This document shows positions 1-64,000 of a stretch of DNA of 64,000 nucleotides, in pieces. How positions within the stretch are numbered: position 1 is the stretch's first letter; the number at the start of each line of letters is the position of its first letter. Under the pieces are notes generated by a model. The model was given only the letters and a program-made list of their open reading frames with translations. It was not told the DNA's origin and did not search any database. Source of the stretch: Thermothelomyces thermophilus ATCC 42464 (Eukaryota; Ascomycota; Sordariomycetes; Sordariales; Chaetomiaceae). Both the position numbers and the translations under genes were made by a program. Where the stretch lies: NCBI RefSeq assembly GCF_000226095.1, contig NC_016477.1, forward strand, positions 2,914,001 through 2,978,000, written 5' to 3'.

Positions 1-59
1 ATGTCCTGGGACTCCGGATCTGCCTGTCGACTATAGCTAGCTTCTTTATATCCGCTACC

Positions 60-590
60 CGGCTCCTCCCTGCTTTTGCTCAGTCTTAGGTCCAAGCTGT
101 CTTTCCGGAGTAGTTCCTTCCTGACCGTGCTGTACTGAAGATATAGAAACCCAGCGAAGACCAAGAAATCATAGAAGAATATTTTTATACCGAAGTTAAG
201 GCGTATTAACGGCTCAACCCCCTATAGGGCGCCATTATCCCCAAGTTTTACGGCCTTCTACGCTACAACGGAACAAGGGCTATACTTCTCGAGTATTTGG
301 GGGGCATCTCGCTGTCCGCGCCCGAGGGCGTAACCATAACCTTGGAGGAGCTGTCAAGTTTGCTACAGCTATACTACCAAGCATTCTACGCCTTTGACGT
401 ACATCAAGATAACGCTAACTTGTCAAACTTTTAACTTGTAGATAGCAAAATAAAGATACTGGATCTCAAGAGCGCTATATTTCATTACTCCGCAGATCAA
501 AGGGCAACTTTCCTGGCGTCGAGTGTTTGCTACCTAGCTAAGCACTATCTGTCTATACAGGTATATTATCGGGATCAGGGTTCTCTAGAA
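60..590 (+). pseudogene. Protein kinase-like gene fragment, broken
   Basis: One frame reads like a fungal protein-kinase-fold gene: DRAVLKI (a VLK-type beta-3 lysine motif), EVKAY, IPKFYG, RYNGTRAILLEYLGG (hinge-like), then YAFDVHQDNANLSNF (catalytic loop with the usual H-x-D region altered) and a DLKSA metal-binding-like motif near 460. The family is common in ascomycetes and normally lacks introns. Several in-frame TAA/TAG codons fall where Gln would fit, and FYAFDV where ALHAFGV is usual suggests His to Tyr, all of the CpA-to-TpA type. The 5' end may lie outside the window. The family call is from motif order only; substrate and role are unknown. Confidence 0.6.
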
Positions 591-647
591 GCAGCTTAAT
601 CCCTGGACGGTAAAGGTCTCTGACAAGGAGGGTAACAAAGAGTATAG

Positions 648-748
648 TAACGAGGAAGAGGAGACGAGGAGGGAGAGAGGGAAGGGCCGGGGGGAAGGAG
701 AGGGAGAGGAGAGAGGGAAGGGGGAGAGGGAAGGAGACAGGGGAGTAA
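648..748 (+). repeat. Purine-rich (GA) low-complexity tract
   Basis: About 100 bases made almost wholly of G and A on the plus strand with irregular GAGG and GGGAGA units. The translated reading frames over it are low complexity and I treat them as non-coding. Confidence 0.7.
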
Positions 749-1531
749 CAAGGGAGTCGAGCGCAGAGGCGAGACCGAGCGGGCCATCAGGCCAACCGGG
801 ACCTAGGACGAGGGAGATCCGGCGTAGCGAGGGCGTGGTAGAGGCAAGCGACCGAGGCGTACGAGATGACCAAGCCTCGGGGTTGCAGGTGGCTCGTGAC
901 TTACGCTGTAGTATGTTAACGATAGAGGTCTGGTGGCCTGGGCATAAGCAACCGCGAGGCAAACAACGGGTCTGAGACGACCGCGCGTATCAGGCAACTC
1001 GACGAGATGCCGCCTTGCTGTTGGTTGCGCCAGCAATAGGACGGCAAAGGAAAATTGCAATGCCTAAGGCATTAATTGGGCATTAACTTACGTCCTAACA
1101 CCCTATTCACCCCATCGCTGGGCCCTATTGCCGCACCTGTCTTCCGAGCAGCACCGCGTCTGTCGGCCTGCACAAAACGCCGAAGTTCAAGCTCCCCATC
1201 AACGGCTTAGAATTTGAAGACGATGGTGCAAATCCGCAATGCTATCCCTCCGCTGATATCCTTGGATCCTTCGGCCAGTGCGTGATAAACTTGCTGTGCT
1301 TGTGCTCGGTAAAGGTCGCGATCGATTCTGCCGGTAGTTCGCGGCCTTTATAACATCTAACCCCTTCCGTACCCGAACAGTTTCGTGATAATAATACCGA
1401 GCAACATAAACCGCACCTTTACAAGTCGCTTTTACTGTCCTGTGCTTTAAATATCTCCATTTTCTCTCCCCTTTATTTCCTTACTCTTTAGCCTTTTAGA
1501 ATCCGCAAAGACAGTTTGTCCTGACAACACA
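749..1531. other. No gene seen
   Basis: Mixed-composition DNA with short, overlapping open frames on both strands and no family resemblance. A pyrimidine-rich stretch near 1,455-1,500 precedes the open frame at 1,532 and could be the remnant of a fungal promoter. Confidence 0.4.
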
Positions 1532-2008
1532 ATGCATCCTCACGAGTTGGGCGGCCTGCCTCGAACTAGCCGCTTAACATTGCCGCACGTACCCGATAGC
1601 CTCCCTACGCCCCGCACAACTGAGGCAGCGAATCCCTTCAACCACTCAATACCAATACGAACAGCCCGCCCCATCCCGGTTTCTCCGCTCTGGTCCCAAG
1701 CTACACCATTCAGAGGCCCGTTGCCCCTCCCTCAGCTCATCCTGGCCCCCCAGGTAGATAGGGCACACCCCCTTCCTAACGGGGACACGACTGACCGAGG
1801 ACCTAATGAGGCAGAGGGTTGCCAAGTAGCAAAGCTGATCATGGCGATTCAGGGCCCAACTGATTATCCTTGCCTTCGCAACGTCGGTTTGTCTTGTCTG
1901 GCCTTCCCACGCCGTCGCGCGATTCGCTCCAGTGGTATCCCCCAAGAATCGTGTTGCATAGGGGAGCATCTCATTCTCGGTGACTTAACCCGCCTCCGCC
2001 ACAGCTGA
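1532..2008 (+). CDS. Possible hypothetical protein, 158 aa
   Basis: An ATG-initiated open frame of 158 codons that follows a pyrimidine-rich stretch and has a favourable CAACACA context before the ATG. The product is rich in Pro, Arg, Ser and Thr with no recognisable domain, signal peptide or membrane segment. A 107-aa frame overlaps it on the other strand, so the openness may be chance in GC-rich DNA. I do not recognise it; the upstream context is the only reason to list it. Confidence 0.2.
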   Translation: MHPHELGGLPRTSRLTLPHVPDSLPTPRTTEAANPFNHSIPIRTARPIPVSPLWSQATPFRGPLPLPQLILAPQVDRAHPLPNGDTTDRGPNEAEGCQVAKLIMAIQGPTDYPCLRNVGLSCLAFPRRRAIRSSGIPQESCCIGEHLILGDLTRLRHS

Positions 2009-2527
2009 TCCTGCTCGTTAGGGGTAAGTGCATATAAGTGGAGGCACTAATGTCATTCGGGGAGCACCCGACACAGCATTGGTTCGTACATCTAGCGAGA
2101 GCAAGCCGAGCTGCTTTGCACCAATGCTCCCTGTCTATCGCCACTGACCACGCCGATCTCCTGCAGGCGGGTCATCGAACCGAGATCCGGGGGTTAGGGG
2201 TTAGGGGGTTTGGCGAGGCGTTACCTCTTGCGAACAAAGCTAGTAGCGCAATGCCGATTCGCGTTGTCGACTGAGCGGGGCTCGAGGAGCACCCCAACTG
2301 GAGGCTCCTGCATAGGCAGGCACAGTGCCGAGTACTTCGAGCTACTAGGAAAGAGATTTGGGCGGCGATGCAGGCGTATGCCGTGTTGGGTGTGCAATAT
2401 CCTGGTGTCCAAAAGTATCTACTCGTACCCGCGACCCCTGATTTGCTTGCCCGCGGGCCAGATCCTGCCTGTCACTTGCCGTCGCGCAGACGATGGATAC
2501 CCTCGTCTCGGCTTGCCGCAAGACGAA

Positions 2528-2645
2528 GTTAGCGGGTAAGTAGAGCGTTCGAAGTGGTGTATCAGGCCGCGGTAAAGGACCCTTACGGACTGCTTGCTCA
2601 GGGGCGCCGGCCGCCAACAATGCGAGCGACTGGTGAAGGGTGTGT
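2528..2645 (+). repeat. Dispersed repeat B, diverged partial copy
   Basis: Shares about 105 bases with the better copies at 26,160-26,432 and 31,033-31,306, including AAGTGGTGTATCAG-like and GGACCCTTACGGA blocks. It is the most diverged of the three and lacks the first 120 bases of the others. Confidence 0.6.
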
Positions 2646-2950
2646 GCTTGCGTTGTTTCCGGTGTGTCAGGGGCTGCAAAGCCCGTCATCCGTAGCGAGA
2701 ATCGACGGAAGCGAGCCGTCAGCCACTGGTCAATAGGGTCACCTGTATTTGTGGTGCGGCAGGGACGGCCGCGAACAGATACGTCTCCGGGCTGCTGGCC
2801 CCATCAGCCACAGTTACTCTGTAGGTTTTGCCCTGTATGTGTCAATGTTTGTCTCATGCAGACCTAGGCAGGAGACATCTACGAGGCTTCTCCAGGCATT
2901 AATCTTGACAACCAGGGGCTCGGTTGGACACAGCACACCAACTGTGGGCC

Positions 2951-3113
2951 CCACAAAGCGACCCGGCCTCCCCGGGGGTTACTGCATCCGGTCGGGCGAA
3001 GCAGGCAGGCCAAGGTTGTGTTGTTGCTTTTCGCTGTAAAAACGAGCAAGGCTTCTTGCGTCAAGGCGTGAGCTGCGAAGAACGGTGCGCGGACAAGCGA
3101 CCGTCTGCAGGTC
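2951..3113 (+). repeat. Dispersed repeat A, copy 1
   Basis: About 160 bases that recur in opposite orientation at 18,792-18,957. Shared blocks include AGCGACCCGGCCTCCC, GCAGGCCAAGGTTGTGTTG and AAAAACGAGCAAGGCTT. Similarity stops sharply on both sides. It may be a short transposon or LTR fragment; I see no terminal repeats that would decide this. Confidence 0.7.
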
Positions 3114-4162
3114 ACGCACCAACATGGGAAGCTGTACATACCGAACCGGTAGGAACTGGTCAGCCGCCAATAGATCTAAGCGCAGAAGGGCCTGCCCTCT
3201 TGGCCTGCAGAGGGGAAGGCTTGGTCGATGTCTCCTTACCGCGAGGCTCTCACAGCGTGGACAAGATCAGCCATCCGGATTCCACGCCCCCTTGCACCTG
3301 CAGACCGTCAACAGGGGTTCCTCGTCAATTATTGCCGACCGCTGCAAGACACTGCCTCGGTGCAGAGGAGTTAATAGACGGCGCCATTGAAGAGATGACT
3401 GCCGCATTAGGAAACTGGAAGGATCAAACAATTACATCGGAGCCCTATTGGACACCTGGAGCTCGAGGCTTCACGTACTAGTTCGAGGGTGCAGCCTCCG
3501 ACACGACTTGACCGGCCTCACTTCGCTACGCTGCATACAGGGCCCTCCTCTCCAGACCGCATCCTTCGTGCCTTTTCCAAACCCGACATCGGCTGGTGGC
3601 AGCCGCCGGCTCTCTTTGCTTGCCATCCTTCGGCCCGATAACCACCAAATGCCTTATCCACGGAGGAGGCATGGAGCACCCCTCCAACCATCAGCCTGCA
3701 GCACTCGAGGCGGCAAATATGGCAGGGTTGGGAGAGAGTGTCTGCCCAGCAGGGGGTCCCTCGTCCTTATTTTGTTCTGTTCGTGGAAACTGCCTGCACG
3801 CGAAGGAAATGTAAGACTTCCAATTTCCGCCCTACATTCTGCGATGCACCACCATAGGCGCAACCGACGACACGGGACGGTATATGCATGTCGAAATCAG
3901 AAGAAGATCAAGGGGTTGCCGATGTTTGGGAAAGCCTTGTGGCTCTGGTTTTTAACTTCCCTTTTTAGACTTAAGCTAACTCCTGGTTGGTGTAACCAGT
4001 ATGCGAGTGTTCTCGACCAAGAAACACGATGTTCCGTACAGACGGAGAACCTAACACGCAAAATTGGCAAGGAGTGAATTGTCCATATTCTTCTCTGGAT
4101 GGCCCGCCTCAAACCGGCCGCCCGTCGCCGTAGTTACCAGGTGGCCTCCCCACGTCCTGCCC

Positions 4163-6206
4163 TTATCCCCGACACCATATAACCGCCAAGAAATTCTCGG
4201 ATGCGTACCCTGACTGCTCCAGCCCAACAGTCTCATCTTGGCCAGGGCCGGCAATGTGCCATTTCAACGGCGGATTATGTCGGACTTCCTCGTACTCGAC
4301 CGAGGCAACCAGTCCAGACCTCCAGCGTAGGGCTTGACGCCAGCTTGTAGTGATCCGTGGTTCGGTTGGCCTCGAGCAGCTCCCGAGAACATCGCTTGGA
4401 ACTTTGATGAGAACGAAGCCCCGAGGTTCGTGTTCACGGCTGAGCCTGGTGTATAACGACGCGAACGAGCGGAACTCCTGGGCTGTGGGGGTTTCAATGT
4501 GCTCATCTTGAGCGTGGACCGCAGTCTGGCCTGGCGTTGGGAACGGCTCATCTTGTACCGGGGGAGTCTCGTCCTGGTCCTGCGTTGTGGCACTCTGGTC
4601 TGGTTCGTCTTGTGTCTGGGGAGCCTGGGGTGCCCGCTCTTGGCTGGGCATCGGCACGGACAGGAGCGGCGTCCGAGGACCTGGCGAAGGGGGGCGACGG
4701 GATGGTAGGTCGATAGGAGTCGTGCCTTGGTCTGCGTCGGCTGCGCTGGCGGTCTCGGGCTCCTCCATCCTAGAGCTCGCCGTCTGTGCCTCCACGTCGG
4801 CAATGTCGCAGTCAACTAGAAGAGGGGGGGTTGATAGGTCACTAGACGCCATATCTCGGCTTGCGTCGAACTCATCTATTATATCAGGGCTTGCTACTTA
4901 TATCTCGTCGGCGGTACTAGGATCCGATGTTAGGAGAGACGCTAGTGTTCTATTCTCGTCGGCCAGGTTAGGCGCCACTTGGTAAGAGCCAGGTATACGC
5001 TCTTCGAGTAAGACTATTTTCGTGCCGAGTATCTCAAGACGGGTCTCAAACAGAGTATGGGCCTTCGTAATGCGGAGCAGGGCGGCCGCGATGTCGGCGG
5101 TGGCGGGCTCGACGTCGGCGGTGGCGGCCTCGACGTCGGCGGTGGCGGCCTCGACGTCGGCGGTGGCGGCCTCGACGTCGGCGGTGGCGGTCTCGACATC
5201 GGCGGTGGCGGTCTCGACGTCGGCGGTGGCGGCCTCGACGTCGGCGGTCGCGTCGGAACCTTGGTATTGCCGCCGCGCCGTCGCGTGCTGCTTAGGGCGG
5301 GGGTATGCTTAGGCAACCCGTGGGACGACCAAGTTCAATGCGAAAGCGGTCATAGTCTTCATCTTCTCGAATTCGTCCTTCAGGATCGCATATCCGGCAC
5401 GGATCTCACGAACAAGGTGCTCGTATCAACGCCTAACGCCCGGGCCGACCACCTATAATCTGGGTTGGTTCTACCCAAGACTTGTTAGGCAGGGGCTGAC
5501 AACGGCGCTATCTCCCTCGCGCCAACCGTCCAACCCCGCGCTCCTCCCTAATCGCTAGTCCTGTCGAATGTTTAACATTAACCGAAGGACGAACCCCTAT
5601 TCTATCTGCATCTACCAGCTTTAGAAGGGCGGGGAGGGTGATACCGGGGGGAGGGGACGACGCGCCTTTTTGGGCGGAAATATATACGTCGAAGAGGGCT
5701 GGGTTGATGCCATGGGCTTTAGAGAAGCGGTTTTCCCCGCCATCGAGAGGCCCTAACTTGGTTTGATCGCGGTCATCGGGAGCTTCCGGGGGAGAGCTGC
5801 AGGCCGAGTCGGCACCGGAGTGAGGGCCCGGACGGTCATCGTCGGACTCGTAGAATCGCAATGTGCATAACTGACGTGGCACTCTCCTAATGCCACTCTT
5901 ATTCTCTGACTCGGACGCTGACTCTAAGTCGTAACAATCGGAGCCTTAATACAAGTTAGTAGATCAATTTGCCATTGAAGCTTAGTTACTACCTTTAGGA
6001 AAGCACCCTTGGTGCTCTAGGAAGCTCATATTGTTGTCGTACATATCTTGGTGGCCTTGCAACATCGCCACCAGATCGAGGAGAGTCGCGAAGCGAGCCC
6101 GCGTTCGCGTGTTACGTCTGGAATTATAAGGTGGTGTCGCTAAGTTCGCGCTGGGAAGGAATTGCAGGGTCGAGGCGGCACGGTTGGTTATAAGAGAGTC
6201 GTCCAA
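4163..6206 (-). pseudogene. Unknown protein gene with heptad repeats, broken
   Basis: Read on the minus strand, long segments of coding-like frame follow each other: an N-terminal part (NLATPPYNSR, DLVAMLQGHQDMYDNN), an acidic Ser-rich part (DLESASESENKS, FYESDDDRPG), HGINPALFDVYISAQKG, a block FEKMKTMTAFALN, eight AATADVE-type heptads, then LEILGTKIVLLEERIPGSYQ, a Gln/Asp/Pro-rich stretch and SLYTRLSREHEPRGFVLIKV near the C terminus. Internal stops are mostly TAA/TAG. The frame changes once near 5,430-5,510, either an intron or a frameshift. No domain is recognised; a coiled-coil role for the heptads is a guess. Confidence 0.45.
5090..5257 (-). repeat. 21-bp coding minisatellite, 8 units
   Basis: Eight head-to-tail units close to GACGTCGGCGGTGGCGGCCTC (plus strand), the last one degenerate. 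On the minus strand, in the frame that joins both flanks of the unknown gene, each unit gives the heptad AATADVE, so the period keeps the frame. Confidence 0.9.
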
Positions 6207-6368
6207 ATAGGATGTAGGGGAATCTACGCGAACCAGGACATAGGATGCACTTTAGCAAAGGGTCGATGCGCAGACAGACGCCTTGCGAGGTACACGCCCG
6301 AGAGTGCACCAGGGCCTGGTCGTCCATCTCAGTCACCCCACGGCGTATGTTTAGTAGGAGAGCCCCTG

Positions 6369-6820
6369 CAATAGTAGATCTTGACCAGAACAGCAAAGGC
6401 GTCTCATGGACAACTCTTGGCATGCACGAGTGGGGACGGTTCGCGGCGTAGGGCGATCGTCGAGGGGAAGGGAATCTACGGAAGCCCGAGTGGTTTATGC
6501 ACAAGCCCCGATGATTGGTTACTCTACGCCACCCACTCCGATCCACAATCCCCGCAACCCCACCCCCACAAGTGCAACCGCACCCGCCAGGCCGACGCTG
6601 CCTTACCGGCCCGGGGAACTTCAAGCACGACCTATAAGCCCTAGGCAGCTCCTATCTCGCCCGGACCGCAATCACAAAACCTATACAAATTGCAACCTGA
6701 CCTTCCTCACTATAGAGCTGTCAAGTGCATTGCTCAAGCGAAACAAGGAGAAAAGTGTAGTATATACATAGATAAGACCGTCCGAGGTCGTCTTCGGATC
6801 ACAGCCGCCCCTTGTGGGCC
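6369..6820 (+). repeat. Dispersed repeat C, copy 1
   Basis: About 450 bases repeated in the same orientation at 9,705-10,160, from AGATCTTGACCAGAACAGC through CGATGATTGGTTACTCTAC and AGCGAAACAAGGAGAAAAG to a GGTCGTCTTCGGAT block. The two copies bracket the C2H2 gene at 7,308-8,959. The second copy has an extra stretch of roughly 25 bases near its 3' end. No terminal inverted repeat or target duplication was found. Confidence 0.8.
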
Positions 6821-7307
6821 AGCGGGGAGTAGAAGGTCCCCGGGGAGCGAGAAGCCAGCGGCGAGTAAAGGTATTAGAGCAGGGAAGAGATTAATTCATT
6901 TTCTTGCCGAGCTCGCAGCAATTAGAGTAAGGTACTCGAAACAAGGTGTAACACTTAAACTAGAGTCGAAATAGTAGAGCATACGCACCGTCCATCTAGC
7001 CCGCAAGCGCAAAAGTAAAACAAACAAGCATAACTGAAACAGGTATTCCTCCCACTAGTATGACTAGTACCTCCCCTCCCACCATGTTGACCATAACAAA
7101 CGTTAGTTTAAAAAGCCGCCCTCCCCAGATATAAACTCGCAACACATTTTAGCCTCCACGCTTGACTAAAAGAAAAAGAACAAGTGACTGTTTGGAAGTC
7201 GAATAGGAAATAGAGAAGCATTAAAAAAATATTGAAGCAGGAAGCGCAAAATCACGTTCAGACAGCCTTCCCAAGACCCTTTTTAAAGACTATACATTAC
7301 TCACTGC
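6821..7307. other. No gene seen
   Basis: AT-leaning intergenic DNA downstream of the C2H2 gene, whose stop codon lies at 7,308-7,310. Likely its former 3' flank; no open frame of note. Confidence 0.5.
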
Positions 7308-8959
7308 TCAGTGCATCCTGTCACCAAAGGGCAGGTCCATTACCAGCGTAGAGCCATCGACGCTGCTAGCATATCTGAGCTGTTCCGAGTCCAGAATGCT
7401 ATAGGGGGCATAAAGGACACCGTGCGTGCTGATGGCAACCGGCCCACCAAACACCGTGTGGGGTGGCGGCCCCGCTATGCTGTAGGTGGCTAGGTTGTTG
7501 AGGCCGTAGATAGCCTGGTGGTCGTGTTCCATAGCCATCGGCAGGTGTTGCGGCGGGGTGTGCATGTTTGGAAGGCCGTGGGGCAGGGGCGACATGGGAT
7601 AGGGGGCCGCTGAGTGGATGGTGCTGGTGTTGCTAGCTGTCGTGATGCTGATTGGGCTCGATGCCGGCAATGAGTGCTGTTGCGGCGGGTGCAGGAGTGT
7701 AACTCGCTTGACTTTGCAGCCCTTGCCGCGTCCCTTGATCCCCTTGTTTGCTAGGTTGTGTACCTCGATGACGTACCGCGCCATCTCCTTCTCTTCTTCG
7801 GACACCATATCCTGGTTCACCATGTTGGCTAGCTTGGCCTTGAAAGCTTCGATCTCCTTGGTATGGTAGGTATTTTGATGGTTCTATACATCGAGGTCAG
7901 TTATAGTTACTAGGTGCGGGCGCCATTAGGAGAAATATACCTTGAGATTCCCTTTTGCGGTGAAGTCCTTCTGGCAGTTTCCAAAGCGGCAGATCTACTT
8001 CGCTCTCAAATCCCGTTTGATGTGTGTACGAATGTGCGCTTTGACGTTCGACTGCTAGTAGAACCTCTTAGGGCACTGCGGGCATTTGTAAGGTATTTCT
8101 CCAGTGTGGCGGTTGATGTGTGACTATGGTAACATGTAAGACGTTGCTTGCTCTATGATATATTGGGAAGAAAGATCCTACCCTGAGGTTGGCACTTTGC
8201 GTAAAGCGACGGGGGCAGTAAGGACAGGCCTGATTGTCAGTACGATGGATCGGTCGTAAAGGGGAAGACGGTCCTTACATAAGGGCTCTCGCCAGTGTGG
8301 GATCGCTGGTGGGTTGCGAGGTTGTTCTTCTGGGCAAACGGCTTGGAGCACACATCGCAGTAAAACACCTTCTGTTTTACCTTGGCACGGCCCCTCTGAG
8401 TTTTTTTGCCCTCGCACCCTGGTTCTGCCTTGTCTGGCGCGCCGAGAATGTCACGCTTCTCCTCGATGATCCTGACGAGCGTGTCGATAGCCGTATTGAA
8501 CTGATGGATAGGAGCTCCTTGAGCCCGCTCGTTAGGGGTAACGGTCTCAGGAGTTGGCGAGTCTGAAGACGCCGATCTTACCTCGCTCTTGACGAAGGGC
8601 AAGGTATCAGCAGCCCCGGGGAGCCCTCCATCGGCACGAGGCTCCGCCGGTAGAACGCGCGGTTGCATACGCTCGAGGCACTTCTGGGACTTGAAAGGCG
8701 CATCCAGCATTAGCGGCTAGCCGTAGGGGTCGTATCCGCTGTACGAGACAGATATATAGCACTGAGGCGAGGCTGGGAAGGGCGCGGACGACACTAGGGC
8801 CGGAGTAGAGGGACCTGGAAGGAAGTGCTAAGCCGACTCTGGGCGTTAGGTATAGGCGGCGGCGGCGGTCTGGCAATTATAAGGCATCATGGCGGCGTGC
8901 TGAGGGTGAGGCCAGCGGGCCCAGCTCTCGAAGGTGGGAGGCAGATTCCCAGGGGCCAT
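7308..8959 (-). pseudogene. C2H2 zinc finger transcription factor, RIP-inactivated
   Basis: Four exons join in one frame: 8959-8279, 8229-8182, 8123-7941 and 7883-7308, about 495 codons from ATG to TGA. The three introns (49, 58 and 57 bp) keep GT and AG ends. Four fingers follow in order: YCDVCSKPF...H..H, CPYCPRRF...H..H, CPQCPKRF...H..H and CRFGNCQKDF...H..H, with all zinc ligands kept. The C-terminal NKGIKGRGKG motif and Pro/His-rich tail fit a known family of ascomycete C2H2 regulators. Expected role: nuclear DNA-binding regulator. Five in-frame stops, one TAA and four TAG, all suit Gln codons, and no frameshift is seen. Direct repeats (C) flank it. The start was chosen as the first ATG that begins the conserved-looking N terminus. 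Confidence 0.88.
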
Positions 8960-9451
8960 CTCGTACCCGGGATGAGGAGTTAGTATGAAACACAAGAAGT
9001 TCGCCCTAAGTATAAATGTAACAACTCTTAGAAGAAAGGAGCCTTGATCAAGACGACAGGACCGAGGGGCGTTGGGCTAGGGGAGAGGGCTATATCAGCC
9101 AACAGGGCGGCAGAGGTTTATGGTCCTTGGACGAAGTCAGTACTTCGGCTCGCTATATATTGCCAATCCTGAATTCCCTTGCCGGTCAAGAGCCATCCCC
9201 CTGGAAGCTAGGACACAGGCTAACGATCCCTTACCCGGAAACAAGGGAAACCGCTTAGGGCTAGCGCCGTCACCCTTGCCCCGTTGCTTTCGTTCTGGCG
9301 GGTCACATACTTCCATTGCAAAATCGTCGGTATATTTTGCTAAATAATGATTGCATTTTACAAGGACCGTGACTCCCTCCTGAGCAACTCCGACCAATCA
9401 GCTTCGTAAAGAAGCAACGGGTGGATTCGTAGATGGCAGGAGAGTTCTTGG
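8960..9451. other. No gene seen
   Basis: Former 5' flank of the C2H2 gene. An 86-codon frame on the minus strand (9,137-9,397) has no recognisable features. Confidence 0.45.
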
Positions 9452-9706
9452 CGCCGTAGGGGACGCGCAAACACGCCACCCAAGTCAGATCAGGTCGCAG
9501 CTAGAAATGAGCGTCATGGGGCGCATACCTGCTTGAGGGTCGTTTGCCATCCGGGGATGCCGGTCCACTCTCCGCAAAGCGCTCATGAGGGGCATGAGCG
9601 CGGTTCTCAGGCACAGTTTCATTTTCCGCCTGTCCATTCTCATCATCCCGACTTCAGCCATGGCCAAGAATGGAAATCTCCGGGTGAGCGTCCCGGGCCC
9701 TATAAT
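9452..9706 (+). repeat. Dispersed repeat D, copy 1
   Basis: Shared in the same orientation with 11,818-12,052: blocks GGGGATGCCGGTCCACTCTC, CATCATCCC and AGCCATGGCCAAGAATGGA. It ends exactly where repeat C copy 2 begins, so D and C may be parts of one composite element. Together with the second copy it brackets the first LaeA-like gene. Confidence 0.75.
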
Positions 9707-10160
9707 AGTGGATCTTGACCAGAACAGCATGGACAAGTCTTGGCATGTATGAGTGGGGACGGTTCGCGGCGTAGGGCGATCGTCGAGGTGGTTTATGTAC
9801 GAGCTCCGATGATTGGTTACTCTACACCATCCACTCCAATCCATAATCCCCGCAACCCACCCCCACCATGTGCAATCCCACCCCCACAAGTGCAACCGCA
9901 CCCGCCAGGCCGACGCTGCCTCACTGGCCCGGGGAACTTCAAGCACGACCTGTATACCCTAGGCGGCTCCTATCTCGCCCGGACCGCAATCACTAAACCC
10001 ATACAAGTTGCAACCTGACCTTCCTCACTATAGAGAGCTTAGTACAGTACTATAGAAAGAGCCGTCAAGTGCCTTGCTCAAGCGAAACAAGGAGAAAAGC
10101 GTAGTATATGTATAGATATAACCCTCCAAGGTCGTCTTCGGATTACAGCCGCCTCTTGTA
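9705..10160 (+). repeat. Dispersed repeat C, copy 2
   Basis: Second copy of the repeat at 6,369-6,820, directly abutting repeat D. Most differences between the copies that I compared are C/T or G/A transitions, plus one small insertion near 10,040-10,065. Confidence 0.8.
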
Positions 10161-10463
10161 GCTTGTAACAGGACCTGTTAACTGAGGTTACACTTGCGGG
10201 ATGAGTGTCAATCCGCCAGTGTTCAGCATCACTCCTCTGCAAATAGAAGCCCCACGCGCCCGAGCCACTAGACTCCAGGGTATAAATCGGCGTCTATAGA
10301 CGCTCTGGAGTCGGACAACGAAGGGTTTATGATTAGAAGTATAGAACCACCCAACTAAGGTAATCATAGAAGAAAATGACAAGGAGCGAGTTACAGATGG
10401 ACTAGCCCCAGGACAAGGCTTCCCAGACATCGAAAAGGAGAGAAAGTAGGAAACGCAGCGCTG

Positions 10464-11560
10464 CTAGACCTCTCTCCCAGGCTTCATTCCGAATGCTGTA
10501 AAGACAGGAAAGTACGCATGGACCTAGGGGTCCTGGAATTCTTTGCGGACCCAAGCGCATTGTACCAAGACCTTTTCCTGGCCCCAACCTAGGCCGTGCC
10601 TAAGCAAAGCCGTAGAGATAGTTTCAAGCTCTTTCGCAAAGGTCTCTAGAGACTAGAGCCTAAGCTTCCTCAGTTTGCCGTCTTTCGCCCAGCCGTTCGT
10701 AGGCTACTTCTGTTTAACAACCTCGACATTCGTAAAGCCCGCTTCAACAAGCATCTCTCGATACCAAGAGGCAAGATTGATAGGGCGGCCCATCTTGTCA
10801 GCAGCTTCGGCAAGAAGTCTTGCCCAGGTGAGCAGGTGGGAGTCACCCTTGAGACTCCTATCATCACACTTGGGCGTAAGGAGGATGTCCTTGACCTCGA
10901 AATACCCGCCGGGTTCAAGATGTCTAGCGTACGTAACGTTAGTCGAGCAATAGGAATTTATAGGGGTAATATACTAAAACGTCTGCTTGAAGATATTCGT
11001 AGGATCTTTAAAGCATCCACTTAGCATACGACCGTGGATGAAGTCAAAGGGTTTGCTCCACGTCCACTCCAATTCGACATCGTCGATCTAGAACTCGCAG
11101 AGTCGAGGCACCATTTTAGGCTAGATAGGCGAGATATCTACGCCGATCACATGCGCTTCCGGATGCTCATTAGCAAAGTCGATAGCCTATATGCCAGTGC
11201 CGGTGCCGATGTCAAGGACACGTTGAAATCGCTTTTTAGGACAGAGCAGTAGTTTTTTGTCGTATGACAATAGCTACTGCTCGTGAAGCATGTCGAGGCG
11301 CTCCTGCTCTTGCTCGTCGTTGGGCAGTGGGTACTTGTCGGGATTGTAGTATTTGCGACCTTCCTCTTCGACGACGGGTATATCGCTGGGCAATGTATAT
11401 ATCGACTGTCCATCCTAGGTCCATCATCAGTCCAGATGCTATAGGAAGGGGAAGGCGTCGTACCAAATCACCGAGTACGGAGTCCGTGTCACTGTCGCCG
11501 GACACCTGGTTTGTAACCGTTGACTCGTTGTCCTACATATCTGCTATCAGCAGAGTCGTA
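10464..11560 (-). pseudogene. LaeA-like SAM-dependent methyltransferase, RIP-inactivated
   Basis: Minus-strand translation gives the family in order: KYPLPNDEQEQERLDMLHEQ, the SAM-binding motif RVLDIGTGTG, HPEAHVIGVDISPI, DDVELEWTWSKPFDFIHGRM, HLEPGGYFEVKDI, WARLLAEAADKMGRP, and the C-terminal HAYFPVFTAFGMKP. An intron of about 57 bp with a GACTAAC branch site lies before HLEPGG; another probably near 11,450. Such enzymes are cytoplasmic or nuclear and related to the regulator LaeA; the substrate is unknown. Seven or so TAG codons interrupt it, at sites expected to be Trp (after GTGTGI; before PTNGW) or Gln (after SPI), and no TGA. Flanked by direct copies of repeat D. Confidence 0.85.
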
Positions 11561-11817
11561 GCTGGTAGGAGGAAACACGTACGGTCGCAACATTTGTGCT
11601 ATCGCCCCATAACGGCTCTGGGGCATCAGTCTGTAAGGAATTCCCAGGGAGTGGCGGAGTGTCCTCTCCTACCATGTTGAGCCAAGAGGAGAGAGCATCA
11701 CAAAAGGAATCGTGACGGCCAATTTCAGCAAGAATGTCAAAAACGTTGTCAAAATCACCTGGGAAGCAGTAAACACGAGGAGCAGAAAAGGACAATAAGA
11801 GTACAGGAGAGTTGTTC

Positions 11818-12052
11818 GCGCCGTGGGGGAAGGGGAAGCGCGCGAACACACCATCCAAGTCAGATCGCAACCAGAAATAAGCGTCATAGGGCGCATACCT
11901 GCTCAAGGGTCGTCCGCCATCTGGGGATGCCGGTCCACTCTCCGATTTATTGGCCACGTCCCCTGCAAAGGGCTCATTAGCGCGGTTTTCATCATCCCTA
12001 CTTTAGCCATGGCCAAGAATGGAGATTTCCAGGTGAGCGCCCCGGGCCTGGC
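11818..12052 (+). repeat. Dispersed repeat D, copy 2
   Basis: Second copy of the repeat at 9,452-9,706, with some internal length differences (extra bases after CCACTCTCCG and a gap before CATCATCCC). Homology ends at a CGCCCCGGGCC block near 12,050. Confidence 0.75.
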
Positions 12053-12635
12053 CCCTCAAGCCTCAGGGGGGTCGTTTCTAACCTCATCCCCCGGGGCACC
12101 TGCGAGGGTTCCAACGCCTGGCGTGCCGCCTACGTAGCTTGCTGATAGGCTGATTTTGAGGTTCCCCGCACCAGCTCGGCATCCCTACGAGTGACTGCAT
12201 GTGGCTGCGGTGTTGGCCGATCGCTAGGCAAGGGGCGCAACATACAGCCAACTGCCAGCAGCGGCTAGCCAATTATTTTTGGGTAACTCCCACCCCTGCT
12301 TAGGAGATCGCTTCGACCTGCAGCAGCTTTGACGCCACAACCCAGAGCCAATATAGAGGGGCTTCAATCCTCTGGAGCCGGCCGGCATGCAAGGCGCTAG
12401 CGATGGCTAAGTGGCGGGGTCTAACGGCACCGGAGGGCGAAATGGCTGAACCGAAGTGAGAGGCCCCCTTCCAAGCCTCAGACGGCACACAATGAAATGA
12501 ACAACTTCGTGTCCTCCTCACAGAGGGCAAGGCCTAGGAGAAACGCAAGTGACTAACAACTATTGGCGGCAACTTTGTGATCAAGCGTCATCATTGCCTC
12601 GCCCTCCGCCCTAAATCAACTCCCTAAGACGATCC
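12053..12635. other. No gene seen
   Basis: Short conflicting open frames on both strands (for example 12,300-12,530 minus); none shows a domain or a credible start. Confidence 0.45.
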
Positions 12636-13080
12636 TCAGATCGGGAGATAGTCAAAGCCTAAAGCCTTTATCCAAGGCCACCAAAGTCGAAGCCACAAAG
12701 GTTGAGGCGGGTAGTAGCGCTCGAGCAACTCCTTTCCCAACTTGGTTCTCTTCATATCCTCCTCATCAACATAGAGTGTTCCACGGTCTCCAAGCTTCAA
12801 CTTCACTCTGCGATCTGGTCCCTCGGTGATTATCACTACAGTTATCTCCATCTCAGGCCAGGTTACCCAGCGCCAACGAGACTCGGGGAAGGGTTTGGGT
12901 TTGAGCGCCTCCTTTCCCAACTCCGTTTTCTTCAAGTCCTCCTCGTGAATACATATTCTTCTGTCTTTGAATTCCAACATCCACCTTCCCTGCCCATCCA
13001 AGTTAGGAGCCTCTAAGGCTTACAGAGTCTAGGCTACCGTTAGCAAATCTTGTATGGCCCCAACGGCCGGGCAACAGAAC
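12636..13080 (-). pseudogene. Unknown small protein with an internal duplication
   Basis: On the minus strand 121 codons are open from 13,001 and the frame reads on upstream to about 13,080 across one TAG and one TAA (VGAIQDLLTVA, then LEAPNLDGQGRWML). The product contains two related blocks, RRICIHEEDLKKTELGKE and RGTLYVDEEDMKRTKLGKE, about 50 residues apart, so it is built from an internal repeat. The open part has no ATG (it opens with TTG), which is why I call it a broken or partial gene. Trp-rich C terminus (LWLRLWWPW). No family recognised. Confidence 0.45.
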
Positions 13081-14747
13081 CTGGGCCATTTCGGTTTCTG
13101 AAGGCTTGCTGGCGGTCTCGGGTATCATGGCGGACTCTGGAGGTTACATACGGTTTGGTGTAAGTGCTGTCAAAAGAGCAAGACAACTAAAGGAAGCAGA
13201 GGAAGCCTTGGGGGAGCAAGCAATAACACAAGATTCGGAGCCCTCTGGGTTGGTAGGGGTCCCTGCTTAACCCTCCATGGCGGCGTGCCGCCCTGGGTCT
13301 CGAGGTCGATTAGGACCGGGGACCCTCCGATTTGAGTTGAGGACCGCAAGAAAAGAAAGAATGGGGGTCGTTGCATGTCATCGTTGGCGCGAAGAGCGAC
13401 CCTCTATACGTGATGGCAGCCGTCCAAGCACGGCTCTTGGGAGCGAGTCTCTTTGCATGGCGATATACAGTATGTCGGGAACTGATGTCTTGCCGGCTGC
13501 AGAAGCAAGGGGGTGATGTCGGCCGAGACAACCACGGACGCTTGGCGCTAGATAAAAACACATCAGATGCCGAGCTGGTGCTGGAACTCCAAAGTGACCC
13601 TGCCAACAAGGAACGGCGCACTGAGTGCTGGAACCCTCGCAGGTACCTCAAGGTACGGGTTGTACCCCGGATCACAAAGTGGCCAGCGGCATGGCTTGCG
13701 AGAACGAGGGGCTGTTGATTAAGGATCCACTACGGCTTCATGCAGGTAGCTTGCCGGAACAGCTTGGCGCCAAGTGTTTAGTTCCCTTACCCTATAGGCG
13801 CAGGTATAATCAGGTCGATCGTGGGCTTGTCTGGATCATTCTTGGCATGCATGTGGGGTAGCTCGCCCAGGCTCTCTCGCCGGTCTCCCATGATCCCCAG
13901 CAAGCGGCTAGCTGTCTATTTCCGGTTTGGGATGTACAGTCTTGGATCACGGCCCGCTGTCTTGTAGGTTATGCCTCAGTTGCTGCTCATACAGAGTTTT
14001 GTTTTGTGACAGGCATTCACTCCTGGTCCCCAGTTTTCAGAGCACCCTCTCTCCCTTTGCCTCCCTCCTTGGCCTCCAAGATCGGCACAACATTTGCCAT
14101 TGGCTTCAACCGCCCACCGTGAGTCCCGCCGCCCTCATTTTCAGCAGTTGGCTTCTCCTGTCGTACCTCTCGATTCCGCACTGGCTTCGGCTTACGCAGC
14201 AAATGCCCAGCCGCCGTTGCTGCACTAAAGACATGTTAATTCAAGCCGAGCTTCACAAACATGACTGGCTTACGAGGTAGGCTTTAATCCATAGAAAGGG
14301 TCCATTGGAGGGAGAGTGTGATTAAAGATAGCAAAAAGAATTGGTTTGTGTTGCAAGTCGCGTACGAACTATGCTAAGATAACGATCTATATATTACCAA
14401 TGTGGCCTTGTCGACCAGGGTCGACGGCATGGCGGTCTGCAACTGAACACGCAGGACCGCGCGTAGGATTCCGAAAATGGCGACGGGCTGTCTCGGGAAA
14501 CGGCTGTCTCCGGAAACCCTGACCCCAAACCTGAACGCCGGCAAGACGGAATACACAACTGACCAGTGTTCGTGATGGCGCCAGGGGCTGGCCGGGACTC
14601 CTGTGCGCTTCGCGGGTACCTTGCAGTGTGCCGCTGCGAGCAGACGGACAGGACTGTGCTATATCTGCCCCCATCTCTCCCTCCTCTTCCATCCTGCAAG
14701 ATTCTACATCCTCCTACAGCATACACTCTCCAGCCCAAGACTTAACA
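13081..14747. other. No supported gene
   Basis: Several overlapping open frames of 60-121 codons on both strands (13,310-13,718; 13,927-14,280; 14,387-14,738) compete with each other and have no recognisable domains. The last 50 bases before 14,748 are probably the promoter and leader of the small Cys-rich gene that follows. Confidence 0.4.
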
Positions 14748-15064
14748 ATGTGCGATTATAAACAGGTAAGCACTCTACCCTAACTGCAATCCGCGTCTAA
14801 TGCCAGCAGCGAGAATATCCTTGTGGGCACTTCCGCTGGACTGCATTGAACTGGTGCGAAAGTTATAAGGGAGGGCAGAAGCGATGCGAACCTAATGTCA
14901 TAGACTTTGAAGAACGTCCAGGAGTTTGTGGAGAGTGCAAGGAAAAGAAGTGGGAAGATTGGGAACTTTCGTTTAACTTGATGCTGTCCAAACTCCGGGG
15001 TCGGGGGGTTCGGGGATGGTATAGTGAGAAGCTGCATGTCGAGCATATAAGACTACAGTATTAA
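14748..15064 (+). CDS. Small Cys-rich fungal protein, 90 aa, apparently intact
   Basis: Exon 1 (14,748-14,765) gives MCDYKQ; a 44-bp intron (14,766-14,809, GTAAGC to CAGCAG, with CTAAC inside) is followed by exon 2 (14,810-15,064) ending in TAA. The product MCDYKQREYPCGHFRW... has Cys or His at C2, C11, H13, C22, C32, C46 and C49, a spacing seen in small ascomycete proteins that probably bind zinc. The last 35 residues are less structured. No internal stop and clean splice sites set it apart from its broken neighbours. Function is unknown. Start chosen because the CDY-REYPCGHFRW opening is shared by the family and the ATG has an AACA context. Confidence 0.7.
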
Positions 15065-15643
15065 ACCGCAATTGGACAGCTCCAGAGTCCCCTGCTTGCC
15101 AGGACTGATCTTCTGCACGAGCTTTGTAGGCGACGATCCCGATCGAGTCGGTGACGTGCGTTGACAGCGTGACACGATCCCTTGTCCGCGCATTGTTCTT
15201 CATGTTATACGGAACATCGGTTGGCACTATGTAGACTACAGGCTCGCTTGACCCACACTAACAAAGGTACTTTTGACTAAGAGTGGCTTCACCCTTGCGT
15301 TCAAACCTCAAAGAGACATCGAGGCGCGCCCGACTTTCGACTCTAAACACCATACCCTCACGTACGAACGACTCCATAACCTGTCCGCTCTTTACAACGT
15401 GATCTCAGTGCAGCCCGATCCCTCTTAAGGGGATCCTGTGTCACCTGACAACTCGGCTGTCTCGTCCCGTCGTACTCAGTTCACCCGCTCCACACAAAAT
15501 GCCCCGCCAAAATACCCCGCCGTAGTCGTGAGGGAATTTCATCGGGCGCGAATCCAGCCCAAGACTTGCAGCTCAGATAGTCGCAAACACGGCCCAAGAC
15601 TCGCAGTTTAAAAGTCCCAGCACAGTCGCTGTCTATAGCAAGG
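15065..15643. other. No gene seen
   Basis: Gap between the two small spliced genes. It should hold the terminator of the first and the promoter of the second; no motif stands out. Confidence 0.4.
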
Positions 15644-15964
15644 ATGCCAGACAAGATCGGGACGCAAGATGAGGGTTTGAAAAAGGCTGCTAGATGGGTA
15701 ATGCCCCTCATATCCGTTTAGTTTGTGTTCTTAACTAACTGAAGATAGGCTGGCGTGACAGAGCATGATCTTGAAATCAGTACTACAAGGGGCTCGGAGC
15801 TGGTGGCTATATACTTAGAGGTGGCGTCCGAAGGAATGCTTGTCAACGAGCAGGGCTTGCAGCATCCGCAAGCGGGAAACTGGCTATATAAGCCCGACGA
15901 GCTCAAAGGTGAATTGCTAGCTATTGACGGGGTTGTAATCAAGTATATTAAGAGGAAGACTTAA
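15644..15964 (+). CDS. Small hypothetical protein, 89 aa, apparently intact
   Basis: Exon 1 (15,644-15,697, MPDKIGTQDEGLKKAARW) and exon 2 (15,749-15,964, starting AGVTEHDLEIS) are joined by a 51-bp intron with GTAATG at its start, TAACTAACTGAAGATAG at its end and an in-frame stop inside, which supports splicing. The product is acidic-neutral, soluble, without signal peptide or membrane segment, and ends K-R-K-T before TAA. I do not recognise the family. The region downstream (15,980 on) is a broken gene on the other strand, so the two converge. No TAA/TAG interruptions are present. Confidence 0.6.
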
Positions 15965-15979
15965 TTAAAGGCTAGTGGT

Positions 15980-17910
15980 GTTTAGGGCTTAGATAACGTG
16001 TAGAAACAACGATACAAGCTGCTACTTTGGAAATAGGAGCTTTTTGAGAGCTCGAGCAGAGACAAATCCTTTTCCCAGTGAATCTCCACGTCCTTGGTGA
16101 CCGGGGTAATACCGCCAACATCTTTACGGTGCATGGAGACGAGGAGACCCCGGTTTGCAAAAAGACTCTCAAGATGACTCGCAATCTCTGAAGAAGGTCT
16201 CTGAAATGGCAGCACTAGATCAAAGTTAGCATCAGTAATCGTATATCCTTCAATGACGACATATACTCTTAAGCTGCGTACTTCTCCTCTGCCGTCTTCT
16301 TAGTCATGGCGATGCGGAAGAGCCCTCCTATCCAACTCGTTCGATACCAGTCTGACCGATGCTCAAACCTGATATTGCCGTTAATATGTTGAATCTTCTC
16401 GACCAGACGTTCGCTCGAGTAGGTGCTCAAAACGGTGTAACGTATCAATTCCGAAAACCCCTCGATCGGGTGCGTAGTGTCAGCATTGTCTAGAGGCTGG
16501 ACGGAAGTGCCACTGAGCTGACTCGGCCGAGGAGCGGAAACGGGTTGGTCCGGCGGAACGTTCGAGCATTGTCCGGCTGACGGACCCACTGCGCCAGGAT
16601 GTCGGCCCCGGGACTCGGTGCTGCCTAGCTGGGACGTCAGGGTTTGACCAGGGCTTGGCCGACCGTAATACGGGACAGCAGCATGCGGATCTGAGGAGTT
16701 GCCTGTTAGAGCGGGTAGTCGTATAGTAACAGCAGTGCCTGGCGCGTATCACCTGTGTCAGCTCTTGGCGGAAAGAAAATCGTATGACAGGCCTACCATC
16801 CAACGCGTCTGTCTCTACTCTCGGCCGCTTTCTTGGTTGCCCCGTGGGTTCGGCCACACCGTCTGAGCCCGTAGGAGTGGCATCGGGCTGGGCCCCCGTG
16901 TCCAGGGACAGCGCTGCCGTCGGCGTGGCGTCGGTAGGCGCGGTGGGGCGTATTGTAGGCGGCAGGGCAGATGCGGGGTGGTTGTGGTCCGGCCGAGCAT
17001 CGGACGCGGTAAGATTCGCCGGCGGTGGCACAGGGGTGTTTGTCGAGGCTATACCTGGCGGACTGCTTGCTGAAGTTGTCGTACTAGCTGTCGGAGATGC
17101 GCTTTATTAGCTGAGATAAGGAAGCAGAATCAGGGCGCTTACCAGTCGCGTGCTCGCAGGCACATCGAGGGCGCACCACCGTGGCGCAAAAAGAGCATGT
17201 CAGCACCCATCGGGAAGCAGGCTGGGGTCGGGTCGGCAGAGCTGTGCAAGCGGTGTCGGGGGCACCCGTCGCGGGACCGGGTGATGACGGCGGGACGGCG
17301 GCCCGCAGGGGAGCAGGCTGGAATCGGGTCGGAGCCGTGCAAGGCACGCTAGGCTCAATGACTGGTTGTACGGGGTTTGGCGGTGGCTGGACGACCTCGG
17401 AGGCGACGCTCAAGGTAACTAAGGCAGCGGGCGCCGGTTTCCATTGTCGTAGGGTGTTAATGAGTTCCGGGTTACGAGGCCAAGTCGACCACTCCGCAAT
17501 CTTCCCAACCCCCTCCAAGAGCGCCTTGAAGGTCGATGCTGCAAGTTTGATAAGGTCATCTACGTGGTAGAGGACTGCTAAGATGCTAAACCGTGTATAA
17601 TCTAAAGATCGCAAATTGAGCCGCTTTTCTAGCACGATTCCCTTCTCCGTCGGCGGCTCAGGCTTGTAAATGTGCCTCGCGAAAGCCTTGGCGTGCTATA
17701 CATCCTTCGAGGTAATAGGTTCATGAAGGGGCTTCCGGCGACGGAGCTTCCGAGCGGCAGCATGGTGTTCGAGTTAAGCAAGTTGGTTATCGAACTTTGT
17801 AGGCTTCGTGGCAGCCTCGGCAACGACATCCTTATCCCAGAAGCAGTCTAAGAGCGCGTTAGCAGCCTCGACGAACCGATCCATAGAGGCAGCGTCGAAA
17901 TTGGGCAAGG
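15980..17910 (-). pseudogene. Large unknown multi-exon gene, broken
   Basis: Coding-like minus-strand blocks in order: FDAASMDRFVEAANALLD, KPTKFDNQLA, LEHHAAARKLRRRKPLHE, RHIYKPEPPTEKGIVLEKRL, YTRFSILAVLYHVDDLIKLA, KIAEWSTWPRNPELINTLRQW, a Pro/Ala-rich middle, then YSSERLVEKIQHINGNIRFE and VVIEGYTITDANFDLVLPFQ. Two introns can be read: one from GTAAGC to GACAG at about 17,150-17,090, which joins CACEHAT to STTTSASS, and one from GTAGGC to ACACAG near 16,790-16,750. Stops in the exons are mostly TAA/TAG at Gln-like sites. The N terminus runs into the minisatellite at 17,905-18,150. No domain was recognised. Confidence 0.4.
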
Positions 17911-18150
17911 AGACTAGGGGAGAGAGACGGGGCGAGAGAGACTGGGCGAGAGAGACGGGGCGAGAGAGACGGGCGAGAGAGACTGGGCGAGAGAGGCGGG
18001 GCGAGAGAGACGGGGCGAGAGAGACTGGGCGAGAGAGACGGGGCGAGAGAGACGGGCGAGAGAGACTGGGCGAGAGAGACGGGGCGAGAGAGAGAGAGAC
18101 TAGGGGAGAGAGACGGGGCGAGAGAGATTGGGCGAGAGAGAGTGGGTGAG
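17905..18150 (+). repeat. GAGAGAC minisatellite
   Basis: About 245 bases of 12-15 bp units of the type GGGGCGAGAGAGAC or TGGGCGAGAGAGAC with variable length, giving an uninterrupted purine-rich plus strand. On the minus strand it encodes a Ser/Leu/Pro repeat that leads into the unknown gene at 15,980-17,910, so it may once have been part of that reading frame. Confidence 0.85.
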
Positions 18151-18791
18151 GAAGAAAAGCGGGGGCAAGTGGATTGCTAATTGGATCAAAAAGCTGACCA
18201 GAGGGGTGGATGTAAAACTACGCTAATGCAACCGGCTGAGCCGCTCCTTGTACACTCCTAGCTCAACTTCCACGTCTGATCATGCCACTGAGCGTCTTTA
18301 GGGATGGACTCGCAGTCTTAAACGGAGGGGTAGGTGTATCAGTCGCCACGCCCTCAACCTGGGCGGCACCGTCCGGGCTGCGATTGCCGCATCGGCATGA
18401 AAAAGGGAGCCCGGTCTGCGGCTGCAGCTGGTGCAAAGTCGGCATGCGCCACTGATCTCCGTGCAAAATCAAGCAGCCGTCTCCCAACACGGTCAACCAT
18501 GACTTAGGAGCCCTGATCAATATCCTGGCAAGCCTTGTATCTCTGCTCGGCTGGCCCCGGCACCTTGGGTTCCGCAACTAATGCCGCTGCCTGTCACAGA
18601 AGCATGAAGGCTCGTGTACAGCAAGGCATCCAGCCCGAGAATGTGCAAGTCAAGGTGTGTATATACATAATTTCATAAATGATCGCCTCACACTAAGCCT
18701 GGTCGAGCCGGGAAATCGCTATAGGGGGGACCTTGTTAACACAACCACATCAAAGATCCCTGACAGCGGCACCGCCTAGCTCACCGATCCT
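18151..18791. other. No gene seen
   Basis: One 104-codon minus frame (18,263-18,577) without features. Nothing else stands out. Confidence 0.45.
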
Positions 18792-18957
18792 TCACCTGCG
18801 GACGGCTGTTTGTGCACGCACCGTTCTTCACGTCTCACGCAAAAAGCCTTGCTCGTTTTTACGGCGAAAAGCAACAACACAACCTTGGCCTGCCTACTTC
18901 ACCCGACCGTATTCAATCGCCCCCTAGGGAGGCCGGGTCGCTTCGTGGCGGTGGACG
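18792..18957 (-). repeat. Dispersed repeat A, copy 2 (inverted)
   Basis: Reverse-complement copy of 2,951-3,113. Together the pair forms an inverted repeat with arms about 15.7 kb apart. Confidence 0.7.
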
Positions 18958-19026
18958 TGGAAGAGGAAAAGGAGGGAGCGCGATGTTGAGGGGATGGAGC
19001 TTGGCGTGATTCGCAATAGGTGATGT

Positions 19027-19185
19027 CACGCATTGAGACCTGATTGGATACCGTGGTGGTCCTCCTGGTGGGTCTAAACGGAGGAATCAGAATGGTAAGG
19101 ATCAATTATTGGGAAGCACGTGCACGGCTCACACAATTGCCTAGGTAACCTGCATTGTTTACTACCCCTGAGATCTTACGGACAC
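19027..19185 (+). repeat. Dispersed repeat E, copy 1
   Basis: Matches 46,675-46,782 in the same orientation: ACGCATTGAGACCTG, GATACCGTGGT, GCTCACAC and GTTTACTACCCCTGA. Copy 1 carries about 50 extra bases in the middle. Probably the end of a decayed mobile element. Confidence 0.7.
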
Positions 19186-19213
19186 TCTCACCCAGCAATT
19201 ACCGGCATTAGAA

Positions 19214-19612
19214 TCACAAGTCCAGATCCACCTCATACTCCGAGTTAATCCCAAACTGCCTCAACTGATCAAATTTATCGTATCGGAATATCAGCTCATC
19301 CGCATCGGCTGACATTATCGAGCATGTTTCGCGGCTAGCGCTCCCGTCCGTTCTAGAAGAGCAGTAGGCGGAGGACTGGTTTTGGACAGAAACCAAGTTT
19401 AGGCGGAAATAAGTTAAGTGGAATTTTGAGTTTGCGCGGAAACGGACTAAGTTTGGGCGGAAACCAAGTTTAGGCGGAAACCAAGTTTGGGCGGAAACCG
19501 AGGTTTCCCCTTCATTAGGAAGCCGAGACGCCGATCCTGGAGGCTTCGTGCAGCTACGTCTTGTTGTAGCCTCTGCCTGCCGGATGACTTGGTCTCGCAG
19601 TCTCCGCCGCAC
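19214..19612 (-). CDS. Possible hypothetical ORF, C-terminal part of a lost gene
   Basis: A 132-codon minus frame whose last 33 residues (MSADADELIFRYDKF, FGINSEYEVDLDL) look coding by composition, while the middle crosses a short minisatellite (19,395-19,500). The N-terminal half is Arg/Ser-rich and unconvincing. No domain or family; it may be the tail of a broken gene. Confidence 0.25.
   Translation of the reverse strand: MRRRLRDQVIRQAEATTRRSCTKPPGSASRLPNEGETSVSAQTWFPPKLGFRPNLVRFRANSKFHLTYFRLNLVSVQNQSSAYCSSRTDGSASRETCSIMSADADELIFRYDKFDQLRQFGINSEYEVDLDL
19395..19500 (+). repeat. 17-bp minisatellite, short
   Basis: Four to five imperfect units of GGCGGAAACCAAGTTTA type, the last three the most alike. 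Confidence 0.7.
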
Positions 19613-20275
19613 TGCTAGCCCTTAATAGAAGCACTCTTATGGCGACAATGTATTTAGTGTTTTTTGCCGTAGCAAAGCCTTGCCGCCACCTTGCGGAACT
19701 GTGTGGTTTGCCTCTAATTCTGCGAGCCCTAGCGAGCCTGACCAACCAGCACATGCTTCATCATCCATGGTACCACCAAAATCCACCACAGGGGCATGGC
19801 TAGACAGGAATCAGCCTCAAAGCCGAGACGATGTCCGAGCTGCATGGGAATTCCAGGGATCTGCAAGCTCGATCACCACTCCTTGAGAACCAGGAATCAT
19901 CTGCCCCTTCGGCCGGCCTCCAACCACGTAGCCGTCTTAAGGCAAGGATGAGGCGGTGGGAAGGTGCGCTGTTGTGGGCATTTGTGATGAGGCTTACGGC
20001 CGCTAGCGTTGTAGGGTCACCCATGCAGGCGACAAGCAGCCGGGCGCCGTCAAGGTAGGTGCGTAGGGCTGTAGGTGGCGGTCGGAGTTGGGTGACCTGT
20101 TGCCTGAGCTGCGGGGTTCTAAGAGGCTCTGTGTATAAAGATCTTTCCTACCCGTTGCTGAATACAGAATCTTTTCGCGATATGCCGTTGCGCTCGTTCG
20201 CTTCTGTCACTGCCTGTTCTTCTATTGCGACTTTCGTCCCGCTGTCGCCTTATCGATAATTACCGCAGAGCATCG

Positions 20276-22017
20276 ATGGACTTAGGCAACCTGACCCAAG
20301 GCGCCCTGCCAGCCTCTGCGGCTAACACCAGGCATGAGGCCAACAACTCGACAACCAGCTGGCTCCCGCATCTTCCAGATGACGTCCTCGAGACTCTTAC
20401 CCTCCTTCTCGGGCCTCAATTCAACCTACTCCTAAAGCTGCTGATGGTACTCTATAACATAGTTGGGGGCCACTTTGGCTTCGACCCTACGTACCCCCTG
20501 AGCGCCTTTGGGTTCATCTAGGCCGTTCAAAAGTTCTGGATCTACCTGTACTCCAGCTTCCACTCGCTGGCTCGACAGTACTTTATGGCCAGTATCGAAG
20601 TCAGTAGCAACGACAACATCTACCTCTAGTTGATCAAATGGTTCGCCTCGCAACCAAGCTTGGTCAACTCGCGTTCTCTCACAGCCGAGACGGTATCTAA
20701 TAGTGTCTGGGATGACAAAGACGGGACCGGACTTATAACTAAGCGCGTTTCGTCCGATGGCTCCAATGCCTATCTCAACTTCTTAACCCAAAAGACCAAA
20801 GCTGCCCCTCGCTTTACGCCCGCCCTCGGCACACACGGCTTCTGGTTCAGGGGCCGGTACTTCCGACTTCACAGGAAGCAGGAGTCGCTATACGATGCTA
20901 ATAGGCCTTTCGGCATACCCCAATACAAAGACAAGGAGATCATTTTTCTTTCGTGCTTTGGCCGGTCTCCCGAGCCCCTCAAGGAGCTTCTAAAGCATTG
21001 CAAGGAGCAGTTCTACATTACCCACCAGGCAAAGACTACCATCCGACGGCCAGCACCCGAGGCCATCCGCAAAGGCCGCCGGAACAACTGGCAGCAGGTT
21101 ACACACCGCCCCATTCGACCGATAGACACCGTCGTTCTTGACGACGAGCAAAAGATCTAGGTGCTCTCGGACATAAACGAATACCTGCACCCTGCTACGC
21201 TACGCTGGTACGCTAACCGTAGCATCCCCCTTCGGCGAGGCTATCTCTTCTATGGTCCGCCCGGTACGGGCAAGACATTGTTCTCGTTTGCCCTCGCCGG
21301 CGTGTTCGGTCTCGACATCTATGTCATTTCCTTGCTCGACCCTTCCCTGACCGAAGAAGATCTTCTAGCGCTCTTCACCTCCCTCCCGCGCCGGTGCGTG
21401 GTCCTGCTCGAGGACATTGACACGGCCGGGCTCAAGCGCACCGACGACCCGAACGCCGACGAAAAGTCGTCCGAGAACTGGAAGGTCTCGGACCTCGCGC
21501 GCGAGCTCAAGCGCCACCAGCGCGGCGACGCGTCCGAGAACAAGGGCATCTCGCTGTCGGGCCTGCTCAACGCTATCGACGGCGTCGCCTCGCATGAAGG
21601 GCGCGTGCTGATCATGACCACCAACAAGCCCGAGACGCTTGACGAGGCCCTGATTCGTCCCAGCCGTATTGATATACAGATAGGATTCACCAACGCGACG
21701 CAGGAGCAGGCCCGCGAGCTGTTTGTACGCATGTACAAGCCTGACAGCACAGACGACCCCAACCCCTTTCCCCCCGTCCCTACCCCGACCGCCCCTAACC
21801 TTAACACCCTAGCAGAGAAGTTTGCCCGGCAAATCCCACCAGGTGTCTTTTCCCCGGCGGAGCTACAGGGGTTTATGATTAAAAGAAAGGGCAAGCCGAA
21901 GAAGGCGGCCGATGACGTAGGGCGGTAGGTTAAGAGAATGATAGAGTCGAAGGAAAAAGGGGAGAAAGTACAGGTAAAAGGGGAAGAAAAAGGGGGAGGA
22001 GAGGCCTATAAGTACTA
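20276..22017 (+). pseudogene. BCS1-like AAA ATPase, RIP-inactivated
   Basis: From ATG 20,276 a single frame of about 580 codons carries an N-terminal hydrophobic segment (LLLKLLMVLYNIVGG), the BCS1-type region (FMASIEVSSND..., IKWFASQP, VNSRSLTAETVS), then the AAA module: Walker A GPPGTGKT (residues 327-334), Walker B VVLLEDID (375-382), sensor TTNKPETLD and RPSRIDIQIGF. Known members are mitochondrial or ER AAA proteins; BCS1 inserts the Rieske protein into complex III, but many fungal paralogues have no assigned substrate. Four in-frame TAG codons, at 20,519, 20,627, 21,158 and 21,926, each suit Gln or Trp. There is no frameshift and no TGA. GC-rich codon use is kept around the Walker motifs. 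Confidence 0.9.
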
Positions 22018-22477
22018 GCTATCTTAAGTCTTAGGGGAAGTGTTATCGTTTGCTCGGCTATAGCTAGTAAAAGGTCGATTACGCTTGCCTCGCTAGGTTG
22101 GGGAGACTTGAAGCAACAGGGGCGATTGCCATAGCAAGCCGACAAACTCTCTGCTCACGACACCGGCGTACCTCTTTAAAGAAATAAATGCTCTGTCTCA
22201 ATAATGAGGCTTAGGATTCTTCATTTAGTACCTAATTCTTACATTCCTACAAACTTGGAAGGTTAGTGTTCGAAGGCTTGTTTCTCCACTCAGTGTATCT
22301 GAAAGAGAGGTGATGCCCCATGGAGAGGAATAGGGGGGACAATTTTGTAGAGAAAGGAAACAAGGCTAACGGAATTGGGAAAAGCACAGTCCCCCTCGAA
22401 CCAACACCAGTACCATATAGAATACACGCAGCGCGAAACCCTCCGCGAAACCCTCCCTGTCCTATCAAATCCACCCA
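22018..22477. other. No gene seen
   Basis: Former 3' flank of the BCS1-like gene; AT-leaning with short shadow frames only. Confidence 0.45.
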
Positions 22478-22774
22478 TTATCCTGCCTCGGCACCTGTTC
22501 TATCTCCGGGCGGGGCCGGCTTCGTGTGTTGGGTGCGTTCTGCCTCGACTCGGGAATCCGAGGAGTAGAATTTGATGGTGTTGGCGATCTGCGCAACGAG
22601 GTGATTCTGCCGGCTGATCTGGCGCTTGTAGTGCTGGATATCCACCTTGAGCAAGGCTACCTGGCGCTCCATTTCTCCAGTTTGGCGCCGCGCGGTGGCG
22701 AGCTCCTGGTTCAGGATTTCGATCTCCAGCTGCATGTTCTGGATCTTAGGGGATGGATGCGGTATCTCCGGCAC
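22478..22774 (-). CDS. Coiled-coil ORF, possibly a partial gene
   Basis: A 98-codon minus frame opens without an ATG (GTG at 22,774) and reads on upstream to about 22,860 across a single TAG. Residues 13-75 have a strong heptad pattern typical of a coiled coil (LEIEILNQELATARR, MERQVALLKVDIQHYKRQ), followed by NTIKFYSSDS and a TGA stop. No basic region precedes it, so I do not call it bZIP. The clean open frame contrasts with the neighbours. Function unknown. Confidence 0.4.
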   Translation of the reverse strand: MPEIPHPSPKIQNMQLEIEILNQELATARRQTGEMERQVALLKVDIQHYKRQISRQNHLVAQIANTIKFYSSDSRVEAERTQHTKPAPPGDRTGAEAG

Positions 22775-22860
22775 GGGCGGAAGCTGTAATCCTACGGATA
22801 CCTACAGCGTGTCTAGTCTGGGCCACGACGACCTTGCCTTCGCCCAGCCCGTGGACTCGC

Positions 22861-23779
22861 CCTTACTAACAGGGCGATGCGGCCAGCTTCGGAAGAATCT
22901 ATCTCCGATCTCCAACAGCTCGAGGCAGGGTATACTACGAATCTGGCTCCCGATAGCTATTTAATCTCTCCGAACCCCCCTTCCTCTGTTTTCTCGGCTA
23001 TTCCTTCTTTCTTTCTCAGCCCGACCACCTTCACCTTTACCTTCCAACCACATTGCCGCATCGGCCACCACTTTCACACTGGACACGACCATCCTTCTCC
23101 AGACGCTAAACCCCATCGAGGCGTCAACCAGCCCGGCGGCCACCCGATCTCGGACCATGGCGACTGGCACGCGTCGAAGTCTGTCATCCTTCTCAAGGGC
23201 AAACGACGCCCAACTGAGGAAACGCTATATCCGAGCAATGACCCTCCTACACTTATTTGTATACTATGCAGTTCACTCCTACGCTTGCGGAGATGAATAG
23301 GACCCAAGCCAATCAGACAGAGGCGAGTCATTTGATTAATTCGATTGGTTACCGATTCTACGGTTACACTGTGCGACACTGTGATCGCCAGCTGTCGCCA
23401 GGATTTGCCCCAGACCCTGCCCTCTTCTGTATGCCTCGGCGAAAGGATATCCTCCTTTTTACTGCCGGGCGGTGAGCCACAAGTGGGTCTGCGCCCGGGC
23501 GAGGTAGATTTGTCACACCTGCGCCCGTGCGCTGCCCCGCCTATCTAATCTATGATTACGGATTAAGTCGAGAACTTGCTATTTTGGCTGCCGAATTTGG
23601 CTAGGCAAGGCTGCCATTTTCGGGTGCCTCAACAGTGCGGCGCGCTGTGTCACAGCCAGGTACTTGGTACCGCACATGCACTTGAGCCCCACCCCCTGTC
23701 TCCAATCCCAACCAACCAATCCGTTCTCTATCGCGGTTATGGTCAGTTGGTTTCAAACGCAGGAACTGAAGAGTTGAGA
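22861..23779. other. No supported gene
   Basis: Overlapping open frames on both strands up to 139 codons; none resembles a known family. The last part may be the eroded 5' region of the DUF3435 gene. Confidence 0.4.
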
Positions 23780-25640
23780 TGGCATCCATTTTCGGCACCC
23801 GGCGCAGCAAGCCCTTAAAAATGACGACCCTCGCGTTTTCTTTCTCCCTCGGCTCGTCGACGATTTGTTGTTGTCAGAGTCGACGGCACTTCTGTCGACA
23901 ATCAGCGCCAACGACAAAGACGATGACAAGGCTCTCGATAAGCATTCCAGGGTGCTTGAAGAGCTGCTCTCACAAGAGACAGTAAGCCGCGGGCGTCCAA
24001 AGGCACTCTGTTACGAGGACATCCTGCTGATGGTCGTACGCCACCCGGAAACCGGCGAGGATGTCCTTGCAATGTCAGTCAAGTTCATACACCACAAGGG
24101 GGCAGACAACAAGCCCAAGCCGTACGTGACCGCGTGACCGCGTGACCGCACATTTCCTTTTTGTGATCGAAACTGACAATCGACCTTTTAGGACCATCTT
24201 TTTCTTTACTCCTAGTAGGAGAGTAATCTTCTGCTTCATCAGCGTCATTATCAGCCTGGCGTTGCGGGACGGCGCATTCCAAGCGTCGAATCTCACCAGT
24301 GCTAGAGCCGTATTTCAGGTCAGGAACAGGGGACCAGTGCGGTGTACTCCATTACGTTGGAAGGAGGAATGGCTTAAGCGGCCTGTTTTCCGCCGGTACG
24401 GCGATCCTGCTTCAGAGAATAAACCCAAGCCGAGGAACAAGAGCTCCCTGTCTCGGTCTCCTAAGCCGCTCCCAGGCACGCGATACGACAGTTCCGCTCC
24501 AGGAGATGAACAGTATCGGCCTCTTCCATACCACAAGCTCAGGGACGACATAGAGCGACAATCGCTCGATGCTAGAGAAGAGAAACCAGTGTAGCCAAAG
24601 GACTTCCGCAGGGGGGCAGCAAATACGGCAAACGGTATATTCCTTCTTTGCCTAGGAGAGCCTTCTTCTAATAACACACAGGCAACGCCTCAGATGCTGT
24701 ACGCGATCAGATGATACGTCACGACCCGAAGTGGGCCACGTTCAACAACGCATATATCAACGAGAAAATTACGTTCCACCTTCAAAACGCGTTCCTGGAG
24801 GAGCCGACCGAGGACAGCCTGCTCAAGATGCTCTCGCATATCGGCCACATGCGTGACCCCCGCGCAAGGAAGGATATGGTTCCCAATGAGGTCTGGGAGA
24901 TGATGCCACCTAATCCAGAGATCGAGGCGCTAAAGGCGGAGAGGAACCATCTCAAAGGCGGCCGATACCGCATCAGAGGCATAGAAAACGAGGAGCGGAT
25001 TCGCAAGCTCGGCACGTTGATCGCGACAAAGGAGGCGCAGCGTAGGAAGAGGATCCGGCAAGGGTACCGGGCAGATTACTTCTACAACCGCCCGACTTGG
25101 GACATTGAGAGACAGGCCAGCGAGGATGAGGATGAGGAAGAGGAGGAATACCTTGAGCCGATTGTCGACCTACAGATACCAGAACGTGCTCAGCTCGCCG
25201 AGATCCTCTGTAGCCAGCCGGATGACTTGAGCGGTATAGAGCTGCGTGAACTCCGCATCTAGGCGGTTGAGCTTATGGATTCCTTGTGCGGCAAGCGAGA
25301 GACCGCGAGACGGAATTATATCCGACGGAGGGCGCAGGCCGACGTCACGGTAAAGGACGAGTCTCCTAGGCTGGACCCCTTTCCGCTTCTGATAGACAGG
25401 AAGCAATGCCTACTTTGTATCGGAGATGAAACTCTGTCCTATAAAGAAAGGACGTTTAAGTACTGCCGACCGGCGGTGATGTACGACCATTTTGATAGGA
25501 AGCACGTGCGGTAGCTGGGCAGTGCGAAACGGATGTTGTGTAACCACCCAAAGTGCAGGGAGGAGGCATTGGAGTTCAAGCATCTGAACCAAAGAGCCAT
25601 GTAGAGAGGGTTTACGGCGTTAGACTACGGGCCTAAAAGG
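23780..25640 (+). pseudogene. DUF3435 (FluG-type) tyrosine recombinase-like gene, broken
   Basis: Blocks in order match the DUF3435 family: LSQETVSRGRPKALCYEDI, VLAMSVKFIHHKGADNKPKP, TIFFFTPSRRVIFC, NRGPVRCTPLRWKEEWLKRP, YHKLRDDIERQSLD, FRRGAANTANG (R of the catalytic His/Arg box), DQMIRHDPKWATFNNAYINE (His region and nucleophile Tyr), GGRYRIRGIENEERIR, PERAQLAEILCSQP, KYCRPAVMYDHFDRKH and CNHPKCREEALEFKHLN (a C2H2-like tail). Introns fit at 24,125-24,190 (before TIFFFTP) and about 24,635-24,682. The N-terminal box with the first catalytic Arg is not seen. Four TAG codons interrupt the later exons. DUF3435 proteins include the captains that move Starship elements; this copy is dead and no element ends are seen. 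Confidence 0.85.
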
Positions 25641-25880
25641 GGAGGATTCCGACTATCAACCTGGTCGTTAACTTTCTAATAGTGTGTATAGTTTTCTGTT
25701 CAGTCCTATTCCCTGCAATTCGAATTCTTGGTTCTGCCCTAGGCGCAATGGCACGACGATATTCATTGGTGTTGGCACGGCCCGGGCTTGCTTGGCGTCT
25801 AGTCTGGCACACGGGCTCGGCACCGGCAGGGGCTTGGCATCGGACTGCTCCCGTCGTTACGCCGCCTTATATACTGCGAC

Positions 25881-26000
25881 GCTTCCCTCGTCTTTGCGCC
25901 GCCTCCCTCGTCTTTGCGCCGCCTCCCTCGTCTTTGCGTCGCCTCCCTCGTCTTTGCGTCGCCTCCCTCGTCTTTGCGCCGCCTCCCTCGTCTTTGCACT
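25881..26000 (+). repeat. 20-bp minisatellite, 6 units
   Basis: Six consecutive units of GCCTCCCTCGTCTTTGCGCC type, the first and last slightly different. Open frames through it are low complexity and not treated as genes. Confidence 0.9.
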
Positions 26001-26159
26001 ACCCTACCATATGTGCCGCTTATCCCTAGCGCCGCACTGCCTGTCTTTTGCCGACTACGGCCTTGGAAACGGCGCAGCGCTATGCCGTCTCTCGCGTTAG
26101 CCTGCACTACCGCATTTGTATTAGTCCAGAGTGAGACTATCCACTCAGTGCGGGAGTGG

Positions 26160-26432
26160 GGGGATGTGATGCCAGGTACATAACGCATGTCGGCGAGGCG
26201 ATCGTCAGGCAGATCAGACTGCCAGTCCGCCTGAACAGCCCTTGTACATCTTGGTTAAGCATCTCGGGGGGTCCGTAAGTGGAGCGCTCGAAAGTGGTGT
26301 ATCAGCTAAGTGCGGTGAAGGACCCTTACGGAGCGCTTCCCCGGGGTATCGGCTGCCTACTCTGTGGGCGGTTGGTGAAAGGGGGCGCTCCAAGCTCCGA
26401 GGGCGCAAGGGACCCTTGGCGGTGAAGATTAA
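26160..26432 (+). repeat. Dispersed repeat B, copy 2
   Basis: About 270 bases matching 31,033-31,306 in the same orientation, including ATGTCGGCGAGGCGATCGTC, GAACAGCCCTTGTACATC and CTCCGAGGGCGCAAGGGACC. The two copies bracket the casein kinase I and glycosyltransferase genes. Confidence 0.85.
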
Positions 26433-26695
26433 TCATCGCGACAGAGCAGAGCTAACTAGGAATAATCTTAGACGCTATCGGTTGAAACAGACGCGGATAA
26501 GGGCCTAATCTGCACTACTATAGTAAAAACGAAAGCGCCTGTTAGAACTGGTTCGTTACAGGTCACATCCGTCCGGCCCTCAGTCAAATACTCCACCAGT
26601 TTCTTATTTCTCGTCATCCTTTTACTCCCCTGTACTCTTTACTTCCTACCTCCGTACACCCTAGACGCAAGCTTCAAGTTGTCTCTCTGTACAAT

Positions 26696-27953
26696 ATGCC
26701 TGACGAGGCCGCTACTCTGGTGATATCGCTGGACGCTAATGATGCCGCTTACTCTGCCGATAAAAGCAACGTAGTATCCCTAGGAGACGACAAGTACTAC
26801 ATCTAGAGCAAGCTGAGCGAAGGGGCGTTCAGGGTCGTTTATACTGGTACGAAAATCTTAGGAGAGATACCTGTAGTTATTAAGTTCGTACGTAGCGTAT
26901 GTCGACTAACAGCATTGCGGAGACTTACCCTGAAACTAGGAACTAAAGAGATACGAAACCCTTTAGCTAAAAGACGAGTATCGTACTTACCAAGTGATCA
27001 CTGATCGCGGCAAAACTCAAGTAGATAGTATTCTACGCGTCTATAGTTTCGGCCCTATCTTTTTTCACAACGTTCTTGTGATAGATCATCTTAGACCGTC
27101 GCTAGAGAGCATCTTTGCAGAACGCGAGGGGAGGTTTACAGTCAAGACAGTAGTCATATTAGCCAAGCGTATAGTATATATATATGCTAATCCTGAAATA
27201 CTCAGTATTTAACATACCTCTTAGCTAGGTGTAGTTGAACGTGTTTACGCGAAAGGCATTGTATATCGAGATCTCAAGCCCGATAATTTCGTACTTGGGA
27301 GGCCGGGAACGCTAACTGCTAATATAGTACATCTTATCGATTTTGGCATAGCCAACCGCTACAAGGACCTAAAAACCGAGTTGCACATCCCCTACCGCGA
27401 AGGCACGCCGCTCCTAGGTACTGCAAAGTATATAAGCATCTACATATACCTTAGGCGGGAGCAATCTCGACGAGATGACCTCGAGTCTCTATGCTATATG
27501 TAGCTATATCTCCTGTAGGAAAGATTGCTGTGGCAAGGGATCAAGGCGCCGAAAAAAGAGAAAAACGATCGAATCAAACAGAAGAAGCAAGAGATAACGA
27601 TTGAGGATATATGCACTGGCTTCCCGGTGGAGTTTTCCGAATGTCTTTGGTATGTTCGTCACTTGGATTTTGACGATGAGCCGGACTATGTATACCTGTA
27701 GAATCTTTTGTCGCAGGTGTTAGAGCGCGGCAGGAAGGTCGATGATAGCAAATTTGATTGGGTGAACTTTGAAGGGGAGAGGCCTCGACTGGAGATCCGA
27801 CCCCCGCGTACGCCTGATAGCGCGGCTGCGCCGGGCAAACGACCGCGTGCGGCTTCGGTTCCCGACCAAGGCGAAATTCGGGGCCGAATGGCCCCTGCGC
27901 TCTTGTATGACATTGCGGAGGAGAAGGAGCCTAAGGATGACGGATCAGGTTGA
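26696..27953 (+). pseudogene. Casein kinase I, RIP-inactivated
   Basis: From ATG 26,696 the CK1 order is clear: KLSEGAFRVVYTGT (Gly loop, altered), VVIKF (beta-3 Lys), KDEYRTYQV, FHNVLVIDHLRPSLE, RFTVKTVVILAKR, YRDLKPDNFVLGRPG (catalytic loop), IDFGIANRYKD (DFG), HIPYREGTPLLGTAKYIS, REQSRRDDLESL (CK1 signature), GFPVEFSECLWYVRHLDFD, then a basic/acidic tail ending in TGA. Introns fit after VVIKF (GTACGT, with GACTAAC) and after ILAKR (GTATAG to CTCTTAG). CK1 enzymes phosphorylate acidic-primed Ser/Thr in the cytoplasm, nucleus and membranes. At least four TAG codons and one apparent frame change before KDEYRTY break it. Confidence 0.88.
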
Positions 27954-28775
27954 AGAGTAGCAAGATCGGGCCAGGCCATAGGGCGGGGTGGGCCTAAGCG
28001 CACTGGCATAGAGCGGAAAGCCAGGAGACGAGGCAAAGACGGGGTACTCCCCTAGCCGAGCAACTTACAATAGTATTATGTCTTTAACTTTCCTACCTAG
28101 AGCGAGGTTGATCAGCGGATGTAGGTCGATAACTCCGTATTACGCTTAAGAGATTGAGTATTTCAAGGACTAGACTTCCGTAGAAGCAGCAACAACGGCC
28201 AAATTCATACCGCACTTATTAGACACAGCCCCAGGATAGCCGAGAACCTTGATGATTCAGGTGACGGCGGCCGAGTATCACTGGCTGCTAAGAACTGTAC
28301 ACCAAGTAGGAAATCACGCCGCTATATGCGGGATTATTATAATACGTGTTCCCTCTTTCTCTGGAGAGTACGGTCCTCTGTATACCCCTCTGACATCCTT
28401 GAGAAAGGGAAGCAGGCGTTGCAACTGCACAGATTACAGGATTCCTCTCCTGAATAGAGAAAAAGAGCGTTTCATCCGGCGCAGCAATTGCCGGCTCCTT
28501 GTCGTTTCGCTTTAGTCTCTCCGCAGTACCTAATGGCCAGTATGATTCTGAGGCTCGATTTTCTCCGTTCAACAGAATTCTGGGCTTTCTTTCACACGCT
28601 CCTGTGGTATAGTACTTTTGCCAGCTGAGGCCAGCGTGCCTCGGTCCCTGCGTGCGGCGTAATCGTTTTCCTTGCAGCTTTCCAGGTTGTCTGATTCTCT
28701 TCTAGGCTTCATCGTTATCTGCGGCTCCTTGCTCACTGCGTCAGCCATTGGCGTTACAAGTCTATAATTCCAAAC
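27954..28775. other. No supported gene
   Basis: Contains short shadow frames (28,249-28,515 plus; 28,288-28,572 minus). The last 100 bases are probably the lost first exon or promoter of the glycosyltransferase; a membrane-anchor exon expected there was not found. Confidence 0.4.
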
Positions 28776-29985
28776 TTGGAGAAGCCAAGATACACATCCG
28801 AGGATGTCACGGTGGTCATCCCGACCATCCACAATCACCCGGAGAATCTGCGCCCTTCCCTCGAGAGCATTCTAGCCTGTAATCCGGCTAAGCTAGTACT
28901 CGTGACCACATGGAACAAGCACCAGGCCCTGAGTCGTGTGGCCACAAGCTTGCAAATGCCGAATCACACGTCCCCCGTTGCCATCGAGGTGCTGTACGTT
29001 GACAAGGCAAACAAACGCCTACAAGTCTGCGAAGCACTTAAGGGAGGCCACGTCAAGACGGCTATCACGGTCATAGCTGACGACGATGTAGAGTAGCCGT
29101 CAACCCTGATGCCGTGGTTGCTGGCGCCATTCGAGGATGATAGGATGGGCGGAGTTGGGACGTGCCAGCGGGTGAAGCGTGTCGTCTGCGGGGGCGCCGC
29201 GACTCGTATATTTAACTGGCTCGGGGCCGCGTACATTGAGCGACGTAACTTTGAGATCTCAGCAACGCACAACATCGACGGCGGCACGTCATGCATGTCC
29301 GGCCGTACGGGCGCCTACCGCACCGAGATTTTGAAGAGCTACGATTTCTTAAGGAGCTTCAAGAACGAGAAATGGGGAAGGTGTAGGCTTAATGCCGACG
29401 ACGACAACTTTATAACGCGGTGGCTCGTAGCCTACCAGTGGAAAACATGGATACAGTACTAGCCTGAGTACGAGATTAAGACGACGCTCGAGAACGATAC
29501 GAAGTTCCTATACCAGTGTTTGCGCTGGGCAAGGAGCAATTAGAGGAGCAACTGGACTAGCCTAGTGCACGAGAGATACGTCTGGACGTACGTTAGCCCC
29601 CCCTTTCCCTCGCGCCATGCTAACCGACCACCAACTTTCAAGCCAACAGCCCTAGTGCACGTACGCGCTGCATATTGCCACTTTCACCTCGCTCGCCTTT
29701 GTGGTCGACCTGCTCTTGCTCTTCACGTGCTGGTGGTGTACAGAAGACTGGCAGCCTAGAAACCGGCGCATCCTACTCGGGGCAGAGGTCGCGTTCATGT
29801 TCGGCTTCACCAAAGTGGTAAAACTGGCTGGGCTGCTTCGCAGAAATCCTCGTGACATCATATTCCTGCCGGTATCCATCTTGTTTGGCTACTTCCATGG
29901 TCTGATCAAGCTCTATGCGCTATGCACACTCAAAGAGGTGAACCACCACCGAGCTCCCAGAGCCCGCCCAACACACAAGCCATGA
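28776..29985 (+). pseudogene. Cps1-like family 2 glycosyltransferase, RIP-inactivated
   Basis: Two exons, 28,776-29,591 and 29,650-29,985, with a 58-bp intron (GTTAGC to CAACAG, GCTAAC inside). Motifs: DVTVVIPTIHNHPENLRPSL (GT2 start), VIADDDVE (the nucleotide-sugar Asp site), MPWLLAPFEDDRMGGVGTCQ, NADDDNFITRWLV, LYQCLRWARSN (Q..RW processivity motif), then membrane segments (FTSLAFVVDLLLLFTCWW; IFLPVSILFGYFHGLIKLY). Such proteins are plasma-membrane polysaccharide synthases like fungal Cps1. The N-terminal membrane anchor is missing. Four TAG codons: three sit where relatives have Trp (after DDDVE, after ARSN, before CTYALH), one after WIQY. No frameshift, no TGA before the end. Confidence 0.88.
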
Positions 29986-30010
29986 TGTTCTAACTCTGAA
30001 AACAGACGTC

Positions 30011-30748
30011 CTAGGGAAGCCGGGAGAGCGGCGATGAACACCACACATCGAAAACATGGCAATGCCGCTCCAACTCCGGTCGCCTGCCCGAGCCTTCCTC
30101 AGAGACCTCTCGCGCTTGACATCTCTTGCGCGTCTGTATCCGCTGCCGAGGGATAGTCGTTCCAGGAGTCGGATTTTTGCCTCTTTTGACCCCGTTCGCT
30201 AATGCCACGGAGTGGTGCCAACGGTGCTCTGGTTCGCGAAGAACAGGCTATCCCGCCCTAAGTTTGTTGTTCCCCGCAGCTAATGCTGACTTCGACTATG
30301 ATAGGCTCTCCCCAAGGGGCAAGTATAAATGTTTGCCGCGACTAGTGAGAACCGGGACCGATGACCACCGTGTCAATGGAAGAAAATCTGCCGGAGTTGA
30401 GGGTATATACTATCGTAGCCTTATAGGCTCCCGGCGGAACATTCTCTCGGTTTTCAGGGTTGTAGAAGTGGATGGAGTGCCCTGGCGTTACTCGGAATCG
30501 TTGCGCGACTCGCTTAACAATTCCGTACGTGTCGCGACTTCATAGTTCGGCTCGGGAGTGGTAGACTAGGTAGGACCGTATAAGACCTCCAAGACCTCCT
30601 CCAACTTCCTTCGGATAGCGGGGTCATCGATTTCATCGAGCCATTCAGGACAAGCTTTTAAGTTGCCGATTTGTCCGTGCTCCGTAGAGGGAGTAGGTAG
30701 CTGTATCGGCGTCTGTGAATGCATCTGCAGGCTAGGAATGAAGAGCAC
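30011..30748 (-). pseudogene. Unknown degraded ORF
   Basis: One minus-strand frame runs about 245 codons broken only by TAA/TAG. It starts at 30,748 (SLQMHSQTPIQLPTPSTEH), continues ACPEWLDEIDDPAIRRKLEE, LYGP and further Ser/Thr/Arg-rich sequence to 30,011. The acidic helix block (residues 35-58) is the most coding-like part. No domain recognised. The retention of one frame over 700 bases with only CpA-type stops suggests a real but dead gene. Confidence 0.35.
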
Positions 30749-31032
30749 GGACTTATAGCAATGAAATAAGGGTGGTTAAGTTTGTCGTACCCGACGAGCG
30801 GTGGGCCAGCGTACACTTAAATTCGTAGCAGGTACCCCCGTCGTCGCGCTCCTTATCTGCCGCCATCCTAGAGGCGCACCGTCTCCCAGCCCAACGGCTC
30901 GTGACCTGGTTCTCTCGGCGAGACCGACATGAGGCCCACCCGCACTCGTCCCTTAAGCGCTAACGTACATTAACGTAGTCCGTGTAGGTCAGGTCACTCG
31001 ACCAGTCCCAGGGTAAATCTTGCCAGTGATTG

Positions 31033-31306
31033 GCAGGATGTGGCGCCAGGTGCGTAACACATGTCGGCGAGGCGATCGTCAGGCAGATCAGATTGCCAGT
31101 CCGCCTGAACAGCCCTTGTACATCTTGGTTGGGCGTCTCGGGGGGGTCCGTAAGTGGAGCGCTCGAAAGTGGCGTATCAGCTAAATGCGGTGAAAGACCC
31201 TTACGGAGCGCTTCCCCGGGGGTCTCAGCCGCCCACACTGTGGGCGGTTGATGAAAGGGTGCGCTCCAAGCTCCGAGGGCGCAAGGGACCCTCGGCGGTA
31301 GTGATT
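31033..31306 (+). repeat. Dispersed repeat B, copy 3
   Basis: Close copy of 26,160-26,432, 4.9 kb away in the same orientation. It starts at GGATGTGGCGCCAGGTGCGT and ends at GGGACCCTCGGCGG. No obvious target duplication. Confidence 0.85.
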
Positions 31307-31861
31307 ACCATGTGCGGCAAGCCCGCCCCAGCCAGGCCGTGCCAATCCCCGAGTGGCGAGAGTATTCACCGAAGTGGTGACTTTAAAAAAGAAGGAGAAA
31401 AGGACGAGATGTCGCAGGGAGGATCTGCGCCTCGCCCTCCCTCTCGGCACTCCTCGCGGTCTCCAGCGACAGCGACGGACACCACATCCTCCTCCCCACT
31501 CCAGCGAACTCGCACCTAAAAAAGAGACCTCAGCCGCTTCAGTAACCCCGGTAGTGTTGTGATCATTCAAGGCGACGGAATGGGCTCGAACCCGCGCAGC
31601 ATCTTGAACCTAACCGGGACGTACGGGGGTACGACGGAACGGTTTTGTTCTTTTACCTGCCCTCCTCCTATTACGCGAGGACACCTACAATCGGCTATAG
31701 GGGCAGGCCAGCACGAAAGGGAAATATAACCGTCTCGCCCTGTTAGCTATCGGACCCAAGGATTAACCACCCTACAATCAGCAGTTCTGTTAACGATATC
31801 TACGGCTGGGCAACCTACGTCTGGGGACCGGGGATCTTCTCACCCCGTCTATCCATGCCCA

Positions 31862-32952
31862 ATGGCCGTGAGGCAACACCACCTACCGACAAGTCTACCA
31901 GCCCACGATGCCTAAATACACGGCAGTGGGCCCTCCCCGCTCGAAACGCTACCGCAGTCATACAACTCGGGCTCAGCATCAGGACCGGTGGAGCCGTCAC
32001 CAACGTCCGGCCTTGCTTGGTCCGTCTCGCACCGCAGCTTGAGCCATGGCCTCCCACCGCTGCAGCAGTACGCAGGTCTAGGGCGCGAGCGGAGCGGGAG
32101 ACCTGTACTATTTGGGCCTCCATTCGCAGCTCCACTTCCGGCCATTCAACCGTTCGCTACATCTACGGTCTTAGAGACTAGAGGCAGGGCTAGGAATTTG
32201 CCTATCATCAAATGCCAGCCGGTTCTGACCATCACATCGAGCCGCGGGAAGGAAATTGTGGTCCCGGTCGATGTACGTCGGGGATCTAAAGCCGCGGACG
32301 ACAAGCGGCGTGGTAACGCAGCGGCCTTAGCAAGATTCCGAAAGCGGAAGAAGGAGAGGGAGAGATCGCAGCAGGAGGAACTACAAAAGCTGGAGAACGC
32401 GAACCGGGAGCTTGAGAGCAGGAATAAGGAGCTTGCCAAGCGCTGCCAGGAGCTTGAGGCCTAGCGCGACTTTTACTGGAACGACCGAAACCGCCTGCGG
32501 GATATCGTATCCCAGCTGCCCGGTGGGAAAGAATGGGGCGAGCGAGGGCCAACAAGCCCTATCTCGAGGAGCGCAGGAGCGCCGTTTGTGCCGAACAGGA
32601 GTACGTTGCTCGCTCAGCAGCCGCCTCGGCCGCCTCCCCACCTCCCTTCACAATCCCAACACCATCCACATCCGTTTCCACAAGCGCTTGCCAACGCGCT
32701 CTCCTACTCGCACCTGCCCCCGAGCTCCTATGCCGATACGTCTACGCTGAACCCCCGGCGAGGCTGAGAAGGACAGATTCGGAGCTCCAGCTCCCTACAA
32801 GCTCCTATAGCCTGATTACGCCTACGCCATTGCCACCGACCACCAGCGCCGTCCCACCGCCACCTCTTCCTGCTGCTTCCTTTGTTATCCCGCCCTCACC
32901 GTACGTCGCGCCGCCTACTGCTAAATGGGCGACTACCACCGCTGCGATTTAA
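31862..32952 (+). pseudogene. bZIP transcription factor, RIP-inactivated
   Basis: From ATG 31,862 the frame gives a Ser/Pro-rich N terminus (SGLAWSVSHRSLSHGLPPL), the conserved NLPIIKCQPVLTITSSRGKE and VPVDVRRGSKAADDKRRG, the basic region RGNAAALARFRKRKKERERS and a leucine-zipper-like helix (LQKLENANRELESRNKELAK...LEA) followed by RDFYWNDRNRLRDIV, then a Pro-rich tail (EPPARLRRTDSE, LPTSSYSL). The expected N-x-x-x-A-x-x-x-x-F-R signature of fungal bZIP is close: N..A.ARFRKR. TAA and TAG codons fall at Gln-like sites (after HDA; after ELEA) and one frame change lies between about 32,530 and 32,740. Expected role: nuclear DNA-binding dimer. Confidence 0.88.
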
Positions 32953-33514
32953 CTACGCTTGTACTCCCTCGACAACGCTGCCTGTCCCGGCCGTGCACTC
33001 TCTACCTGTCCCGACCCTGCTCCCTCCGCCGACGATGCCACAATTGGGAAGCCTATACATAACGGCCGGGAGACTACACTCTTTTCTGGTACCATAATCG
33101 GCATAGCACAGTGACCCAGGGGCGCGAAAGCACCAGGTCCACAGCCTGTACTAGCGCAATTCGTATGCAGTTTCGTACAACCGTCATATTCCTGACAGCT
33201 CTGTGACTCTTGGGTGCCGCGGAGGAGAGGCTGCGAGGGTTAGGGTTATAAATCCAAGTTGATGTTGATCGAGCATTGCATTGCGACGGGTGTGTTCTAC
33301 GACTCGTCAACTGAAATTGCTGGAATGTGTCCACGATGCGGAAAACTGCTCAGGAGCAGCGCCCAGAACGCTTATTCGTAAACAGGACAAGCTTGCAACC
33401 GATGTCTCTGGAATTTGATCATATCTTTATCCCGATGAGATGCACCTTGCCCCCCCTGACGTCGAGCTCAAACCACACCTAAAGGATCACCGACAAAATT
33501 GCCGCTTTCCATCC
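32953..33514. other. No gene seen
   Basis: Between the bZIP remnant and the intact minus-strand gene; contains GAGGGTTAGGGTTAT near 33,234, a two-unit telomere-like motif. No gene. Confidence 0.45.
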
Positions 33515-34507
33515 CTAAGCGACGGAACGTTCCTCTTCAAAGCTGCCACTGCCCGCTCGCTTCCGCTTGCGACTCCGTTCCACCAAAGGGCCCCAGAAAT
33601 AGATACTATACGGTTCCACAAGCTCGGGGAGCAGGGCCCTAACTAACCGCTCTCGTAAGCCAAGTATTGGAAAGACCTTAACTTTTCTCACCGAGATGTC
33701 CATTCCGGACTTGCTGTCTTTAGAGTCCGGGCCTTCGTATGGAAACATGAAGCGTCTGAGGAATGTCGCTATCACGACGGCGGTGTATACGACGAAGTTC
33801 GCGCTCTCGCCCTCGCCCTGGTGGGTAATGATTTGCCCGGTAACATCGTAGAACGGGGTGTCGGCATTCGTGTGAGCCACCGGCCGCTGGAAGAGCGGGG
33901 CTGGCGTGAAGACGGGGGGCGTCAATGACGTTTCCTTGTAGAAGTGCGCTTGCGCCATGGCGAGCAGAGTCGCAACAATGTGAGGATCGCGGTCGGCATC
34001 TGCAGGGGCGACCAATTTCGACCGCAGCCGCTCCCTAGGGACATACGCCAGAACCGACGCGCTTAAGATGGTCGAGGCAGAGCCGTCGGTGCTGCTGCTC
34101 GTCCATAGAGACGAAACGTAAACCGCTTTATTGAAGACTCTTTCCCCAAAGTAGAGCTTCAGTCTTGCATCAGTCTGGGGCTTGTGCAATGTAGCAGGAA
34201 AGAAGGTCGCCATAACATGCTCCATCGCCTCTAAGGCTCTCTCAGGCAGGGTGTCCCACGATAAAAGCGTATCCAGGTTCAATATCAGCGCTTTAGCCAT
34301 TTCGGATGGCTTGGGCGGTACGCTTAGTTTCTGCTCGAGGAACGGCCGCGTGATAGCAGGCTGCTCCCAGAAGCGTGCGCCAAGCACCCGAGAATGGTTA
34401 TAGGTCCAGTAGGGCGGTAGAACGAAGAGACGAGGCTCCCGGCGTATTATGTCGGCGAGCGAGCCGGGTGCGGCCAGTGTAGTAACCGTTGAACGTTGTT
34501 CGGGCAT
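33515..34507 (-). CDS. Intact 330-aa ascomycete protein of unknown function
   Basis: A clean single-exon frame of 331 codons with GC-rich codon use and no TAA/TAG interruption. The open frame begins 26 codons further upstream, but only with TTG; the ATG at 34,507 (MPEQRSTV, context GCAAAG) is the first credible start. Blocks such as FVLPPYWTYNHSRVLGARFW, LDTLLSWDTLPERALEAMEH, YFGERVFNKAVYVSS and VAPADADRDPHIVATLLAMA recall a family of uncharacterised ascomycete proteins; I know of no function for it. No signal peptide or membrane segment; the C terminus is basic (RSRKRKR). It is the longest intact gene of the window, between a broken bZIP gene and non-coding DNA. Confidence 0.75.
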   Translation of the reverse strand: MPEQRSTVTTLAAPGSLADIIRREPRLFVLPPYWTYNHSRVLGARFWEQPAITRPFLEQKLSVPPKPSEMAKALILNLDTLLSWDTLPERALEAMEHVMATFFPATLHKPQTDARLKLYFGERVFNKAVYVSSLWTSSSTDGSASTILSASVLAYVPRERLRSKLVAPADADRDPHIVATLLAMAQAHFYKETSLTPPVFTPAPLFQRPVAHTNADTPFYDVTGQIITHQGEGESANFVVYTAVVIATFLRRFMFPYEGPDSKDSKSGMDISVRKVKVFPILGLRERLVRALLPELVEPYSIYFWGPLVERSRKRKRAGSGSFEEERSVA

Positions 34508-35774
34508 CTTTGCGTGTTTCAGTTGTAGGCTCGCTCTGGACAACAGTCCGCGTCGTGTCGATGGATGCGATGTAAATGTAGACAAAGGGACGGCACTGGC
34601 AGACGATATAAGGGTTCATGACACCTTTTGGAGTGAGACTAGAGGAATATCTTGGGAGGGTTGTCGCTCATGTACACATGGCTGGGGGCGGCCCAGCCAC
34701 CTGCAGGGAGGTCACGACGGCTAGGGGGAGGTATATTATTTGAGAGGGGCGTGAGGGTTCCCGAATGGCGCCCACACAGTTCTGCGTGCTCCGATCCCCT
34801 AACCTCTGGCCTCAGGGTTCTAGGCAAGCCCCCTTCTTCAGGCTTAACGCCATGGTTGCCGTGCACGCAGCTGATCGACACCACCTGTTAACACAAAATT
34901 GCCGCTTCGAACGCCTCAGTGTGAGCTGTGTTCCGTCCCTTGCCACGGCTATCCATCCGCAACCTGGCTGTATCGTTCTGTTCCTCCCTATGGCTGTTGT
35001 TCTGTGGCTCCATGCTAATAACCAAAAACCCATCCTCACTCCGAAACGTTTTCATCTCACTAAAATTTAACGTCGTCCGGCAAAGATCTGCCAACCCATG
35101 CCCCTTCGCTTGGTTTGCACGAGCCTTGGGATGTATACCTTAATGCCTTGATGCCTTAATAACTGAGCTGCTAGCAGGGTATGATCCACCCCGTGCAAGG
35201 CCCCTGGCTTTGGATGCATGTGGCAAGCATCGATACACCCGGGCGTGCCCAGATATAGGGCGTGGCACCATTGGTATTGTCACTCCTGTGGTTAAGAGGA
35301 GCTGGCCTCTCCGGCTCTACAGGCGGCTTGCGAGGGCTAAGCCGATACGACGATGAGCCTCGGTCAGGGGTGATCCAACCGGGAGAGCCCGCAAAGGAAG
35401 GTCGCAACGCGGGCCCTAACAGGGGGAGGGTGTGAGGCAAACTCGACATAGCCTCGATATGACCTGGCGGCTCGCGAGGGCTCAGCCGTAGGATGAAGGG
35501 GCTGACGACGGGCAGATTAGGGTTGCGATTCGTGGCTCTAACAGCATGCTGCGGAAGCCGCCTTTTCTGGCGTGAAGCAACGCTGTATGATGGGGTTACA
35601 TTGACAAGGAGGCGGACGCGGCCCCTAGGAATGCCGACGGCACAAGGTTAGTGTTTACGTATGCGGCAGCTCGGTAAGGGGCCCTCTACCTTGCGGTTAG
35701 TAATTACGGCTGCATAGACAACGAAGAGGAAGGAGCCCGGTCCATGCAGCTACTACAGCGGCTGAGCCAGCCAG
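34508..35774. other. No supported gene
   Basis: Promoter side of the 330-aa gene followed by unremarkable DNA. Open frames of 60-101 codons overlap on both strands (34,639-35,143) and show nothing recognisable. Confidence 0.4.
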
Positions 35775-36129
35775 GTGCCCGAGGTTGGGTGTGTAATGAG
35801 ACCCTTCACAGCCCAGCACGTTGCTCAGGAGCGCGTAGGAGTCAATATACGCCTGCGCGGGAACTCGGACTCGGCAACCAAGCAAGAGCTGAATCAGCAG
35901 AACTCAGCCTCCCACAACGGGGACATTCTACCAGCGGAATCCGGACCGACCACGGACACCACCATCGAAGCTTCGTAGATAGTCAAAAAAGGTACTAAAC
36001 CAGACGTCAGCACTAAGCCTCAAAATGAGGTGAAAATCACAGAAGGAACCCACGACGTCTCGTTTGAAGCGAGCGCGCTCTTAGCTGCGCCTTCACTGAA
36101 GAATGGGTCAAAGGCGAACGGGGAGTGAT
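35775..36129 (+). pseudogene. Possible small unknown gene, one TAG
   Basis: A plus frame of 118 codons with a single TAG (35,976) ends at a TGA near 36,127. The product is hydrophilic and Ser/Thr/Asn-rich (QELNQQNSASHNGDILPAES, TKPDVSTKPQNEVKITEGTH). No domain. Listed because the only break is of the CpA type. Confidence 0.3.
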
Positions 36130-36648
36130 TTGAGAATGAGAAAGCAACGGCGATGGCGGTTTATAGACTTAAATTATCACTTTAGCACTTTAAAAGCCGG
36201 GTTCACCTTGACCATAAGGTCTGATTTGCATTCTAAGCAACCATAGCGGTATGGTCCCCTCAGGAGGATACTACAAGTCGGGGAGGAGACATTCTCACGG
36301 CATTGAAATGTCCGCTCTTCCAATATCACACTGCCCTTCCTGCTTCCTGAGCCAAGTCAGAAGAACCATTTAAAATTACACGGGGTAAAGTCATCCCTAG
36401 GACTTCCGACGAACGGATTAGAACTATCTGGCTTTTCTTGTCTTATCTGTTGCCCCTCCTTAACTGTGACCCAAGCGAGGTTAGGTCGTTTATAATGTTC
36501 TGATACTCGATCCAGTCTTTATACGGCATTGGAAAAAGGGGGATGTACATTATGATATTCCGTATTATATTCTATGGGAGCTGCTGCGATATTTCGCTGT
36601 ATATGTATGGCCAGTACATCTAAACCTCCCCGTCTATAACCGCCTACC
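36130..36648. other. No gene seen
   Basis: AT-leaning DNA 3' of the UTP5 remnant; no open frame worth noting. Confidence 0.5.
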
Positions 36649-38020
36649 CTACTTCCGTTTTGAAATCTTCGCCGACGTCCTGCGGACCTTGGCTGGCGGC
36701 TGAGCCTCTTTATCCTCGCTCTCTTCTTCCTCTTCGTCCTCCTCTACGTCGTCGTAGTCGACCTTGTCCTTATCGAGTGATTCTGCGTCCGCTAACTCCT
36801 CCTCTATGTCCCCCTTAAATTCCTCCTCCGACTCTTCCTCGGAATCTGAGATTACCGCTGTCCCGGCAGGGAAGTCGTTATCGTCGTCTACAACGCCCCC
36901 GGCGGCCGTCCTATTGGTGAGAGCGCCCTTGCCGAGGCTCTCCTGGCCCTCGACGTAGACAATCCTAGGCTCGTCCGCGTCTTCCTCCTCCTCCTTGCTC
37001 GACTCTTCCTCCTCCCCGAGGCGACTCTGGCTAGAGCCTGCCGCTTTGATGGACTTTCGGTACTTCATCTGTGTATATAGTATGTCCAGCTTCCCCTTGA
37101 GCGCTAACAAACTGGACAAGCCCCGCGAGCGCTCCTCTAAAACGCGGCTGAGCTCGCCTAGCCGCGCGACAAGGTCTAGCTGCGAGACCAGCGCCCTGCC
37201 ATGTGCTACCAGCGTCTACTGCATCTACCTCATGAGCCCAAAGGCGCGGCCCGGCCGGCGGTGCATACGAGCCGAGAGCTTGGAGAGGAGGATGCCGGCT
37301 AGCGAGGAATCTATACGGTTGATGGTGTTTTCTATGACTTTGACATTGGTCGTCTGAAGGCAAGATTCGAGTAGGTCGGCGTCGTCTGTTCGAAGCGCTT
37401 GGTTTAGGATGGTGCCGAGCGAGGTCGCGCTGATTGGGGCCGACGGGCGCTGCTGTATCTAGAGCCGAGAATTCTAGGCGGCTGTTGCTTGGGCAGCGAA
37501 GGAAGCAGAAACATCGACAGTCGAGTTGCCCCGGACGAGGTCGCCAAATGTTAGTAATGTCGGCTCGCCGTCTGAGGCCTCCCCTCCATCCTGCATTACG
37601 GCGTCTGCGTCTGCGGCATCTTGACTTAGCTTTGACCTCGATGTATCTGACGATTTCTTTTTTTGATTTGCTGTCTTCTGTTCGCTCTCGCTCGCTCCCT
37701 CCTCGTTGTCGGAGATATCGTACTAGCTGGCGGATTCCTCCTCGATGTCGACTGTATCCGCGGAGTGTTTCGAGAGTGGCTTTGGTATCAAGCCAGTCGA
37801 GACCGATGTCCTGGTTTCGTTGATCTGCGCTTTTACGGGAACCTTTGCGCTCTGCTTTACAACTGGCTTCGCGATTGTCGCCGCGGATTTCCGCTTGGTC
37901 GATATATTTGCGATTTCGGTTTTTTTTCCCCTGGCAATGTCAAACGCTGACAAATAGGGATTCTGTACCAATTGACAACAGGTAGCTTCTAGCTGCTGAT
38001 AAGACGCTACAGGCCTGAAT
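36649..38020 (-). pseudogene. UTP5: UTP5 (WDR43-type) C-terminal copy, RIP-inactivated
   Basis: One minus frame of about 455 codons: LFRPVASYQQLE, NPYLSAFDIARGKKTE, a Ser/Lys-rich linker, then the Utp12 domain (EPTLLTFGDLVRG, SLGTILNQALRTDDADLLES, INRIDSSLAGILLSKLSARM, HRRPGRAFGLM, TLVAHGRALVSQ, LLALKGKLDILYTQMKYRKS) and a long acidic tail ending in a basic SKRK. UTP5 is a U3 snoRNP (t-UTP) subunit acting in nucleolar 18S pre-rRNA processing and is normally an essential single-copy gene, so this is probably a dead duplicate. The N-terminal WD40 propeller is absent; a pogo transposon lies 520 bp upstream. Five TAG codons, two of them at Trp sites of the GLM-W-MQ-W-TLVAHG motif. Confidence 0.88.
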
Positions 38021-38537
38021 AGATCGAATGTACTTAACTAATACAGCAAAAAATTTCAAAAACTACAGCTAAACTTTTTTTTCGAGCCGTTTGCATTTTG
38101 GCGCTACCAAGCCTTGATAATCCTATCTTTCAGCTATAGATTGAATGTAGCTTATAAGCGTTGTCCTACCTCGCCAGCTTGTGGCTGAACTAAGATCATA
38201 TGATAGAGCCCCGGCTATAACTTGTCGCTTCGGCAGATAGTAAAACGCCTAGTAGGGCGAGTACAACAGTGATTAGCCAACTTGTAAGAGCTCCTGCATC
38301 CGAAGCTACGTCCCTGATTAGGCTTCTTACCCTCGTCGGGGTACAAGCTCTCTCTTGTCGAAGCTTTGTACCCTAACTTATGAAGCTTTCAGGTTGGGAG
38401 TGAGACACACTCGGTAGTAATGGTGCTTTGGACTTGAGAAACTCTAGGCCGTCCTGTAGAGTAATTCGGTTGCAACAAGGCTAACGTTCCAAGTTTAGAT
38501 AATGTTGAACAGAATTACCGTACAATATAATACAATG
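38021..38537. other. No gene seen
   Basis: Spacer between the UTP5 remnant and the transposon. A T-rich run occurs near 38,070. No trace of WD40 coding sequence could be read. Confidence 0.5.
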
Positions 38538-38539
38538 TA

Positions 38540-38581
38540 ACGTACATTATCAGCGAGTGGATCATATCAGCGAGTGGATCA
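38540..38581 (+). repeat. Left terminal inverted repeat (42 bp)
   Basis: Contains two tandem copies of the 17-mer TATCAGCGAGTGGATCA, a likely pair of transposase-binding sites. Matches the right end base for base. Confidence 0.95.
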
Positions 38582-38639
38582 ATTTTGTACGCGACGCGTC
38601 TCTTTACACCTAACACTAATTTCCTCCACTATACCTAAC

Positions 38640-40319
38640 ATGTCTGCAATTCCAGTCGAGGCTAAAGTGATTCTTGCACTTGAGGCTCTTAAAAAAGAAC
38701 CTAAGCTAAGCCTCCGGGCTGCAGCAAAGATCTATTCTGTGCCTTATACTACCCTCTATCGCCGGCGTACTGGCCGGCCTGCACGGCGCGATACAACGCC
38801 CAATTCAAAGAACCTTACCCAATCTGAGGAGGAGGCTATTGTTCAATATATTATTGAGCTATCTACGCGAGCTTTTCCACCAAGATTGAGTGGTGTGGAA
38901 GATATGGCCAACCAACTACTACGTGTACGCGACGCGCCTCCTGTCGGCAGGCTCTGGGCGCATCGATTCGTCAAACGCCAGCCAGAGCTCTGTACGCGTT
39001 ATACGCGTAGGTACGACTACCAGAGAGCCAAGTGCGAGGATCCAAAGGTCATTGGCGAGTGGTTTGCCCTCGTATGGAATACTAAGGCCAAGTACGGCAT
39101 TGTGGATGATGATATCTATAACTTCGACGAGACTGGGTTTATGATGGGCATCATCTTCGCGGGCATGGTAGTTACGACCTCGGATGGCCGTAGTAAGGCA
39201 AAGCTGGCCCAGCCTGGCAACCGGGAATGGGCAACGGTAATCCAGGGAGTCAATGCCCTTGGCTGGGCTATCCCCCCATTCATCATCTTGGCCGCGCAGT
39301 ACTACCTCGCCAACTGGTATACCGAGTGCAACCTGCCAGCCGACTGGTGCATCGCAACCACTGATAATGGCTGGACCACCAATACCGTAGGCCTGGATTG
39401 GATCAAGCACTTCGACTTCTATACAGCACCTCGTACGAAAGGCAAATACCGGTTGTTGATCCTCGACAGCCACAAGAGCCACTACTCGACCGAATTCGAG
39501 CTCCATTGCCAGCAGAACAACATTATCACGCTCTGCATGCCTCCACATTCCTCCCACCTCCTCCAGCCACTCGATGTTGGCTGCTTTGGGCCACTGAAGC
39601 AGGCGTACGGTCGCCAGGTTGAGGACTTGATTCGCGCGTATATCAACCACGTGAGCAAGCTCGAGTTCCTCTGTTCCTTTCGCGAGGCCTTTTTTGCCTC
39701 TATGACGGAGAGGAATATCCAGGGTGGCTTTGCAGGGGCTGGCCTTGTGCCGTACGATCCGGAGAGGGTGCTTTCTAAGCTAGATATCAAGCTTCGTACG
39801 CCAACACCCCCTACCTCACGGCCTAGCACTGCATAACCCTGGGTCTTCCAGACACCCCACAACCCTCGGGAAGCCGAGTTACAGTCAACGCTCATCAAGA
39901 CTCGCATTGCCAACCATTAAAATAGCTCTCCGACTTCGATGTTAGCTGCTGTAGACCAGCTTACCAAAGGTACGATAGCTGTAATGCACTAGGTGGCCCT
40001 TCTTCAGGCAGAGGTATCTTCGCTCCGCAAGGCCAACGAGGCACTAAGCAAGCGCCGGAGAGCCAAAAAAACACGTGTGCGGCTTGGGGGATTACTGTCT
40101 GTACAGGATGCATCTGATCTACTAGATCAGAAGGCCGTAGGTGGGGAGGGAGAGCAAGAAACGCAGCCGGGTGGTAGTAGTGCAGGGGAGGGTCGTACGA
40201 AGGTTCGGTGCTGTGGTGTGTGCGGCAAGCCTGGCTATAATGCCCGCACTTGCTAGGAGGTTGCAGAATCATCTGATTCAGCTGTTTCTGATGTAATTAT
40301 AGTTGGTTCCTAGTGTTGA
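38640..40319 (+). pseudogene. Pogo-type transposase, broken by five TAA/TAG codons
   Basis: The first ATG after the left repeat (38,640, MSAIPVEAK) opens a frame of 398 codons to TAA 39,834; the same frame then runs to TGA 40,317-40,319 across TAA, TAG, TAG and TAG, a total of about 559 codons, the usual family length. Residues 1-55 form the psq/CENP-B-like DNA-binding region (SLRAAAKIYSVPYTTLYRR). The catalytic triad is D163 (YNFDETGF), D276 (LLILDSHKSH) and D312 (HLLQPLDVGCFGPLK). A coiled stretch (VSSLRKANEALSKRRRAKK) and a C-terminal zinc knuckle CGVCGKPGYNARTC follow; the knuckle has Tyr where His is usual, again a C-to-T change in CpA. Every stop suits a Gln codon and no frameshift is present. 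Confidence 0.93.
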
Positions 40320-40360
40320 TGTGTTGCCATTAAGGATAGTGTTTATAGGGTAGTAGAAAC

Positions 40361-40402
40361 TGATCCACTCGCTGATATGATCCACTCGCTGATAATGTAC
40401 GT
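40361..40402 (-). repeat. Right terminal inverted repeat (42 bp)
   Basis: Exact reverse complement of 38,540-38,581, with the same duplicated 17-mer; followed by TA. Confidence 0.95.
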
Positions 40403-40404
40403 TA

Positions 40405-42087
40405 GTGACTGTTATATATAACGTACGACAAAACGTCGGACAACAACGGGCACTGGCATCTTACGGGGCTCCGTCACGGACAATAAAAAGCCTTAGCCTA
40501 GCTGTGCTTGCCAGGAGTAACTTATAGAAATACTTCGTACGCGTTATTCTCGTGTCTTAGACACTCTGTACCGGTTATTAGGAAGTTCCGTAAATAATCC
40601 AATCGCCTAAATGCTGAATTGCGAACTTCTCCTTCACTTCTGCTACTCTAGAATAGCTTTCTCTGATCGCAATGCTTTGTTGACGGTATTACGCGTTGCA
40701 TCCGGCGATTGCCGTTTTTCTCTTGTCGGGTCGGGTGGGATGTTACTCCATTCCGAGCCGTGTACTGTACGTTGTACAGCATGCATTCCTTGGGGATTTT
40801 GTTATGTTGTGTGAGCTCGTGCCAAGGGCCTGATTCAATTTAGCACGCGCGTCCAAATTTTCTGCGTTCGAGTGACTTCTGGCCTGTGGATACCAGTAGG
40901 TTCGTCCCGAACGTAGCGCATTAGGGCGCCTTGGCAGCCAGCTTCATTTCTTTGCCTACCACCACCACTACAGCAACAACGTTAGTATTGCCAGTCAGGA
41001 ATCTAGGCGCGGGAGAGCTCGCGGGAGCAGGGCGTACGTAGGGAGGAGAGTAACAGACTAGGCAGGCCAGGCGAATTGAGCTTACAGAGCGAAATCAGCG
41101 ATTTGAAGCAATTTGAGGCCATTTGAGCGCTCAATTGCACTAGGCCTTGTTGTACAGATAGATGTCGCCAGTTGTGTCCCGATTGATGTCGATAGTTACA
41201 TCTAGATTGATGGGGTAGGGAGCGCGGGAGCGTCAGGGTAAGGGATATTACTAGGGTAGTACAGGGTCGTAGTGCTAAATGTCTTCGGTGATGTGAGTTG
41301 GTGAGTCCTGTAGACATCTTGCGCGGTCGGGCTGCTACTGCACCAATTATACTTGCAGATCCTGTTATAGAGAACCTGACCTATCGACCGGACAGAGGCG
41401 TGCCAGGCTCCTGCATATTTTGACGGAGTTCTCCACAGCTATTCCGCAAGTATGATTGGTACAGTCTTTGCCGGCTATCTAGGTTAGCGTAGTTCGGGAT
41501 CGAATACCTAGTAAGATTCACGGGTACAATATTAGCGTTGTTTTACGGTCACCCCTTTGTCCTTCTGCCTTTATCCCGCTTTGCCTTTGTCCTCCTCCAC
41601 CTTTGTCCTCCTCCGCCTTTGTCCTCCTCCGCCTTTGTCCTCCTCCGCCTTTGTCCTCCTCCGCCTTTGTCCTCCTCTGCCTTTGTCCTCCTCTGCCTTT
41701 GTCCTCTTGCCAAGCCTGGCTCTGCTATTACCCGTGATCTATCAAGATGAACTAGCACCAAGGATCGGGATTGCTACCAACGGAATTATAGGTGTCTAGG
41801 TCCCGAGGACCCTGTTACCTTTTTCGCTTCCAAGGGTACGCAAGCTACGCCCCACAAAACCCATTGTATAGGCACACCTATAACGTTATTTTTCACCATG
41901 GCAGCTGTTATATCGAACCGTCTGAGGTTGACCCGCTCGGCGCTCTCGGGCTGCTCGCTCTACGGATGCACTTTGAAGTAGGGTAAAGCCCTCGAACCCG
42001 GGCGCAAAGAAGGCAACCATCCACCTTGTATGACTCTACATTTTCAATCGATCTAGCTTTCTCTGGCTTCCTCCTCTTCATCGTCCG
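40405..42087. other. No supported gene; one minisatellite
   Basis: AT-leaning spacer right of the transposon with short conflicting frames (40,611-40,814 plus; 41,003-41,317 minus) and a 16-bp minisatellite. I could not find the missing UTP5 N terminus here either. Confidence 0.45.
41583..41706 (+). repeat. 16-bp minisatellite, about 8 units
   Basis: Tandem units of GCCTTTGTCCTCCTCC with one A and a few T variants. Pyrimidine-rich on the plus strand. Confidence 0.9.
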
Positions 42088-43553
42088 ATGCAGTCATCAC
42101 CTGCCTATCATTCGGAGTCCAGGACTACCTTAGCCCAGCGGAGCCCGAAGGTATGTCTAGCGTATTGGTTTTTCTGGAAAATGCTCACTAGTGTTTCAGT
42201 TTGATGATGCACCAGCTTCTCGGTCTTCCGCGGTGCGTTAGCCGCTACCCGATCCTATCCCTCCGTTCGAGACCGACTTCAGGCGCCATGCACCGTCTGT
42301 CACAGACTTTGGCAGGGCCGCCGCGAGTCATTCCGAGTCGTCAGGACACCGTAGTACTGCGCCATCATTCAGACTCTTAACTCCGACTTCGGAGCACAGT
42401 ACTGGCTTGACGGTGTCTACTGACGATGAGGACATTGCCTGTAAACATGATGGGTACAGCTCTCCTACATGCATCTCCATTAGCCTCTACACTAACAACT
42501 TAGCAGTCCCAGCGACACTATCTCTTTACTATACGGCGCTGCAGACTACGTTGTTATCTGTAGAAGGCTGTTCCCAAACCCGAAATACGGCTGGAGTTGG
42601 TACGCTGCAGCGCTTCTATGTAAGCCGGGCTATCTATGCACTGACACTCACAAGGTGCGCTGTAGATTAGGACTCCCTTACGACGAGCGACAGGGGGTAA
42701 GAATATCAAAGGGATGATATACGGATATATCTGACGTTGTCGCAGCCTCGATTTCCATTGTTTTCGGCAAAACTTTCGCCTTTTCCGCTCTCTAATTCCG
42801 GAGCCCAGGACTGTGCTAGACCTAAAGGCCGGCTCTGGCTACTAGGCAGAGTAGGTTGCGCGATTACATCTGTGCGGGCCTGTAGCTAACAAGCTGGCAT
42901 AAGTAAGGTTGCTCTTACTAAATCCGCCGCCGTCCTTAGGATAGATAATGCGCCTGTCCAATATGCTACAGTGCCGGGTTGCCGCTTCGAGTTCCGAGAT
43001 ATTAACGGTGAATGGGAAAAAGCGCCGGAATCTTTCGATCTAATCCGTGGCAGCAAGCTTCTGGGAAATGTCCAAGATTAGGCCCAGCTGTTCCGCAGCT
43101 GCTTCAACTGTCTGGTCCGAGGCGGATTCCTCGAGCTATGCGACATGCCTTTCGCCTACAAGAGCGATGGAGCAGCAATCCCTGCTTGGAACTCGGTCTC
43201 TCAGCAGGCACACAGCCTTGGAGCCAAAATCTACCATTCGTTTGTCCTCGATCCTGGCATATACTAGCGTTATATGGCAGAGGCTGGCTTCGTGGACATT
43301 CATGAGGAATGGGAGACAGTAGAAGTGACGGAATTTGTCCTGTACGACGTCAAATGTATGCTCCTCTTGTCATGGTACATAGAAGGATTGGAACCCGGAG
43401 AGATTGAGGCACGTCGGGTGGTGTGGCGCGGCCGACTCGAGTCAGAAGCGAGCAGTGTCAAAGTCCATTAGTATGTGCCCCTTCTCCTTATAGCTGGACA
43501 TCAGCTAACCTCTTGACAGTGTGACGGCATGGGGACGAAAGCCGGTAAGGTAG
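42088..43553 (+). pseudogene. Second LaeA-like methyltransferase, RIP-inactivated
   Basis: Exon 1 (42,088-42,150, MQSSPAYHSESRTTLAQ) is followed by a 49-bp intron and a Ser/Asp-rich exon (FETDFRRHAPSVTDFGRAAA, VSTDDEDIACKHDGY). Further on come LPYDERQG (the LPNDE box), PEPRTVLDLKAGSGY (SAM motif I, decayed), CRFEFRDINGEWEKAPESFD, LFRSCFNCLVRGGFLELCDM, RYMAEAGFVDIHEEWETVEV and, after a 49-bp intron at 43,471-43,519 with GCTAACC inside, YVTAWGRKPVR at the C terminus. The order matches LaeA-like fungal methyltransferases. TAG codons lie after AGSGY and VQD, both sites where Trp is common. One or two more introns are needed in the middle and I could not place them all. Confidence 0.75.
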
Positions 43554-44914
43554 CGTCGGACGCAGCAGTTGCTGATGGGGTTTTATGGTGATGCGAATAG
43601 GTCTGCCGTCAGGACGAGCGGCGAGGATCCACCCAATGCGACAGCTAAGCAAGAGTGCGACGACGGTCCGCTATATGTAAGCGAACGCCCGGCAACCGCG
43701 TGGCTGGGCAATTTGGGCTGAGGAACAAAGAGTCGTTGAGAACGGAGCATAGGAATGGTATATCATTTCCGGAGACATCTTGTATATAAAGCAGCGTATC
43801 CTGAGGCGTAATAAAATTGAGAGGACGCCTTTAAAGCAACTACTTGACCCGATGCTCCCTATTGCTCCCTTTTGCTTCCCGTTGTTCTCTACTGATCTCC
43901 GCTGCCCCTCGCTGCCTTCCCTACGGCTTAGCTGCCGTATAATTCAACTAGGATAAGGCTTTCCCTCACCCGGACTGCCGGGACGGCAGCTTCTTTCTTT
44001 GGTTCCCGGGCACTTGTTGCAAGCAAGCAGAACCCCATGGAACTGCACGGAACCTGTGGGTGACGAAGTTCTGGGTTCGAGACCCACTTCGCACACATTT
44101 TTTGTATTTCGCTCTGGCACCGGCACTTGACTGCCTTTTCCTTCCTTTTTTTTATATCAATCAATTCAACCACTTTCACACTAGTGTATAGCTCATTCAA
44201 TGGCTTGTAACATTGCAGCTGCTTGTTTCCTCGAAGGTACCTTAACAAAGGTGATGAAGGCAGTCGTGCGGGCAGCGCCTCCAGGTGGAGCACCTTGATA
44301 GCCAGCCACCTAAGACTGTATCCTAGCTTTATTAGTACCTAGTCTTAACAAACGGCCAGTCTAACTGTGTACGGTACAATGTCGTCTGCTGTCACCGAAT
44401 CCACCTGCCGGCCCCCACCGAATGCGCCCTCACTCTAACAGCTTCGCGGTTGATCGTAGGTTTCTAATAGACTTAAATCTCGCATTAACGGAGCAATGAA
44501 TTGGCAGCTCATGACCAAAGGGAAGACTGGCACAGGGGCCTTTATGGCTATAAGGATATTGCGACTTCGAACGATAGAGAGAACGGTCCTGGTGGGAGAG
44601 GCACGAGGTCGAGGTTGGGAGAAACCCTGCAACTCCATGCGGCTCTGCATAGCAAGAAAACAAGCGTGCCCTACCAAAGACGGTGTTCTACACAGTACAG
44701 GGATACAAAGTAAGTACCTTAGCATAGGAGGGAGGCTAGCCATTAAAATGCAGCTACCTTATGTAAGTAAGGTATTGTACGTGTACTGTACTACACAGTA
44801 TGCACGACCTTGCCGACACGTAGAGAAAAATGACTGAGGGAAAGTGCGGGGTCATATCGGGTCTTTTGAAGCCCTGATCCGACCACAGCAGTGATCGGCA
44901 GCGACACTTTAGCA
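43554..44914. other. No supported gene
   Basis: Mixed DNA with a B-box-like GGTTCGAGACC near 44,074 and overlapping open frames (44,430-44,837). No defensible gene or tRNA. Confidence 0.4.
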
Positions 44915-45917
44915 ATGTCCAAATCGACGCCTAAAACCGTTAACCGCCGCCTAACACTAGGCATCCACTCTCGACAGTCAACTATTATTTACAATCGACC
45001 AGCGTCCAAATTCATCACTATGCAAAACCAGCCATTGTCTTACATTGACCTTGAAACGTTTGTGAGAAATGAGCGACGCCATCCCGAGCCGACTTGTCGT
45101 TATATAGCTATTCATCGGGATGTCTATCTAAGCATTCCATTTGATCAATTGATCACCCTTCCACTTTTCACGACACAAACCGACTTGCGACGCTTAGCTC
45201 CTAAGGAGGTTGAGCTTCTCGCTAAAGTAACTTCTGCAAGGCACAAAGGAGACTTCTTGTCAGCGCTCGCCAGATACTGCAAGGGTCTTGACACTCTCTA
45301 ACAAGCTGCGGCTCTATTCGGTGATACTAAACTACCTTACCCTTATCATCGTTTCTTAGACTAACATCACAAATGCAGAAGGCGCGATACATATTATAGA
45401 ATCAGCCCCATTCCCTGCCGAAACGACCGCTAAGGAAAGGGAAGACTAGGTCTCGGTATCCCGTGCGTAGCTACATTGGTTGCGACATTACATCAGCAAG
45501 GCGAAAGATGGGGATACACACCCTCATAACTCATCAGTTGGTGAAGATGAACGTACGACGATCGGGGCCGATATAGGCAAGGTAGAGGGCCTTGTCGGCC
45601 CCTTTCTACGTACTGGCTTCAAGACAAGTTAGATAAGGAAGAAAGAGGGACGGAGTCCGTTGACCGAAGCTATCCGCCTGCATCCGGCTTCGGCAAAGGG
45701 CAAGGATCTTAGGCTCGAAATTTGGATCGGGGCTTGCGCTGGCCGAACGATATCACAACTGATATCGACTGGTGACGACATCCGGGACGTTCTCGGTGAT
45801 TACCTTCAGACGGCGATAGAATCCAGCGAGACCAAACCTTCGGTGCAATTGTCCTGGATTGATATGGATTGCAGGCTAGATCTAATGCTGGGTTTTGAAG
45901 AAGGCTGCAGAATATAG
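44915..45917 (+). pseudogene. Unknown two-exon gene, broken
   Basis: ATG 44,915 (MSKSTPKTVNRRLTLGIHSR) opens a coding-like frame: PLSYIDLETFVRNERRHPEP, DVYLSIPFDQLITLPLFTTQ, LRRLAPKEVELLAKVTSARH, SALARYCKGLDTL, TAA, then QAAALF. An intron from GTGATACT to AAATGCAG (about 45,321-45,378, with GACTAAC) links to GAIHIIESAPFPAETTAKE, WLRHYISKAKDGD, DIGKVEGLVGPFLRTGFKTS, TEAIRLHPASAKGKDLRLEI and CRLDLMLGFEEGC before TAG. All interruptions are TAA or TAG. No domain was recognised; composition and splice signals are the reason to list it. Confidence 0.45.
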
Positions 45918-47581
45918 CAATTGTATTTCCCTGAGCACTCTTCGTCAACAAATTGACTGCTGCTACGTCAGAAACACCGTACTGCCCTCCGGAAATGAGG
46001 ATCTTGTCAGGGGTCATTCCTTGGTACGCTGAGGCATGTAGACTATACATGCGATGTACTTAGGTATCAAAATTCTATACACGTGGGTCCTCTCACTGAA
46101 CCGTCTAGAATATAGGACCTATATACGGTAACTTTATGATGAGCAAGCCTTGATCTCGGCCTCCCTTGTTCCTTTGTCTTGTGATAGTTATACCCGTTTT
46201 CTAGGACCTGCCGTTTTAAGCCTCCGGGTATCGAGGCAGCTAACTCCTGCGGCATTGCTGCAGATGGCCAGGGTGGGGACGTGGTCTCGCACTTGTGCCT
46301 GGAATAGCTTACACACGACGTGAAACCCTGCGACGTAAGGTGTTGCCGCGTATAGGGCGAGGGCACGGCAAGATCGTGAGAGCTCCTACGTTGACGGGTC
46401 TCAAAGACGAGCGGTCACAAGAGCTGTAGCCGACAAAGAAGGCAAGTCTGGAAGGTCTCAAGACGGCTACGCCACAAGGACGTAGGGCTTGGTGGGTGAG
46501 CTGCCAGGCGAGAGCGTGTGCGGTTCGAGAAATGCCGAGAGGGGGAAGACAAGGGATGGAGAGGAGAAACGCACGCAGCGTGGCGAGACGAGTGGCAGCG
46601 TAGTAGACATAGAAGAGTAAATGGAGGAGCGCAAGGCCGAGTGGGATTATTAAGGACAAGGCGAAGTCAGTGGTTACGCATTGAGACCTGGTTAGATACC
46701 GTGGTAGTATATGGAAGTCCGTGCACAGCTCACACGGTTTCCCGGGTAATGTGGTTTGTTTACTACCCCTGATATTTTATAGACGCCAGATCAAAGAATC
46801 CAGGTAGCACATCCAACAGCAACGGCACAGACGGGCGAGGTACTCATGAAGCTCGCGACATAGCTTCGCCACGTCGTCGAGCTCGTTATCCCTTAGATGC
46901 GCTGTCCACCTTACTTCAACGCCCATTAATACAAAAAAGATGGAAAGGGTACGCTAGACGCCTTCGCCGGCAGTAGCTACTAATGGAATCCCAGGACTGG
47001 CCGCTAGGCCGAACGCGTGGGGTTCGTTGTTCTGTCCAGTTAGAGCTACAAGCTATTTCATAGCACGAGATTGAGTAACAGAAGCAAACCGGTCACCTAG
47101 TGTCTAAACAGTCTGCCATTATGAGTGAGAACATGCCTTGTTTGCCTCCGAGCTACAGGTGACGCCAAACCGTCGAGTCCACCTGTTAGGGTGCACTAGG
47201 GCCACGCGGCGCCTTGAGGTGCCATAGGAGAGTCTGGGCCGGATGTGCATAGGACAGACGATGAGGTTCGGAGCCGGAGCCGGAGTAAGGACGTTGTTGT
47301 GGTTCGTAAGTGGCCACATTGGACTTGTCGTACGGGCGTGGAACGGGAGCGACACTCCATGGCGTGCTCTTCTCGGAAGCCCTAGCTTTGCCATCCTCAA
47401 ATTTTCGCGGGGTGAGACAACCAAAATCTGTTCTGAAACTGGAAACGGCATGACTCAACAGGGCCCAGAGGCTGCGGTTCCATGACGCTTGCCTCGGATG
47501 CGCGTTCTACTTCCTAACTCGGGCGATGACGCAGATAACGATGATGGATACAATAATGATAGTGACAACGGCAACTGAAAC
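45918..47581. other. No supported gene; repeat E copy
   Basis: Contains repeat E (46,675-46,782) and competing frames such as 46,309-46,659 minus (hydrophobic N terminus, no ATG) and 47,119-47,458 minus. None resembles a known protein. Confidence 0.4.
46675..46782 (+). repeat. Dispersed repeat E, copy 2
   Basis: Shorter copy of 19,027-19,185, lacking its middle 50 bases. Ends at GTTTACTACCCCTGATATTT. Confidence 0.7.
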
Positions 47582-48928
47582 GTGAATGTGCCGAACAATG
47601 TCAAACGTCAGAGCAACCTGGCGGTAGACGATGGGCCACATTGTTGTTGGTGGATTGGTGGGTGTCGATGCCTCGGGATGCAATGCGTCAACGCCAGCCC
47701 TGTAGGCTCTGCCTTAAGCTCTCGGACAAACAGGGAGACAGGTGTTTTATCTGCTTGGCGTCTGGTTCGCGTACTATTGGTCAAGCACCACGCGTTGAGC
47801 TTCTATAAGGTTCTGCACAGACGACCGGACGCTTACAGTGATGATACAGCGTACCGCACGTATACACTTGACCACTCCCACCGTTGGGAACACCTGGCCG
47901 CCGACATGGACGATCGACCGCGCGCCGGCGCTACAAAACGGCCGATGCCAGCTCTCTGTCTCGCCACGGCCCATAAGATAGACGAGGACGTGAAGCGCAG
48001 ACGACTGACGCTCGGAGATTAGTGCTCTCCGGGCCAAGAAAGGACTACCAGGCGCGTCAGTTTGCGGGATGTCCAGGTGCTACTGCAAAAGGAAAACCCC
48101 GACAGTAGCCGACAGACACTGTACGCCGATATTCTGGCCCACTAGGTTGTCAATCACGCGGCGGCGGCGACTAGCGACCGGCTACTGCCGGAATACGTCG
48201 ACTGCGATAAGATGTTTTAGGACCTCGTCGCCCGTAGCGCAGAACACGGCAATGCCGAGGTTCCGACGCAAGTTCTGGCGGCGCACGTGGAGCCGCCGGC
48301 CGGCGGTGGTCCTGGGATGGGCGACGACGGCTTAGGCGACGGCGTCGCCTCGGGTCGGTACGACATCGGATCGGCCGGTGATCTGAGGGTTCTCCTTCTC
48401 CACCTTGACAAGTGCGTAGCTACCCGATAGGACGGGAGCGCGAATCTTCCCTTGCTCGAGCTCGTTGTTCGGGATGTCTCCTCGGCCGCAACAGCCGAGA
48501 CAAGCTCTGTAGCTGACATCAACGATGCTGACAACACCACCGTACTCGAGCGGGAGGGGGGAGATCATACGACGACCGAGGCGAGCCCTGCTGCTAAGAC
48601 CAGCGATGCGGGCAACAATATTATGTCTGAGAGAGAGAGTGAAGACCTTGCAACGGCCGGTACGAGCCTTGCAGCTAGCATCAGCAATGCAGTCGACGCC
48701 ACCATGTCCGAGAAGGCGGGGGAAGATAATGCAATGACTGAGATGAGCCCTACAGCCAAGGCCAGCGGTATGGATAACACCATCATATTTGAGCGGGAGG
48801 GTACAGGTTATCGCCAGAGCGATGGTTGCCCGGAATGCTTCAGAGATGAACCGTTTGCGACTCGGCGGGCCGTGCCCATGCAAAACGGAGAACCGGCTCC
48901 CGTTAGGGAACCACGGCCAGGATGGTAG
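47582..48928 (+). pseudogene. Unknown gene with a 27-aa tandem repeat, broken
   Basis: A single plus frame of about 448 codons, interrupted by four TAG codons only. Parts: a Cys/Trp-containing N terminus (CCWWIGGCRCLGMQC), HRWEHLAADMDDRPR, HKIDEDVKRRRLTLGD, RRVSLRDVQVLLQKENPDSS, TLYADILAH, VVNHAAAATSDRLLPEYVD, a Gly/Asp-rich spacer, then three 27-residue repeats (DADNTTVLEREGGDHTT..., DAGNNIMSERESEDLAT..., NAVDATMSEKAGEDNAM...) plus a partial fourth, and a Cys-containing tail. Nothing recognised. The first ATG inside the frame could not be fixed; the listed start is only the beginning of the open frame. Confidence 0.4.
48524..48811 (+). repeat. 81-bp in-frame tandem repeat
   Basis: Three full units (48,524; 48,605; 48,686) and a partial one from 48,767. 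The period is 27 codons, so copy number changes would keep the frame of the host gene. Units are about half identical at the protein level. Confidence 0.75.
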
Positions 48929-49920
48929 GCTATAAGGGCGCCCAAATACGGCCACACACTAGGAGTTGCCCCTGCGCCTACCCACCATCTCGGTCCCATC
49001 ATTGGCTCCCTCCTCCCAGCCTCCATGAAGTCTTCCGTGGTTGGGTAGTGCTAGGGCGTCTAGGAAGGGGTTTTCGGAGCCTCGCATCAGGGTTTGACTT
49101 GTCTCAACTCTGCAACTAAGCATAGCACTGACTACCTAGGTTTACTAAGCTTCTAATGTCGTCATATTAGCTCTAAGAAGCATCAGATTCAGCCTCTTCT
49201 CTAATATCCAAATCAGCAGAGGCAAATATCTAGAGTAATCCTGACTTGTCCATCAAACCTCATAACCGACGCCAGGGTCGCTCTTCCCCCTGGTTCGCAA
49301 TACCCCTGATTAGACAAGCACCTTCTTCAAAACAGCCGTCGCATCTTCATCAGTCCAGTGGCCAAGTTCGCCTTCTTTTTTCTCCCGCATCTTTCTCTCC
49401 ACAAACTCTTCCATAACCTCCTCCCTCTGCGCATCCGTCAGCAGTCCCACTCTAGCGTTTGGACCAAATGGATGACGGGGTGCATTCTCTCGACCTTTCC
49501 GCTCTTATGCTTGAGAATGAACATGCCGACGGCTCGGTGCATATCGGACTTTATGTATTGTTGCCAGCCAGTTGTCTTCCATTTCCTCAAGCGCTTCCCA
49601 TATCTTATCGTCTTTGCTCATGCGGGAGTATCGAAATTTGGGAGACATCTTGGCGGACTTGTGTTGGCAATTGGCGACGCTGGTCTCGGCCGTACTTTGG
49701 CGCGGAGCGAAATGCGGTGTGGGGCAGGCGTAACCATGACGGATTGCGATTTGTGATAGACGCGCCAGTAGCGAGCGAGCGCTGAAAATCTAGAAGAATG
49801 CAAAGTGTTTGGGATTTGTGACTTTTTTTTTGGGGGGTGGTTGCGGTTGGGAGGAATGCGTTCCTCTGTTCCGGGACTTGAACCGCCATCGGCCGGACCA
49901 TCACTAACGCGTTCTGATCC
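48929..49920. other. No supported gene
   Basis: A minus-strand block near 49,320-49,460 translates to REEVMEEFVERKMREKKEGE and looks coding but is short and isolated. An intron-like end (CACTAACGCGTTC) precedes the monooxygenase fragment. Confidence 0.35.
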
Positions 49921-50559
49921 ATGATCGACAACGACGTCCTGGCCCTGAACAAGTACGACTCCCACCCGGAGCTGCGGAAGCTGAAGCCGTGGAGTCCGGC
50001 CATGTTCACGGCGTCGTCCTTCTCCATCCTCAACTACCCTACCGACATTTTCGACCTCGTGCGCGACGGCACCATCCGGGTGCACATCGCCGACCTGACG
50101 GGCCTGTCGGCGAGGACAGTGCACCTATCCGACGGCACACAGCTTGACGCCGACGCACTCTGCTGTGTCACCGGCTGGAAGCACATGCCACCCGTCGAGT
50201 TTCTCCCCGAGGGCGGCCTGGTTCTGGTCGACCGCCGAGGCGTTCCTCGAGGACGACCGGCCCGCGGGGACGACGCCGAGCGCACCGCTTCCTCATCTGG
50301 CGACTCCTCCTCCTCCTCCGAAGCGGGAGAGGACCGAGGCCGCGCCGAGCCAATCACCACTTCCGTCGTCGCCGCGGCCGACGACAACGATCCGGCGTAT
50401 GTCGCCATCGCTGCCGGTGTTGAGGCGATGGGCCTTAACCAAAATGATGACGACGACTCCGGGCGTGTCGGCTCGGAGATGGAGGTGGATGGGTCGGCTC
50501 ACCGCTTCAAGCGTGTCGAGATGTGGGCGAGGGGGTGTGTGGGGGAGGTGGTGCTCTAG
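49921..50559 (+). pseudogene. FAD-dependent monooxygenase fragment
   Basis: The open frame begins inside a known arrangement: NDVLALNKYDSHPELRKLKP, FTASSFSILNYPTDIFDLVR, IRVHIADLTGLSARTVHLSD, GTQLDADALCCVTGWKHMPP and EFLPEG. This is the C-terminal half of flavin-containing monooxygenase-like proteins of ascomycetes, with the conserved VTGWKH block. The N-terminal FAD and NADPH Rossmann motifs are absent, and after EFLPEG the frame turns into a Ser/Asp/Arg-rich stretch that does not resemble the family, so a frameshift or fusion is likely there. No TAA/TAG interruption, unlike most neighbours. Adjacent to the AT-rich block. Confidence 0.65.
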
Positions 50560-51253
50560 CGGAAACGGAGGTCGTTTAAATTAGCGGAAAATATGGAAGG
50601 CGCTGCTGGGCAAGTAATTAGCACTCCTGTCTACTATGACGTCTGGGGCAATTCTCTGTGGGCTACTTAAAGGACGAGAGTGGGTCGATGGCATCGAAAC
50701 AATGCTCGGAATGAATTTCTTTTTTCGAGGTTTTTCCCTTTGATTTTCTCCCAGTTTGCATCCGATAGGATCTGTGCCGAACGCAGTGGGAGCTCCGGGA
50801 GCGTTAAAAGCAGTCTATAGTAGGTGGCTGTACGAAGGAGACAGTGCCTTGTTAAAACTATCTATAAAAGAGACAAAACGACTGATATTTATAGACAAAG
50901 GAACTAGCCAATGCGTTAGCAACGACGCCTTATGTGGCACGTATATAGCTAATACTCTTAGAAGCTCTATAGCTTCTGACATACCCCTTAGTTAAAGGCA
51001 ATAGTCATTTAACTATACTTTGTGGTAATACTGTTCTTGGTATTATATCCTTTGTTACTCTTACCTTGATAGCTCCTTTAGGGGCCTACCTTCTATATTT
51101 GGAAGTCTAAAAGAGTCGAGTATAGTAGAGCGATTCCTTTAAAGCTATAGATTAAATATAGCTATCGTAGTCTTAGTAGTAATAGTATTACTAGTTTTAA
51201 TTATAATAATAATAATAGGATAACGCCTCCTATACTCGAATTAACAGATGACT
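50560..51253. other. Transition from balanced to AT-rich DNA
   Basis: Within about 300 bases base composition shifts from GC-balanced to strongly AT-rich with dense TATA, CTATAG and TTATTA words. A 79-codon plus frame (50,756-50,995) has no recognisable family. Confidence 0.6.
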
Positions 51254-51258
51254 TGTTA

Positions 51259-51685
51259 TATGATAAACCTAACTTAGACTTCTTCTAAAAGGGTTCAGAC
51301 GAAGGTAGGTCAAGCAGGACAAGCGTACAGGTCGTCTAAGGGATTTGGTGAAGCCAAAGGGTTCATAACAACACTAGAGTTGTCTCCTACAATAGTTAGC
51401 GATACTTAGTATAAGTACTGTAATTGTAGGTTAGGTTACTATCACTAGTGAACTCCTAGAGTCTACCGTAACGAGTGACTATCTATATATATATATAATC
51501 CTAGGATTACTCTTCATCTAGTGATCCTCTGCTATCTGGATCATAGCTACGATAGTGATCCTATAGTGTATAGATCACTTTGCTAAGCGTGATCCTTTCC
51601 TAATTGGTCCGTTCGTACCTACTGTCCCATTGGCTTGTCGGGGAAGGTAGCTTAGGTGGTGTCCTATATATATATTTCTGTGACA
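51259..51685 (-). repeat. LTR of the Gypsy fossil (3' LTR in element sense)
   Basis: 427 bp, directly repeated at 58,371-58,797. The inner and outer ends agree with the solo LTR at 62,775-63,202. Differences between the LTRs are nearly all C/T and G/A. Confidence 0.92.
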
Positions 51686-52084
51686 CGATGCCCTTCCTTT
51701 AAGGCTTTTGACCTGAAAGCCTATCTTAGGCTATTTCAAGTAGTGCTAACAACCCTTAGTAAGTTATCTCCTATATTTCCCTCTTTCTTCTATATACTAC
51801 TAATAATATATCTTATATAGTAAAGCGTTCGATAAAAAGATCTATAAAGACCAAGGAACGTATTGCCCTAGCTACTACTATTAATAAGCTAGGGTTCGAA
51901 GTAATACCTTATTCTTTTTATTTTTCTTATAGCCTCTATTACTATATAATAGAGAGTTCTTCTTATTACGGCAAATGTATTCGTTATAGGAGGTCGTATA
52001 ACAGTTCTAGGGTTCTAGTCTTATCTTATTAGTATTCCCTTATTAGTATATTTTTCCTATACTAACTTCTATAGTATCCTATAT

Positions 52085-52450
52085 TATAGACAAATCAAAG
52101 CGCCTCAACCAATTAAAATAAGATACTAAGGAGGCTCTCCGTGCTAACCGTAATTCGTTAGCAAAAGTATAGCGTCGTCTAGACAAGTCTCTAGCTCGTT
52201 TAGACCGTATTCGTCATTAAAAGCGATCGTTATTATCTTGAGGGTCGGAGATAGTTTGCTAGGGTCTTGTATCTTTAGATAAATTAGAGGAGGTAGAGCA
52301 GTAGGAATCGGGGGCAGTTCTAGATATATAGCTTAATGGTAGCGTTAACGTTATTAGTTAGGGCGCTGTCTTCGATTCTATTCTAGTTTTGCCTTTAGTT
52401 AATCTAGGTTCTGCTAGTAGAACTGTTCTAGTTTCTTAGGGCAATTTAGG
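52085..52450 (+). pseudogene. Antisense accessory reading frame inside the Gypsy fossil
   Basis: Opposite to pol, between the integrase end and the 3' LTR, the plus strand carries coding-like sequence (KRLNQLK, EALRANRNSLAKV, RRLDKSLARLDRIR, SLDKLEEVEQ, VLPLVNLGSASRTVLVSQ). It recalls small hypothetical proteins (Arg/Leu-rich helix, then a Phe/Asp/Gly tail) often annotated beside fungal Gypsy elements. It is broken like the rest of the fossil. Function unknown; membership of the element is an inference from position. Confidence 0.4.
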
Positions 52451-55400
52451 TTCTTAACTAGTTCCTATAAGTTATCCTCTAGTTTAAAATCGAGCTATTT
52501 AACTAGATACTATAGTTCTCTATTAATGATATATGAATCTAGAATTTCTTTGACATCTTATTCTTTCTCTTTATTCTTTGCTTCGATATTTATAGCGATT
52601 TTGGCGTTCTTTGACGCTAGTTTAAGAAGTGAAATATGAAAAACGTCTATCTATAGTTATATAGATAATAGTAATAATAGTCGATAGTTAGATGTCGAGA
52701 TTTGTTCTTTGATAACGAAGGGTCTAACCTTCTTAAAGTCTAGCTTTGTACTTAGTCGTTTGGTTTGTAAGTTTCGTATAATTAGGTAGACTTTGTCTCC
52801 TCTTTCTAGGCAAGGTCCTTCGAGCCTATATTTGTCATAGTAGTTCTTTATTCTGGTTCTAATAAACTTAAGTTCCTTTTTAAGCTTCTTATATAGTACG
52901 TATATCTGTTCCGCTTTGACTACTGCTCTTAGCACTATAACCTCTAGTCCTTGCCTAAGGTCTGCTTTGTATCTATAGTTCGTAAAGAACGATATAACTT
53001 TAGTTATTTCTATTGGCGTTATATTATAGGCAAGTTATACTATTGGTAATAGCATGACCTAGTCGTCTTACTAGTAGTTAATGTAAGAATAGAGGTACTG
53101 CTCGATAACTTGGTTTAGTCGCTCCGTTTGTCCGTTAGTTTATAGGTAATATGCCGTTAATAGCTTGCTATTAATGCCTAATCGTTATATTAACGCTTGC
53201 TAGAACTTTAATATAAACTTGGTATCTCTATCGGTAATCTATTCTTACGGCTAAGCATATACTGATATGACTTGCCAATAGATTATATCTGCTAGCTATT
53301 CTGCTATCTAGGACTCCTTATAGGGAAAGAAGTATACCTATTTAGTTAGGCGATCTACTATAGTAAGAATACTATCGTAGATTACCCCTATAGCCGTATC
53401 CTTAGATTCTAGCAGTTTCGTAATAAAGTCTATTATAACTAAACTCTATGGTTTGTTAGCTATTAGTAGTGGCTAGAGTAGCTTATACGGCTTGTGCCGT
53501 GCCGTTTTGCTTCGACTACAGATATTATAGTTCTGTATAACTTCCTTAACGCGTGCCGTTAACTATAGAAAGTCGTAGTGTTTCTTGACTTGTACGACAG
53601 TCTTCGTAACTCCTTTGTATCCTCCGAGTTTCGACTTATAGAGTTCTTAAATCATTTGTAGCTATTAATCTTTGTTATAGATATACGCTTTACCTCGGTA
53701 CTAGAGTTTCCTATCTTTTTCTTCTACTCCATTAGGTACTACTAGTCTAGGTATTACTTAATACTATACCTTATTAATCCTTTCTTCTTAAAAGATTATA
53801 TAATATTCTAGGAATGAGTCAAGTAGATCGTCTTCTACAGGTATCTACATTTCGTAATATAGCGTTCCGTCTATTTGTTCCTTGAATAATAGTAGCGTTA
53901 TTTCTATTTGTCCTTCTATATAATCTGTTTATCGGCTTAAGGCGTCTACTCGTATATTCTCTTTACCCTTCTTATAGCAGATCTCAAAATTAAATTCTAT
54001 AAGGAATTCTACCTATTGTATTTATCGTCTATTAAGCTCCTTTGTTATTATAAAGTACCGTAAATTCTTATAATCTATATATACTTATATTAGTTCGATT
54101 ATACCGTTAAAATATAGTCGCCATTCTTTAAAAGCTTTAATAATCGTAAATAGTTCCTTATTATAGATTAGATAATTAAGACGTAGTCTATCGAGCTTCT
54201 TTAAAAAGAAGGCTATAGGATGTAACTTCCCTTATTCGTCTCATTATCCTAACTATCCTCCGATAGCATAGTCTAAAGCGTCCGTTTCTACCTTAAATGG
54301 CTTCTTAGGGTCTAGTAGCACTAGTACTAGATCTTTAGTAATAGCGTCGCGGATCTACGTAAATGCTTACTTATATTTCTCTTTCTATTAGAATTTAGCG
54401 TTCTTCTTAGTAAGTTTGTATAAAGGTTATACAATCGCTCTAAAGTTCCTAATAAACATCTAGTAGAAGTTTATAAACCTAATAAAACTTTGTACTTCTA
54501 TGACTAACATCGGTTATAGCTAATCCTTAATAGCTTTAACCTTTAAAGGTTCTATCTGAATTTGTCCTAGGGATATTTTATATTCTAAAAATACCGTTTT
54601 CCTAACATAGAATTTGCTCTTTTCCTTATTAACTAATAGTTTATATATATATAATATATCTAGTATTACTCTTATATACTTCTAGTGTTTATCTATTATC
54701 TTAAAGGAGATAAGTATATTGTCGAGATAATATACTATAAATTTGTTAAGAAAGAGTTAGATAGCTTAATTAATCAGGGCTTAGAATGTTATTAGCACGT
54801 TTATAAGTCCGAATAGCATAACAAGGTACTTATAGTAGCTATAGGGTATCCTAAAGACCATTTTCTATTTATTGCCTTCTTTAATCTGTATATAATTATA
54901 GGCCGATAGCAAGTTAAGACATGTAAAATATTAGGCTCTTGCTAACTAATCTCGGAGCTATAAGATTAGTAGTAATAGGTATCGGTTTTTCATAGTCTGT
55001 TCATTAAGTTGCTAATAGTCGACATATAACTATAGCTTTCTATCTTTCTTAAGTATAAATAGGATTAGGTAGCCTACTAGCAATGTTAATAGGCAGATAT
55101 ATCCTCTTCGAAGGTTCTCCTCCAAATATCGCTTAAGTTCTTCGTTCTATATCTAGCTTATATAGTAAATCTTAAAGAACTTTAGTCATGCTCCTTTCTT
55201 AAGCTTGATCTTATGATCCTATAGGCCGTACTCTAGTAATCCTTCTAGATACTTCGGTTCGAATGCTAGGTGTCCTTTGTATTCCTTTAGTACTTCCCTA
55301 GTCTTATCTCGTCTCTCGGCTTTCTAATAGTATACGAACTTAGTTCCGTCTATAGCGATATTAGTGATTTCCCCTGTCTTAACCTACTACTCTAGTTATA

Positions 55401-58370
55401 GTGCTCTACATTCGTTAACAGAGAGAATAGCTATCGGCAGTTTAGCTTGTTCCTCCTGTTGTAATGTCGGTATCGTTATACTACTTCTTCTAGAGTCTAT
55501 AGTAGTCTGCCTACCACTATCTGTCTCTTGTAGTAGATCCGTAGGATATGCCTTCCCCTAAGTATCGTCTGCTCGCGATCCTTACGTGCTCTCTATCTTA
55601 CTAGTTAAATATAACTCTATTTAGGGTTATAGGTAGCTACTATTCTTCTAGCTAATGTCTAGGTTATAATCTTCATACTATAGTAACTCTAATATTATAT
55701 CTTTATTATTACCTATATCTACGATATTAAATATAATTACCATAGTCTTCCTTACTATAGTAATATTAATCAGTTTGGTCTCCCTATATACCTATTACAT
55801 TAGGAATAGCCCCTTAACTATGCTATATTTCTGCTTTATTCTCTAGGGTATCTATAGCTAATTTACAAATGTCGGCGAAATCAGGTTTATCTCTACTCTA
55901 CTGTCTACTAGTACAAGCATTTCGTGCTACTTCTATTATGCTATTATCTATAATCGCTTGTCTTACCGCTATTATCTAAAGATTATAGCGATTTCCTATG
56001 TTTCTACTAAGAGGTCTTAATATAGTAGTCTCTTATACTAGTTCCTCCTATACTATGTTACTACTTGCCGTTATATAGGTATTAATGGTTTTCGGGCCCC
56101 TTAAAAGGCCCTAACCCGTTTCTTAGGTCAGTGCTAACCTCTCTAGTTGTTTAGCTAATAATAGCTTTATTAATCGTGTTTATTTCCATAAGCTATTAAA
56201 TGCTTATAGCTTTCTACTATTAGGTCCGTTCTGCTTTTCGTCGTACGTACTATAGCTTTATCTAAAGTTCCCGAATTCGCGATTTCTTCTTGTCTACGTA
56301 GTAGAGGCAATCGTTACTCTAGCACGAGTCCTATATGTCTCGTCCTATTCTATAGTGCCTAGGCTAGGCTCGTTTTAGAACTACTATAATGCCTTCTAAA
56401 TCGTAGGCTTTGATCTTCTAGAGCAATTCGGCCGCTTTGTTTCCTATATTATAGACCTATTCTATAGGGCGGAGGCTCCCGTTCTCTTTTCCTTGTCGGG
56501 TTGGCTAGTGATTATTTTCAAATTTGTCGTAAAAGTAGTATTGGCATTTATATGCTATACACTAGAACCAGGGCACTTGCGCGTATGCCTTATATCGAGG
56601 GTATGATCATGTAGCATCGCCTAGGAGGTATTAGAACTCTTTCCTAAATCCTTCCCACTATATATAGACTATAGATACTCTAATACTAAGGTAAGAGTGT
56701 TTCTTCTAATAGCTTTCCTACGTGCGCTTATCTTTTCTACGGTTTGTGTATATAAACTAGTACTTAGGGTTCTATATATTATAGCTAAGTTACTAGTCAT
56801 TAGAATACTTAGTATAGCTATCGGACCCATTATATATTATAGGCTATTCCCCTTTAATGGTTTCTACGATATATTAGAGTTCCTTTATCTCGTCCTTTAT
56901 CTTATTGCTCTATTAGGCAAGTCAAATTAGGCGTTCGTCCTGTTCATGTAGTTCTGTATTAAGCTAGAAAACTTTATTATAATACTATTCGATTCGTTCC
57001 TAGAGGAATAGAACATTAGGTCTAAGTCTTTTAATTCCTTAGGTATTAGTTATCTACGATCTATTCTACCTCTATATAACTATAAAACCTCACTGCCTCA
57101 AGGCTAGGAGAATCGAAATTGGTGGTACATACTCTCCTGCCATATCCTATTTGGCAAGACCTGTCTCTAGGTCTATAATGACCAGTTTAGAGTACGGTAC
57201 TTGTTCGTCTTTACTATTACTGTCGTGTCCGAGACTATCTATATCGCTATCCCTGTTTTTGTAGCTTATAGCTATTACTTTGATGATATCCTTAGCGGTT
57301 TCGTTAATGGCCGTAATTTCCTTTTTAGGGACTAGTTTCTAGTCTTTCTTTAGGCTTTGACATTCTTATTTATAGTGTCCTTTCTTTCTATAATTATAAT
57401 AGGTAATGTTAGACTTATCTTTAGTTGTCTCTTTCTTATCTTGCTTCTATGCTATATCTATATCTATAGCTCTAGGATATATCTTATACGAGGTACTAAC
57501 ATATGCCCATTTTTTCTTATCGTTAGCCTTAACTATAGTTCCGTTTATCTAACCTCGTTTCTACTACTCTCGTATATAGAGTCGATTATTAATCCTGATA
57601 GCCTTTATAATATATTTATCTAAGGTCTTAGGACGGTTATACTTATATAGCTTATCTTTAACCTTTTCCTTTAAGCCATTATAGAATAATTACATTAATG
57701 CCTTATCATTAAGCTAAGACTTAAGTATGTCCTATCTAAACTATATAGCATAGGAGGCTACTAACTTAGTCTATCAGAGATTAGTAAGTCTTTCTTATAT
57801 ATAAATCTTCTTGTCTTTGTCGCTAAAAACCTTCTAAAGCTCTTCTTCAAACCAGTTATAGGATCAAAAGACTACCTATATAAACGTATCTTAGTTATCT
57901 TTGTCTTTCTTAGTAAGATAGTCATTCTACGTAGGCTCAAACTATCTAAGCACCTTGCCCTCTAGTCTTATAGCTATATAGAGGACTTTAGCCTTATCAT
58001 CTGGGAACTTGTCGTCATTAAGCCAGAAGTAGGATCAGAGGTTCGTTAGGAATCCTATAAGATCTTCCTTAGTTCCTCTATATTTGCCAGGTAGTTCGAT
58101 CTTAATATAGCTTGCTTTAATGCCTTCGAGTGCCTTGATTTTGGCGTAGGCCTCGTTAACTAGCTTCTATAAGTGCTTTTTACCGTTCTCGAGCTCCTTA
58201 ATCCGAGCTTAAGCAGCCTTATCTCTCTAGTCTAACTCCTAGATCTGCTAATAGAGTTAACTAAGCTAGGTAAGCAGCTATTTGGCCGTAACATTAGTAG
58301 TTATATCGATATCAAGGTCGAAATTACCTTCGTCCTAAACTATAATAGAACAAAGGGAGTGATAGCAACG

Positions 58371-58797
58371 TATAACGAACCTAACTTAGACTTCTTCTAA
58401 AAGGGTTTAGACAAAGGTAGGTTAAGTAGGACAAGTATATAGGTTGTCTAAGGGATTTGGTAAAGCTAAAGGGTTTATAATAATACTAGAGTTGTCTCCT
58501 ATAATAGTTAACGATACTTAGTATAAGTATTATAATTATAGGTTAGGTTACTATTACTAGTAAACTCCTAGAGTCTACCGTAACGAGTGACTATCTATAT
58601 ATATATATAATCCTGGGATCACTCTTTATCTAGTGATCCTTTGCCGTCTAGATCATAGCTGCGATAGTGATCCTATAGCGTATAGATCACTTTGCCAAGC
58701 GTAATCCTTTCCTGATTGGTCCGTTTGTGCCTGCTGTCCCATTGGCTTGTCGGGGAAGGCGGCTTAGGCGGCGTCCTATATGCATATTTCTGTGACA
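58371..58797 (-). repeat. LTR of the Gypsy fossil (5' LTR in element sense)
   Basis: 427 bp, partner of 51,259-51,685, ending TTTCTGTGACA next to the TGTTA target duplication. Confidence 0.92.
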
Positions 58798-58802
58798 TGT
58801 TA

Positions 58803-59560
58803 GGTATGCCTGCTATAAACACTATAACTGCTAGTAGGTCGATTCCTACTCTTGTAATGCTTTGAAAGTATAAGCACGTTAAAGCTTCTAAACCGTAAGT
58901 ATTCTAGTTATATTAGGATCGTTTAAGCTGATTAAAGATAGCGACATTGAAGCTAGCAAGCTTTGTAAGGTCCTCTATAGAATGTATATATAGTTAGCTC
59001 TAATAGGACGTTCTTTTGGCGAATATTATAATTATTCTAGTGCTAGCTCTTACTACTACCATTATATCTATAGTTCCTATAAGTGTAAAGAGATATATAC
59101 TAATTGCCTATATGTCTAATAGCTCTTACGATACTTATATTAACTATAATAGTAGTCTTACTTCTTACGTTATGTTAGCAAAGGATTTGACAAAGGCTCT
59201 ACTAGATAGAGCTAAGGCTTCTATAAGTCCCTACCTCTACCCCCGACATATAGGCAAATCGCTAATAGATACGTATAGGATCTTAAAAATTTATATATAG
59301 TTCTTTAGAGTGACCTAAAACGTGCTAGTATAGATGATACGGAGGAGTACGAGCTTAATGAGGCTAAACTTGCGCGTTTTACGAAGATCGCCTGCTCTAT
59401 ATACGATATCTTCCACTAGTTAGGCAAGATTAAGGAGGCTTATAATGCTCGCGTTAGCGCGTCCGATGATATATTAGGCGCTATATCGTTACCTAGCTAG
59501 GATAAAGGCAAGGGTAAGGCTATTAATCCTAGTAATGGCTAATAGTAATAGATAAGGAAT
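58803..59560 (+). pseudogene. Unassigned coding-like fragment, AT-rich
   Basis: On the plus strand a 94-codon open frame (59,016-59,300) with a hydrophobic start is followed by acidic/basic sequence (TEEYELNEAKLARFTKIACS, KIKEAYNARVSASDDILGA, KGKGKAINPSNG) up to about 59,540. It lies between the Gypsy fossil and the Copia fossil and could be a host gene, an accessory frame of either element, or another repeat. Heavily RIP-altered; no family recognised. Confidence 0.3.
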
Positions 59561-59569
59561 ATTAAGCGG

Positions 59570-62500
59570 TATTTTGTTTGACAAATTTGACTTATTTTCT
59601 ACCCCCTAGCTATATAAGCCTATAACTAATATCTTAAAGATTAAAGAGAGCCCTTAAGCACTTAAAGGCTTATCGGCTAAGTCATTTAGTAAGCTTATCT
59701 ATTAATATCTAACTAGTTAGTAGATATATCGCTTTAAACATCCCTTTTGCCACTTCCTAATATAACTATATATTATAGATATCTATATATTATAAGCAAG
59801 TATTAATACGTTCGTTCTTAGCTATTACTAGTCAAATAGTTTACTAATTGTTATAGTAAATGTTCTAGGGTTCCCTAAGCTTAAAATCAATATCCATAAA
59901 TAGCCTTTTAAGTGCTATAGCCTTTCTTACTATAAGGGAGAGCGTTAGAAGTTCTACTTTAGTGCTTAACGTTATAATAGTATCCTAGTACGATACCTTC
60001 TATATAATAGGACCTCTAAATAAAAAGAAGATATATCCCTATAATAAATACTATATATCTAGATCATCTATATATAATATATCCCTAGCAATTATAAGCG
60101 TCGGACTATCTAACGCTTGCTTACCTCTATACTAGATTAATAGGTAAGAGCTCCTAAATAGATATTTCATTACTTGCCGCGCCTCTAATAAGTGGTCTAG
60201 TCCTAAGTTAATTAGGTATTAAGAGAGTACTAAACAGGCGTATACAACGTCTAGATATAATATAACTATATAGTATAAGATTAATCTAACAAGCTTCTAA
60301 TATTCTTTGATCTACATATTAGTAGCGCTCCCTTTAAACTTCTTAAGTTCTTTATAGCTTAAGGGAGTTAGCTTATACATACTAGGCACGTCTAGCCTAT
60401 ATCTTCTCGCTACCTTTCTAATATATTAGTCATAGACTAACTATATCTTACACGTAGGTCGGTCTCGAATCACCCTAATGCCAAGGAACCAACTGACATT
60501 ACCTTGCTTATAGATATTATATCGAGCTTTGATTCCTTCTATTACCTGCTCGGCCGCTATAGCGTTACTTTTATAGAAGAAGACTAAGAAGTCGTCGATA
60601 TAGAAGATTAGAATAACTCGTTTATTATAACTTAGGAAGAGGCATTTCTCTTTGCCTGATAGTTCTATACCTGGATCTGACAGCGTTTTATAGAACTCTT
60701 TATACTATAAGAGTGGCAAGTCTCTTAAGCCATATAGAGCTCTTTATAACTCTATACATTTCCCTAGCTACTTAAATCCCTCTAGTAATTTGTAGATGAC
60801 AGGATCGTCTTCCGGCCGTTCGGCGTTAAGGAACGCTTATACTACATCGAACTACTTAACTTCTAAGTCAAAGTACGTAGCGATTATCATCATTATATAG
60901 AATGACTATACTACTAGAGTAACTATATATATACTTTCTACTAAGCTAATATCTTATAGATTTCCTTATATATAGATCCTTACCTTGTACTTCTCTAAGA
61001 AACCGTCCTTGTCAAACTTATATATGAAGACCTATTTTAACGGGATAGGTTACGCTTTTGCCTGCTCGCGCGGTACGATCTTCTACGTTCCCTTGCTCTC
61101 TAAGTTACGTATCTCCTCATAAGCTATATCTTTGAACTATTATCCTAATAGGTAGTTATATAGGTCTTGCTAGTTAGTAGGAATATAAGTAAGATTATTA
61201 ATATACTAATATAGCTTATTTAGGGCTATTCTAAGGTATATAGTATTCTTTTATTATATAGTAGTAGCGAATACTATATATATCATTCTTATGCTCTAGT
61301 CCTCTAGGTAAGCTTCCTATTAATTAGGTAGGTAGGTCTTATAGAACTATTACTGGAGTTCTTTTATTATATAGATAAAGGAGTATTAATAATTAACCTT
61401 CTCTTTCTTTTATAGCCGTTTGCTTGACTAGATAGGGTCCCTAGGCTTATAAGCCCTCCTCCTACCTTTGCCTTTCCTTATAGGAGGTTACTAAATAGCT
61501 TCTCCTTCGCTTTTATCTTCTAGAAAATACGTTAGCTAATCCGGACTTTGTTTAATGCTTTACTCCTCTAGCCTAGCTAGGTATAATATATTAATAGTAC
61601 CGTCCCTAGCTTCTAGCTCTTCCGTTATACTATATACGCTTAACTCTTCCATAGAAGGCATTCCTCTGCCAGATTTGGCGGCTCCCCTACTCTCCCTAGT
61701 ATCCAATTAGCTAGCTAGTGACTAGGAAGGCCCTGATTTAAACCCTTCTACTTCCTAGTAGATATCCTCTTTACTAGCCGGTGTAGGGCAAGTCACCAAG
61801 GGCTTAGGCATATATTTAGGGGTTAAGAGTCCTCTAAAGCTCTCTATCCATTCGGTAAGTTTATCTATTACTTATATCTCTGCTATAAGAGTCTCTAGAA
61901 CTGATTGCTTGCTTGTAGGCTACGTATCGGAGAGCTCCCTTACCTTTAAGTCTTAACCCTATTAGAGAGGTTAATCTACCGCCAGACTTTTTCACGATAG
62001 AGGCGGCTAAGCTACTATAATAGAGTCTTCTACTAGTTATTAGGTCTATTATAACGCTTCCTAGAGAAAACTAGTATCTTAGGAATCTTTGCTAAGATCG
62101 AATTAATTAACTTCCTAGCTCGCTACCGCTAGTAATAACTCTATTAGCTACTCTTTACCTAGATGGTAGAAAGTCTTCTTATCGAAGTAAACGTTACAAG
62201 TTATAATGACTCTATTAAGCTTAGATATCTAAATACAATAGATATTAGATATATAATATCCTATAAGATATCCTATTAGCCTATATAATAATACCTTAAA
62301 GTCCTTTATATACTACTTAGCTTCCCTATCCTTATAGAGGATATATACCTAGCATTTATATATAAAGATACTACTTTAGTCTAGGTATAGGTTACTAGTT
62401 AATATAATTGTTAAGCTAGGTTTGTACTAGCGAAAATACTATTTAAACTAGCTATAGAGTACTTCGTTAGGAGTTCTAAACAAGTAAGCACGGCTCGGGC

Positions 62501-64000
62501 TTATCGTATATAAGTATACTACCGTTCATACACTTTCTAACTAGAGCTTTATAGGCAGATTCGTACTATTAAGTATCTTAATTAAGCATAAGATCAGTTC
62601 TTACCTTACTTGCTCTACTAGTCTATTAGGCTTATAGGTATATAAAGGTAAGAGTTTAAGATTAATACCACTTTCTATAGCCTAAGTCTAATAGCATATT
62701 AGTATACGCCCTATTAAATTAATTATTATAGTATTATTATCTTACTTAATCTTATAGATAGCAAGCCTATATTATGTCACGGAAATATATATGCAGATGC
62801 CGCCTAAGCCACTAGCACAAATAGGCCAATCAAGCCAAAGGAATGATAGACTAATCAGAACAGGATCATACTTAGTAAGAAATGATCCCAGCAGAGGATC
62901 ACTAGCTCACGACATAAGCTAGGTAAGCCAGTATAGAGGATCACCACAACTGCTAGTGATCCTAGGATTATATATATATATAGATAGTCACTCGTTACGG
63001 TAGACTCTGAGAGTTCACTAGTGATAGTAACTCATAATCACAGTACTCATACCAAGCATTGCTAATTACTGTAAGAGACAACTCTAGTGTTGTTGTAAAC
63101 CCTTTGGCTTCACCGAATCCCTTAGACGACCTGCCTACTTGTCCCGCTTAATCTACCTTTGTCTGAACCCTTTTAGAAGAAGTCTGAGTTGGGTTTGTCA
63201 TATATTAGTATCTTACCTAGCTCTCGAAATTCTATATAACTCTTATAATCTAGTCTAATGACTTTATTATTAAGAGGAAAGGGAAGAGCTTCCTATTATA
63301 TTTATTAACAATTATAAGTAGCTATTATAATCTATTAATCGCTTTAGGATAGTCAAATAGATCCTAGGCTACTCGCTAGAACAGATGTATAGACTTCTAC
63401 TTAGGTAGTATTTTCCTAGAGATAACCTTGCTTATATAAATATAAGTATAGCTCTTATACTTAATACGTGCCGTCCCCTTGATATAGACGTTTCTAGCGT
63501 TATTAATAAGCGCTTTTAATGCTTCTAGTCTAAGGTAGCTAGCTCTTAAGTGCTAAAGATCCTTAGTATCTTCCTTTATAGTAGGTAACGCTTACGTCTA
63601 GGACCTTCTACCATATATAATAAACACATTCTATAAAGATATACGAACGTTTACGATACCTGCTTTACTAATTAAGACATAGTCTAAGAGGCTCGAGTAG
63701 TAAGAAAGTAGCTTATATTCGAGAAAGGTATAATTATACTTACGTTCTAACTTATAAAGGATGACATTATTTTCTAATATTCCGAAACGTAATAAGTAAT
63801 CTAAGCTATAGTATTAAGCGCCTACCTTAAGCAATAGAGCTTCTAAGATAATATTAATATAGAATCCTTCAATAATAGCGATATCCTTAGGCATTAGGCT
63901 CTTGGTATACGGTCTATATAGTCTATCTAGAACGTTCTCGATCACCCAAGTACCTGTCACAGATAAGTACATGGACGGCCCGGCAGGCTACAGCTAGGAC
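59570..64000 (-). mobile_element. Copia LTR retrotransposon fossil, broken, open at the right edge
   Basis: Minus-strand reading gives the Copia order from right to left: pre-integrase and integrase (about 63.25-63.6 kb, with ALINNARNVYIKGTARI and DLFDYPKA blocks), then reverse transcriptase near 60.5-61.1 kb (LIFYIDDFLVFF and VSWFLGI blocks), then RNase H towards 59.7 kb. Integrase before RT is diagnostic for Copia. No LTR pair is seen inside the window, so the left end is approximate and the gag end lies at or beyond the right edge. Fossil: very AT-rich, many dozens of breaks, and split by the solo LTR at 62,775-63,202. Confidence 0.82.
62775..63202 (+). repeat. Solo LTR of the Gypsy family, nested in the Copia fossil
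   Basis: 428 bp from TGTCACGGAAAT to GGGTTTGTCATA, homologous to the two Gypsy LTRs but in opposite orientation. It is flanked by the 5-bp duplication TATTA (62,770-62,774 and 63,203-63,207), so it is an insertion that later lost its body by LTR recombination. It keeps many more CA and TG dinucleotides than the LTRs at 51.3 and 58.4 kb. Confidence 0.9.

What the first reader, a model, noticed from the sequence alone, without database searches (positions are those of the whole stretch)
60..48928. In-frame stops in host genes are almost only TAA/TAG at Gln or Trp sites
In nine well-recognised coding remnants (C2H2 factor, LaeA-like 1, BCS1-like, DUF3435, CK1, glycosyltransferase, bZIP, UTP5, pogo transposase) I counted roughly 40 internal stops and no TGA in the parts where the frame is secure. 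CpA-to-TpA mutation turns CAA/CAG into TAA/TAG and, on the other strand, TGG into TAG, but cannot make TGA. Introns, zinc ligands and Walker motifs survive and frameshifts are rare. This is light RIP acting on gene-rich DNA of balanced composition, weaker than in the retroelement block. Base: stop codons seen in sequence; RIP dinucleotide preference is established knowledge of Pezizomycotina.
Basis: partly seen in the sequence, partly recalled or inferred. Interest (0 to 1): 0.7.

Follow-up and report, generated by a model that had tools for sequence, protein, structure and literature searches.

The report
Spare gene copies disabled by RIP
In this stretch of a mould's chromosome, several second copies of ordinary genes were disabled by the fungus's own repeat-targeted mutation system, which turned glutamine and tryptophan codons into stop codons; the process is known, but several of the copies are old and diverged and include a ribosome-assembly gene of which the genome seems to have one other copy.

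Summary
Ten have relatives elsewhere in the same 38.7 Mb genome. In seven aligned genes TGG became TAG at 14 of 46 sites and TGA at none; C-to-T change is one-sided at CpA (167 against 59 in reverse) and CpG (193 against 102), even at CpC and CpT. TAG and TAA also rose in the two unused frames, so the process ignores frame. Integrase domains across the genome show the same spectrum: 132 TAG, 30 TAA, 1 TGA. RIP is the supported cause.

Corrections: these are second copies. In BCS1, UTP5, GT and C2H2 most divergence from the other copy is old silent change under selection, not RIP. No 1-kb window of 1-51 kb passes stringent RIP indices. RIP is patchy: a 366-codon frame and 431 codons of the pogo element have no stop. 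How RIP reached genes lacking a close duplicate, and whether the block is foreign, is open.

The parts
3..599 (+). kinase-like remnant; TAG 87, 111, 144, 225; TAA 207, 432; TAA 597 shared with relative
   Evidence: 87% DNA identity to C6:1871719-1872335; C>T/G>A 60, reverse 8, transversions 14; label rests on a Pfam WaaY hit below its cut-off on the relative
7320..8962 (-). C2H2 zinc-finger remnant with introns; TAA 8848; TAG 8830, 8719, 8126, 8057, 7997
   Evidence: relative C2:4448833-4449543, open in the aligned exons; no Pfam hit on the relative read through its introns; the C2H2 label is read from the sequence
10473..11372 (-). LaeA-like methyltransferase remnant; TAG 11276, 11189, 11123 (unaligned gap), 11090, 10706, 10655, 10526
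20276..21955 (+). BCS1-like AAA ATPase remnant, one frame open but for TAG 20519, 20627, 21158, 21926; GPPGTGKT kept
   Evidence: relative C2:4193400-4194700, open in the aligned stretches; Pfam BCS1_N 3.1e-51 on the relative
23919..25604 (+). DUF3435 (PF11917) remnant; TAG 24592, 25260, 25512; 25602 ambiguous
   Evidence: Pfam 3.5e-20 on 24675-25260; best DUF3435 match in the genome; partial relatives C6:1872930-1873327 and C7:3481570-3481941
26696..27953 (+). casein kinase 1-like remnant; TAG 26804, 26964, 27501, 27516, 27699
   Evidence: phmmer 1.2e-59 to casein kinase-1 2csn, which has Gln at 27699
28704..29991 (+). family-2-like glycosyltransferase remnant; TAG 29094, 29460, 29541, 29653
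   Evidence: relative C1:175564-176864, open in the aligned exons; 0 gaps in 898 bp; Pfam Glyco_tranf_2_3 5.7e-30 on the relative
31916..32740 (+). bZIP remnant; TAG 32462; apparent frameshift near 32750
   Evidence: translation only; no DNA relative at 1e-10; label from the sequence
33515..34615 (-). unbroken 366-codon frame; no stop although it has 14 CAR/TGG codons
   Evidence: relative C4:141036-142154, 45-51% aa identity; no Pfam hit
36649..37908 (-). UTP5 (Utp12-domain) remnant; TAG 37725 (unaligned gap), 37476, 37461, 37227, 37218; TAG 36651 shared terminator
   Evidence: only DNA match C7:3825118-3826362, open; that copy matches PDB 6rxt chain UE at 1.2e-148
38521..40417 (.). pogo-like element with inverted ends; frame 38541-39833 open; TAA 39834 shared with relative; TAA 39918, TAG 39990
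   Evidence: inverted repeat 38525-38585 / 40357-40417, 88.5%; relatives on C3 carry more stops
45174..45932 (+). unnamed remnant; TAG 45195, 45447, 45468, 45630, 45915; TAA 45228
   Evidence: relative C5:4025230-4026023, also broken
51001..64000 (.). AT-rich, strongly RIPped block
   Evidence: GC 0.345, TpA/ApT 1.58, (CpA+TpG)/(ApC+GpT) 0.49

Best explanation
The stops were made by repeat-induced point mutation: C-to-T change, chiefly at CpA, turned CAG/CAA into TAG/TAA on the coding strand and, acting on the other strand, TGG into TAG. Shown here: the stop spectrum, the CpA asymmetry against relatives, its indifference to reading frame, and the same spectrum in retroelement domains of this genome. 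Inferred: that it acted in the sexual cycle through the RIP machinery. The hit genes are second copies of genes found elsewhere: old and diverged for BCS1, UTP5, GT and C2H2, younger for others. Since the other copies of those four are only about 69-78% identical, RIP most likely reached them from the many short repeats between the genes rather than through those copies; that step is not shown.
For: 49 internal stops, 44 TAG/5 TAA/0 TGA. In 7 of the 11 remnants, aligned codon by codon: TGG to TAG 14 of 46, to TGA 0 of 46; forward/reverse CpA 167/59 (P 4e-13), CpG 193/102 (P 1e-7), CpC 104/102, CpT 123/120; CpA forward exceeds reverse in each of the 7 genes. Off-frame stops in the same segments, relative to window: TAG 20 to 56, TAA 18 to 49, TGA 77 to 64. 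Stop-making CpA changed at 27/123, other nonsynonymous CpA at 54/355, synonymous at 86/372: no sign that stops were avoided. Control: two open BCS1-like genes compared with each other give CpA 12/13; window BCS1 against the second of them again 22/10. 98 integrase-domain matches in the genome: 132 TAG, 30 TAA, 1 TGA. A solo LTR family (window plus 26 of the 36 places listed) varies mostly at CpA: 199 of 286 minor transition alleles. Seven pairs of repeats inside this part of C6: CpA 13.9%, CpG 13.2%, CpC 7.6%, CpT 6.5% changed.
Against: The CpG excess in the genes is nearly as large as the CpA excess, whereas in the LTR family CpG is a small part (33 of 286), so a second process such as methyl-CpG decay or a shift in codon use probably adds to it. 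CK1, left out, is one-sided in every context (CpA 28/10, CpG 12/10, CpC 10/6, CpT 18/10). In the 45-kb remnant the coding-strand C>T kind shows no excess (5 vs 6 reverse). In the BCS1 control CpC was 43/28, so single pairs are noisy. Block CpA is not depleted against 12 other loci that I chose (P 0.26), although TpA is raised (P 7e-6), and the lack of coding constraint could add to that. Stops lie somewhat farther from repeats than random positions: median 877 vs 560 bp, 21 of 38 vs 71% within 1 kb. A 366-codon frame and the pogo frame escaped. TAA is scarcer than the share of CAA predicts (5 of 47, P 0.049).
Confidence: 0.9

Rival explanations
1. Ordinary pseudogene decay without context preference.
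For: The remnants differ from their relatives by many transversions as well.
Against: No TGA among 49; CpC and CpT symmetric; almost no frameshifts. In four genes the differences are mostly old changes at third codon positions.
Confidence: 0.03
2. The genes are alive: UAG is changed to UGG by A-to-I mRNA editing in sexual tissue, as in Fusarium and Neurospora.
For: 44 of 49 stops are TAG and 14 of 33 stand where the relative has Trp; PMC4817773 (abstract and passages seen) reports 69 further genes of this kind in F. graminearum.
Against: TAG and TAA rose in the unused frames as well; 5 TAA; at Gln sites editing would not restore the residue; CpA change is not lower at stop-making sites.
Confidence: 0.02
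3. Deamination of methylated cytosine in silent chromatin, without RIP recognition of repeats.
For: CpG asymmetry 193/102, and CpG as high as CpA in block repeats.
Against: CpA is as strongly one-sided, and TGG to TAG is 14 against 0 for TGG to TGA; the retroelements of the genome have the same stop spectrum.
Confidence: 0.08
4. A different genetic code, or stops that are really in introns.
For: Some stops near these genes are intronic and shared with the relative.
Against: Those were left out; the stops lie in exons aligned to relatives, and TAG stands at both Gln and Trp sites.
Confidence: 0.01

Closest known systems
RIP in single-copy genes next to repeats, Leptosphaeria maculans AvrLm6 region (PMC2973834; passages seen)
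   Same: CpA/TpG to TpA changes, 4-6 stops in RIP alleles of AvrLm6, which Southern blots suggest is single copy; explained there as leakage from adjacent repeats
   Different: There unmutated alleles are known and a gradient was seen; here only diverged relatives exist and no distance effect was found
Derelict, RIPped Starship elements (PMC11623301, PMC12257634; passages seen)
   Same: DNA with genes and a DUF3435 gene, carrying RIP
   Different: No element ends sought, no second element, no presence/absence data here; RIP is light
RIP-inactivated extra copies of a housekeeping gene (histone H3 in a hAT element, Pseudocercospora; PMC6710886, abstract seen)
   Same: Extra copies of a housekeeping gene dead by RIP, original kept
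   Different: There hundreds of copies amplified by a transposon; here one diverged copy of each gene
Genome-wide RIP in Thermothelomyces thermophila (PMC7882544; passages seen)
   Same: A passage places T. thermophila among genomes in which RIP makes up more than 10%
   Different: Index-based; by its thresholds the 1-51 kb part of this window would not be flagged

Membership tests
RIP | C-to-T transitions preferring CpA | tested here: met
   CpA 167/59 against CpC 104/102 and CpT 123/120; CpG also one-sided
RIP | Either strand can be hit | tested here: met
   C>T at CpA and G>A at TpG on the coding strand both occur in all 7 genes; the C>T kind exceeds its reverse in 6 of 7
RIP | Substrate was duplicated in the genome | tested here: inconclusive
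   Kinase-like copy 87% identical to another place; for BCS1, UTP5, GT, C2H2 the best copies found are about 69-78% identical
RIP | Acts premeiotically and needs RID/DIM-2 (recalled) | not tested
   no crosses possible; RID/DIM-2 genes not searched for
RIP | Genome otherwise carries RIP | tested here: met
   51-64 kb, composite index 1.09; integrase stops 132/30/1
RIP leakage | Mutations concentrate near a repeat and decline with distance | tested here: inconclusive
   38 of 49 stops examined; not nearer to repeats than random positions, all within 1.84 kb; gradient not modelled
Starship | DUF3435 captain | tested here: met
   PF11917, broken by 3 TAG
Starship | Captain first at the 5' end, element ends and target site (recalled) | not tested
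   no boundary search made
Starship | Presence/absence between strains | not testable with these tools
   one genome held, no relatives
A-to-I edited pseudogenes | In-frame UAG that editing turns into UGG, gene otherwise kept | tested here: not met
   5 TAA; TAG and TAA rise off-frame as well; no RNA data

The most novel reading that the evidence does not exclude
The block is foreign DNA: BCS1, UTP5, GT and C2H2 arrived together from one related fungus, perhaps with a Starship. They came in already too different from the resident genes to trigger RIP directly and were disabled later, as repeats gathered between them. Supporting: silent transversion change, which RIP cannot make, is alike in the four genes (35/99, 64/184, 40/157, 36/115 four-fold sites; P 0.24) although their partners lie on three chromosomes; position-2 to four-fold ratio 0.07-0.21 shows selection for most of that time; the UTP5 remnant has one DNA match in the genome, and it split from it at roughly 0.7 of the distance to the PDB UTP5 (my arithmetic, clock assumed). 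Ancient functional paralogues are not excluded, and near-saturation could also make the four values alike.
Probability: 0.35. Interest if true: 0.55.

Novelty: new member of a known kind. Interest (0 to 1): 0.36.

Why it matters
It shows RIP damage in DNA of normal composition that index scans would not flag, measured against relatives and with a control for reading frame. If the copies are foreign, the block would be a case of transferred genes too diverged for RIP at arrival and lost to it later, a testable route by which RIP limits gene gain.

Tried and rejected
RIP indices as the main test: weak here, since CpA is at background and the composite index of the block lies near zero (-0.23 to 0.02 by 10-kb pieces, pooled other loci -0.26). 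Rfam: no match in the window. Pfam on relatives read through their introns found nothing for C2H2 and CK1. A first LTR alignment mixed orientations and was discarded, redone. In one search four TGA in the window BCS1 row (21595-21742), and the stops in the window CK1 row, come from tblastx matches in another frame; the BCS1 frame is open there. Of the CK1 comparisons, window against C7 aligned 0 bases and C2 against C7 only 78, so they say nothing. One search used 7 of 11 remnants: CK1, DUF3435, bZIP and pogo were left out because relatives were short, broken, absent or (pogo) more mutated than the window copy; the 45-kb remnant was kept although its relative is broken too. In one search, the matches 11581-11429 and 26899-27018 were dropped as intronic or out of frame, and L030's minus-strand match as the wrong strand. 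One search used 38 of 49 stops (kinase-like, pogo and three others left out; one CK1 stop entered 3 bases off). The flanks of the block could be sampled only as eight 250-base pieces (GC 0.46 to 0.62), so block length and any centromere link are unknown. Papers: the listings show no title about this locus; PMC5445492 was looked into and not used. The species (Thermothelomyces/Myceliophthora thermophila) is my recollection from genome size and contig number, and so is the organism of PDB 6rxt (Chaetomium thermophilum); neither comes from a call.
Full report
Setting. The window is C6:2914001-2978000 of a 38.74 Mb, seven-contig fungal genome. The left 51 kb have GC about 0.54; the right 13 kb are AT-rich with indices typical of strong RIP.

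Counting the stops. Exons were taken from tblastx alignments to relatives in the same genome, or from translation with a PDB relative (CK1) or alone (bZIP), and every stop in frame was listed. Eleven remnants hold 49 internal stops: 44 TAG, 5 TAA, 0 TGA. Stops shared with the relative, intronic stops and two TGA at likely natural ends were not counted. Two of the 49 lie in unaligned gaps and four rest on translation read by eye.

Against chance. From the relatives' codons, single changes without context would give 20-27% TGA, so zero is unlikely (P 7e-4 to 5e-7 by model and count). A test free of codon usage is Trp: TGG can become TAG (a CpA site on the other strand) or TGA (a CpC site). It is TAG at 14 of 46 and TGA at none (P 1.2e-4).

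Context. Over 7 of the 11 remnants, sites where the relative has C and the window T were compared with the reverse. CpA 167 against 59 and CpG 193 against 102 are one-sided; CpC 104/102 and CpT 123/120 are not. Without the kinase-like copy CpA is 136/58 and CpG 177/102. CpA by gene: kinase-like 31/1, C2H2 21/9, LaeA-like 18/9, BCS1 32/10, GT 29/14, UTP5 20/6, 45-kb 16/10. Two open BCS1-like genes compared with each other show no CpA asymmetry (12/13; CpC 43/28), while the window copy against the second gene does (22/10; CpC 30/29). CK1, not among the seven, is one-sided in all contexts. TAG and TAA also rise in the two unused frames, 20 to 56 and 18 to 49, while TGA falls from 77 to 64. The mutations therefore took no notice of the reading frame. 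In UTP5 the changes are mostly G-to-A on the coding strand (16/49 against 4/57), as a single RIP episode might leave (inference).

Calibration in this genome. Of 98 integrase-domain matches, 58 carry stops: 132 TAG, 30 TAA, 1 TGA. In 27 copies of an LTR family 199 of 286 minor transition alleles are at CpA, with 25 transversion alleles. The window genes share this stop spectrum but have more CpG change.

What the genes are. BCS1, UTP5, GT and C2H2 have a relative on another chromosome, open in the aligned exons, at about 69-78% DNA identity. Their differences fall mostly at third codon positions. Four-fold transversion divergence, which RIP cannot produce, is 0.36-0.61, and position-2 change is 0.07-0.21 of it. 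They were thus under selection for most of their separation. The kinase-like remnant (0.06), the LaeA-like pair (0.11), CK1 (0.19) and the 45-kb remnant (0.05) have younger relatives. A search for the Utp12 domain finds four places: the window, C7 (the UTP5 relative) and two long open frames on C1 and C2 that the UTP5 DNA did not match. Against the PDB UTP5, of 389 columns 218 are alike in all three, 59 shared by window and resident copy, 41 by resident and PDB, 32 by window and PDB, and 39 differ in all; assuming a clock, the two copies parted at about 0.7 of the depth of the PDB split. This rests on one gene and includes RIP changes.

How RIP reached them. The present relatives are probably too different to trigger classical RIP, though PMC4858203 (abstract and passages) shows that interspersed homology of 36% can suffice in Neurospora. 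The block holds many short repeats shared with C6:2.846-2.904 Mb and with itself, and seven such pairs show light change at CpA and CpG. Leakage is described in L. maculans, and that paper cites leakage of at least 930 bp in N. crassa (PMC2973834, passages); it was not seen in Zymoseptoria (PMC10294615, passages). Here each of 38 stops examined lies within 1.84 kb of a repeat, yet the stops are if anything farther from repeats than random positions. Leakage is plausible and unproven.

Patchiness. The 366-codon frame at 33515-34615 has 14 CAR/TGG codons and no stop, and the first 431 codons of the pogo element have 25 and none. At the Trp rate of 14 in 46 both would be unexpected; the pogo element may have come later.

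Verdict. The mechanism is known; the age of the diverged copies is the part worth a comparative study.

Noticed in passing
whole genome, e.g. G000:C1:500965-501261: 30 of the 98 integrase-domain matches lie in open frames of 1264-1287 codons with no stop inside the match, beside old copies with many TAG: a recent burst that RIP seems not to have touched, which suggests that RIP has not acted since.
   Followed up: no
23919-25604: The DUF3435 gene is the best match of this family in the genome; all five matches are on C6, three of them pieces of this gene, one at 2826043, about 112 kb upstream, one at 3817740.
   Followed up: partly
3-619 and 23919-24331: Both have relatives side by side at C6:1.872-1.873 Mb, although they are about 23 kb apart in the window.
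   Followed up: no
33515-34615: Unbroken 366-codon frame with a 45-51% identical relative on C4 and no Pfam match.
   Followed up: partly
38521-40417: Near-complete pogo-like element with inverted ends; less mutated than its relatives on C3.
   Followed up: partly
41552-41707, 25875-25997, 5078-5256: Short tandem or periodic repeats.
   Followed up: no
window genes: CpG change is nearly as one-sided as CpA, most of all in BCS1 (53 vs 11); the LTR calibration does not explain it.
   Followed up: partly
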